Part shown: in pieces, positions 1 through 64,000 of the stretch | How the letters are laid out: every line of letters begins with the position of its first letter | How positions within the stretch are numbered: position 1 is the first letter of the stretch | From: Pseudisothecium myosuroides | Lineage: Eukaryota; Streptophyta; Bryopsida; Hypnales; Lembophyllaceae | DNA: 64,000 bases | Direction: 5' to 3' | NCBI GenBank assembly: GCA_951799445.1 | Contig: OX637287.1 | Location: 43,739,724-43,803,723, forward strand | Made by a program: the position numbers and the translations under genes | The notes under the pieces: model-generated | Databases searched by the model: none | What the model saw: the letters and a program-made list of their open reading frames with translations, nothing else | Told to the model about the DNA's origin: nothing

Positions 1-3000
1 GCTCCGGATTGCGTGGAGAAGCTGATTCTGGCTGTGAACGGACAGTACCCGTCGCCTACCATTCGTGCTGTGGAAGGGGACACGGTGGAGGTGAAGATTA
101 AGAATAATATACCCACTGAAGGCGTGGTGTTTCACTGGCATGGGATGCATCAGGTACAGTTTAAGTACTGCGATTGAAACTGAGTTGGATGAGCGAGCTC
201 TTTGCAGTGTTTCGAAGTCTAGTATTGAATTGATTGATTGTGCTAAAGTTAACATCGTTAAAGTGGCGCAATTCCGGCGCCCAAAATTTTGACATGTATG
301 TGCGTAAAGGTCTAGCATCTAGGACAGTTATGGATTTGTATTTCAGAAGAGGTGCTCTGAACGGTGACAAATAATGGAATGCCGCCAGTTCAGCGAAATT
401 GACGTTTAAGGTCTCTTGGCTTGTGTTTACTGATCTATTTTGAAAGCTAGGTGAGTTCTAGTCGCTAGCTCTTCTGTGAATACTTGAGGTTTTAAGACTG
501 CTGACTAGTGATATTTTGTGGTTGACAGAGAGGAACTCCTTACTACGATGGCGCCGCGTACGTGTCGCAGTGTCCGATCAACCCCGGGGAGACTTTCACC
601 TACAAGTTCAAAGTTGAGAGGGTGAGCTCCGGCCCTAGCTAATAAAATCCCTAATCCATGGCCTTACAACCGTTGCATTCTTCACAACAGCTAGCTGCAG
701 TTGTTCGAACAAATTGAGACTGTACCTCACAGCAGTGAAGAGGTTTCAACTGCAGTTTAACTAGGTTGTTGGGAGTGACCGGTTTAACGCATTCAAATGA
801 GTTCAAACTAGTCAGCTAGCTAGCCCAAAGTGCATCCTGCATATAATGCGGGCTTCTTGCCACTGTTCAAATACATTAGCGAATAGCGAATTTCAGAGCG
901 TCACCAACGTCACAGTCAAGTGCTCAAAACTCTATAATTTAGTACTTGCAAGTGCCTAGAGCTTTGAGTACTTCCAGTCTCGAACTTTCAAGTACCCAGA
1001 CGATTTTTGACTTTCGAGCTCAAAACCCTGAAAACAAGTGCCCTAGAGCTTTCTAAACGAGGACTTTCAAGTGCTCAGATGGATTTTGAGGTCTACACAC
1101 TGAAAACTAGTACTAGGTTTCCGCTGCCTGCAGCTTCGAAAATTAGAATCTTCTAATGATCCTGAAGAAGGCTACTGAGATGGCCAACTGAAAGCAGAAG
1201 CGTTAAAGTTTAGGAATGGTATAGATATGGAGGCTCTGATTCCAGCCTTTACTGTCGCCGTGAATTTCGCCTTGTTAACGAGAACTGTTTCAAATGGTGC
1301 ATGTACAGTCGGGGACCTATTTCTACCATGGACACTTGGGAGTGCAGCGTTCTGGAGGCCTGTACGGGTCGCTCATTGTGGACTTGCCGGCCGGCAAAAA
1401 GGAGCCTTTCTCATACGACGAAGAGCACAACATCGCCCTCAACGACTGGTGGCACAAGTCCATCTACGAGCAAGGGCTCGGCCTTAACAGCGTCCCCTTC
1501 CGATTCGTGGGCGAGCCACAGGTCTGTTACACTCACCTCTCATAACATCTCCCTGCAGTACTGTCCTGCTCCGTTCGAAATTGGCGCAACAAACATACTA
1601 AATCAACACTCAAATTGCTTAAAACAACTCCCAGAATCTGTCAAATTGACGTACTACCTAACGCGTTACGTACAAGCACGAGATAGACATCCCACTGTTG
1701 TTCTGAGCTGCTAGATCTTGCCACTAGTGAAGAGTGATTCTATTGACAAGGACCTTTAGTCATAGACAAGATACGATTTACGTGTGTAGTGATGATATAT
1801 TTAATCTGGGGCAAGGAAGGAGCGAGAGGACTGATGTGAACTGGGATGGATGGTTTCGATTGTGTGCAGTCTTTGCTGATCGAGGGCCGAGGATTGTACA
1901 ACTGCTCGTTGTTATCTGCCACCGCCACGCCAGACTGCCTGACCTGCAACCTCACCAACCCTAAGTGCGCCCCGCATGTGATTCCTGTCACGCCCGGAAA
2001 GACGTACCGCCTACGTGTTGGCAGCGTCGCTTCCCTGTCCTCGCTCAACTTCATCTTGGAGGTCAGTGTACTCTCGGATCGCTTGTACTCTAGATAATAC
2101 CATCTTTCCTCAGAAATCTCTGTACTGGCTCCCTTTCTCATCACGTAACTTATTGTACTTTGATTGTTTTGGTCATATTCGTCATTTAGAATGGTGGATA
2201 AAAGTTGAAGCCTGCGTTTATATATGACTTTCGAAACATTGAAAGCTAGTACTACTACAGTATGTGCCGAGCTCGAGCTTTGAAAATTAGGACTGTCTGT
2301 CCAATTGAAACCTTGAGCTCTGAAATAGTTAGGGCAGGTCCAAGATCTGAGGTTCTACTTGGCGACTTAGATCTGGTCTACTGCCTCGAAATGCAGACTT
2401 CAGCATGAATAATGTGCGTAAATATTTTAGATTCGAATTTCTAGGACTGGGAATTCGTTACTTTTGTGGGTTTTCTATGTTTTTTTAATCATTCTGTTGT
2501 TCTTGAAAACTGTTCGGATTGACGATGAGCCAGGAAGCGAGAGCATTCCCGAACGCCTTTCTTCGGGACTACGGGTGTTTTCTTAGACGCAAGTTCTGTG
2601 AAACGACGCAGCCATATTAACAGAAATGCTTTTGTGATGCAGGGTCACAAACTGACAGTAGTGCAAGCAGACGGCCGCTACATCAAGCCTTTCGACGTCT
2701 ACAACTTGGACGTCTACTCCGGCCAGACGTACGACGTCCTCTTCACGGCCAACCAACCCCCCTCCCGTAACTACTGGGCGGCCATCAACGTCCGCGGCCG
2801 CAAACCCGCCACCCCGACCGGCCTGGCCATTCTCAATTACCTCCCGAACCCCTCTTCACTCCGCCCCACCACCCCACCACCCGTCAGCCCCGTCTGGAAC
2901 GACACCGCCACCAGCATCTCCCTAGCCGAGAAAATCCTCGCAAACACTAAGCTTGAAGCCACCCCACCCAAACACTCTTCCCGCAGCATCATCATTCTGG

Positions 3001-3590
3001 GCACCCAGAACAACATCAATGGCAATCTTAAGTGGGCGTTGAACAACATCTCTTATGTCCACAATCCCACGCCCGTGCTCGCCGCGCTCAAGTACAAAAT
3101 CAACGGGGTGATCGAAACGCCGCCTGATGTTCCCCCTGTGAAGAATTACGACATCTACAACCCGCCGTCTCCGAGCTTGGCTGCGACGTATGGTTCCCCT
3201 GCTTATATTTTCAAAAGGAACAGTGTGGTGGATGTGATTGTGCAGAATGCGAATACGTTGACGAAGAATAACAGTGAGATTCATCCCTGGCATCTCCATG
3301 GCCACGACTTCTGGGTCTTGGGGTATGGGACGGGGTTGTATGATGCGAAGAAAGATGCCGCAGGGTTTAATTTGGTGGATCCGCCGGTGAGGAATACGGT
3401 GGCGGTGTTTCCGTATGGGTGGGTGGCGATCAGATTCGTGGCGGATAATCCCGGAGCGTGGCCGTTTCATTGCCATATTGAGAGCCATTTCTTCATGGGC
3501 ATGGGGACGGTGTTTGCGGAGGGGATTCATAATTTGCCCGCGTTGCCGGCGGAGACGTTGGGGTGTGGACTCACCAAGAGACGGCTGTAG
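1..3590 (+). CDS. Multicopper oxidase, L-ascorbate oxidase type (5' partial)
   Basis: Five exons: <1-153, 529-621, 1309-1521, 1870-2061, 2643-3590 (TAG), all introns GT-AG in phase 0. The joined fragment is about 532 residues; the start codon and any signal peptide lie left of the window. Copper-binding motifs are in the expected order: HWHG at the end of exon 1, YFYHGH in exon 3, then HPWHLHGH and [12 protein letters not shown] in exon 5. The Cys between the two His is the type 1 copper ligand and the Met of the MGM end is the likely axial ligand, as in ascorbate oxidases rather than laccases with a non-coordinating residue. The enzyme family oxidises ascorbate (or a related one-electron donor) and reduces O2 to water, normally in the cell wall. 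Substrate is inferred from the family, so another secreted multicopper oxidase is possible. The family assignment is firm. Confidence 0.9.
900..1110. repeat. Degenerate ~75-bp tandem repeat in oxidase intron 2
   Basis: Inside intron 2 (622-1308) the segment TCAAGTGCTCA / TCAAGTACCCAGACGA / TCAAGTGCTCAGATGGA recurs near 916, 988 and 1067, each followed by a 'GATTTTGA' or 'CAAAAC' tract. Spacing is about 72-79 bp. It is a short local duplication within the intron and no coding role is seen. Confidence 0.5.
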
Positions 3591-4018
3591 GTTGGTGTTG
3601 CGTTTTGAGGGACGTTAATATCATTCTACCTCGTAAGGCGAGAGTTTAGAGGTTTTGGAAGCGTGACATTTTGTAGTTGTCTTTGTCCGAAGGATTGACG
3701 ACGTGGATGTGACACGACTTTTAGTTGATTTTGAGTTTGTTGGACCCGTACAACCGGAATTCAGGAGTAGGTTCAGCATGAAAAAATTACATTCTTTGCT
3801 CAAATTGAAGTGCTTTGTGGGCTCACTTCAGTGGCCAACACTCATGTGCAAATTGAATTCGGCAATCTGAGAAGTGCCTCACCTAAGTTAAATTTATGGT
3901 TGGACATTCATTTCTATGGCTTTCAGCTGTTGAGAGGCTTCTGTTACTGGTATATTCAAACCATTTTACTACGTGAACTCAATTGAAATGACATTCTAAT
4001 ACCTAATTTGGTAGAAGG

Positions 4019-4346
4019 ATCACAACATTGTTAACCAATGCTGGGGGGGTCCCTTTTGCTCCCCCAGAAAGCGGGAGCCCCCCAGCTTGGAAACTTGCCA
4101 AGTTACTGTTGAAATTAAGTATACAGGAATCCTTAGCCAGTCATGATCCCTGAGTACTGTAGTTACTTTTAAGAAACCAGTGATTCAGCACCACCTCGCA
4201 AGAACCTTGTCAGAGTACTGAGAAACCGCAGCATAAAACAACCAATAATCACTCTCAGATTATAATTCAATTACCTCCCAGGAATCCCGGGAGGCATTAT
4301 CCCTCTGGGGAGGGGGAAGAGATGACGCCCATTAACAATGTTATGA
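4019..4346. mobile_element. MITE-like element, AACATTGTTAA ends, copy 1
   Basis: The left end reads ATCACAACATTGTTAA and the right end is the reverse complement of ATCATAACATTGTTAA. The interior has a GC-rich hairpin (GGGGGGTCCC...GGGAGCCCCCC near 4045-4080) and a second G/C block near 4275-4320. There is no ORF of note. Two relatives lie at 11545-11846 and 20959-21209. A clear target-site duplication could not be identified. Confidence 0.6.
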
Positions 4347-4509
4347 TTGAAGCAAGGAGCTGATTAAACAAACGATAAATATGGAATTCAACAGATATGT
4401 GCATGGATCAGGCCTTTGAACTGAGAAAACATGACCATGTAACCACATACTGTACTTCACCAAACCAAGGTCTTCATTACAGCCAGATCAAAATACGTAG
4501 TAATTAAGA

Positions 4510-5360
4510 GAAGAATGGCGTGATCATGCTGTTACAGAATTATCATTAGAATTCATGAATGTACACAGAAGGATTCCCGTATCTCGAAAACTCGCCAACG
4601 TAGTCACGCTCAACTGCAAGGCACAAACCGCAGACATAAAACTAACTGTTCTCTCTGGAGAGACTTGGACTGCACCAGGTCTCCTACAATTAGCATTAGG
4701 AAATTCTACTAAAACTTAGGTTTGGAGTTAGAGCGAGAAGACGATACATATATGATTGCCACGAAACGTAAAAGGAAATTAGAAAAAAGAACTCACAGGG
4801 AGGATATGCAATTGGATGTAAAAGAATGAAGACAAAAATGGCGAGATCAATCCATGGGGTTACAGAATATATGTATAGAATTCAGGACGACCAGCCAGCA
4901 CGAAGATCCACTCAGGATTGCACCCTCTGTAGTCTGTACAGTCCCTACTTACAGTGTACACCTGAAGCAACGCACCTGGTCTCCTAGAATTGGCATGAGA
5001 CAATCTTACTACTAGGCTTAGATTATGAGCTAGAGCGAGAAGACGATAGAAAGTGTACAGAGATGATCTTCACAAACGTATGTAGAAATTAGAAAAACGA
5101 ATGAAGGTGAAAATGGCGTGATCAATTCATGGGGTTACACAATTTATGTATAGAAATCAGGACGACCAGCCTGCACGAAGATCGACTCAGGATTGCGCCA
5201 TCTGTACAGTCCCTACTTACAATGTTTACCTGAAGCAACGCACCTGGTTGGCATGAGACAATCTTACTACTAGAATTAGGTTATGAGCTAGAGCGAGAAG
5301 ACAATAGAAAGTTTACAGAGATGATCTTCACAAACGTATGTAGAAACTAGATTAAAACAG
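4510..5360. repeat. Three-copy tandem repeat (~275-320 bp unit) at the 3' end of the phosphate carrier gene
   Basis: The block 'ATGGCG(T/A)GATCA' occurs at 4515, 4838 and 5113. It is followed in copies 2 and 3 by the same order of blocks: 'CATGGGGTTACA', 'CAGGACGACCAGCC', 'CTCAGGATTGC', 'AGCAACGCACCTGGT' and 'GAGCTAGAGCGAGAAGAC'. The last block also appears in copy 1. The final unit runs to within about 30 bases of the carrier stop codon, so the repeats probably lie in or beside its 3' untranslated region. Confidence 0.75.
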
Positions 5361-5387
5361 AAAGAAACTTGCCACGCTCTGGGTTTC

Positions 5388-6503
5388 TCAGTGTCCTCCC
5401 GTGGTGGGCAATCCGATGAAGACCTTAAAAGCATCATAAATGACCCACTGCGCTCCCGTCAGTGTCCCAATCATGAAGATCCTCAGCGGCAAGCCTCTCG
5501 TCATCAGCGCCGTGACGCCCATCTCCTGCACGGCTTGCGACACTGTCGCGCCTTTCGCATTATTCAAAAACGAAACCAGATTATCGGCAGGATGAGAGAT
5601 GATCGCGCAGGCGATTCCCGCAATATACCCCGCCGTGAAGCTCACCCCGAGCTGTTGCTCATTTGAACATTCCTCTTTCGGAATGGGCACCACATTCTGA
5701 TACAACGCCTGCACCGTGCTCTCAAACGTGGCGAATTTCATCATAGTGTAAGGGATTTGCCTCCCCCAGAGAGGAATCAAACCCTTGTACAAGCCCATGA
5801 ATCCATCAGACGCGATCAGCTTCGGCATTCCGTCGGAAAGCCCCTTCGCAAAGCCTGGTTGCGTCTGCACGCGCACTTTCACGGCCTCAAACGGACATAA
5901 ACCAACATCCGCGATAAACTCTGCGCTTGCAGAAGCGCCGAGATAGACGAGCGTCTTGTACTTGTCTGCGTTCTCGGCGCCCACATAGTCGGAGTAGCGT
6001 TTCTTGAAAAACTCGTAGAAGCCGTACTTGCCCGCGCCTTGGATGCAGTAGCCGAAGAATGTGGGAGCCCAGCCGCGGTACAGGCCGCGTAACCCTTCCT
6101 CCGCGACCACGAGCCTGAAACCGCCAAGGACGCTAGTGTACTTCTTGGGCGCGATTTGCATGTTGCATTTCACTACGTCGATCGGGGTAACACCTGTGTG
6201 GGTTAAGCCGCAACAGAGGAGACCACCGAGACCGCAAGCAAGAAAATACTTCGTGGAGTACATCTCGATCTTACCGGTGTAGCTTTCCACTGCGGAGGGG
6301 ATCGGGAAGCGACTCCCCACCCCTGGCGATGGCGACTGCCGCGTCTGCAATTTCTCCAAGAAATACGAGGAGCTTGTACCTGGTAGCCACGGGGTTGCTG
6401 GTTGATGCTGCGGGCTCGCTCGTCGTTGGAAAATTGAGCTTGACGTATAAAGATGCTCCGGGAGTAGCGACCTTCGCCCTGTTCTGTCCACAGACGACTC
6501 CAT
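5388..6503 (-). CDS. Mitochondrial phosphate carrier (PHT3/MPT family)
   Basis: Inner-membrane carrier of the mitochondrial carrier family that imports phosphate with protons for ATP synthesis. It is one uninterrupted frame of 371 residues from ATG 6503 (reading leftwards) to the stop at 5388-5390; in-frame codons upstream of 6503 are GTG/GTA and not needed. The first ~80 residues are Ser/Pro/Arg-rich and look like a cleavable mitochondrial presequence, as plant members have. Three carrier repeats follow, with signatures TPIDVVK (about 106-112), CPFEAVK (about 203-209) and HPADNLV (about 304-310). Other phosphate-carrier hallmarks are KCNMQ, FYEFFKKRYSD, PLWGRQIPYTMMKF and the C-terminal GTLTGAQW. 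Length matches plant homologues. No intron or damage is seen. The upstream side (to about 7130) is GC-richer, consistent with promoter and leader. Confidence 0.95.
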   Translation of the reverse strand: MESSVDRTGRRSLLPEHLYTSSSIFQRRASPQHQPATPWLPGTSSSYFLEKLQTRQSPSPGVGSRFPIPSAVESYTGKIEMYSTKYFLACGLGGLLCCGLTHTGVTPIDVVKCNMQIAPKKYTSVLGGFRLVVAEEGLRGLYRGWAPTFFGYCIQGAGKYGFYEFFKKRYSDYVGAENADKYKTLVYLGASASAEFIADVGLCPFEAVKVRVQTQPGFAKGLSDGMPKLIASDGFMGLYKGLIPLWGRQIPYTMMKFATFESTVQALYQNVVPIPKEECSNEQQLGVSFTAGYIAGIACAIISHPADNLVSFLNNAKGATVSQAVQEMGVTALMTRGLPLRIFMIGTLTGAQWVIYDAFKVFIGLPTTGGH

Positions 6504-7849
6504 CGCTACCACTACCACTACAAACCTCAGCCAGAAAAGTGGAGAAACAGAGTATCAACCAAAATTGATAAAAAGAAAACAGCAGAGACAAAATTACTTG
6601 CAAATCACGCGCATCCTGCACTCCAAAACACCAAGGGAACAATTCCGAGGTTGCCAAGTCCTGACCCACCGAAATGCCGGCCAAAGAATCTGTCAAGAGG
6701 GTAACGGATCCCGATGGGTGTAACCCCAGAAGTGAAATGGGTAGTGTTCACTAGTTTCTAAGCTAGCAAAATCAGAAAACGAAAGAAATGATGCTCAGGA
6801 AGCGACCCTCGGTCCTGGAATGTCCAGAGACGCGGAGAATCAAGCAACGGCTCGCTCTGAGAAGTCGATGAGGTGCTTTACTGAATGGGGAAATCAAATA
6901 CATGGGCCAGAGAGAGGAATTGTAGCGACACTGCAACAACTGCGACGAAGGACGACGCGAAAGAATTTCGAGGGGAACTTTAGTTCGTGCGTTTTGTGAT
7001 TGCGGGGATGGAATCTCGAACAGAGGAGAGAGACGGGAGACTGAGGACCTGGTCGCTCACGACGCTCGGGACGCTCGGGACGCTGCCAAGTGTCAGGAAG
7101 GGCCTGTGTCCATTGGTGGCCGGATCTTCCTCACCAATTTCGCAGTTCGTAGTTTATTGGCTCAGAACCAGTTGTGGTTTTTCTTTCTGCCAGATTGCAC
7201 TAGAAAAGAATAAATTGGCCAAAAATTGGCAACAAACCATTAAGTTTAATTTTCGTCAGAGAACTTTGTATTAAAAAAAAATCTTGGATGAAATCACCAT
7301 GTTGTGGATGATAATAGAATTTTGGAAATATGATACATGCTAATGTGATATTTTCTATCCAATATGTGGATGAATGTTGAAATTCGGAGTACTACTATAC
7401 CAATTTATACCGCCCCTTTAGCAATTCTTAAAAATTGAAAAACAAAACAAAATTGCTTTGCACCAAAGGGAAGAGGCTTGCCATCTATTGAAACTTCGTA
7501 TGAGGTAAGGAGTTTTGTAAAGTGACCATATAAGAGCTGATTGCATTTTGGAAAGCTAAACTACTCAAAATAATTTTCAGTAAATTTTCATGGGAAAAAA
7601 AGTGGAATTGGCTTCTAATACAAGTTTCATATTTTTTGGACCTTTCTTGAATTAGTTACAAATTTTTGAAGTTGACATGCAATGGTGAATGAAAGTGTCT
7701 ACCTCCTGAAATGTACATTACTGGTACATTGATGATGCATTGAAGAAAGCAAAATGTACTTGTCTGTTGGAAGACGCTTTTAGAGTGTGGTCTATTTTAT
7801 TGACCTCCTACATTAAGTGATCTATTTTAGGACCTCCTTTTTTATGTGT

Positions 7850-8110
7850 CTAAATAAGCAATTCAATTTTTTATTTATTATTAAATTGCTTAATTTTTAG
7901 TTGAATCTTAATAGAATTCAAAACAATATTTTAGATTCTCTTTTTATGTATACATTTATTGGACATTAGATGAATAAAATATGATTTTTTAAAGTATGAA
8001 ACTTAAAACCGACCTTAAATTCATATGAACAATAGAAATACATTTTAGGAAAGAATTTGTAGGGGTCAATTTTAGAAAAAGAATCACAATTAATCTGTAG
8101 TTATCCCGTT
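7850..8110 (+). repeat. Dispersed repeat P, copy 1
   Basis: The blocks 'TGTCTAAATAA', 'ATTAAATTGCTTAATTTT', 'TTTTAAAGTATGAAA' and 'CATTTTAGGAAAGAATTTGTAG' occur in the same order in the copies at 8465-8690 and 59580-59870. Inverted relatives are seen at 25742-26060, 26800-27060 and 50735-51065. Its class is unknown. Confidence 0.5.
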
Positions 8111-8464
8111 GGTTGTTGCACATATTTAAACTAATCAAATTTGCAATTATTTTTTTGCAATAGAACAAATTTTTCACATAGGTTACCATTGCAACTATGT
8201 AGGAAGATTGCGTAATAATGAATGAATGTTTTTGCCATGTGCATAAACCATATGTTAGAGTTCATTGAAGTTTAAAATTGTGACTCTCTAGCCCCAATTC
8301 CAACCCTTTCAAACAATCAATTCCAAATCCACGTTAAAGTTGTCATAATGTCAACCTTTGTACAATTTTCACTACAATAGGATCTAATATGACTTAATTG
8401 GGCTCCAAAGTAGGGGTCACAATTAGATTGGGGGCAATTTTGACTTTGTATACCTTTCATTTAA

Positions 8465-8690
8465 GTTAACTACACCTAAAAGCATTTTATTATTAAATTA
8501 TGAGTTTTTTGTTGGATCTTGTTGGAGTTACAAAAGATCCTAGATTTTTTATTGGACGTTGTACAAATAAACTATAAATTTTTAAAGTATTGAAAGTAGT
8601 TGTATCCAAATTCAACCTTGGGCTTTCATGGATAGAAGCTGCAAATTTTAGACAAGAATTTGTAGAAGTCAATAGAAATTGATTTCACTT
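8465..8690 (+). repeat. Dispersed repeat P, copy 2
   Basis: Shares with copy 1 and the 59.6-kb copy the blocks 'TATTATTAAATTATGAG', 'TTTTAAAGTATTGAAAGTAG', 'GTATCCAAATTCAACC' and 'TTAGACAAGAATTTGTAG'. No ORF. Confidence 0.45.
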
Positions 8691-8813
8691 TGATGCATCT
8701 ATTTTATAATGAATGTGAAGAAGTTTGAAAAAATCCTTATTCAAAAGGCTAGAAAATAATAGTTACTAATTTTGAAAACCATATATAATTGGGTGGACAA
8801 ATTATAAATTCAT

Positions 8814-9108
8814 CACTAGAAGAAAATTGTCAAAAACTGTGTTTTACTTGTCAAATCTGCGTTGTATTTGACAAAAACTGCGTTGTACTCAACAAAAAGT
8901 GTAGGGTGGATTTTGTTGAGTTCTCCCTTCATAACACAAAATTCTGCGTTGCACCGTTTCAACACAAAATTTGACAAGTAAAACGCAGAATTTTGTATTA
9001 GAATGCAAAATTCTAGGTTATGAAGGGAGAATTCAACAAAATCCACCCCACTTTTTTTGTTGAGTACAACGCAGTTTTTGACAAATACAACTCAGTTTTC
9101 TTCTAGTG
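8814..9108. mobile_element. Foldback MITE with CACTA ends (CACTAGAAGAAAA)
   Basis: A 295-bp inverted repeat. The left end reads CACTAGAAGAAAA and the right end TTTTCTTCTAGTG, and almost the whole left arm (AACTGCGTTGTA, GTGGATTTTGTTGA, TTATGAAGGGAGAA words) pairs with the right arm. The flanks give a possible 2-bp AT duplication. CACTA ends are typical of the CACTA/En-Spm superfamily. No transposase is encoded, so it would be non-autonomous. Confidence 0.75.
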
Positions 9109-11103
9109 ATGTTAAGAAGGTTTGAGTATTTCACCTCTAAGTTCCAAACTTCTACCTTCCAAAGCCAAGTAAATCTATCCAACTACTTATAGAATATATT
9201 TAGACATACATCAATATGTATGCTAAATTTAATATAAATTATTTTTTAAGTGCAAAACTTTATCTTTCCATTTCAATTAAATTTATGACACCAATGTATT
9301 GATCCTATTATCAATGGCACAATATAAAAGGGGATATAGTTATTGATTTATTGTTTTATTTTATTTTTTGGTTACTGACATTTCAATTCATGATAATAGT
9401 CATGTAGGCTAGCTTTCTAGCCTCTGTGTGGGTGTTCTTTCATTCAATAGGTGCCAAACCCAAGGGTCTGAACAAGTTTGGATATTGTAAATATTTTGCA
9501 AAAAGACTTCTAATTCCCAAGCAAAGTATGATAGTAATATCTACCATTAATTTGCCTCATATTATATTCTAAAGTCTTTGTATGTTAAACATTTCACACT
9601 GTAATATGGGCCAACCTATTGGAAACAATCAATGTAGCATTCTTCAAATTTTTGTAGGCCTTCAAATGAGGTTTAGACCAATAAAAAAATGTCAACATAT
9701 TTGCTACAAAGAATTAGCTTATAAGCTTAGAGTAATTGAAAAAATAACAATTTAAACCTAAAATCTTTCAGCAGTTTATTACAAAACCTTCTAATATGTT
9801 GGTTTGTGAATGTCTTACTAACTTGTACACTCTATTATCTCTCTAACAAGATTATTTCCAGAGAACAAATGGGTTCTTTATACAAATATTAAAATTTTTG
9901 TACATAGACATTTTCTTGTTAGATGTCTATAGAAGAAGAGAGATTTTCAAGATATGTGCGACTGAAATGATCAATTACCAGAATTGCAAAAGGTTGGATG
10001 TGCAAACTCTCTCTACTTGAATGGTCAATATTAATAAGTAACTCCAGGGAGAATTCCTCAAAGAGTTTCATTTGATATGAAGTAAATACATACAATTTTG
10101 AACCTTTCACTAATAAAAACCAACTCATCTAGACTCATGCATGCTTCAAACGTTCACTGTCTAAACAAATTAAAGATTTAAGATCAATTTGAATCCTTTT
10201 CTTATCAACACAATAAAAATTCATAATTCTTTTGTTAATTAAGTGTCTGAAAAAATATACATGAAAAGAATCTGAAATCATCTTTTAAGAACATCAACAC
10301 TGCAAACGGAAATGTGACTGTTGTAGGAAGGCAACACTTTTGGACTCCACCACATCAATGAAATAGGCTATCTAGTTTTCTTAGGCAACCCTACAAGGGT
10401 CTGCATCCAAGCCATTTTCAAGTTTTTTTCCGCCCACACAAGACCTTATGCAATGATTTCAACCCTTTGACAATAAATGAGTCATTCTCTTTCATGACGT
10501 CATTGATGATGTAAAATGAGTTGAATACGGCGTTGCCGAGGGGTGTTGTGTGAATTGCATTGCAGCAGTTCCGTGAGAAGCGGGGAAGGAACGCGCAATT
10601 GCACTTTGGGAAAAGATTTTCACATTCTTGGTCATGTTGATGTAGTGAAGCTGCTCTAATTTTCCAAAGACCACAACCAAAACTCATAGTAAAGACCTTT
10701 CCTTTCGTAGACATGGAGGTTCATGAGTCCCAATTACAACAATACTTAATTCAAAAGTAAAACATTATTGTAAAGAAACAATAAATATTTATATATTGTA
10801 GAATGTCAAAAAATTAGTGTAGGGCAACCTGTTTTCAGTATTTAGTGTAGACAATTTGATATTTAAAATCATTCCCAAACGTTCACTTGGCCTAATTTAG
10901 GTGTAGTTCCCTCAGTTAAAGGACCTTCTTTTCCATTTTTTTGTGAGATCACAGCATCAAGCTCCTCATGGAGGCCTTTGAAGTGCTTCAATTGCTCATA
11001 ACATTCAGTAGCTCTACAGTGATGGTGTGGTATATTCCACACCTCAACAGTGCTTCATTAGTAGTTACTGATGAATTAGACAGGTGGAGGATGTAGAGGC
11101 ACG
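9109..11103. other. AT-rich gene-free stretch
   Basis: No recognisable gene. A GC-richer patch at about 10440-10720 carries a minus-strand open frame of 98 residues that resembles nothing I know. The segment 10785-10860 (TATTTATATATTGTA..TTAGTGTAG..TATTTAGTGTAG) resembles 58285-58362. Confidence 0.5.
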
Positions 11104-11373
11104 CACTATAAGAAACCCTCCTTTTAGGTGACAAGCCCTAATTTTTTATGACGGATTTTAGGTGATGTCAATGTTGACAACCCAAAATTTTTGTATCGAC
11201 AAAAATGTCCAACGTTATATCAATGTTGATATAAAATCATTGGATTGTCAATATTGATGTTATGTTGTACATTTTTGTTGACATAAAAATTTTAAGTTGT
11301 CAACATTGACATCACCTAAAATCCGTCATAAAAAATTAGGGCTTGTCACCTAAAACGGGGGTTTCTTATAGTG
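11104..11373. mobile_element. CACTA MITE with 3-bp target duplication (ACG)
   Basis: A 270-bp foldback element with ends CACTATAAGAAACCC and GGGTTTCTTATAGTG, flanked by ACG at 11101-11103 and ACG at 11374-11376. The long arms are complementary: 'AGGTGACAAGCCCTAA..GACGGATTTTAGGTGATG' on the left has its reverse complement on the right, around a loop near 11200-11280. A 3-bp duplication with CACTA termini is diagnostic of the CACTA (En/Spm, CMC) superfamily. No coding capacity. Confidence 0.88.
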
Positions 11374-11544
11374 ACGCCATTACTATAGATCGAACCAAGG
11401 CAACATCAACATATGCTACTGAATGTTATGCTACTGAAGGAACTGAAGCAGTGCCAATTCAATGATTCCAAGTGCAAACAAATTATGGCGTGACACATGG
11501 CATGCATTTAGCCGAAAAGCCTGAGCTCAAGGTCCAACTCAAGC

Positions 11545-11846
11545 TTACATAACATTGTTAACTGGGGGGGTTCCTTCCTTGACATAGAAGGGATAATCCC
11601 CCCCGGGATGCCTAGGCGGGCATTACATTATAATCCCAAGCATCCAATTCACTTGGTGAAGGTAATTGGAGTCTGCGTTGGTTGTCACAAATTGGACAAA
11701 TCATGCACTTTCCTTGTTCACAGCACTTTTGTCAGGCTTATTGTAATATTAACTTCATTGTATTTGGGAAGTTCCTTGGCAGGGGGGCTCCCGCATTCGG
11801 GGGAAGCAAAAGGGCCCCCCCTGCGAAGGTAAACAATGTTATGTAA
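11545..11846. mobile_element. MITE-like element, AACATTGTTAA ends, copy 2
   Basis: The left end is TTACATAACATTGTTAAC and the right end is the reverse complement of TTACATAACATTGTTTAC (one mismatch). The interior has the same G/C hairpin material as the copy at 4019-4346 but in opposite orientation (GGGGGGCTCCCGC..GGGCCCCCCC at 11780-11822 against the left half of copy 1). No ORF attributable to a transposase. Confidence 0.65.
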
Positions 11847-12885
11847 AGGTCAAGGAGCTTGGTCAAAGAGAGGCTGGCTAAATATGGTGATGGATACAAA
11901 ACATTAGGGGAGGCAACCCATTTTTGATCAAATAAGCATTTCCAGTGTCTGGAGGGCACGGTTCTTCAGTGGGTCAATTTATTGGTGTGCAGAAATAGAC
12001 AGAGGAAGCTTTCCATAATTTTTCATAATTTTGTATTGCAAAATGGAATTACCATGAATTTTTGAGCGGAAGACCAGGTTCTTTCCATTCTAGTGAGATG
12101 GTTTCTCCAATTCTGACTAAGCGCTGCATACAAAATGGACAATGCTTCATTCATGTAATGCTTAATTGTTGACCAATCAATGACCGTCAAAATCGGTCAT
12201 TTATTCCTCTGGACATACACGGAAACAGACCACTATGCATTGCCACAATGAGGGAGGTGATCAAGAATGGGTTGCCTTCCCTTTTAGGACAAGTTTTCAT
12301 ATGGAGTGGGGGTGGTGGACCTCATCAATGATTAGTGGGAATATAATCTAGAAAAACCAGGACTCCCATCCCACCCATTAGAGAAAATTTTAAGCCTCTG
12401 GAGGACTGCTCCATAGCCCTCCAAGGTACCCTGAAATTTTCTTTTTTTTGTTGAAAAAATCATTTTCCCCCTATTTCTACCCACTTGAAATTGTAGTGGC
12501 AGTGGCGCAAGAACCAAGTTATACAAGTTAAATTATTATTATTATTGTTTTAATTATTTTAATTATTATTATCATTATTATTATTATTATTTAATCTTTA
12601 AAAAATAAAATAAAATAAAATAAATCATGAAATCCAACTATTTTGGAAAGCAGTCAGTTTGGCTGACTGCTCATTGTGGCACTTTTCTAGAGTGATAGAC
12701 CAAGCTTTAAAATAGCTTGGTTTGTCACTCCGAAGCAGCCCTCTGGAGGGCTGAAATTTCCTCTAATGTGGGTGATGTTCACCGGCGCTCGACTCCACAT
12801 GGAAAGAGTCCCTTAACCAATGCTAGTTTTCCTCCCCAGAAAATGGCAACTTCTAGCATTGCAATTTTCTAGTTAGCCAATTGGA
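11847..12885. other. AT-rich gene-free stretch with microsatellite
   Basis: No gene is recognised. It includes an ATT/AAT microsatellite followed by an AAAAT run at 12533-12630. Around 12640-12750 a short inverted pair (AGTCAGTTTGGCTGACTG and AAGCTTTAAAATAGCTTGG) could form small hairpins. Confidence 0.5.
12533..12630. repeat. ATT/AAT microsatellite and AAAAT run
   Basis: Imperfect ATT repeats from 12533 to about 12590 are followed by four to five AAAAT units near 12600-12625. Simple-sequence DNA with no feature implied. Confidence 0.8.
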
Positions 12886-13278
12886 CACTAAGGTAGAGGT
12901 ACCTATTTCAGATAACTTAAGCATTTCAATCTATAATAGGATATGGAAAATTGTTTGATAAATTGAGCTCAACATGTGCAAACATAAGGATGAGGATGAA
13001 TGCAATTTTTTTTTTCCAAAAATGAATATTTTATATATTCAATATAAATGTGAATTTTTCATCCAGACCCATTCCGGTCTCATAGGCTCACCTATAACAG
13101 TTAGCTTTAGCACTTTTTCCAAAGCTAGGAGGGAAGAGAGATGAGTGGACGAGAAGGTAAAAACAGAGAATCTTTTTTAATGAATAGTACATCCAATTGT
13201 TGCTCACAATAGGTCACCTTATAAAGCCACTGCAAAGGGGCTGTCCGAAACTGCGAAACAGGTACCTCTACCTTAGTG
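12886..13278. mobile_element. CACTA-ended MITE, CACTAAGGTAGAGGTACC type
   Basis: The left end is CACTAAGGTAGAGGTACCT and the right end is its exact reverse complement over 19 bases. The next bases (ATTTC / GTTTC) nearly match too. No matching 3-bp flank is evident. The element at 21209-21609 shares the AAGGTAGAAGTACCTAT end and the adjacent 'GATAACTTAAG' block. No ORF of transposase type. Confidence 0.75.
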
Positions 13279-13836
13279 TTGCAATTTCCAAGCTTGACAA
13301 TGGAATTAGCAGGGATCCAAATAGGGATTATTCCAATCTCCAAAGGATAAGCGCAAGGGCTAGCTAACAATATTATGCCTTAGTCCATTAATGTATTGCA
13401 TATGTTGATGACCTCACATGCCATGTCATCTTTTGAGAACCAGAATTACCAGGCATAGTTTCTGAGAGAGAGATAAAGAAATAACTCCAATCCATTTTAG
13501 AACTAGCATAAATTAACCCTTCATTGTTGCTATAGACAGTTGTCCGATGGATGACTTCAACTGAGATTGGAAGATGAGAAAAAGTATTTTTTTAATCCAA
13601 TTTAGTTATTTGGAAGGTACTTCAATACATTTTCAGTGAACAGTATTGCAAAGTCCTTCACTATTAATAATCTTATTGATTTTTCTAAAGAAAGAGATGT
13701 TCAATCTATGGATCCCCTCATAGTGGATTTGGGCCATTTCTTGTTGTTTACTCTTGATGTGAATTTTAGCCATAAAAGTGGTATTTTTTGCTTATCCATT
13801 TCATTTTCTACTTGAAGTAGAAATTTTGAAAAATCC

Positions 13837-15415
13837 TTAACCCCTAAATGTTTTTAACTATGTTTTCACCAAAACCGCTCCAAAACTACCATTTCTAATA
13901 CAAGTATCAAATTTTAGAAAAAAAACATTTTTGAACACATGTAACCATAGGATCTTGTAGTACACTAATTGAAGAAGATGTGGAAAAATTCAGAATTTTC
14001 CACGGTGTGGATTGCAAGATATTAGTGTTTGAATTGACAAAAATCCTTTTTTTGTCCTTGCAAAAAATTGGGCAGCTGCCCTTCACAAGGTCACATTTGT
14101 ATAAAAGAATGTCCAAAATGGTGGTTACTCTTTGGATTCATTCTTCAAGGCAAGTTGGCTACATGCTTGAAAAATTTCAGATCATTTGGAATTGTACAAC
14201 ATATAGGAAAAAAATAGTAAGCAGGAAGAGGTAGAGAATGACTCAAAATACTAAATTGTCAAGAATTTAATTATGGAATTGAAAAATGCCAATCCAACAG
14301 TTGTAATGTTGTAATAAACAATCTACAGCCTATTTTTTTATTTTTTTCAAAAATATTGAAAATTGAGTTAGATAAAGGACTTCAAAGTTTATTTTAGAGT
14401 AGAGATTCCATATTCCATAACTACCCTCAAACTAAAACTCCTCATAACTTTTGACTCATTAATCCAAATGGAATGATTCAAAGCTTTCCAAGTATACATA
14501 AATCTATAAAACCAATTTCAAGTTTTTATTTTTCAAAAAAGTGATTTTTAAAGAATTTTTTTGAGCTACCCGGACTGCCCGTTGAAAGCGAAAAATTACA
14601 TATCATGCAATAACTTTTACCCATGTAGTCAAAAGTTATGAAAATTGTTGGACCTTTAACCCCTAAATGCCCGAGGCACCAAAATCTGGTGTTTGCAAAA
14701 CTTTGAAGTCAAACAAAACTCAACCAAGTTGCTATTTTTAGTAGTTTAACATTTTGGAAAGTTCTTTGTGAAGTCTAGTTTTAGCATAAAAATCCGATCT
14801 TGAAAATAATCAATAGTGATTTTTCTATTGAAGATTTTGTGCAAGGGTACCCATTGCAATCTTGACTTCCCGTAGTGTTGAGAGCTCTTGGAAATGAGCC
14901 TCAATTACATTGGATCTTGGATCAAAAATCACATTCAAAATTCATTTAAAAAAACTATAGAGTAGATTTTAAGAAGCCATAAGTTGATTGGGGTTATACA
15001 TGTTAGGCTCTTTAACCTCATATTTTTTTGGTCACCATTTTTTTAGATTCGACTTGTGAAAAGAGGGTTGAAAGTTTTTTGTAGTTTTAACACCCTCATG
15101 GTCAAACATTATAATCTTTCACTCTATAAGTGATATTGTTGTGTTTTCTTTTCCTATGGGATCTCTAACATGTCTAGTTTGAATTCGTACGGTTACAATT
15201 TTTAAAAAATCGATACAACTTATCAAAATGTTGGCATTTTGTTCAATTTAGAGCAAATTCCAAGTCACTCAAAACAGGCCTTGGACATTTAGGGGTTAAG
15301 CTACTCCTTGGGCACATCTTGTGTGAAATTTCAAAGAAAAATAAAGAACTTTTCATTCGTAGTGCCCAAAATTGCTATGTTGCCAAAAAATGGTGTTTGG
15401 TCTTTTAGAGGTTAA
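13837..15415. mobile_element. TTAA-ended element, family B copy 1, interrupted by a nested copy
   Basis: Left end TTAACCCCTAAATG at 13837; right end TTTTAGAGGTTAA ending at 15415. The outer parts match, in reverse orientation, the 61145-63055 element. There, TTAACTCCTAAAGGACC and 'ATTTTTTGGCTAAATAGC' correspond to the right end here. The left part matches 43468-44051 ('ACCATAGGATCTTGTA', 'AATAACTTTT'). The 644-bp element at 14656-15299 sits inside at a TTAA. Without it the element is about 935 bp. There is no transposase ORF. Confidence 0.72.
14656..15299 (+). mobile_element. TTAA-ended element, family A copy 1 (nested)
   Basis: TTAACCCCTAAATGCCCG on the left; the right end is GGACATTTAGGGGTTAA. 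The terminal inverted repeat is about 17-20 bp including TTAA. The interior matches copy 2 at 38860-39494 in opposite orientation, with blocks 'TTGCTATTTTTAGTAGTTTA', 'AAGTCTAGTTTTAGCAT', 'AAGATTTTGTGCAA', 'TACCCATTGCAATCTTGACT' and 'CTCTTGGAAATGAGCCTCAA'. No coding capacity. Confidence 0.82.
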
Positions 15416-15971
15416 ATTCTAATATTTTATAGCAATATGAACTTTGCGCCTATCATCCTAGTTTGTTCATTTTCTAAATACCAAATGACAAGGTGATTTT
15501 GGTTTATACTATAATGTGATAAATTATTTTTTAAACTTTTGTGTTGTCCAAGTCATTTTAGTGTTGAAGATGATTCCAATAATAAAAATTAGTTCAAAAT
15601 GTTTAAAATATGATAGAGGATGATTTATGAAAGGATGTACAAAACTTCAAGTTTTATTCCCTATTTTCTTCATTATTTTCTTAAGAAATTCAAAGTAATT
15701 TCAAATTTTTCCAAAGAAGGTTGAAAATTTTACAATTTATAGAAAACATGTAATTCCATCTTTAAAAAATAAATATAAAATTTTCCTTCATATTTAGTTG
15801 GAAAATGGCAACAAATAGAATAAGGTAGAACTATCGAATACTGTCATTGACCTAATTTCGCCACCTACCAAACTTTCCCATTTGCATCAGTGGCCCATTC
15901 ATTATCGCAATCTTAGCAATCCTTTATCATGATGGCAATGCACTTAGAGAGCAAACACATCACTATATAAT

Positions 15972-16724
15972 TTAACCCTGTAAAGACGGGCCCACGACCA
16001 TTGATTTCACTTGAAGCTCTGTGCCCATCACTCTGTTTGTTGTCATTTTGCAATTAGATATGAATGAAAAATTTTGTATTCATTTTTGAAAGATGAAGTC
16101 ATATGTCCACTAAAAGTGGTGAAATTTCAAATTCTTTGGGAAAAATTTGAAATTACTATGAATTTTATTTTATGAATTTGAATAAACGATAAAAAAATTC
16201 ATATCAAATATAGAATGTACTTGAAAAATATGAAATCTTTACCATAGATGTATATTATATTGAAGAACATTATGTTGTAAACTAAAGTTACCTTGTCACT
16301 CTAAATTCAAAAAATTAACAAACCATGGTAATAGGCCCAAAGTTCATTTTGCTATAAATCATTGAAATGTATGAATTTATAATTTTTTAAAATTGGAGTA
16401 GAAACTAAACTTGATAAGCTTCATTTCATTAGTTGGACTCAAGTTCAAAAAACATCATTTTTATAGTTGAAATTTACATCAAGAGTAAATAGCAAGAAAT
16501 GACCAAAATGCACTACAAGGGTGATTTGTGGATTAAGCATCTTCTTCTTCTTTAGAGAAATCATAATACCATAATAAAGAAATTTGCAATACTATTCATT
16601 GAAAATATACTCAAGTACCTTCAACTAAAAAAAATTTGATGAAAAAATATTATTTTCCATCCTTTAGTATGAAGTGAAGCCATCCATAAGGTACTGAGTA
16701 TCTATGATAGCATTATAGGGTTAA
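15972..16724 (+). mobile_element. TTAA-ended element, family E copy 1
   Basis: Left end TTAACCCTGTAAAGACGG and right end TTATAGGGTTAA. The interior matches 19113-19794 in the same orientation: 'AAAGATGAAGTCATATGTC', 'CACTA(T/G)AGATGTATATTAT', 'ATTTACATCAAGAG.AAATAGCAAG', 'GGTGATC..TGGATT'. No transposase ORF. Confidence 0.7.
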
Positions 16725-19112
16725 CAAGGGTTTACCCATGCTTCAACAAGGGTCTATTTGCACTTTAATATTTTAGCTTTAAAAATCATAAGGATTTCAG
16801 TTTTTGTCAGAATGTCTTCATTCTTTTAGCAAATGACTTCTCTCAAACTTTTCAAATATGGAAGCTGACAAATAACTTCTCCAAGTACCTAGATAGCAAA
16901 TATGTGGAGTAATGGGCATTTGTACCTAAAATGGATAGTGAGACTAGAACTTAGTGGTGATGGACATATTTTAACACTTTGCCACACCTAAATTTGGGGC
17001 ATATTGAATGAACATTTCCACTTTTGGATCTTCCAAGGGTTGAACTCCATCCTTGGACTCCATCTATTAGGTTCCTCTCAAAGTTGGATTTCACATTGAA
17101 CAAGAGGTCACTTAATTTTCACATTCATTGGTGCATTCGAATATTCTTTCATTGCCAACAAGAACATATAAAAATTTCATCGGCTTAATATCAAGAATGG
17201 TGCGACCATGAGGCTTTGTACACACCAACCAAATAATAACCGTGTTGTGCAGACAGTGTGGTTGTAAATAGGATTTAGAAACTCAGATTTAGAAATCAAA
17301 TAAACCAAAGAGTCAATGCTATAGTTTCTATCCAAAGTGGTAGTTTTAGTGGTTCTTGGCTACTAATAAGATAATAGAAAAGTGGAAATGGAAAGCTCTT
17401 GTTCATGAATTTCCTCCTCGTCACCTCAAGCTGACATGGAGTCCCTTTGCATTTCCAAGTAGTCCAAAAACTCGTCGTCCCATACAAACTTGTCTATGAA
17501 TTCCTTGATGTAGACACTCTTGATTTGAATGACCTAATTCTAGCCTTCACTAAATGTTAGAATACAAAAACCGTTGGACTTTAATAACAACTCATCTCTT
17601 CCAAATCACTTTGCCGGTCTCCAAGTAGAAAGTCATGTGCAATACTGATGATTTGGCTAAATCTCTATCACCATTGCTCTTTACATGAGTATTGTTGTCT
17701 ATTGCCTCTTTAATGTAATCTACAAACTCTAATTATGAATAATTGCATAAGAAATTTATGCTTAGAGTTGAAAATTTTGATCTCAATATCATTTGGTAGT
17801 TTTCTTCAAAGTGAGATCTAAGGTAGAGACACCTATACCCAAACGGGGTTCCATATCCGAAAGATAGGGCACTAGTATTTTGGACCACGGAGGGTGTGAT
17901 TTGTAGGTAGACTTATCCAGATTCCATAGTTATAATAATTCCAATTTTAGAAATAAAATTACAAAAAATTTGCAATCCAAGTGATTGCAAGAAATACTTG
18001 TCCTTTTTTTTGTCCCCTTGACCTTGGACAGGTGGTTTTTTGCTTATAACTTTTGCATTATATATCCATTTTCTATGAAACTTGAAATGAAGGTACATGT
18101 GATAGTTGCAAATGTTGAATAATTTTTTGGATTAAAAAAAAATTATTCTACTATTCTTAAACAACCTTCAAGTGGATGTCTACCTTCGCCATTTTGAAGA
18201 TTTTTAGTACTATTTATAATCCAAAAAATGTGAATTTGAAGCTCAAAATTGGTATACTAGGACTTCTACTAAATTTACACAAGCCTACCAAGGATTTTTT
18301 GTAAATATTAAATTTTCCACCTTCCACATGTGCTCAAAGTACACTACCTTCGTGCAAGTGCAGAGAAACACAATTTTATTTTTCCAAAGGTGAAAATTGT
18401 TGAAAAAGAGCATCTATAAGTTAGAAAAAATGTCTTTTTTTTTTAAATTTAATTTTTTTTAATATTTTCTAAAAGTTAAATTCCAAAGTATTTATTTCTT
18501 GCATTTTTCAACACTCTTTGATTGTGCATAGCTTTTAGAGATAAATTTTTCTAGGTCTGAATTTTTGCACATATCATTTTTTTAATGCTTTAAAAATTAT
18601 CCATATTTTATTTCACTTTTTAGAAAATTATTCCAAAAGCCACAATACTTGATTACTATAGCCGTTTTGAGCCAAAATTGGCATGTGTTTCTTACAGCGA
18701 CCCAGTCTCCATATTTCCAATCCTTGTACAAAGGAAAAATATGCATCCCCTCATATTGCTCATCGTGTGCTCAAAAATTGCTTAGATGATCGGGTGTGCG
18801 GGTTGTTTCCACCTTATAGTTTGTGATCTCCCAATGAAGCACAGTCCTATCCATTGGTTATATTGTTTAATCTTGGATGCAAATAATCCTCTACCTTATT
18901 TTGTTCTCAATTCTTCTCCAACAAAAAGATAATCCCTGACCTAGAATGGTCTGTACTTGCTCAAACTAAAGATAATAAGGTCACTTTAGGAAATCATAAT
19001 AAATTATTGTAAACCCTCCAAAATACTTGTCTCATTGATCTATAGAAATAATTATTTTTCCTATTCATTGATATAATACCAATTTTTTTTGAAGTCTCAC
19101 CTATTCTGTACC
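16725..19112. other. AT-rich gene-free stretch
   Basis: No gene is recognised. A solitary end-like motif TAAGGTAGAGACACCTAT lies at about 17819 and resembles the ends of the TAAGGT-type elements, but no partner was found. Long A/T runs occur near 18430-18470. Confidence 0.5.
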
Positions 19113-19794
19113 TTAACCCTGTAAAGACAGGCCCATGACCATTGAGTTCAAGCCTCAACTGGCATCACTTTATTTGCTACCATTTTGCATCTACATAGGA
19201 ATGAAAATTTTTTAATTTATTTTTCAAAGATGAAGTCATATGTCTACTATAAGTTCTAAAAATTTCAAACTTTTTTGGAGTAATTTGAAATTATTGTGGA
19301 AAAAAAAAATATGATATTTTCACTATAGATGTATATTATGGTATAGAACATCATAGAATATACCAAAGCTATCGAATCACTCTAAAATTATAAATTCAAC
19401 AAACCACGGTTATAGGTTTAAAGTTCATATTGCTATAAAATATTAAAATTTATGAATTTTGAAAATTTCTAATTAGAATAGAAACTAAATTTTGATAAAT
19501 TTAATTTTAGTATTTGGACTCAAATTCATAAAATATCATTTTTAAGGTTGAAATTTACATCAAGAGAAAATAGCAAGAAATGGTCCAAATACACTATAAG
19601 GGTGATCAATGGATTGAACATCTTCTTCTTAAGAAAAGTCAATAGGACCATAACAAAGGATTTTGCAATACTATTTATTGAAAATGTACTCAAGTTCCCT
19701 CCAAATGAATAGATTGGATGAAAAAACATTTTCTTCCATCCTATAGTCTATGCCAAGTGAAGTCATTTTGGTCAGCAGAATCTCTAAGTGTTAA
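19113..19794 (+). mobile_element. TTAA-ended element, family E copy 2
   Basis: Left end TTAACCCTGTAAAGACAG. The right end has decayed to CTAAGTGTTAA. It is homologous along its length to 15972-16724. The two copies differ by many substitutions and small indels, indicating old insertions. Confidence 0.65.
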
Positions 19795-20958
19795 ATAAGT
19801 TTTTGTTTTTGTTTTTTTTTGGGTTGTTATGGTGAGATTTTCGGAACCGTGTATTCTCTGGTCTTGTTTTTGGTAGTATTGAAAGCTCTTTGCAAAGAAG
19901 GGCGTATGCGCTTTGTTTCATGGCGTTTGAACCTAAGGTCTAAAAGTTATTGAATTTTTGAAATTTTATGATTTAAAAAATTAATAATTACTTCCACTTA
20001 ATTTTGGATGTGGCAATGGCACAAAACACGCTAATAAATATTAATTGGATAAGATGCTCTTTTCAAAACATTCATAGGTAACCCAATGGATGGTTGAGCA
20101 TTTATGTGAATAAGAATAAATCTTTATACTATAATGGCTCTCACATGAAATTGCATGTCTCAAATTTGATTAATTGTCAATTTGACAAAACTAAAGATGT
20201 TTTTTCACACCATGAAGTTAGTCATAATTTTTTTAATCTACTTTTTGAATAAGTGAAAAAATTTAATTAATTGGAAAGAACAAGCCAATTATTGAATAAC
20301 AAAGCCAAAATGATTCTTGTTCTTGATTTGTTTTGTTTGGGAATGACATTTGTGTGTTTATAATATTATAATGATTTTTAGTTAAAGTAGAACTAGGTTC
20401 CGTTCACCCTCTATTTTTGTCAAATTGGTGTCTATTGAAAGTGCCAACAATATAACCTTGAACCATTCACTTTCAATGGCTTCCACTTTGCAAATCATGG
20501 CACTTTATAGTTGTAAAATAATAAGCTTCTAGTAAATGTTTTTGGGTCTTCTTTAAGGCTCTTCGAACATGCACCTATTGAACACTTTGAGTTTTGTTCA
20601 AGTTGACTTTGAAAATTTATAGAAAATACAAAAAAAATTCAAATTTTACAATTTAAATTAAATAATTAAAAGATTTTTATTTGTCTGCAAGGCAAAAACA
20701 ACATCAAATTGTGATTATGACTCCTACTTCTACACATGAGCTCAAATGAATGATAAAATTGTTCGTGAGGTCAAATTTGGCAAAGATGTATTGAAATTGA
20801 ATTTCCATGTCAGATTCATGAGGGTCCATGTCATCTCACACCAATGACAAGACAACATGTAGTACTTTTTTTACAAAAATGACTCATATTATGCCAAATG
20901 TGATCCTTTCATAGAATTGATGTTTTGTACCAATGTTAGGCAGATGCAGATTATATGC
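19795..20958. other. AT-rich gene-free stretch
   Basis: I see no gene, RNA gene or clear repeat boundary here. Confidence 0.5.
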
Positions 20959-21209
20959 CATAACTTCGTTTACTAGCTTAGGTGCTTCTCCTCAGGTGGA
21001 AGTATAATTCCCCCTAGATACCTGAAGGGGGAGAATTCAGTTGTAATGGTGAGAACCTCATTGGTTGGGCACAAGCATATTGTGTCGCAACGTTGTTAGT
21101 ATTGTTAGTGTCGGGGCCATCATTTATTGGCATAGGCATTTTGTCTCTACGAAATTCCTAATTTTGGGGGAGCAAAAAGGGACCTCCCTTAGCAAAGGTT
21201 AACAATGTT
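20959..21209. mobile_element. MITE-like element, AACATTGTTAA ends, copy 3 (decayed)
   Basis: The right end GTTAACAATGTTA is clear; the left end CATAACTTCGTTTAC is degenerate. The interior 'GGGGGAGCAAAAAGGGACCTCCC' matches the G/C block of copies 1 and 2. It abuts the TAAGGTAGAAG end of the next element. Confidence 0.5.
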
Positions 21210-21609
21210 AAGGTAGAAGTACCTATTTCCGATAACTTAAGGGATTTCATAGCAAGTGATGAGCAGTTTAAGGAGTAGGAATTTTTTCCCATGTAGAAAG
21301 ATAAGAAATATGGAGATTCCCAGATTTTCGTAATTTTATTTGCAAAATTGAAATTATTGTGAATTTTGAGAGTCAAAAAGTGGTCCGGACCAATAGCGAA
21401 TGTCTAGAGTCATCTAATTTGGATCATCTAAAAATTTGCTTTTCCGCTCACTATTTTCAACTTTCTTCTTCACTACTTTAGACATGTGTCATAACCTTAT
21501 TAGTTCTAACCTTGAAAAAACACATTCCAAGCTTTTCAACCTTGGTTGGAAATAGTACCCCCTATAGGTTGGCTATGGGTCGTGATCGACTATAGGTACT
21601 TCTACCTTA
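21209..21609. mobile_element. TAAGGTAGAAGTACC-ended MITE
   Basis: The left end TAAGGTAGAAGTACCTAT and the right end ATAGGTACTTCTACCTTA are exact inverted repeats over 18 bases. The subterminal 'CCGATAACTTAAG' matches 12886-13278, so it is the same family with the outer CACTA lost or replaced. Confidence 0.7.
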
Positions 21610-22877
21610 TGGTCAATATTTTTTTTTCATTCTGACAGTGCACCATGCAAGAAATGGAGGATGTTCCCTCCAGATATACACCAGTGTGCCTGTGCCACGA
21701 CATTGGAGTTTGGCTTCATGAGGCCTAAAAAAAAAATCCTAGTTATGGTATTTGAAATGAGCATTTTGAAAACTGCTCTTACAATACAATGTTCACAACA
21801 ATTTCATACGTCCAAATACCCGGCCAACACTAATTTCTACCTTATTTTCTAAATTCTCAGATTCTCAAAATGATGAATACTCTCAAAAATTCAGAAGATT
21901 CTCAAAATCCAGCCCCTGCACCAATTGCGGAATGGAGGCGAACTCAGATATGTCGGGTCCACCCGGCCCCCCCTCACTGGCTCCCTCAAATTCCCCCTCC
22001 AGTCGAGCACGCCCTGCCCGCTCTCGACTACACCCGCGCGGCCGCGACGTGGGCGACCGCGAGCCTCGCACCGTCGCCGTCAAACGTCATGCCCAGGACT
22101 CGCCATAGCTGCTGCAGGCAAACACACTGCCCACCTGCTCCAATCGAATCCTGCAATCACTTCTTCTTTTTCTCACTGGCCGGATTGTTGCCCCGTTGCG
22201 CCAGTCGGCAAGCCAAGCCAAGTGCCCACAGCAGGAACCGCAATCCAGTCTCAAAGGAAGCTTGGTCAGAAGGTTCCGGAATCTTGGGGGTCGATCGCAG
22301 GAGGACTATCATCAGAGTTCTAGCGGTGGATCATTTCCAAGTCGGTTTGCGCTTCGGGTAGCATTATCTAGATTTGGGATGTGAGAGTGATTCATTTTTC
22401 GAACTCGTATACCGCTTCTGGTTGAATTTTGGGGACTCCTTGAATTGGAGTTTTCGGGAGGATTGTGCGCATTGCAGAAGTGAGGAATTGACCATCTCGT
22501 GATTGGGTGTTTTGGCGTTTGGGGTTCAGTGATAGATTTCGAAGTCGGATTGACTGAGCGTTCGGTTGGATTCACTTGAGACGTGAGTGTCTTGCAATTT
22601 TGATCGCTGGTTGCGCATTGCAGGAGTGAGAAAAAGATCACCTTTGATTGCCAGGGAGTGGGTTGTGACGTTTGGGATTCAGTGATAGATTTCGAAGTCG
22701 GTTGACAGAGCGTTCGGTGGAATTGCATCTAGACGTGAATTTTCGATCGCGTGGTTGCGCAATGCAGGAGTGAGATCGAATTTGGCTGTGTCATCGATTG
22801 ATAGAAGGGCTAGCGAACGTTCGGTTTCCAGTGAGCTTGTGGTTGGGGTGGCGAGAGGATTGACTTAAAGCGGGGGT
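21610..22877. other. Upstream region and probable leader of the sigma-factor gene
   Basis: From about 21900 composition changes from AT-rich to GC-richer DNA, which I take as promoter and 5' leader of the gene starting at 22878. It contains a three-unit tandem repeat at 22467-22774. Open frames here on both strands look like composition-driven shadows. Confidence 0.5.
22467..22774. repeat. ~145-153-bp tandem repeat in the sigma-factor leader
   Basis: The block GCGCATTGCAGAAGTGAG recurs at 22467, 22612 and 22757 (145-bp spacing). 'TTCAGTGATAGATTTCGAAG' recurs at 22525 and 22678 (153-bp spacing), with 'GAGCGTTCGGT' following in both. The array ends about 100 bases before the ATG. Confidence 0.8.
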
Positions 22878-25800
22878 ATGGACGGTGTGCGATTCAACGG
22901 AGCACGAGCTTTCGTTGATGCCACTCACTCGGTTCCCTCTCGTACAGTCGTGGACGCGGCCACGCCCGGTCAGCTTCATTCCACCGCTTCCGAGAATGTG
23001 TCTTCCTTGAGACGACTCAAGAGCGATCATGTCCCTCGTCGCCGACCAGTGGTAGTCGCGGCCGGCTTCGAAAGCGACCTAAAGAAACTTTCCAAGAGGA
23101 GATCGCGAGCTCGCGTGGCGACCGTCGAAGCCGTCGACCCCGACCCGACGGCGGGGAAGTTGCTGGGCGAGAGCTTGCATGCTCGTCTCGAGGCCGCGTA
23201 CAGGCAGCCTTCGTTTGCGACTCTGATGAGTGATTTCGAAGCCAAGTTGGGGAATTCAGTAGTAAACGACGAGGATATAGCTCGGGCCTTTGGTTTAGAA
23301 TTGGAATCCAGGTCGGACTCTGGCGATAATTCAGTCTGGCAGGACTCTCCATCTAGAATCACCAGTCAACGTGCAGCAGACATTCCGGACCGTAATGGCG
23401 ACATAGCCACCTCTTCCATTTCTTCGCCGAAACCCGAGGATACCATCATTGATGTCGACGCAAGTGTAATAGATTTGGAATCAAGGTCTGATTCCGGAGC
23501 TAATCCAGTCCAGGACACGCAATTGAGCAATCCTAGTACTAGAACCAAGACCCCAGCTGCTGATAACTCCGACGACACAGCAAGCTCTTCGATTTCTTCG
23601 CCGAAAGCAGTGAAAAGACGTCGACAGAGGAATGTGGAGGGGAACAGGATTTTGAAGATTGCGAAGAACCCAGTCACGCGCCGGCCAAGGAAACTCAAGG
23701 CGCCGGAAGAGACTGTCAAGTCTGTCGGAAGTGATGAAGCGCCCGTTGTGGAAGAGCGTGGGGGCAAGCGGCGTTTGAGTTTGAGGAGCCGGATAGCGAG
23801 GAAGCAGAGCAAGCAGTCGGACTCGGGCGCTGCCGTGGCACACTCCTCCGAGAGCTTGCGTCCCGAAGATCGGGATCTTTGGTCACAGGAAGTCGATGAT
23901 TTGATCAATGAATACAGTACTTCCCTGGATCTCGCTGCACCCTTGTGGGATAACTTGGACCGCGGCTTGCTCACTGCGCATGAGGAGAATCGTCTCGCTA
24001 TGCACATGAAACCGATGAAGGTGAGGATTTGAATTTCTTGGTATTGTTGAATTGTCAAACTTACTAAACTAGGGTGCTTCAGAGCAGCAGACGTTGAATT
24101 CCAAGTTCTCATTACTCTAAAAACCAGAACTGTTTAACATCTGAGGCACGGAACTTTGTGTTCTAGGGTGCTATTTTATCTGCCAACCGTTGATCACCAG
24201 AGAAATCTAAAATGTCTACAGAGCCAATTCCGTAGTGCAACTCTGGATTTTTACAGCTTCCAAGAGTAAAAAATTCCAGGCTTTATTCCATACTCAAGCA
24301 GTGCAATTCCATTGTTGTCCTAAAGAACTGGCTCTGTGGATATTTTGGAATTCTCTGGTGTACGGAGATGAGTGGTGGGATTGCAGGATCCATGGACTTG
24401 CGGTTTCTTCATTGACCTAATTGAATACCTGCTGGTGGAATGGAACTGCAGAAATTGGAGAAATTGCAGAAGACCTTGACGAAGCAGGTGGGGAGGGAGC
24501 CAACCGATGAGGAGTGGGCTTCTGCTGACGCGGTGGAGCTTTCCACATTGCGTCGTCGGCTTGCATTGGGCCGGGCCGCTCGTCTGAAGCTCATTCAGGT
24601 AACCAAGACCACTTTGCTTTAATCCTCTTTATTGAAGTATCTGTTGTGAGGATTCATCCTTCTTTACAACAGGTAGGAAAAAGGCTCAAAAGTTTGACAA
24701 TCAGTGTAGAGAGCTTGCATCACGGCACTACTTGTGAATGTTGACTCAAAATTGTGCACGAGGATTTCTTTTCCTGAGGAATCTCTTCAAGAATATTATG
24801 TTATCGTCATAGCTTAGGCACCCATAATACGTGATTATCAATGGACAAGTGACAATAACGAATGACTAAACGGTGGTATAGGTTGTCTAGAATCCTTTCC
24901 AAGCTGGGTGAATTCCATATTATCACATTCGTGTGTGCAACTAGCTTTCCTGTGATACAACTCTTGGTGTACTTCTAAGCCTGCTGGTTAATCCATTTCA
25001 GCGGGACATAGACAACCTGCAGATTGAAGAGCCTGACATTTCACTGACGCAGAATCAGAATTCCTGTTCCCAGGATGAGTGTTTCAAGAGCTTGCGTTTC
25101 TGAAGATGTTGTGTTGTTGTCCTTGTTTGTGTAGAGAAACTTGCGGTTGGTGCTGTCCCAAGCTTACAGGTATTACAAGGACAGTATGAGCCTGTCGGTT
25201 CAAGATTTGTGTCAAGAAGGTGTGATGGGCCTCATGCAAGCGGTGGACAAATTTGATCCTAGCAAAGGCTACCGATTCTCCACCTACGGCATTTACTGGA
25301 TACGGAATTCGATTTTGCGAGCTCAGACCAAGTCGGGGCACATGCTCCGGTCTCCTCACAATGTTTCCACGGTTAGTCACTCATCGCCATCTACTCCCAC
25401 CACACACCAAATTTCTACACCTGATTACAACCTGACAAAGGGAGTTTTAAGAGTTTGCCTTGGAAGAAATGAAACGGAGTTTACCATCTCAATTGAACCA
25501 TTACCACCTGCTAAGTGGCAAAATTTGTCCATTAACATGATGTTTGAACTCATAAAAACTCCCTTGTGAACGTTTCTTTTTTGTTAAATCGGTGGAATTC
25601 CTTGACTTTGACACTTTTTAGGGTCTCGGACTAAAACAAAAATCTATAACAGTTTTAGCTTTTGGAGCTTTGTGAAGATGAATGTCGCAATTTTTAGCGT
25701 CCAAGATAGTGCCAATTTAACGAAATTGAGAACCTTGGTTGCAAATCCAACCCCTGTGGAGTCTAGCTTAGACTGTACACCTTCTAAACTAGGGTCGATT

Positions 25801-27299
25801 TCAGACACACCTTAATTAGCACTTTGAAAGTTCGTACTTTATTATTGAATCAGTGTCCAAGAAGTCCAAGAAATACATGCTAGGAGAATTTAGTGTCCAA
25901 GAAATAAATGTTGGGAGAATTTGGAATCCCCTTTCTTTCAATTGCCAACAAGATTTAATTAAAACTACTACAGTTGACAGTTTAGCGATTATAGGAACGA
26001 TGCTCAAATGCTTCTTATTCAGATTGCTCTTAAGAGTAGTTACCTCACATAACAACTCGTGGCAATAGCATGCCTGACGAGATTCCAGAGCTAGTTATCA
26101 GGCTCGTCGTCAAACAAGTAGTTCTGCCACTGTCCCATTTGGTTAAAACCCTTGCAGAATGTTATGCTAGTAGTGGAGATAATTCTCTTACTGACACATC
26201 ATTGTGTAATCTGTTTGAATGTACAGCATAGGGTGAACATCAAGCGTACCAGGAGTGAGCTGACTGCTGAGTTGGGTAGGCCACCAACGGATGAGGAGAT
26301 TAGGAAACGCCTTGGCATCACTGCAGACCGGTTTCGGGACATTTTAAGGACCAACGTGCGCGCTTCGTCTTTGCACGAGCGTGACCGCGTGACAGGTCAA
26401 GAGAAAGTGGAGAATTTAGTCAGTGAAGAAGATGCGTTGTCCGCCTATGCGAGAGACACTTCCATGGTCCTATATGGGTTAGATGATGTGGTAAGGGCTC
26501 ACATTCAAAACTTTTCTCTGTCCTTCGCTGGATTGCAAACCCGCGAATTTCTCACTCATTTTGTGGGTATGAAACATTCGTTATGGAAAGCTGTTAAATA
26601 TTGGAATGGTTGAACGGATGGAAACCCTAGTTTCTTGGATGATATTTTTGTGACTAGAGGGCTAAAATTGGTTCAACTTTTGAGGATACATGTTGTAGAA
26701 TGTCATGTCATGTCTTGACACGGACTGATACTTAAAAGATGAGAAATTTTATGATATTGAGTTAAGTTTCTCTCTCCTAATACTGCGTACAACCTAGTTG
26801 ATAAACCAACCCTTACAAAATCTTGGTTGAAAACTTACTGTATGAACATGAGAGCCTAGGGTTGATTTTGGTACACCTGTAATCAACACTTTCAAAAACT
26901 TGTAGTAAATTGATTCAGTGTCCTAAAATACATGTAAAGAGAATTTAGTAACCTCTTTTGATTATCAAGGAGACCTAACACGCTAGGAATCGTGCTCAAT
27001 GCTTGTTTGGATACATTTAGATATGTGGTTACCTTGAGAGGGAGTTTGACCTCGAGGTGGTGCTTCAGTTCATTGATTTTTTGAATTGTTTTTTTTGACA
27101 GCTGGATTCGCTGCGGCCGAAGGAAAATCTAGTATTGAGGCAAAGATATGGGCTTGATGGAAAGGGGCAGCGGTCCCTCTCCGAAGTGGGACTCATTTTG
27201 AACTTGTCTCGGGAGATGGTTCGAAGACATGAACTTCGAGGTCTCTTGAAACTGCAGCACCCGACTAGGGTTGAGTATCTTCGAAACTACTTGAACTAA
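22878..27299 (+). CDS. Plastid RNA polymerase sigma-70 factor (SIG family, SIG5-like)
   Basis: Nuclear-encoded sigma factor that would direct the bacterial-type plastid RNA polymerase to promoters. Exons: 22878-24020, 24452-24598, 25135-25371, 26227-26490, 27102-27299 (TAA); all introns GT-AG, phase 0; 662 residues. Exon 1 (residues 1-381) is a long Ser/Arg-rich, poorly conserved part that should contain the plastid transit peptide. Exon 2 carries the '[18 protein letters not shown]' part of region 1.2/2.1. Exon 3 has region 2 ([43 protein letters not shown]). Exon 4 has region 3 ([18 protein letters not shown]). Exon 5 has region 4 with the helix-turn-helix ([25 protein letters not shown]). 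The SREMVR variant in region 4.2 suggests the SIG5 branch, which is tentative. Residues about 138-190 and 197-247 are an internal repeat. Confidence 0.9.
25742..26060 (-). repeat. Dispersed repeat P in sigma-factor intron 3
   Basis: Shares ordered blocks with 26800-27060 in the next intron: 'CCAACCC', 'CTAGGGT(C/T)GATTT', 'ACACCT..AATTA/C..CACTTT', 'ATTGATTCAGTGTCC', 'AGAGAATTTAG', 'GATGCTCAA(A)TGCTT' and 'GGTTACCT'. Parts match 50735-51065, and in reverse 8465-8690 and 59580-59870. Confidence 0.55.
26800..27060 (-). repeat. Dispersed repeat P in sigma-factor intron 4
   Basis: Homologous to the intron 3 copy. 'GAGCCTAGGGTTGATTTTGG' here is the reverse complement of the 'AATCAACCCTAGG' type block of the 59.6-kb copy. 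The repeat ends close to the exon 5 acceptor. Confidence 0.5.
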
Positions 27300-29680
27300 T
27301 TAATGTGAAGATCGGAGAGTGTAGAGAGGTGTAGCTCGTGTACGTAAATCATGACGGACAAGGAGCGGCATTTTTAGTCGATGTAGTTACATGTATCATA
27401 TAATTTAATAGCCAGCCAGATTGGGATTGGGATTTTCCGTTTACCCATTCTGCTCACAGATATCCTATAGGTGTTATTCTTAGCACTCTGGTGCAAATTG
27501 GAAGAATCAAAGCTTGTGCTAATGTTGTTGGAATTTTGTCGAAGGCTTTGCCCTTAGAGCAATGACTTGCTTATTGAGTACCGCAGACTTCCTCACACTC
27601 ACATTCATTGTAGATGTTGCTTTTGTCAATGCGAGCCTTGCAAGCTTTTCAATCAGACGATTGCACTTGAAATTGCACTTGCCCTGCATGTATACCGCTT
27701 GAGAATATCCTCTTTATCCCTTCGCTTCCATATTTGTGGTGCACAACCTCAATTCATTTGCAATTATGGATTGATATTTTCAGCTTTTACCAGAAGTCTG
27801 TGATCTCCGAGGTTGTAGAGGGTGGAAATTGTAAGAATTTGTGAAAGAGTACAGGTCTTGTGCTGATTGTATGGTGGTTATCTTGACGTATTACCTCGAG
27901 CTCTAACGATGTATTCATACTGTATAAGCTTCCTGTTTTTTGGATGGTTGTGTGATGTAAGGTGTGGGCACCCCAAAACCGCCACCTTTTGCTACTGTGG
28001 CTAGTTAGTTACTATTATCAGACTAGTCAAATTTTCATATTTTCTTGTTGGGAAGTGAAACGGGTTTCATTTGGATACCGTATGCAAAAGTTATGAAAGG
28101 GCAAAGATTTTTTTGGTAGAGGTTTTAAAATCTTTTCTTCCACACAGGTACAACCACTATTGATTTTGGAGATGTACCAGAGTGATGATGGCAATTGTAG
28201 GTCAATGGCGCATTTTGAGGTGGCCACCTTAAGTTAGTGGTAGGAGAAGGAAGATTTGGAGTTGTGCTATTGATTTTGGAGATGTACTAGAGTGATGATG
28301 GCAATTATAGGTCAGTGGTGCATTTTGAGGTGGCCACCTTAAGTTAGTAGTAGGAAAAAGAAGATTTGGAGTTGTGCATAGGGATAGGGAATAAATGCTA
28401 ATTGATCCCTTGAGGAGCCTAAAGTGGTCACTCTAAGCATCTGATTTAGATTAACTTCAAATTGGTCCAAATTTAGAAATTCATGTAGAGTGGATGGATG
28501 TTAGAAATCTTGCTTTGTATTAAAATGGTGTACAAATTGCAACAATCCAAGTAGTGGAAGGTCTCCAAATACCATAATATTAACTAATAATACATCAATA
28601 ATATACTATTTTATTACGTAGTACAATGTACGATAATATATTGTAGTATATTAAATACGTACACCATTGGAGTTTGAATGTTTTGTTGTTTGAAGATCAT
28701 AAAATTGATGTTTAGCTATTAGAATTGACCTTCTAATATTGTAATAAGTACATGATGCTAGAGGCATTTATAAGCTAGCACCTTGTATAATATATAGATT
28801 ATAATTTTTCACTTTGACATTTAACAAATAAATTTAAGAAAAATTCAAACATATGCTTGCAGTTTATTCTTAGAAGGTCAAAATGTCTAGTTTTGCATTC
28901 AAATTTGCCTCATTGGAAAATAAAATTGCTTTCATCTTTGTGTTGTTGTGAACATGAATAGGTCTCTAACTAATGGACAACTATATGCCTTGCAATACAC
29001 AAAATTTGTTGCAAAGAGTATTGTTGGATGCACACCAAATTTGGTATACTGCACCACCACCAAGCACACTTTCCACTTTTTTACACTTGAAATTTTTATC
29101 TACACGTCCATATTTCCATAGAGAGCATTGATTTGAAAACAGATATTGAAATTTGTCTTTTTTAACAACCCAACGGGTTAAGTCTATCATAGCTTCTATA
29201 TTGGCATATTCTCCCATAGCTTCTATATATTGTGCACACAAGCACTTGAGAGAAGTCTTCAAAGAAATGATTCCTTATGAGATGGTTACGTACCTCAAAT
29301 CCCTCCTCCAGAAGTTTAATTTCATTGCAAGGTGGCAATGTCCAGCTTGAGTTGGCAAGTATCATACTAACAAATATGACCAATCAATATGCCCACAAGG
29401 TACTTTGCAATTCAATACCAACCCGTTTATTGTGTTTGCATCAATCAGTCCAAGGGAAATGGGCGTACCTAGAAAGCCTCTAAATTGACGCCGCCAAAAT
29501 CACACCTTTATTTGGGATAAAAGGCTTCATGTACAGTACATGCTCTTCAACCTTGAACATTTCATTCTCGTCTCTTTCCAAAGAAACGATTCTAGTGCTT
29601 GGACGTATGCACACTATGTAAGAGTTGAAACATCTTTTGCAGGTTCCTAAATTGCCAGTCCTGGAAACATCTGCACGAGA
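27300..29680. other. Intergenic region between convergent genes
   Basis: Contains the TAAGGTG-ended repeat at 27958-28341. At 28981-29262 a minus-strand open frame of 93 residues (including 'KCKKVESVLGGGAVYQIW') is not recognised. It might be a transposon remnant, but no domain can be named. Otherwise nothing is recognised. Confidence 0.5.
27958..28341. mobile_element. TAAGGTG-ended MITE with duplicated right end
   Basis: The left end is TAAGGTGTGGGCACCCCAAAA. The right end, reversed, is TAAGGTGGCCACCTCAAAA, at 28231 and again at 28341 because a 110-bp segment starting CTATTGATTTTGGAGATGTA is tandemly duplicated (28157 and 28267). The element at 36704-36981 is homologous, sharing 'CCATATTTTCTTGTTGG'-type blocks, 'TTGATTTTGGAGATGTAC' and the end. 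Confidence 0.65.
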
Positions 29681-32600
29681 TTACCTGAAGTACGAGGCAA
29701 TGAAGCCTGTGATAGTTCGCACAGCCCAGTAAAAAAGCAATGCTAAAACGCTTAGTACCAAGAACTTCTTCTCTGCCATAAACCGAAAATTGACTCGCCA
29801 ACCTCGATCTCTGGCCTCCAGCTGCAGGATCAGCAAGATTTGCAAAAGCAAGTTCTTGATGAAATTTAGAATGTCGGATAGCTTCACTTCATTTTGCCCA
29901 CTACTAGGAAGGACAACTTCTGAGGGATCCGCATCTTCGTCAACACCTTCATTACCAGCGGGCACTTCGCTAACCTTTGCATCATTACTAGGTGTTAGGC
30001 CTAGAGTGGAGTTAATTGCATCTGACACCCTTACGAACAACCGTGCAAGAAATGCCACCTCGGTGCTTTCAATCGGCCGTCTCATCCAGTCTCCTTTGTA
30101 CTTCACATCCTGCCAAGAGTGACGCTGAAGCCCCAGGCTACGGGTTGTAGCTGCAGCATCACGATCACTATGATTATCTGGTTGAGATGCCAAAGGAGAT
30201 TGACAGTATGCAGGCTGATAAATCCCAAGAGGACTGTCCAGGGTGTGCAGATCAAAGATCTTCCGAGCAACATCTTTCACCGACTCCAATGCTTGTGCAC
30301 TCAATGGAGGTTTTTCGCTCGATGATGCCTGGATTTCCACTTCCGCTCGCATGAATAATGCCTGACAACAAAAATTACCAACACCTCTGATCAAGTCACA
30401 TTGTGATCCATCCATAGACTCTAAAATAACAGATGAAATGTATAGTTCCTATTGTTTACAAAATCTCGTATCCACTCTTGAGGAATGGTATTTCCATGGT
30501 GGACAGCAAGCCGAATATATGCATCAATGCAGAGGACATAGAAGACCTCAGCTAGTTACGAGTTCAACACATTCCTCCCGGAAATTTCTTAAACCAGATC
30601 AGATATGGGGTTTACACCGACTGTAGTGAATAAAAAAAAAACACTTTTCCATAACAAGTTAAATCATCACAAAAGTCCCTACCCACTGATTATCGATAAT
30701 TTTAATGATTTTTCAGTTAATTGATGGGTCCGTACTAACACGCCATTGAATCAATCGTAAAATAACGTTGAAATCACTATTACGTCATCTTCGTATACAT
30801 TATGTTCGTACAAATTGAACACTGAAACACAGCAAAAAAGGACAACTGTTTCAGAGCTAAGAAAATCGAAATATTAATGCATACAAAAACGACATAACTA
30901 AAACGTTAATTTGCTTTTCTTTTGACATTGACACAATGACTTTTTAGTACATACCAATCAATTAACTGAAAACAGACTCAAAAGGGACAATTGTGACTAT
31001 GTGCATCTAGTTAACATAATTTAGAGAAGAAATTGGATAAAGCGCGAACCTGGAGTAGACGATTGCCTCCATTGTCCATCATGCTAAAAAGTTTTAATTG
31101 AGGAGGTTTGCTTCGGAGAGGAGAACGCATCATGAGTCCATCTCCTCGTTCCTGCTCGTCGTCTGTCTCAGCACCCTCTTCCCAGTCCTGGAATCCAGCT
31201 AGTGACGTAAGTAAAAAAATTTGCTATACTTACTTCTTGAATCTGTGAAACCTTTCATTTCCTGATCTGATAAAATCCCACAACTTCAAGTAACCTATAG
31301 AGAACAGAAGACGTGTAGCGAATTGCTTAAAACATCGTCCATCAGTCAAGTAAATAGAACGTACACTGTTTGATGTGAAAAACAATGGCTAAGAAAAAAG
31401 AATCGTAGCATCACCTGTAATTGCTCCTGAATGGTGGGTGCTATGTCTAGTAGTACATTAGAGCGCTGATGTGGGCGGCCGTACATGTGACCCCCATAAG
31501 CGGCATCAACTTTACGGAGAAGATCCAGTAACTCCTTAGATTTTGCTAAGACAGATAACACCTGAATCAACCAAATCTCTTCCAATGAATAGATAAATTC
31601 CTTACAAAAGCAACTATAAATAGGAAGCATTGGCTGCACAGTGATGCAAAGTAAAAACATATGTCTAGACCCAAAAAGCGACAACCCACGACAAACAATA
31701 GCTGCAAAACAAACGAAATCAGAAGAGTCAACTCGATGAATAAAATGTCACTTCACAGATAGTTGATTAATAAACGGGCAATACAGTGTAAATAATTCCT
31801 GCTCAGCAAGATAGAAGGTTACCTTGAAAACCATCTGAAAAATGGCCTCAGGATCCAGATGCACAAACCTCAGTGCAAATTCCAAGAAATTTGTCACTAA
31901 AGAAGTGTAAAAGAGGTAGTTAGTTAACACGTAACCCTGCGAAAAGTCAACAGTCGGGGTCAGCATCGTTACACAGACATCAAAAAACCGGCATCTCCGG
32001 CGGAAGGCGTTGCATGTTTTCACCCTGATACCATACCATACATGCACTGCACCACTGCTTCCCTTCCACTCCACTTGGAGATTAGTACGAGACATTAGTA
32101 CGAGAATATCAAAAGACATTCAGGCTGATAACATGGTCTATTGATCTAAATGAAACTGTTGATTCTTAATGGCCCCTTCATGTATAAAGCCCCTCCATGG
32201 ATGAAAATCGGGTTCGACGACAGAACTTGAAATCTGATATATGAAACATCGAAATTGCATGAATGGGTTAAGGTGGACTAAGAACTATGAATAAGTGAAA
32301 TAGCCCTAAAGTGCACGTGGTACATAAAGTATGAATTTTCACCTAAAATGGCCACAATCACTCGCTTACAGAGTAGGAGAAAATCATTCTGTTGTTCCTT
32401 GGACCAGTAACAGAATGAATCAAATGCAAGAATTTTCAGCAACCTTCCTTGGTAGCTTCTAAACTGCAAAGAATTCCAAGTATCTTGAGAATTTATCAGT
32501 TAATTTTTCACTACAGTAAAGTATGCAAATTTCTTCTCATCTGAGGCTTCTGCGAGGGCTTCTATAAGTTGCATAGAATCGTATAAAGAAGCTGTGCAGA

Positions 32601-34327
32601 ATCATGATAACTAAATACCTGCCAAAGCTCGGTAAAAGAATCCGCGGCAATCCTTCTGTCCAAGGCCTTCGAACTGGTAAAACCTACTCCAGAACCTCCA
32701 TTCGATTTCTTCAGAGATAAACTTGGAGACAGCCTCGGACCAGAGTCCCTGCTTCCCATGCTGTCTACATCCTTTTGCTGTGCTTGCTCTCTGGCAGTTG
32801 CCGCATCCAAACCCGTGTTCCAAGGCTCAAGGTAGTCTACCCATACATCCACAACCTGAGCTATTTTCCTGACGGCTGTCCCCATAGGCCATTGCCGAAA
32901 CGCTCGAAGTAGAAATCTATACAGAGGTCTATGCAAAGCCTGCAAGTATGCATTTGACGGCGAAGGGAACTGAGAAGTTCCAAAAGAGGGTGAGAGCGAA
33001 AGAGGAGAGGAGAAGTGTCCAGACGGACTCTCCGACAACTTTCTACGAAGGTTTAGGCTATAATCTATTACTGGAGACGATGAATTGGCCAGTAAATGCT
33101 CGCCTATTGATAATCGAAAGTTGCTATTTAGAAACTTAATCAATACTTTGAGAGAATCTGTCAAGTCCGATCCAGGAGGAATGTAGCTTAAACCTGGCGC
33201 CGTTCCTCCCACTTGAAATCCGAGAGATTGCCTAGTAGCCAAAGGTAACGGAGAAGGATCATCATCCACAAGCCAAAACTCAATCAGAGTGTAAATAAGA
33301 ATATCCCCATGAGTTGCGCTTCCGCCATCACCCAACTGCAACTCCAGCCCAGGATACCCTCTAGTTGGTCTACTTGACAAGACAAAATGGGAAAGATAAA
33401 GCTTCAAGAGCTGGAGATAAGGGCTCCCGCCAACCCCTACTGCTTGCGGGGAGTGGGATAAACGAGGGATGGAGGACGCCCAACTCTCGAGCTGCGTTCG
33501 AAACTGAAATGATCGAGATGGTGTATAACGCCTACTAATTCCTCCTGCTGCTGCTTGAGGTTGATTTACGTCCTTGCAAACTGCGTAGTACGCAAACCAA
33601 AACATATAATACTCAAAGACATCCAAATGAACCTGCAAAACGACATCGCAGTACACTCGTTAATTCTCGTACCTATTATAAATGTCTAAAGTCCTATGCT
33701 TGTTCGCACTTCAAACGAATTAGCATTCCACTCGAAACTGCATTGCGAATCTATATTCAGAAGAAGCCATGCGTCCCTGCAACTACTTGTATTGCACAAG
33801 ATTCAGAGATATGTCAAACTCACCTGCATGCATCCGTTCGGGTCCTCCATTATGCGGCTTTTAAACAGAGCTGAAACTTGACACAAGATCTGAGCACCTT
33901 TCTCCTGCGAGAGTAGCTTTCTGACCCACTCTGGCAGTCTCTCCATTGGAAAGACATAGCGAACGAAATTTTCCTTGTCCACGGCCAGAAGGGACGAAAA
34001 CAGAGAACCACGCGGTGACAAAAGAGCAATCAATGCCCGTGCGGCTGCCTCATTTCCCGGCACAGAGGCTTGAGCAAGCCAACCCCCGGCTGATGACGCC
34101 GGCTGAGCGGCAACGGTAGAGTCCTCGAAACCAAAGATCTTCCGCAGCAATATTGGGAAACAGAGGCGGTAAAAGTCTCGCACATGCTCGCCGCCCACCG
34201 TTTGCAGCTGGGCTTCCACTGCTTGACATGCTGCCGATATATCACGACTCGTACATTGCATCAAGTAGTTTTGCAGCTTCTGTGCATCATCATCCGCATC
34301 CGAGGGCAATGACATACGCCCTACCAT
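29681..34327 (-). CDS. SMPD4-like protein (neutral sphingomyelinase 3 family)
   Basis: Exons in reading order: 34327-33824, 33632-32619, 32463-about 32343, 31936-31823, 31561-31415, 31187-31050, 30361-29681 (TAA). The product is about 905 residues, close to animal SMPD4. Start ATG at 34327. Features that recall the family are the N-terminal DFYRLCFPILLRKIFGF, the FEYYMFWFAYYAVC segment opening exon 2, a Ser-rich middle, and a single hydrophobic C-terminal anchor (FLVLSVLALLFYWAVRTITGF). Animal homologues sit in the ER/nuclear envelope and are linked to sphingomyelin hydrolysis and nuclear pore organisation; the role of plant homologues is not clear to me. The exon 3 donor I chose (GTGAAA at 32342) is phase 1 but exon 4 needs phase 0. 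A different donor or a missed small exon is likely there. Other junctions are phase 0. Confidence 0.78.
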
Positions 34328-36703
34328 GACTGAGTCTTTATTTGCCTGTGATAAAATCTTCTTTTCGGAGTCTCAACACCATCTCCATCAACAATGCTAC
34401 CTGTCACACTGTACAAATTGCAGCATCAACAAATTTTCTTCATCGAGACGATATGAATACAAGACGACCACCTAAAAGGACCGACAGCATTTTACCCCGT
34501 TAAGACAAGACTAAGGGTATTCGTACTCCACAAAAGCTTCCAATATTCCGAAAGGCTACTTCATTTTACTGATGCAATAATTGTAGGACTCATGAAACAG
34601 ATACGTAAATTCAAACACACGAATACAAAGTTGTCATCGTTTAGTGTCAAACTATAATGGCACAAATCAAAAGATCCACACAATAAGAACATCATCAGCG
34701 ATGAAGATACAACGCTCGGTCATCTGCACTAAATTCTCCACTGTGGCAAGCAATTGCATTTCTACGAACGATCAAGAACCATGCACGCAACCAACTACAC
34801 CAGCGAAGACAATTTCCACAAGTAGTAATAATTCGATCTCCCTAGAAGGCACCGTCATCAACGACCACACGTTACACAACCAAAATGACCTGCACTTCTC
34901 TCCGAAATTGCAATCAAAACATCACTGACACAATCCCCTGCTTCGCATCCACTCATTCCCCAACCAATTACACTCTGCAACCTCGTATCTTCTCCAACAC
35001 GCGAAACCTCCACACACACAACACCTGCAACGAAGGGCTCTCACCGCACTCCACTGCGGGTGAAATACGCACACACGCAAATTTGAACCCACGAATACAA
35101 AGTTGCCTTCGCTATCGTCAAAACAACAAAGCACAAATCAAAAGAAAATCGCCGTCGACGAACATAAAACTCTCGTCCATCTCCAGCTTACTTCTACACT
35201 CCGGCATGCACTTGCATTTCTACGACCGATCAAGAACCTCGAACCTCGAACGCAACCAACCACAACCGATAAAACAATCTCCTCAAGCGATGTTCATTCA
35301 CTCTCTCTCATTCGCACCGTCACACAACAACCAACGGAAACGGAAGCAGGTGTTGGATTTAGGTCTGGCGTTCAAGATCACAGATTGACCTGTTAACTCC
35401 AAATTATCAGGCGCAAGAAACTGCTATTATGGCAGCATTAATTATGACGCGTCCCACAACTAAAATGACTCGCTCTTTCACTCCGAATTGCAATCAATCA
35501 AGTCGTCACTGACGCAATCCCCTGTTTCGCATCCACTCTTTCCCTGACCAATTCGACTCTACAACCTCAGTTCCTCTTCAAAAATTGCAACATCCTCGTA
35601 CACAAAATAAGAAAACACGCACACCTTTAAGGAACGCCACTCTCGCTCAACGCAGTCCAACAAGCTCCACTGCACATTTGCTAGCTAGGGCTTTGACAGA
35701 AACGGACGAAAACAACGAAAACCAGAGTTCCAGTTACATTTCTGAAAAAACCTGTAGTACATTATATTGAAGAAGCAAACCTGGATCCAAACAGCAAAAG
35801 CGGTGACGAAATGCGCACGGGAAACCTAATGCCTGTGCCGTAACGCGCAAGATTCAATGAGGCCGGTGATGCAGAAAAAGAAGAAGAAGAGGTTCAGTAT
35901 TTGAATTCCGCATCCCACCTGATTCTTGCAAACTACGGAATGGAGCCTTTGTATATGCCGTACAAATACGGTATTCTGCTTCGGGAATAGGAGTCAGTTT
36001 TTGTTTTTTCATTTATTATAGGCAGTGCCAATGAGGAAGCTATTTACATCCATGGAAATAGATGAAACTTACAATATATGGATGAAATTTTATTTTTTCA
36101 TCCAAAAGAGTTTTCATTCATCCAAACTAGAGCGATCTTGTCCCAAGATTTGGTAGTTTTTTACAATTTCATCCACTGTAAAAGCAGGAATGTATTTCCC
36201 TAAAAAAATATTCTCTAAAAAAATCATCGCTTATTAACGAAAAATTGCTCACCCCCCCTTGGTGTTAGATCTGCCCACAACCAAGAAGGCAATGATACCA
36301 GATATAAAATAGACACATCCAATCTTGTCCATGTACCCCATTTTGTCATCATGTACCAATGGAGTACATTCTAAAAAGAAAATGTGCGCCATTGGTATAT
36401 GATGACAAAACATGGTACACGGATGCCGGGGAATGGCATTAGAAGAGATTTGAAGCCTCCGGAAGGCCATTTTCAGGGTTGTTTCCCTTCCATGTTCCTT
36501 TGTTATGAGCCAACAGTAATGCTATTAGAAAAAAAAATCCCAAACATTTGACGTGGCACTCTCTCGCCCACATCAGATTGCGCATGTGGCAAAGTTCCCA
36601 AGCTGGGAATGCTTGGGAACTCGCAGTCTGCTAGAGGCCTCAAATCTCTTCTAATGATGTGTCTACCTTAAGTTTCAAAATCAGTTTGTGTCCAATTTGG
36701 TAA
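34328..36703. other. Upstream region of the SMPD4-like gene
   Basis: Contains a diverged direct duplication (34640-35690) and no recognisable gene. Open frames on the plus strand here are rich in Thr/Asn/Ser, repeat between the two duplicate halves and look non-coding. From about 36000 the DNA is AT-rich. A motif CTACCTTAAG at 36664 may be the end of another TAAGGT-type element. Confidence 0.5.
34640..35690 (+). repeat. Diverged direct duplication upstream of the SMPD4-like gene
   Basis: Blocks recur in order: 'GCACAAATCAAAAGA' (34662 and 35131), 'GCATTTCTACGA.CGATCAAG' (34757 and 35213), 'ACGCAACCAAC' (34788 and 35250), 'TCCGAA.TTGCAATCAA' (34901 and 35481), 'CAATCCCCTG.TTCGCATCCA' (34931 and 35514). 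Offsets of about 460-580 bp show indels between the copies. Confidence 0.65.
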
Positions 36704-36981
36704 TAAGGTGGATACCCCCCAAACCGCCATTTTTTGCTTCTATGCCTAATTATTATTATTAGATTGGTCAAATTTCCATATTTTCTTGTTGGCACTTGAA
36801 AGGAAGTTCCAACGTACCAGAAAACATGACATTTGGATACCGTATGCAAAATTTATGAAAGAACTAAGTTTGGTTCTAAAATAATTAATTTCTTTCACAG
36901 AGGTATGTAATTGATTTTGGAGATGTACACAATAAAGATGGCAGTTTAGGGCTATTGGCGCATTTGGGGGCGCCCACCTTA
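36704..36981. mobile_element. TAAGGTG-ended MITE, second copy
   Basis: Left end TAAGGTGGATACCCCCCAAA; the right end reversed reads TAAGGTGGGCGCCCCCAAAT. The interior matches 27958-28341 ('CATATTTTCTTGTTGG', 'TTTGGATACCGTATGCAAAA', 'TTGATTTTGGAGATGTAC'). It lacks the 110-bp duplication of that copy. Confidence 0.65.
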
Positions 36982-38283
36982 AATTTGTACTATAAAATTA
37001 TGGAGTGATATCCCCTAGAAAGAAATTTAGAACCAGAATTCTCTAAATAAAAAAGAAAACATCCATTTCCATCATTTTACATGTCCTCGTATAGAGGTTG
37101 GAAACATGTTGAAAATTCTCATAAAAGAAATTAAATATCACAATATTTTTTTAAACACATATCCTTTGAATTGAACATGTATTTTTGATAAATTTTCAAA
37201 AGCAAAATTTTAGGCATGCCCATTCAATCATCCAAAAAGAATCACTTAAGTTTTAACCATAAGCTAATTTTAATACATAATTGGTGGAAGCTTATTGCAA
37301 ATGATATTTTTTGAAAAATTTCAATCAATGGAGAGAAATATAAGTTCTTACTTTAGTTTTTTTGTTGTCATTAGATAATTATTTGAAGACAACCTTGAAC
37401 CAAGTAGTGATAGCTTTGCTTTGAAATCTAGTTTCAACCACACACATATATAATTATTTTTCTACATAAATTATCACATGCCTTAGGTTAAAAAGATTTG
37501 AAAAATGTTAATTTCATATGTATAAAGGAGAATTGAACTTTTGCTAACAACATGAGTATCACATTTTAACTATGATTCATCAATAAACATCCCACCTTGC
37601 TTTAAATTGTCACATAACCTTTGACAATAAATAAAGAACAGTGAACTTCACATCTTCATAAATAAAATAGACCTCTCTTTCTTAACTTTTCACATCTTCT
37701 CAATGAAGTACGTCCACCTATTTCACAACAAATAAATTAATATTAAATGTTGTTTGTGGTGAGTTGATAGTTTGACTTTAATTATTTTGTTGCACCTCTT
37801 TTGAGGCGATAGTGAGGCGATAGTGTAAAATCATGTACAAATGCAATAGTAGGGCGCATGTATTCAGGACATTCGATTCACATAAGGTAAACCAACCCAT
37901 CATGGTCAGAATTGCTAGTTTGCCCTCATGCCATGGCTGAATGTTTTAAAAGTTTTTCCCCACATACAGACAAGTGTGAGAAATAGCAAGAACAATTGAA
38001 ATTATATTTTTTCAACAAAGTATGAATTAGCTAAAAAAATTTGAAGTGTTCAGCCCCAAAGAGTCTGTAGACTACCCCATAACCAACATGCAACTATATC
38101 CATAATGCTCAGTCACCTTACTCTTCTAAAGCAGTCAAAATATTTTCTAAAGTGAAAGGCCTTAAAAAGTCACTTCCTACAGTGCTTTACACTGAAATAG
38201 TTGGGTGTTTCTAATGAGGTTACTAATTAATCCATTAGTGTCAAGTAAGGCATTGACTGTGGTCCAAAATTTCATAAACAGAG
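36982..38283. other. AT-rich gene-free stretch
   Basis: No gene, RNA gene or bounded repeat recognised. The short direct repeat 'GAGGCGATAGT' occurs twice at 37804-37825. Confidence 0.5.
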
Positions 38284-38859
38284 AATAACCATCATGGGGT
38301 CATTCCTTAGGTGTCTGTCGGTTTGAAGCCTTCCTGTTTCATTCGGAAAAACAGTTCGAATGCTTCAGATCCACACCCACTTTGTACAAGGCCACCAATC
38401 ATCATGTTCCAAGTAATCACGTCCAGTTCTTCCATTCTATCAAAAACCAGGAGCGCATTAGCCACACTCCCACTCTTTGCATACATGTGGATCAGCACAT
38501 TGCGCACTCACAAATCCAACTCACATCCCACTTCACGAACATGGCTGTGAACCTTGTGCCTTCACCTCAGCACTTGCAGATGCGCTCAGAATACTCACAT
38601 ATGTAAATGCATCTGGTTTGAAGCCTTCCCGCCGTTTCATTTGCAGAAGAAGTGGATGTGCTTCCTAGCTCACCACATATACTTTCTGCATATAATCCAA
38701 TCATCATGTTCTAGGACATGACATCACGTACGACTGGCCAAGTTATCAAAAGGTTTTCCTTGCCTCCTTTGCATACATTTGAAGAAGCGCAGTCCCCACA
38801 CGCACATCTGATTCAAAGTCACCCTCTGTGCTATATGCATGAACTTCCTCGCCCCCACT

Positions 38860-39494
38860 TTAACCCCTAAATGCCCAAGGCCTCTTGGAATTTGCTCTAA
38901 ATTGAACAAAAAGCCAACATTTTGATAAGTTGAATCAATTTTTTGGAATTGTAACCGTACAAATTCAAACTAGACATGTTAGAGATCACATAGGAAAAAA
39001 ATATATACATATATATCATTTAAGGATTGAAAGATTATAATGTTTGATCATCAGGGAGTCAAGACTACGAAAATCTTTGAGCTCTCTTTTTGCATGTCAA
39101 ATCTAAAAAGTTTAAGACCAAAAAAATATAAGGTTGAAGGGCCTAACAAATATAACTCCAATCAATTTATGACTTTTCAAAATCTACTTTACAATTTTTT
39201 TAAATGAATTTCTAGTGTGAATTTTTCTCCAAGATCTAGTGTATTTGAGGCTCATTTCCAAGAGCCCTCAACACTACAAAAAGTCAAGATTGCAATGGGT
39301 ACCTTTGCACAAAATCTTGAATAGAAAAATCATAATCATTCATTTTCAAAATCGGATTTTTGATGCTAAAACTAGACTTCAAAAAGAATCTTTCAAAAAT
39401 GTAAACTACTAAAAATAGCAATTTGGTAAGGTTTTATTTAACTTCAATGTTTCTATGACACCACATTTGGATGCCTTTGGCATTTGGGGGTTAA
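38860..39494 (-). mobile_element. TTAA-ended element, family A copy 2, in the PPR pseudogene
   Basis: A 635-bp element bounded by TTAACCCCTAAATGCCCA and GCATTTGGGGGTTAA. It is homologous to 14656-15299 in opposite orientation. Removing the element and one TTAA joins GCT-TTA-AAG-TGG, the codons of the ALKWG motif usual at this place in such PPR proteins. TTAA is therefore the duplicated target. Confidence 0.88.
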
Positions 39495-39694
39495 AGCTGA
39501 TGGCTTGCAAATGCTTTCAAGATGCTCAAGTAAGTCACTGCATCCGGTTGCACACCTTCTTGCCGCACTTGATTGAATACTTCCATGGCATCTTTTCGCA
39601 TGGCTGCGTTGAGCGTAACCTCCAATCATGACGCTCCAACTAATCACAACCTTCTTCACAAGATCATGCATCAAAGGCACTCTGCATGCATCCT

Positions 39695-40085
39695 CTAAGG
39701 TGGGAGCACCCAAAACCGTTAATATAAGCAATTCAGTATAGTTGGAGGTACCTTTTCCAAAAACTAATATTTTTCTAGTATTAGCGAGTGAAAATCATGA
39801 ATATTAAAAAAAAAAAAAGATTTTTTGGATGTTGTATGTAATTTCTATGATTTTTCAAAGTGTTGGCTGCCTAGACCACTGAAACTGTTCTATAGGTGTA
39901 CCCAAATCTGAACACTGCCAAAATCAGCAGTCAACAAATCAGAATTATGTAAGTGTCATTCAAATGTATCAACAAATCAACATGAAGCATGTGGAGGACA
40001 CATTCATCAAAGTCTAGGGACTTATTTGGGTGAGTCTAGGGACCAACAATGGGGACAGGTGCGGGAATGGGTGTTCCCACCTTAG
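39695..40085. mobile_element. CTAAGGTGGGAGCACCC-ended MITE in the PPR pseudogene
   Basis: The left end CTAAGGTGGGAGCACCC pairs with the right end GGGTGTTCCCACCTTAG (one mismatch). PPR homology resumes on both sides: LEDA to the left and NVYIRS to the right. The flanks (CTC / GTC, or CCT / TCT) allow a 3-bp duplication with one later change. The end sequence relates it to the 12886, 21209, 27958 and 36704 elements. Confidence 0.72.
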
Positions 40086-40220
40086 TCTCTCACTTCTGAT
40101 GTACACATTCAATAGGCTCTTTGCAACATATATATTCTACTACATTCCACTCTCAGTGATGCACTTACAAATTTGCTTGACTGCTGAGAGTATATTGTGT
40201 AGGCAGTTACTGCCTCTTTT

Positions 40221-43200
40221 AAGGGGATAGTGACAAACCACGTCAAAAATTGTGATAACCAAGCATGAATTTAAACAAGTACACATGTCATTTTTCCATT
40301 GGATAAAAAAATATTTAAAACAAAAATCTTCACTTAAATAAATTACATGCTATAAAAGTATCAATCTAAAACAAATACTCAAACTTACAAAGAACAAGAC
40401 ACCCTAAACCAAACCAATGTTGTAATGATCTTCATTGCCTCTTTGAATTTTTTTCCCTCCTCCTCAGTTCCAGTCTTGAAGCAACAAGCCCTAAGTTGCA
40501 TAAGAAAATTTCAATTATATAGGAACAACAACAATAATGATTTGATCAGCAATATTCTAATAGCAATGCTCAAACAATTAAATAAAATACTACAATTTAC
40601 TCTTCATAATGCCATAATCACCTTTTTGCCCACTCTAACAAATCACTTCATTCCAAGCACAATAAACAAAGAATTGGATCAACAAGAGTAAGAGAAACAC
40701 TACAATGAACGTAGAAACATATCGATGAAGGAGAATTAGAAAATAAAAGTAATATGAAGATATAAAGGAAGACCGGAGCATCTTACCAACACAAGAATAC
40801 AAAACAAAGGAAAGTAACAATGACAAGCAAAGAAATTCTATCATTGGCCAAAAATGCATGTACATTAATGTACTAATCTTGCTTCAAATAATTGAAACAT
40901 TCCAACATCCACGGCAGTTTTTGCTTCCATTCTACTACCTCCCCAATCTCCACCACAAAACAAAAGTTGCAAATTTGGTGAAGCAACTCGCCAATCAAGT
41001 CTTCCTTTTGTCTACAAAAATTCAATGCAAATAAATGCTAAATTAGAAAATTATACTATCTCAAAAGCAAAGAGCATCAAGCAATGTTTTTTAAGCAACT
41101 GATTACAAAAAAATTAACTTCACTCACTATCAAGACAAGCTACAAAAGCAATAAGCGCATCACAACTAATGCAATACAAAATAAGACAATGATGTTGATT
41201 GTCTCAAAATGAAAGCACAAGGAATATTGATGGCAAGTAGTTTCAAAATTTAACTGACAATACCAAACAAAATATTAAATTACAAATATAAATCAGAGAT
41301 ATGTATTTTAAGGTTTCTTCAAAAGACACATATAACTTTGAGGTTTTATTGAATAAATCATTGACTTTTCAGCACCAATGATCAAGATTGTCTCTCTTAC
41401 AATGGCAATCAATGGCTATTGTTTATTTTTTCAATTAGAGATCAATAACATTGATGAGGGGAGGGGAATTTTTTTAACCAAGATCAATAGTTCTTGATTT
41501 TTTCAAAACAAAGGGAAGGAAAATTGGAGGAACAAGATGTACTTGCATCTTTTCAAGGGATAGTTTGACTTTATTTGACTTTAATTATTTTCACTTTATT
41601 TTAGCTACATTAATCAAAGAATTCATTTTTGGGGGTGGATTCTTTACTATTAGATCTTTTATTTAACTACTTTTAATATTCAATCTATATAAAATGTAGT
41701 TATCTTCAATGGCCTTCCAAATTTGAGATGAGAGATTAGTAAATTAATAACAAGTTTGGCATTAATTAAATAATATTTTAATAAAAAATTGTGGAAATTA
41801 CTAATTCAATCTATCAAATTAGAAGAAAATTAGATAGAACATTGAATCTAGGCATGCTTGTTGGAAAAAATTCAAAAAATAGATGACAAAAATTTTGAGT
41901 TTTTGTTTCCAATTTTTGTTTGGGTATGCAATGTTAAAGTTAATGCATTCTATATGGCAAACAACATTCAAGTTATGCAAAAATATTCAAGTCAACAACA
42001 ATTTGGACATTCTTGGGTTGATTTGAATATAGTTTGTCATTTAGGAAGCATTGATTTTTAATATTGTATCCTACTAGTGATGGATTAAAGAAAATTTTGT
42101 AATTAATTGTATTTTTAGCAATTGTCAAGCCTTGATTTTAAGAATAAAATCAAATATTTGGCAAGGAAGTGGTCTTCTTGCTCTTCATTTACAGTTTACA
42201 AATTGAATAAGAAGTCAATTTGTAGTCAAGAGCGTAAGATATTAGCACCTTAAATTGTTAACTCCAAAATAATTGAGGGTCATTCTAGAGTTCTTTTAAC
42301 TCAAGGAGACTCTATTGACTTCATAATTTGGAATTTTTTTCATGACATTTTTAGGATGGATGCTAATCATCCTAATCTACATGTGAATCTTTGTTTCACA
42401 TCATTCTAATGAATATTGCAAAATTATAAGTTTGTTTTGGATTTCAATGTCAAATAGGTAGTTAGAAATTTAATTAATTTATTATATTTGGTTTCATAGA
42501 TTGATACCCTATATAAAAACCTTTAAACCATTCAATTCCAAGTTATGAGATGAAACTTATGAGATGAAAGTTATGAGGTTTATCATTTTGCAGGTAATGA
42601 ATTTAGAAAAAATATATTAAGTTGTTTTTGTCTCAATCTTAAAAAAAATTAATAAGAAAATAAATAAATTATATCTATTGTTTAGTACAACATTCTCACC
42701 TTTGAGGTTGATAATTCTCAATTTCTTGTAAAAGTTATTAGTGGTTTAGGTTTTCTTTTCATCAAATACGAGATCAAATATTACCTTCTACTTTATAATT
42801 TTTTTAAAGATGAATAAGAAAGCATTTTGGTTAAATTTTTTTGAATTAATTTAAAACCATTTTCCAACATATTGACTAAAATGCACATGTGTTGGAACCT
42901 ATATGTTTTTTCCTTAAAATATTGAAAGACAAAAAATTGCCTTTTGGAATAGCTAGGAAAACCTCTATTTTGAAGTTCAAGCACATAGAATTTGCAATTG
43001 GTAAAGATATTCACTACCAAACTATGGAAGAGTGTATTTGAATAAGTTAACCAAATGTTCCTAAAGTTGGATGGGTAAAAGCAAGAAACACCTATTGATT
43101 ACGTCACATTTTGGATAGTACTCTGACTTTGTGAATACTATGAAGTTTAAAAAATAATTAAAAAATAAAATAAAAGATGGAAAATTAGAATGACACAATA

Positions 43201-43467
43201 GATGATATTCCAAAAATCAAGGTCTAAAAAAATTTACTCCAAAATTTATGTACGAAAAAGAAAATTGGTATGTTATATGGCTTTAAAAGCCACTTCATTT
43301 GAGTATATAGAAGGAAGAAGACGGGCTCTTTATGATTTTTTGTTAAAATTAGCTAGAAAATAACGAATTTTTTTTTCCAAAAAATGATAACCAAAAAAAT
43401 TCATTTTTAACAACTCCATGGAGATAAGATTTCACCAAATTATTTATAGAAAGGTATTTTTAGGTGC
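40221..43467. other. AT-rich gene-free stretch
   Basis: No gene recognised. A segment from about 43066 (GGATGGGTAAAAGCAAGAAACACC) resembles the ends of the nested inverted-repeat element at 62128-62857, so a relative probably lies at about 43066-43440. Confidence 0.5.
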
Positions 43468-44051
43468 TTAACCCCTGTAGTCCCAAGGCCATTTTTCTAC
43501 CAAAAACCACTCAAAACTGCCATTTCCATTGCATTCATCTATGAAAGCAGAAAAAACATTTTTTTTAGAATCTAACCATAGAATCTTGTACTTCACTTGT
43601 CTGAGATCATGTGGTAAAAATTTCATCAAATTTGACTGTACAGATTGGAAGATATTAGCATTCAAAGTTGGGAAAAAAGTTTTTTCCAAGAACTACTTAG
43701 ATTGCCCAAAAAACAAGATTGTCCATAACTTTCTCATCACTAGTCCAAATAGAATGAATCAAAGTTTACATGTAAACAAAAATATAATATTTTAGAAAAA
43801 AATTTTTTTTTAATTATTTTGACTTTTTGTGGTTTTTGGGGGGCTGCCCGCCGACCTCCATATTTGGCTTTTTGTGCAATAACTTTTGCTTCTGGGCACC
43901 GATTGAAATAAAAATTATATTCCCAAGAAGCTTATGTGTTTTCTTAGCTTTATAAAAAGTTTTAGAAAATTATGATGAATATTGAAACCGTGTGAGCCTA
44001 CCCGAACTTGCATTTTGGCCCCCGTAGGGCCAATGGGACTTTAGGGGTTAA
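43468..44051 (+). mobile_element. TTAA-ended element, family B copy 2
   Basis: Left end TTAACCCCTGTAGTCCCAAG; the right end reversed is TTAACCCCTAAAGTCCCA. It is 584 bp. Interior blocks ('AACCATAGAATCTTGTA', 'AGTCCAAATAGAATGA', 'GCAATAACTTTTGC', 'GGCTGCCCG') match 13837-15415 in the same orientation. No transposase ORF. Confidence 0.78.
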
Positions 44052-45757
44052 AAATGTGTGTACAATAGAGCCTTATTTGCATCTATATGGAAGGCAATGT
44101 ATTTATCTTTTCGGAATTCTTTTTGTTAATTCTTGCAAATTTAGTTGAAGAACATAGTATTCAAATTTTAAAGTGAAAATCATCAATTCAGACTCATTAT
44201 AGGTTTAACAATTTCTAAAATTCAAAGCTTGATTTTACTAGGAAAAATTGAATGAAAAATAGTAATTTTTTATAGAAATTATAAAAATATACATATTGAG
44301 TTAGGCAATGCACCATTTACCTCCAATATGAATTTCATGTATAAGCATAAAAATCCCTAGAAGTTATGTCAAATTTTGTGTTGTACATGCTATATGTGAT
44401 GCAAAATAATACGAGTATTTCATGCTTTTACCTGGATTTATTATAAAAATATTCAAATGGAGATTTTAGCCTTGCTCTGGGGACAAGTATTTTGAAATAG
44501 TTTTGGGCCTTCAAAAACCAAAGAACTTTGGGGTCTAATGTAAGCATTTCAATGTCTTTTGTGTGATCACATTGTAAATTTCTTGTTCAACCATATTTGC
44601 AAATTTTAGTGAAAGATATTGCAAATAGAATACGAATTTTCTGTTACAAGGAGAATAGGTTACAAATTTTCAAAAGCAACATACTATAGGCTCCTACAAT
44701 AGGTCATAGACTTAGTAGGAAACAACAAATTTGGAACCTTGAAGCAACAAAGAGTGACGCTTGAATTGCGGCACCTCTAAATATCCTCTTTGATAATCTT
44801 CTCAAGCCCTAAATAAGAGACTCCTGTTCCACGTGTAGATATTAGGCAAAAAATAGGAGTTTGTTTCAAGAACCACATAGTTTAAGGTATAAAGTCTCCT
44901 TTCTAGCAAAGGTACACAAGCTCTTAGGAACTTGTCGTGGAACGTACCCATGATGAACAAACTCTTAAATTATGCCAACCTCACAAGTAGGTTGGAATTC
45001 TTTCTCTTCAAAATACAAGGTGGAATGAAAATCACCTAGAGTTCCTTACTCACCAACAGACTCTTCATTTACAATGGTCCTAGCACCAATGTTGCTATTA
45101 TTATGATTATTATTAACATTATTTATTACTATTAATTAATTAATTAATTTAGAGTATGATCCCCTCTCCAAGTCCCAACTTGGCTGGAACTTGTCGTTAC
45201 AAGTGGCCACGTTGCGTGAACAGAACAGAGAAGTACAACTCCAGTTGGCGATGGCGATTTGTTTCCATACAAGCACTCAAAGTCTCGAGAGCCCACCTCC
45301 TGCGGAAGGCTCAACGGAGGTGCTGCAGCCTCGCCTGACGGCCTGATGGCAGCGATGGCGATGCAGCATCAAGACGACAAACTTGCACGTACGGCAGATC
45401 CCGAGGCAAATCGCTCACCAGGGAAATTAATATACACTCAGCTAGCTACAGTAAGCTGCATAGTGCATGTGCTCGTACTGTACACTCTTCAAATCTCCAT
45501 GGTGACTCAGGAACGAAATGGCTCCTTTCAGATATTTCTCTTAAGTTTGCATGAGCCTCTGTCAGTTAGTATCTTTCCTGTAAACGGATTGTTAAACGTA
45601 CTAGCTTAATGGCATTCCAGTATTCCATTGCTTCTTGCTCTTGTCCATAAATCCGGCCTAGAGAAAGCAGAAAACGCAGCATTGATCAATCAGTACGTAG
45701 CTTCTTGTTTTAATTGGGTTGTTTCCCATCGGTACGGTGTACAACATTTGATCAGCC
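44052..45757. other. AT-rich DNA, then ADH upstream region
   Basis: 44052-45090 is AT-rich without recognisable genes. An ATT/TAAT simple-sequence tract lies at 45088-45151. From 45152 the composition is richer in GC and probably holds the promoter and leader of the dehydrogenase gene at 45758. Open frames here are not recognisable proteins. Confidence 0.5.
45088..45151. repeat. ATT/TTAA simple-sequence tract
   Basis: Imperfect ATT repeats followed by four TTAA units (AATTAATTAATTAATT). It marks the change from AT-rich DNA to the GC-richer upstream part of the next gene. Confidence 0.75.
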
Positions 45758-49428
<3,671 letters not shown>

Positions 49429-49870
49429 TCGATCGGCTGCTCTTTATTTATTCTACTGTACAGTTTGCTCAACAGCCTCGTTAACCCCCTCCGGCAATAA
49501 GATAGTTCCGTGGAGAATGGTGTGCACATGTCGATCGGGGTGAAATTTTGTGAAACTGGCATGTTCGATGCACATGCTCTGTTGCAGGACTTAGCTTGCG
49601 TTTGTTACATGCGCTTTCGCAAGTGTTTAATGACCTTTATTTTTATCTTTTCTGTTGTCATGCAAGCCTCTTTGACAGGATTAGCCATTTTCAGTCCTTA
49701 GGTTAGTATCAGTCCTCAAGCTAGCCCTCTCTTAAAACTACTGAAACTTGCAAGCATCTGAATGTCTAGTAAAATTTTGTGAAACTAACGTGCAATGGTA
49801 ATGTTGTTACTTGACGTGTGATATTCTGTACTTCTGATTTGCAAGCATTGCATCTATCATGCATCTGATA

Positions 49871-50259
49871 TTAACCCTTTCCATGCCTGAATATTTTTTG
49901 ATTTTTTGCATATTTTTGCTAATATTTTTGTACAAATTTATTTTTTAACTTGATTTCATGAACTTGATTCCAATACTGGCTCTCCATGTTATTTTTCAGT
50001 ACAATCTACAAGTGCCTTTGATTGTGGAAAGTTTTCAAGAAACTTCAAAGTTTCATTGAAATTTTTTTATAACTAATAGTGTGTCATAGAAGCAACAAAG
50101 TTGTAAAGTGCTAGTGCAATTAAAGAACATTTAAATTTCTTAAAAACTTTCAAAACTTTTTACTTTAGTAAACAACAATGAATCAAGTTAGTTTACTGTA
50201 TTAATAATATACTTCTATATCTTGCGGATGTTTAATGCTTGTGGTCACAAAAGGGTTCA
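49871..50259 (+). mobile_element. TTAA-ended element, family F copy 1 (decayed)
   Basis: Left end TTAACCCTTTCCATGCCTGA; the right end has decayed to AAAAGGGTTCAA. Subterminal 'GCATATTTTTGCTAATATTTTTGTACAAA' type sequence matches 51125-51360 in the same orientation. Confidence 0.55.
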
Positions 50260-50734
50260 ACGGATAATCACTTTATCAAGGTTTCTTTAATTGAGTACTA
50301 GGAGATTTTTAATAGAACTTTTTGTTGCTTCAAGATAATGATAGGTTCTTTAAAAACTTTTCAACACTAATTTTGATAGGATTTTCTATTGTCAATAGGA
50401 AATAGGATAGAAATTAAGATGAGAGGCAATAAAATGCTCTTTGGAAACTTTTCAACTTGAAAAGCATATCTAGGAGAAAAAATTGCATAAAGGCTCACAC
50501 GACTTGGAAAGAATTTAGGATTTTTTTCCACTTTTCATTTACATTCCTATAACGTGGAGAAGGACTAACTTTGTACACAAATACACTTGGAGATTCAAAG
50601 TATACACTCAATAGTAACCTCACTAATACCAACCCATGCAAGGTAAATTTTCTACTTGTAATTTCCACATCTAATGGCGTAAAAAATTTCTAAACAAGAT
50701 ATAATTGACTCACAATAAAAAATAAGAGACTAGT

Positions 50735-51065
50735 TTACACTATTGAGCTTACTTGGATATAGAAAATACACATGTAAGGTAACAACACCTAATTATAACC
50801 CCTTTTTGAAATCAAGCCCTACAAATTCTTGTCTAAAATGTACAATCTCTAGTAATGGGAGCCTAAATTTGCATTTGGATATACATATTTTTAGCATTTT
50901 CACAATTCACAATTTATCCATACAACTTCCAAACAATGCATTGTGAGTGAATCTAGAATCCCCTTTTACCAACAAGACCCCACAAAAAAAAATTCAATGT
51001 AATAAATGGAACTAGGTTGAATTGCTTCTTCGGACACATTTAGTTGTAGTTACGTGGTTACCTTT
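50735..51065 (-). repeat. Dispersed repeat P, copy near PurM
   Basis: Blocks 'GAATCCCCTTTT.CCAACAAGA', 'GGACACATTTAG' and 'GTGGTTACCTT' also occur in the repeats in sigma-factor introns 3 and 4. No coding potential. Confidence 0.45.
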
Positions 51066-51124
51066 CCTTCTTTCTTCATTGCTCAAGCCCAACAAAACTT
51101 TTCTCGGTTACATTCAAAAGTGTA

Positions 51125-51360
51125 TTAACCCCTAAACGCCTCAATCCTTTTTTGAATTTACTAGAATTTGCACATTTTTGCTTATATCTTTGTACAAAAA
51201 TATCATTTACTAGAATTTCATGAATGTGGTTATAAGAAAGGTTATCTTTTCTAAATTCATGTATTACATTGGATGAATGAGAAGTTGGTTGGACTACAGA
51301 GGGCTTTGAAGCCCTCTGTTCATCGTCCAGAAAATGAACTTCGGAGCGCTTCAGGGTTAA
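51125..51360 (+). mobile_element. TTAA-ended element, family F copy 2
   Basis: A 236-bp element from TTAACCCCTAAACGCCTC to GGAGCGCTTCAGGGTTAA, with an internal palindrome (AGAGGGCTTTGAAGCCCTCT near 51298). It is the smallest intact TTAA-ended copy in the window. Confidence 0.72.
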
Positions 51361-51843
51361 GGTAGCAACACCCAAAACCATCACTGTACCCATGACCATC
51401 ACCTCTAAAATCTTGGAAAATTTGTAGAAATGAATAGATGTGATTACAAGGATGTACTATATCTGAACATCAGATCCTAGTGTTGGTATTAGGTGCATTT
51501 GCAGTCGTCTCTTTAAAAATTCATAATTTATTCTCATAGTATACTCTTTCTCCTTCGGCACAGACTATGCGGTTGGAGTCTTGGACCTTGGACCTACCCT
51601 ACCTTGGACCTTGGACCCTGGGTTTGCTTTCTACACAGGATCTTCCCTTCAGTTTCTTCAGTCCCATCTGCAGCTATCTACGAACTGATTCGCTCCTCTC
51701 GTGGCAGATTCGCCGCTACTCTCTCCGTCAGCTTGTACATACCCTCTCCTCATTCCAATTTCATTTGCTTTTCCTCAATCTCTGTTTTTTAGGGGGTTTG
51801 TTCCAGAGATTTTGGTTGAGGATTTCGTCAGTTTCGTGTGGCG

Positions 51844-53367
51844 ATGGCAGCTTTGGCAGCGACGCAATCTGGTGTTGTGGTGAAGGGCGTTCCCTTGGGA
51901 GGTCTGCGGCTGTTGGGTGGGAAGCAGCAGCAGCATGGAGCGATGCGCGTGGCGACGAGGAAGGGGCAGTGCACAATTGCTGCAAGCACCAACGGGCTCA
52001 CGTACAAGGACGCGGGCGTGGACATCGACGCGGGCACGGAGCTCGTGCGCCGAATTGCGAAGATGACGCCCGGAATTGGAGGCTTCGGGGGCTTGTTCCC
52101 CTTCGGCGACTCGTACTTGGTGGCGGGCACGGATGGGGTCGGCACGAAGCTGAAGCTGGCGTTCGACATGGACCAGCACGACACCATCGGGATCGACTTG
52201 GTGGCGATGAGCGTGAACGACATTATCACCAGCGGCGCCAAGCCCCTGTTCTTCCTGGACTACTTCGCCACCAGCCGCTTGGACGTCAACCAGGCGGAGC
52301 AGGTGATCAAGGGCATCGTGGACGGGTGCAAGCAGTCGGAGTGCGCGCTCCTCGGCGGCGAGACGGCGGAAATGCCAGGATTCTACGCGCCCGGCGAGTA
52401 CGACTTGAGCGGGTTCGCGGTGGGGAGTGTGAAGAAGGAGGCGCTCGTGGATGGGAAAAAAATTGACGTGGGCGATGTGCTGCTGGGGCTGCCTTCCAGC
52501 GGGGTGCACTCGAATGGATTCTCGCTGGTGCGCAAAGTGCTGGCCAAGTCGGGGGCGTCGCTACAGGACCCATTGCCCGGGGCCGGCGTTTCCATCGGGG
52601 AGGCTCTGCTTGCGCCCACGACGATCTATGTCAAGCAGGTGATCGCCGTTTTCTTTTTCGCTTCGAATTCCAAAAGTGGATTCTTTTGAAACGGGGTTAC
52701 TCAATTCACAACCTTCTTTGCTTGTCACATCTTTTTCTTGCTTTTTTGGCCTCTAGTGTCCTATGGAAATTATGAGCATACAGTGCATGTTCTGTGGAGA
52801 GAATGTACCAGAGGTGTTCGTGAGCAGCACTCATACCTCTTTTTAATCGTCATCTAGTCGATGCTGCTTTTAAAGAGAGTCATGTAGCTTTTCTGTTTTT
52901 TTGCTGTACTCAAATCTTCTGGCATCAGGAAATGTTCTTTCTTCGCTGTGCTTTTTCTTTGAACTCCTGGGTTTCATTTCGGTTCATTACTGAAGAAGGA
53001 GAATTATTTGCTGATGAGTTGTGTATTCCCCATACAGGTACTGGAGCTCTTGGCCAAGTTTGAGATTAAGGGCATTGCTCACATCACCGGTGGCGGTTTT
53101 ACGGACAACATCCCTCGCGTGTTCCCCAAGGGCCTCGGTGTGAACGTGAATGTAGGTTCCTGGGAAGTGCTACCCATCTTCAAATGGTTGCAAGAGCAGG
53201 GTGGTGTGGAGGATGCGGAAATGCGGCGGACATTCAACATGGGCATTGGAATGGTGCTCATCGTTAGCAAGGACGTTGCAGAGGCCCTCGTCTCTGAGAA
53301 CACGTCTTATGGCAAGGTGTATCGCTTGGGGGACATCGTGAAGGGTGAAGGCGTCACTTTTCAGTAG
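51844..53367 (+). CDS. PUR5: Phosphoribosylformylglycinamidine cyclo-ligase (AIR synthetase)
   Basis: Fifth step of purine synthesis: ATP-dependent ring closure of FGAM to aminoimidazole ribonucleotide (EC 6.3.3.1), in plants an organelle (plastid) enzyme. Two exons, 51844-52638 and 53038-53367 (TAG), with a GT-AG intron in phase 0; 374 residues. The ATG at 51844 follows an in-frame GTG that I did not use. Residues 1-50 are Ala/Gly/Gln-rich with basic residues and no acids, as a transit peptide. PurM signatures follow: [33 protein letters not shown] (about 93-106), [45 protein letters not shown] and, in exon 2, [17 protein letters not shown]. Exon 1 is much GC-richer than its surroundings. 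A broken copy of exon 1 lies at 63378-63962. Confidence 0.96.
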
Positions 53368-54671
53368 TTCATGAAGTTGCTAAACCACCAAATTCAATTC
53401 AGGTGAGGCTTCTACCTCAGACAATTGTGGTAGGGTTTGCTTTGATACGGTAGGGTTATGTTGCACAACCAATAATTTCAAGGCGGTATTCATTATCTTT
53501 TTGTACTTGGTCTGTAAAAAACTGTGCGCAGATAGTCAAAAGTGGCCACTTCCATATCGACTGGAGTTTTAGTTATATCATTTAGAAACCTTCATTAAGG
53601 ATGCAAATGCATGTATTAATAGACAGAAGAAATTGTTTGAAATTGTTCTACATATTTGAATGGTAGAAATCTGTTTTGAAAGCTATCAGCTTCCAAAGTG
53701 GACTTTCTATGTTTAGCTCGGGCCCTTAAGAGTTACAGGTCTACTGTGATGATGACGTTGACTAACTAACTCATTGCAATGCAGTACAGGGTATTAACTA
53801 AAACTTACAACGGCCACCATCAACCACGACGTCGTCAGCTTGTAGTGAAAGTAGCGCTGTCGCTCATAGTTTTTTATTTTTTTTATTTTATTTTTAAACA
53901 AATTTCATTGCAAAGAAAAGAGTACAAACCCACCAGCCACAAGGGCCTGGCGGGGACAGTCACAACGACAGACTTGCTCATAGGTTTTGAAAGCTATGGA
54001 TCGAGCTCTTCGATGCAGTCATCATCCTTCCATCATGTGAGGTGATACTAGTAGTCTCCTCGTTGCATTGCATTATTGCTGGCGAATTCAGATTTCAGAG
54101 TTTAGGTTCAGTGTCAGCATCCACCTTGTCTACTGTGGTTTGCTGTCAATATTACATTGGTGAACACGTATACAAGTCATTTAGGGTTAGCTTCAGTGCT
54201 CTACACATGATATGTTGATCAGAGTCATCACAATGGAATGATCACACGTTCTATTAGATCTGCACATATTTTTTCCACCTTGTTCTTCCCATTGAATTCG
54301 CTTGAACATGTTCAATCCCAATTCTGAATGGGTTGTTTAATGAAGATACCAAAATATTGAGGGAGGGAACCTGTTTCAACTATTTATCTTGGTGGTTTTT
54401 AGGGTTTAGGGTTTAGGGTTTAGGAGATTTTAAATAATAAACTAGGTAGTTTGGCGTGAAGGCGTGTATATGCATTTTTACACGATGCTCTAATGGTGTT
54501 TGTTGTGTCTGTGATCGAATGGTGGTCAGCTGCTTCTTTATGTTGGAAGAAATTGGCGATAATGTAATAACTTGTGAAACTAGGTTTGGAGAATCTTGTT
54601 GCATTAAATAGAATACTGCTCTGCAGTTGGTTTTTGAATGAACTGTGACGTATGCTGCATGTAATTTTTCA
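53368..54671. other. PurM downstream region
   Basis: No gene is recognised. It contains a short interstitial telomere-type repeat at 54398-54424 and otherwise unremarkable AT-rich DNA. Confidence 0.55.
54398..54424 (+). repeat. Interstitial plant telomere-type repeat
   Basis: Three full TTTAGGG units plus a partial fourth, isolated in intergenic DNA. This is the canonical plant telomere heptamer. Confidence 0.9.
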
Positions 54672-56703
54672 GATTGCCGCTGGACTCCAGGGTAGAGATG
54701 GATGAGGGCTGGCGGTATACTCTGGTAGAGAATGACACCAATACTGAATTCATTATCGAATATGATATCACGCGCACACTCAGATCCTCGAGACCTGCTG
54801 GAACTCTTCGCTCCTAGGGAGACCGGGCTTCCCCTTGTCAAGTTTTTGACTGGATCGGTGCAGCTGGACCCCATTTCTTCCAAACTGCGACTTACGTGAG
54901 AACGTACAGATCACCATGTTCAGAGATGTGGCCAACACTTACTCTTGCCGAATGATTCCAAGGGCGGCGCTCAATAATTTCAAGCTTAACTACCAGCGCA
55001 GCTACAAGCCTGAAAGCATTTGGGTTGTCGTGAAGGATCACTTCCGGAGGATGGAGGACCTCCAGAGAAAAGTGACAACCAATGCACATAGTTATTCAAG
55101 AAGTTTCAGGAAGGAGTGGAACAAGTGGAATGAGCGGACCTAGCATTCCAAACCGTAGTGGATGCGGACTTGGAAGCCTCGTTTTAGGACATCAACGACA
55201 GGTCATTTCAGAATCCGTTTGGTCTATTAAGGATACAGCTCACAGATCCGTCGGAGGAGTTTATGGTCTGTACGTTGCTGCGTTCTATGGCTGAAAGGAA
55301 TGGCATTGCTACGTTCCTGTGGTGAACTTTCTTACAACAAGGCTGCTTTTGGCTTGTCTTCACTACCACCTTCTGTGCCAACTTTTTCAAAATTTGCTTT
55401 AGCAACCCTTGAGCTGAACTGGATCGTGGATTTCCTTTTTTGTAAACTGAAGACAAATCCGAAGTTGACAGTTGAAAATGGTGCAAGGAAAGGTGTAGGC
55501 TCGTATCCTCAAATCGTACGAATCGTTTGGATACTATGGAAGACAAGAATTTGGAAGCTAATGTTCGTCGACAAAAGGCTGATCGGGAAGCTCTGCAGGC
55601 ATCTCTACACCAGAAGCTCAGCAGATCTCATGGCAACTCTTCTTTCAACTTCTTGAATCCTATAACTTCGTGCGTGTCGAGCGGGAATACAACCAATCAA
55701 AACGAACTTGAAGCTCTCTGGCGGAAGAGATTGCAACCAAGCTCCTGTGCTCCTGGGTCCTACTCATCTCTAGATGCTTTTGTCCTTGAAAATCCAGAAA
55801 CCAGTTTTCTGGAGCTTTCAGTTGGAAGTTCCAGAACCGGAGCTTCTAAATGCATCCAGAAGTGCAAGTGGTTGGGGGAAACGGTGGCACTTTCAACGAT
55901 GTCGAATGTGTTAAATTTTTTTGCAAAAGCAGAAACTGGATTCTTAGCGAGAGTGCAACATCCCAATGTTGTGGAGTGGATGGGGTATGCATTTAAGGAG
56001 GATGTACGGGACCTTAATCATTATCGGGACTGTTACCTCGTGACTGAGCACATGGAGTCTGACTTGCATGAGTTGATTACCAAACAACTGACAATCGCTG
56101 ATGGAACAATTTCCACGACTCGAACTCCCCCTCGTTTTCTGGTAGCAGTGGACATTGCTTTTCAACTTGTGGAAACCATGATTCATGTGCACAAGTGTCG
56201 AGTAATACACCGGGATCTCAAACCGAAAAATGTTCTTGCAAGCCCAAAGTACTTCTCAGCCAGCTCATAGCGAGGCGCCGATTTTCTATACCATCAAACT
56301 AATAGATTTTGGATCCTCCAAAATTGGAGATGAAGGCTCCCATTTTCACACCAGGAAGCAAAGAACGACCATGTACATGGCTCCGAAGGTTTGGGAGTCA
56401 GAGGACAGCTACTCATGGTCCGCAGATGTATACAGCTTTAGACTGACATGTTACGAGATCTTCCACGAGAGGCTTCCTTGGGAGGGTGACATGACATTGA
56501 CGTTTGCGAACATTTAGAACGTCATGCGTGGAAAGATTATGTTTCCTTTTGCGTATTCAGAAGAATTGAAGGAACTTATTGAGAAGCGTTGTGCTCAGAA
56601 TCCCTCTAACCGACCGAGTTTTGAAGTCATCCGCAAAGCTTTGTGGCGGTTGAAATTTCAACCATTGCGGAACTTTTTGCCCAACTCTTCCTGGGTTCTT
56701 AGG
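54672..56703 (+). pseudogene. Protein kinase pseudogene
   Basis: A kinase-like reading with breaks. At 55527-56260 one frame carries LARVQHPNVVEWMGYAF, YLVTEHMESDLHELI, and the catalytic-loop VIHRDLKPKN, then runs into a stop. The following part continues in another frame from about 56230: IKLIDFGSSKIGD (DFG loop), TTMYMAPKVW, WSADVYSF, and after an in-frame TAG at 56515-56517, ELIEKRCAQNPSNRPSFE. The residues expected at VAIK and APE are altered (VALSTM; APK). Upstream, 54672-55310 holds short protein-like stretches in shifting frames (MFRDVANTYSCRMIP; FQNPFGLLRI; PSEEFMVCTLLRSMAERNG), probably the decayed N-terminal part. One intron or a sequencing error could explain a single break, but not all of them. 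Confidence 0.75.
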
Positions 56704-56793
56704 TAACTTTGGCAAATGAAAATTCACTAGTTGGCATCCCAAGATGGTGCAAACCATGAGTGATAATGTGGACTTGCAGAGGGAGGTTTACCC

Positions 56794-56900
56794 CATGAAC
56801 CCTTGAACGCCCAAATCCTTCTTTTAAGTTTTACAGATTTTAGTTTATATCTTGGTACAAACATGTTTTTTAACTCCGTTTCAACAAACTGGTCATACAG
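56794..56900 (+). mobile_element. Solo left end of a TTAA-type element, family F
   Basis: TGAACCCTTGAACGCCCAAA, then 'TTTTAAGTTTTACAGATTTTAGTTTATATCTTGGTACAAA' type sequence parallels the left third of 51125-51360 (TTTATATC..GTACAAA). No right end was found. Confidence 0.4.
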
Positions 56901-57874
56901 GAAGCTCCGATTGAAGTAGGGCAAATTCCCAATATTCAGCGACTGAAGTCGTCATATGCTAGCTAGAATCCTCCTGTTTCAGCTTCACACGCAAATGATA
57001 CAATAAATACTTCATTGATTGCTCTTGGGTTCCACAACTACTTTCAATGGTTCTCTCTAGTGCTAATGTTATACCTCCTGACAAAAAACTGCAGATCTTC
57101 AAGCTGTCTCACCACAAACTCGAAAACCTGGTGACCACCGGCCTCATTGTCCCTCTTAAAGATGTCAGAAGCTCTCAAAGGGGCTCGACAGACTCCACCA
57201 CTAAAACGCTAACAAGGTTATCATGAAAAGATAAGCTTACGACTAGGGCATCTGCAGATAGTTCGGAGGTGCTGCAACGTAGTTCGAGGATATGCTGTAA
57301 GTTACAATTGTACAGTGCATCACACCAAAAGGAGCTCTTCAGAAACTTAGTGAAAAATGCAGAGAAGTACATGCATTGCGACATTCTTTCAAGAGGTTCG
57401 CAAAACCGACTTTTCTTCACAACTTACTGATATAGTAAGCCGTATTGGGCAGCCGCTAATTTCATCTCCGTGTGCAAACTGTTCATGTCTGGTCACAGAT
57501 TTGGGCAATTGCAATCTCTCAGTGTTGAATGAGCCCAAGATAACCCACCGCGAGTAGTCACGATGGTTGTTCTTCGCCCTTCAGTTTCTTCACCTCGGTT
57601 TTCCCTGAATACATTCATCGTACTATAGTAAACTTGCCATTCATCGCACAGACAAAATTCAAACCCTTCTCCACATAAAAATAGAGATTTGCATGTTTTG
57701 AAATTTGGCATGATTATTAAATATCATGTTAAGATTCATCTTCAAAAAACAAAATGTAATAAGATTTCTTCCTAGAAATTTTATTGCAATTTGAAGGTGA
57801 TGAAGCTCAAATCTAGTTAAAAATTCCTTGCAACCAATCACCGCACAATGTGCGGTCATTGGACGGTGTTACAA

Positions 57875-58010
57875 AATTTTGTTTCCATCACAATTGAATT
57901 GGTAGTTCAATTTGTGCGGTTAGTGTTTGGTCATTGGAGGGGTGGGTGTACGGTTACTGTTTGGTCATTGGGAGTTGTTGTTGTGCGGTGTTTGGATGTA
58001 TGCGGTGAAT
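57875..58010 (+). repeat. Short local repeat GTGCGGT...TTTGGTCATTGG
   Basis: The words 'GTGCGGT', 'TTTGGTCATTGG' and 'CGGTTA(G/C)TGTTTGGTC' recur between 57850 and 58010 with roughly 25-50 bp spacing. Low-complexity duplication only. Confidence 0.4.
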
Positions 58011-58449
58011 GGCTGGTTTATTCTAACTTACGTTGTGATGAAAGTAGACATGATGGATTGATTGGACGGTATCAATTTACTTGGAGCTCGGGTATTGGTA
58101 ATCTCCATCAACGCTTGACAACAGTCTGCATGTATTCTTGGTACATACTAATGCCATATCTACTATACTAAATAGGGATATTAAGGGAACAAAAAAATGA
58201 AAGGGATTTATTGTGGAAAACTGTAGATGTTTGAAACATAATATACAACCCCCCAACACTTCAATAACTATTGATGTACATCAAAGGTAGATATTTATAT
58301 AGTGTAAAATGTCAATTAATTAGTATAGGTCTCCTTTAAAACCCTATTTAGTGTAGAAAGCCCAACTATAAGAATGGAAAAGCACATCTCCAAGGCCTTG
58401 AAATCCTAAATTGAGGAATATGTTGGAAAAAATCCATTCTAAAGAGTAC

Positions 58450-59424
58450 TTAGCCCCTCAAAGCCCAAGGCCTTTTTGGATTCAAAAACATCATTGCTTT
58501 TGAAGTGTTATAGATCTAAATGTCACTAAGTTATAGAGATCTCAACTATACAATCTTGTAGTGTATGTATTGAATCAAATTTGGAGTCATTTGGCCACAT
58601 AGATTGCAAGATTATAATGTTTTAGTGTCGAAAAAGGATGTTGAAATTTTCCTAGCAACACATTTAGAGGTGAAATTTGATTTCTAAACCTACTCAAATG
58701 AAAAAATTTAAAACTATAAAGTGATTCAAAACCAACATACAAACACATTGATGAAAGAAAATATCATTCAATTAACTCATTGTGTTTGCAAAATGGCTTT
58801 AAAATGTAAAAAAATAGCAAGAAAAGTTGCAAAAAACACATGTCAGGCTGAAACTCCTTCTACTAAAATGCTTCTTAGTCACTCATAACTTTTTCGGTTG
58901 ATATGAAATTTTATCCACACAAACTAAAATAGTGTATGCAAAGTTTTCAATTTTTTTATATTGGAAACAAACACTTTATGAAGAAAAAACAAGCCCCCAA
59001 AGTTCAGTGTAATCCACAAATGTCGGGATATTAAACTTTGAATTGCTTCCAAACATTCAAAAGAATTTGGATTGGCATGAAAATTTTACCGCAATAACTA
59101 GACTTCAAGGGCATCATAATCCCACAAATTTTATTGAAAAAAAACATTAGATGAAGGAGATTCAACTATACAAGCTCCAAAGTTGCAACCATCCAATGCA
59201 ATTTGGTGAACTCAAATTGAACATGTGAATTTTGATTGGCTTTCAAAAAATCAGTGTATTTTGGATTGATCTGAAAATTTTACCACACAAACTAGAAAAG
59301 AGAACGCAAATTTTTCAACAAGTTTTATCTAATTTGAACATTATATGCAAAAGTTACAATACTTTGAATTGAACTTGAAACTATGTGAAGACACTTTTGG
59401 TCCCCTTGGGCTGTGAGGGGTTAA
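58450..59424 (+). mobile_element. TTAA-ended element, family B/C copy
   Basis: Left end TTAGCCCCTCAAAGCCCAAG (TTAA changed to TTAG); the right end reversed is TTAACCCCTCACAGCCCAAG, an inverted repeat of about 20 bp. It is 975 bp. The interior carries several 'ACTCATAACTTTTT.GGTTGATATGAAATTTTA' style blocks like the other B copies. No transposase ORF. Confidence 0.72.
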
Positions 59425-61144
59425 CCCTGGAAGGATGCAACCTTGGTGACAGGTACTTACTCAAAAATGATTTAATTTTTGGACCAATAGGTGCATTCTT
59501 TGTTTCCATAGTAAGAAAAAAAATTGTCCATCAAACACTTTGTCCTCAACGTCATTTCAAGATTAAAGTAACTACATCTAATTGTGTCTAAATAAACAAT
59601 TGAACATTTGAGCAATGTTTCTACTATTAAATTTTTTAATTTATTTTATATCTTGTTGGAAGTCAAAAGACCATTCAAAATTTTCTTCTAGTGCATTTTT
59701 TGAACACCATATGAATATACTAAGAATTTTAAAGTGTTGAAAATAGGTGTATCCAAAATCAACCCTAGGTTCTCATGAATGGAGACAATACATTTTAGGC
59801 AAGAATTTTAGGGATTACTTTGAGAAAGGAGTCACTTTGATTAAGTACAGTTACTTGAAGTCCTAGAAAAAATATTTAAGGTTAGGGAGAATTTCCTTGA
59901 TGGCCATTCTTATAATACTCCTCATTTTTTATCATCAAAGTTCATTGCGCATGCTCAAGAGTTGCTATTTGCAATCAATTTGAACAGAAAGATTGCAATG
60001 ATTCAACCAAAATTGGCCATCATAGGAAGTAATTGGATAAATGTTTGAAGAATTGAGTTGGATGATCTCAAAAGACTTGGTATGAGTGCAAAACGTGGAA
60101 TTCAATGATTGTGTCAAAGAACAAGACCTAAAAATGTATTGAGAACTTTTCAGCAGCAATTTACGTTTATTTCTATCCATCCCCTATGGTAGGAGGTCCA
60201 TAAACTATTTATTAAGCCTACCTACGTCAATAACCTCATCAATGACAGTAATAGATATTTCAAGGAGCATGTCACTCATTCCTAGGTAGTAAATACATTT
60301 AGAACCAGGTTGATTTCAGGAACTCCCTACCTTAATGCCACTTCTTGAGGTTTAACATTTGTGTGGATGTCAATTTTTAATATTAAGAAAACAAAAATTT
60401 CTTTCTCCAACTTGATTGGTTATGATATTTGAGGCTTGCAAAAGCTTAGGCCTTAATTATAGTGGGGATCTAGCTAAGCCAATTAATAATTTCACAAAGC
60501 TCTCTACAACAAATCAAGTGTTTTATGAGTATAATTGGAGATGACTAGCGACCGCTTGCAGTCATATTTTTGGAGGCCAATACCTTGGAAAAAATATAAC
60601 TTCAAATACAACCACCAATCATATTTTGGCCTTGTACTTCATAGACGTATAATATACGCCCATTCAAAACACCAAAGTACTTCATAGGTAACGATAGGAA
60701 ATATTTCTAGGAAATGTCTAGTCATATTTGCTAGTCACAATTTTGCTGTAGTCATATTTTGCAATCACATTTCAATGGTAGTCACCTTTTTTCTTTTGGA
60801 GCATTCCAAGAAAAATAGAGGCAGTCCAAAAAAATATAGACAAGCTATTTTTTAGGATTTTAAAACCTAGTTACTATTTTTTTAGGATTTTGAACCCCTA
60901 GCTACTACTTTTCTAGGGTTTTAAAATCCTAGCTGCCGCTTCTTTGAACTTTTCTTCCTTGTCTTTTATTGACTTCTAGCTCTTATTCTTTATTGCTTCT
61001 TGTTGCTTTTTGTTGCATCTTAATTTTTGCATTTTGTTGCTTATATAGTTCTTGCTTCTTGTTTTTCCTTTTTGCATCTTAACACTTCCTTTTTATTGGT
61101 TCTTAAATCTTATTTTTTAATTTATTCTTGTTATATTTTAGCTC
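59425..61144. other. Repeat P copy and pyrimidine-rich DNA
   Basis: Repeat P lies at 59580-59870. From 60870 there are short TTTTAGGATTTTAAAACC iterations, then a T/C-rich tract (CTTCTTGTTGCTTTTTGTTGC, 60950-61135) that resumes on the far side of the large element at 63060-63250. No gene. Confidence 0.5.
59580..59870 (+). repeat. Dispersed repeat P, copy at 59.6 kb
   Basis: Ordered blocks 'TGTGTCTAAATAA', 'ATCTTGTTGGA', 'TTTTAAAGTGTTGAAAATAG', 'GTATCCAAAATCAACCCTAGG', 'CATTTTAGGCAAGAATTTTAG', as in 7850-8110 and 8465-8690. Confidence 0.55.
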
Positions 61145-61215
61145 TTAACTCCTAAAGGACCAGACTGCATTTTTTGGCTAAATAGCAATTTTGGGCAGGA
61201 CGGTGTAAATGACAA

Positions 61216-61461
61216 CGGTGCTAGTATGTGAGCCCAAGAATGCGAGCTTGTGAGCATTGAGCCTACAATATAGGTACCTATAATATAGATACCAAACACT
61301 ATAGAAGGTGTATGTATCATAAACACCTATAATATGGGTATTTGTAACATATATGCCCTATAATCATAGACGGTTCCTATAGTATATACACCTATAACAT
61401 AGGTGTGTAGTATTCTAGGCTCATAAGCTCACACTTTTATGCTCACACAATAGCAACCCTC
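61216..61461. mobile_element. Mutator-like MITE flanked by a 13-bp direct repeat
   Basis: A 246-bp segment with inverted ends (CGGTGCTAGTATGTGAGC; the right end reversed is GAGGGTTGCTATTGTGTGAGC) and a palindromic interior (CCTATAATATAG, CACCTATAACATAGGTG). It is flanked by perfect GTGTAAATGACAA at 61203-61215 and 61462-61474. The long duplication suggests a Mutator-type insertion, although 13 bp is longer than the usual 8-11. Confidence 0.65.
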
Positions 61462-62127
61462 GTGTAAATGACAATCTTTACATTCTAGGCCGAAATTTTA
61501 TTAGAAGGTGTGGACAAAGAATACCTTTCCTATACACTAAATTTCATGGCATTTCGAAATATGAGTCAAAAGTTATGGCCTAATATGTTATTTTTTTTCT
61601 TAAATGAGCAGTTCGGGCAAATAAAAAAAATCATTTTTTTCATAAAGAAAAATTTGAAATTGATTTTTTAGATTTATATATACGTGTAAACCTTTGAATC
61701 ATTCCAATTTGATCAATGAGATGAAAGTTATGAGGAATTTTAGTTTGTGGGTAGTTATGGATTTCCTACTTTAAAATAAACTTTGAAATTGTTTATTTAA
61801 CTCAATTTTCAATATTTTTGAAAATAAAATAAAATCATAGGATGTAGATTGTTGATTATAACATTACAATTATTGGAATTGGCAATTTTCAATTCCATAA
61901 CTAAATTCTTAACTATTTTGTATATTGAATCATTTCCTATATCTTTCTACTTATTATTTTTTCCTATACTAAATGTTGTACAATTTCAAATGATCTGAAA
62001 ATTTTCAAGCATGTAACCAACTTGCCGTGAAGATTGAATTCAAAAGAGTATTATTATTTTGGACATTTTTTCATACAAATGTGAGCTTGTAAAGTGCAAC
62101 TGCCCTGTTTTTTGCAAGTCCAAAAAA

Positions 62128-62857
62128 GGGTGAATGCAAGAAACACTTGCCAATTTTGTTGCGTTTTTACAATACTCATGATTTTTCAACTAGAGTACTA
62201 TAGAATTAGAAAAATGATTTGTAAAAAACAAAAAAAATATAGCTAACATATACACCTTTAAGATGAAGGTAACCACCAAAAGAAATGCATAGAAAAATTC
62301 TTTAAGCTAGAAAACTAGAAAAGTGCCAAATCTCAAGAAAATGGATACTTTGATGTATAAATTAGTTAAAAATAGGAAACAAAAATAAATACAAAAAGTG
62401 AAAATTGGACATTTGTAACAACTCTATGGAGATGGTCATTCATCCAAAAAAACTCCAAAATAATATTTTATATGTTTCAAAATGCAAGCAGAAAGAAGCT
62501 CTCTTTGTGGACATCTTCACAATACAAAATTAACTATTTTTAGAATTCCTTTCTTGCATAGATACAAGTCTACTAAAAAACCATGCCCTCTAAATTTCAG
62601 CTCAAAATTCGTTTTTTTTATACTAAATAGTACTAAAACCCTCCAAATTGGCAAGTGTGACATAAAATTGGGGGCTATTTTCGGACAGTAAACTATTTTT
62701 GAAAATTACCAAAAAATTAGGTAAGGTGTATAATATTCATGAGTACCTTGCATATAAATCTTGAGTCATTTGGAGCTAGAACGCAAAAGTTATAACCAAA
62801 AAACAAATCAGAATGCAAGGTGTGACGCAAAAGTACAGGTGTTTCTTGCATTCATCC
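62128..62857. mobile_element. Nested inverted-repeat element (GGRTGAATGCAAGAAACAC ends)
   Basis: The left end GGGTGAATGCAAGAAACACTTG is mirrored at the right by CAGGTGTTTCTTGCATTCATCC. The flanks 'CAAAAAA' and 'AAAAATGATT' align with one uninterrupted place in the 13837-15415 copy (GGACAAAAAAAGGATTTTTG), so this is an insertion. A partial relative starts at about 43066. Confidence 0.55.
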
Positions 62858-63055
62858 AAAAATGATTTCAATGAATTTGAAAGCTCATATCTTACAATCC
62901 ACGCCATGGAAATTTCTAACATGTTTTTCACATGTTTTTAATTCAACATACTATAAGATCCCATGGTTACATATTTCTAAATTTTTTTTCCAAAATTTGG
63001 TACTTGTGGCATTTTTGGAGCATTTTTGGTGAAAATATAGTCATGGAACTTTAGG

Positions 63056-63377
63056 AACTCATTCTTCTTGCTTCTTATTTCTTCTTGTTGCATCCTAACT
63101 CTTCTTTTCTTGTTGTTTCTTGTTTCTTCTTAGTTGTTGCCTCATATTGTTTCTTTTTTCATTTTAAGTCTTGTTTATTGTTAACTCTTAGCACTTTTGC
63201 CTTTTGCTTTTTCTCCTTTCCATCACCATTGTTTTTCTTCTTTATTACCATAAATTTATTCTACAAATTTTTTGCTGTCGTAAACCTTTAAAGATTGAGC
63301 TTTACTATCCATTCACTAAAAATTAACCTCCCATTTCTTTGATTGTAGATGTAAGAAATGAAAGTTGGAACGGACTA
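63056..63377. other. Pyrimidine-rich tract
   Basis: T/C-rich low-complexity DNA (TTCTTCTTGTTGCATCC and similar) continuing the tract at 60950-61135, then AT-rich sequence up to the PurM-like pseudogene. No gene. Confidence 0.55.
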
Positions 63378-63962
63378 CTAGAGAAGAAGCAGGCTCAACA
63401 GCATGGAGTGGTGCGTATGGCAATGAGGAAGAGGCAATGCAAGATTGCCGTGAGCGCAAATGGAATCACGTACAGAGATGTAGGCGTGGACATCAACGTG
63501 GGCATGAAGCTTATGCTCCAAATTGCAAAGATGATGCTCGGAATTCAAGTCTTCAGGAATTTGTTCCTCTTCGACAACTTCTACTTGGTGGCGAGCATGC
63601 ACTACAAGATAAAGGGGTGTTTTAAGTGAGTTTTTAAATATAGTCCTAGACATAAGATTGTAAGTAATGACCTTTAAGGAGATTTTTAGCAAAATTTTAC
63701 TCAAAAGACATGTCTTTCGAGTAAAATTTTGCTAAAAATCTCCTCAAAGGTCATCACTTATAATCTTATATCTAGGACTATACTTAAAAACTCACTTAAA
63801 ACACCCCTTTATCTTGTAGTGCTGGATGGGGGGGGCACGAAGCTAAAGCTGACATTTAGAGGCTTGTTCCCCTTCAACAACTCGTACTTGGTGGCAGATA
63901 CGGATGGAGTGGGCACGAAGCTGAAGCTGGAGTTTGACATGGACCAACACAACACCATCAAT
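63378..63962 (+). pseudogene. Broken copy of PurM exon 1 with partial internal duplication
   Basis: 63378-63599 is clearly homologous to PurM gene positions of about 51921-52130 ('CAGCATGGAG', 'GTAGGCGTGGACATCAACGT', 'TTCTACTTGGTGGCGAGC') but with amino-acid changes (GTELVRR to LMLQ type) and no functional start. A MITE (63600-63821) splits it at the ACG codon of AGTDGVG. Homology then continues (GATGGGG..GGCACGAAGCT) to about 63855. The [19 protein letters not shown] part then appears a second time (63858-63962) before homology stops in the HDTI region. It is a non-functional duplicate of the gene 11.5 kb upstream; only exon 1 sequence is represented. Confidence 0.88.
63600..63821. mobile_element. 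CACTA MITE inside the PurM pseudogene
   Basis: A 222-bp foldback element with ends CACTACAAGATAAAGGGGTG and the exact reverse complement. Nearly the whole length pairs: 'TAAGTGAGTTTTTAA', 'TAGTCCTAGA', 'GGAGATTTTTAGCAAAATTT' with their complements, around a loop near 63705-63715. Flanks ATG and CTG replace the single ACG of the intact gene, consistent with a 3-bp duplication that has since mutated. Confidence 0.85.
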
Positions 63963-64000
63963 TTGATAGTAGATCTTTGATTCTATGACCAAATTTGTCC

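Follow-up and report, generated by a model that had tools for sequence, protein, structure and literature searches.

Short TTAA-bounded segments in a moss genome are very probably non-autonomous piggyBac elements

Here, the short TTAA-bounded segments in a 64-kb stretch of moss DNA (the window, analysed over its whole length) are identified, with high confidence, as non-autonomous piggyBac elements that were likely pasted into TTAA by transposases encoded elsewhere in the genome. Common ends establish this identity for groups A and E, and groups B, C, F and G are likely members. PiggyBac is, furthermore, likely to have acted on this land plant strongly and recently. An earlier note on the same DNA had proposed non-autonomous piggyBac-like elements, a view that is supported and that was too modest, given the ends and transposases found genome-wide. 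Its other suggestion was a plant lineage that had converged on this target rule; convergence by another superfamily is unneeded. Long copies with like ends encode DDE_Tnp_1_7. The elements of the window are as follows:

13837..15415, plus strand: A1, non-autonomous piggyBac element of 1,579 bp counting nested B1; TTAA on both sides
14656..15299, plus strand: B1, non-autonomous TTAA element of 644 bp inside A1; 15/16 bases agree between its ends
13513..15819, minus strand: C3, older C-type element split by A1; TTAACCC terminus at 13513, 5' end (near 15819) no longer recognisable
15972..16724, plus strand: C1, C-type TTAA element with TTAACCC at either end; 72% to C2
19113..19794, plus strand: C2, C-type; decayed right end reads TTAACACTT, likeness to C1 stops at 19766
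38860..39494, plus strand: B2, B-type, reversed relative to B1; 84% to B1 over 651 columns; ends TTAACCCC
43468..44051, plus strand: E, TTAACC-type at either end; ends A-related
49871..50259, plus strand: F1, F-type; right end reads TGAACCC
51125..51360, plus strand: F2, F-type, 236 bp; TTAACC-type at either end
56796..56904, plus strand: F3, further F-type left end with TGAA; 68-71% to F1 and F2; a right end was sought and none found
58450..59424, plus strand: G, 14/16 bases agree between its ends; left TTAG (TTAGCCCC), right TTAA
61145..63055, minus strand: A2, A-type; decayed terminus at 63055 without TTAACC; 80% to A1 over 611 columns; holds two additional inserts at roughly 61203-61538 and 62128-62854

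All ten segments that had been described as TTAA-bounded with CCCCTAAA..TTTAGGGG ends are real: six have TTAACC-type sequence at both ends (A1, B1, C1, B2, E and F2) and four have one decayed end (C2, F1, G and A2). Such ends are far more frequent than in shuffled controls, as nine TTAA-anchored ends that match 12 or more of the 17 inner bases occur in the window, compared with a mean of 0.08 and a maximum of 1 in 100 dinucleotide shuffles of it. When ends were scored blind to TTAA (14 or more of the 19 inner bases matching, with the B2 left end as yardstick, so that the B2 row matches by construction), the best ten were preceded by TTAA in eight cases, by TGAA in one and by TTAG in one. A looser 12-mer with two mismatches allowed gave a weaker result, 20 matches against 9.3 expected, a number reached by 0/100 shuffles. 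The elements appear to lack a transposase ORF: among stop-to-stop frames of at least 70 aa, none lying wholly within an element exceeds 104 aa, and one 126-aa frame overlaps F2. Of the four interior groups that the earlier note described as having only their ends in common, E is not fully separate, as it is 68% identical to A over 222 bp. Overlooked until now were the position of B1 within A1, that of A1 within C3, and the F3 left end at 56796. An Rfam search of the window gave no match. The window also contains plant genes, for example those for a laccase, a plastid-type sigma factor and AIR synthase, and the elements lie between them.

In the 388 Mb moss assembly, the 20-bp end pattern has 38,478 matches, compared with 16 for a reversed-pattern control. 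TTAA stands directly in front of 8,016/9,035 exact inner ends (88.7%), and the 1,019 without it are taken as decayed copies. Genome-wide checks of ends and TTAA had been put forward by the earlier note, and the outcome bears it out. TTAA target duplication and inverted CCC..GGG ends, hallmarks of piggyBac, are both found. Among eight sampled ends, one (L005) has no partner end within 1.5 kb. Relatives of B1 numbered 4,239 first-look candidates genome-wide, and the 40 copies scored, B1 included, all show 97-100% identity, each across 2-644 at the least. Viral contigs were searched for exact copies of the 20-mer, and none was found.

The same genome encodes piggyBac transposases in quantity. A profile search of the assembly with PF13843 (DDE_Tnp_1_7) returned 898 candidates; all 116 of the 116 scored exceed the Pfam cut-off (best E 1.7e-83) and about 73 of these have no internal stop, whereas the search was positive in 0 of 14 control genomes. 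Transposase frames reach 1,091 aa from stop to stop, and elements with like ends that encode DDE_Tnp_1_7 are 5.4-6.2 kb long (L039, L041, L042 and L044). The L041 transposase aligns with piggyBat (9c0f, E 1.7e-28) and piggyBac (6x67, E 2.5e-20), and in both alignments the catalytic aspartates are in register. Regular expressions for the D-D-D triad motifs matched 24, 27 and 24 of 30 loci, several frames being cut by stops. A cysteine-rich C-terminal domain is a trait of the piggyBac superfamily; a cysteine-rich C-terminal tail is visible in the translations, and PF13842 gave no match at E 0.1 in four transposases. Two copy pairs, L039/L040 (99.945% identical over 5,417) and L044/L045 (99.98% over 5,633), are each bounded by TTAACCCC..GGGGTTAA and have unrelated flanks. 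That pairs of 5.4-5.6 kb are more than 99.9% identical at unrelated sites points to recent movement.

Short elements of groups A and E in the window can be matched to these long copies. The left 448 bp of A1 match the right end of the transposase element L041 (68.5%, E 3e-61), its right 114 bp match the left end of L041 (68%, E 2e-11), and A1 is 75% identical to a further transposase locus, L053, over 458 bp. The left 218 bp of E match the right end of the transposase element L042 at 84.5%, while pieces of A2 match both ends of L042. A longer copy encoding DDE_Tnp_1_7, which had been named as a further check, is at hand: PF13843-encoding copies have like ends, and A and E match them. The terminal bases of B, E, F2 and G are also those of such copies, and F2 is 85% identical to another genome locus, L007, over 238 bp. 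A search of loci L009-L053 yielded no transposase-encoding partner for B, C, F or G, so the membership of these groups is based on common ends and target. Candidate partners of C (L015, L046 and L049) were rejected as weak matches outside transposase elements; the matches of F and G are short and repeat-like. Under the proposed mechanism, the transposase would bind the terminal bases common to long and short elements, cut the elements out and reinsert them at TTAA, like the piggyBac transposases that have been studied. Short copies may have arisen when long copies lost their middle, as the comparison of A1 with L041 suggests, and could then have multiplied.

Alternatively, Kolobok or Sola3 might have made the short elements, the genome's piggyBac genes being unrelated to them. 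Sola3 uses TTAA, a target on which a literature search returned no statement, and B, C, F and G lack a known transposase partner, but A and E bear the ends of PF13843-encoding copies and the terminal bases of B, E, F2 and G are those of such copies, making this origin very unlikely. Kolobok also duplicates TTAA, according to the part of PMC9587614 available, yet the termini given there are RR..YY and those of the window are CC..GG; Kolobok identity was rejected on this rule, and the moss transposase is a PF13843 protein. A 2-bp TA duplication of Tc1/mariner type that favours TTAA would look the same by sequence as a TTAA duplication, and since TTAA is its own reverse complement, flanks alone do not reveal how many bases were duplicated. 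However, the neighbours of TA are not free, as the outer T and A are conserved like the inner bases (the full TTAA at 88.7% of ends), and the transposase encoded by the matching long copies is of piggyBac rather than mariner type. Tc1/mariner identity was accordingly rejected, and such a duplication is exceedingly improbable.

Two empty sites, from paralogues rather than alleles, are compatible with the 4-bp TTAA duplication of piggyBac. A1 interrupts C3 on the minus strand, with C1/C2-like sequence flanking A1 on both sides. C3 without A1 aligns with C1 over 150 ungapped columns, 109 of them identical; A1 without B1 aligns with A2 over 64 ungapped columns (39/64 identical). The uninterrupted relatives carry GTAT and GAAA where the inserts would sit, and in an alignment of C3 with C2 a one-base gap falls at the join. 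The piggyBac genes could also be thought to come from an animal living on the plant, since the superfamily is most familiar from animals and the 75 relatives listed include no named plant protein. Against this, the transposase matches listed are spread over every one of the contigs C1-C11 (16.9 to 55 Mb), the elements stand between plant genes in the window, and 24 transposases of this genome belong to a clade that excludes all 7 labelled animal proteins (SH-aLRT 100). Contamination is therefore scarcely credible, and a piggyBac population resident in the moss remains the preferred reading.

The moss elements resemble piggyBac of Trichoplusia ni and piggyBat of Myotis in their TTAA target, CCC-type ends and DDE_Tnp_1_7 domain with a D-D-D triad, and differ in their land-plant host, a conserved upstream domain and tens of thousands of ends. 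In the sections of PMC10140906 available, T. ni piggyBac is given as 2,472 bp encoding 594 aa, compared with 5.4-6.2 kb and stop-to-stop frames of up to 1,091 aa in moss, and the usual first bases as CCC/GGG, with CAC in many bees. The same sections report piggyBac identified in plants; PMC10794571, in the part available, names it as a plant superfamily, and PMC4438587, likewise in part, lists PiggyBac among the superfamilies present in all groups studied, land plants included. PiggyBac in a plant is therefore not new in itself; the moss case is a large plant expansion with an extra domain. A literature search, with most subscription journals and preprints outside its range, found no paper on native moss piggyBac. 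Known plant MITEs are likewise short and non-coding, with inverted ends and target duplication, and the moss elements differ from them by the TTAA target and piggyBac ends. The available part of a 207-genome plant survey (PMC12550479) assigns MITEs to five superfamilies plus Micron, a scheme that, as described there, would miss or misfile the moss TTAA elements. With hundreds of transposase candidates and near-identical copies, the entry and spread of piggyBac in plants become testable. Furthermore, the moss is a plant-native source of TTAA transposases; in rice, an animal piggyBac has been used so far, according to the portion of PMC5505980 available.

A second conserved coding domain of about 90 residues lies upstream of the transposase in 7/9 long elements examined and is under purifying selection (dN/dS). 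It matches no Pfam family, and fold searches against PDB and BFVD returned nothing with an E value of 0.001 or lower. We know of no animal piggyBac element with such an extra conserved domain. It is possible, at somewhat under even chances, that mosses have a deep, diversified and recently active piggyBac branch of their own, a two-part system combining a transposase with this undescribed helical domain, and that this branch is the main cut-and-paste transposon here, ahead of the textbook plant superfamilies. The domain might, as a guess, be a helper or the N-terminal binding part of the transposase. The reading phases of L053 do not fit a direct two-exon gene that joins domain and transposase by one splice. 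By eye, similarity stops at a donor-like GT in L041, L052 and L053, and the transposase frame starts at AG in L052 and L053.

The short TTAA-bounded elements of the window are real and are rightly read as piggyBac-like, as the earlier note had proposed, with the ends of families A and E matching longer copies in the assembly that encode the piggyBac transposase domain DDE_Tnp_1_7 (PF13843). The ten segments claimed there are present with ends as described, one end being decayed in four. TTAA-anchored ends in which 12 or more of the 17 inner bases match number nine in the window, against a mean of 0.08 and a maximum of 1 in 100 shuffles. When the ten best window ends were scored without the TTAA, it stood in front of eight and one-base variants before two. 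Comparison of the window with itself gave the following families:

13837-15415 (A1) and 61145-63055 (A2), family A
14656-15299 (B1) and 38860-39494 (B2), family B, 84% identity
15972-16724 (C1) and 19113-19794 (C2), family C, 72% identity
about 15819 to 13513, minus strand (C3), interrupted copy of family C
43468-44051, family E, related to A
49871, 51125 and 56796, family F, about 116 bp in common
58450-59424, G, no match but itself

A2 also includes a stretch without counterpart in A1 (61203-61538), which holds a self-palindrome (61219-61455).

The elements are nested, B1 within A1 and A1 within C3. With A1 and one TTAA removed, C3 aligns to C1 ungapped over 150 columns (100 before the TTAA, 46 after), 109 of them identical; C3 minus A1 aligns to C2 with a one-base gap at the join. 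A1 minus B1 and one TTAA aligns to A2 ungapped over 64 columns, 39 of them identical, with 37 columns ahead of the TTAA and 23 behind it. The uninterrupted relatives have GTAT and GAAA at the empty sites, and these alignments, which are between paralogues, match what a 4-bp TTAA duplication would predict.

The bigger finding is not in the window itself but in the genome-wide piggyBac population and its extra domain. In the assembly (387,930,709 bases in 222 contigs, the eleven long ones 16.9 to 55 Mb), the 20-bp end with at most 2 mismatches occurs 19,184 times forward and 19,294 times in reverse, against 7 and 9 matches for the reversed pattern used as control, and the exact inner end 4,550 and 4,485 times (9,035 together; control 0). 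TTAA, which the earlier note suggested looking for beside such ends genome-wide, directly precedes 8,016 of the 9,035 inner ends (4,031 + 3,985; 88.7%). Seven of eight sampled ends have a TTAA-anchored partner at most 1.5 kb away, and the elements so delimited measure 374 to 932 bp; the eighth, at locus L005, has none within that distance. B1 gave 4,239 first-look candidates, and all 40 that were scored, counting B1 itself, show 97-100% identity across at least 2-644; the family has therefore spread recently. At loci L004 and L008, 747-bp elements (1501-2247) are near-palindromes of a single A-type end; at L004, positions 579-823 of A1 match both halves in opposite orientations.

A genome-wide PF13843 profile search gave 898 first-look candidates, and all 116 that were scored exceeded the cut-off (E 1.7e-83 to 5.1e-70), about 73 of them free of internal stops by hand count; control genomes gave 0/14. 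As a rough yardstick, counts from different models being not strictly comparable, the MULE domain PF10551 gave 57 candidates and 41 matches in the same genome. By phmmer, piggyBat (9c0f, E 1.7e-28) and piggyBac (6x67, E 2.5e-20) were matched with catalytic aspartates aligned. An identical 1,116-bp domain is found at five loci on five contigs. The long elements span 5,370 to 6,159 bp, and two pairs, L039/L040 (99.945% over 5,417) and L044/L045 (99.98% over 5,633), are bounded by TTAACCCC..GGGGTTAA and have unrelated flanks. Motifs of this type flank the transposase on both sides in L041, L042, L048 and L049, which answers the earlier note's proposal to look for a longer copy encoding this domain, and are seen on one side only in L046 and L047. 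Judged from sequence, piggyBac in this land-plant genome forms a very large and diverse population that appears to have been active recently.

The two ends of A1 match those of L041 (68.5% over 454 and 68% over 120), between which the L041 transposase lies, and A1 matches L053 on one side (75% over 458). Pieces of A2 match L042 at both ends, and the left 218 bp of E match the right end of L042 at 84.5%. No transposase-encoding partner of B, C, F or G was found among loci L009-L053. A complete A-type element of 930 bp (L044:392-1321) has a TTAA in common with the adjoining long element, as though one of the two had used the other's target duplication as its insertion site.

A quick maximum-likelihood tree was built from 99 rows, namely loci with a longest frame above 85% of the domain and 75 relatives. 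In it the 24 transposases of the genome fell, along with 44 rows without a known organism, inside a 68-row clade (SH-aLRT 100), and the seven labelled animal proteins fell outside it; the deeper order is unsure owing to long branches. No named plant protein was among the 75 relatives. In the portions of the literature consulted, five superfamilies were counted in plants by 2008 (PMC2528002), PiggyBac is listed in all groups, land plants among them (PMC4438587), and is named among plant superfamilies (PMC10794571), and plant MITEs are treated across 207 genomes (PMC12550479) and Kolobok rules given (PMC9587614). Excerpts likewise describe T. ni piggyBac as 2,472 bp and 594 aa (PMC10140906), animal piggyBac as in use in rice and then untried in P. 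patens (PMC5505980), and Mariner-type DNA elements as expressed in P. patens (PMC7466625); those of PMC10619864, PMC8634313 and PMC9247546 contain nothing on moss piggyBac.

The long members also bear what sequence comparison indicates is an extra conserved domain. About 90 residues long and upstream of the transposase, it is present in seven of nine distinct long elements (L039, L041, L044, L046, L047, L048 and L049; the copies in L046 and L048 contain stops), near-duplicates L040, L043 and L045 being left uncounted, and was not seen in L042 or L050. L052 and L053 carry it too; a search of L051 did not find it. Its invariant positions are L-P, P, R, F, L-G and W-P. Compared in frame among L041, L052 and L053, dN is 0.21-0.27 and dS, partly saturated, 0.69-2.7; in the other two frames dN exceeds dS in five of six comparisons. 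A Pfam scan of two of these domains gave nothing above cut-off, and the only relatives among the matches listed in a large database were two unnamed proteins. An AlphaFold2 model from a 7-row alignment is all-helical (mean pLDDT 76.6, pTM 0.65), and fold searches gave no match at E 0.001. The domain may be a helper protein or a transposase exon; in L053 the splice phases, judged by eye, misfit a simple join to the transposase.

Genes in the window include a mitochondrial carrier, AIR synthase, a presumed laccase and a sigma factor that we take to be plastid-type. The carrier has a best match of 95%; among its named relatives the best is that of Ceratodon purpureus (75% over 98%), with Physcomitrium at 66%. 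Most probably the host is a moss. A partial second AIR-synthase copy at the window edge (63861-63959) is 88% identical to 52090-52188. An insert in A2 (62128-62854), with a relative at 17982-18703, has 16-bp inverted ends TGAATGCAAGAAACAC; its flanking repeat around TTTTTGGA is about 9 bp and it is therefore not a TTAA element, being perhaps Mutator-like. Other repeats are:

11104-11373, fold-back hairpin, arms 126 bp, 90%
63599-63822, fold-back hairpin, arms 112 bp, 95%
8853-9099, fold-back pair, 98-bp arms, 88%, 51 nt between
4715-5351 and 28157-28376, direct repeats about 260-300 bp apart, and a tandem duplication of 110 bp

The two hairpins have CACTA-type ends (CACTATAAGAAACCC, CACTACAAGATAAAG) and are probably CACTA-type MITEs. 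A short telomere-like CCCTAAA run lies on the minus strand at 54398-54423, internal to the chromosome.
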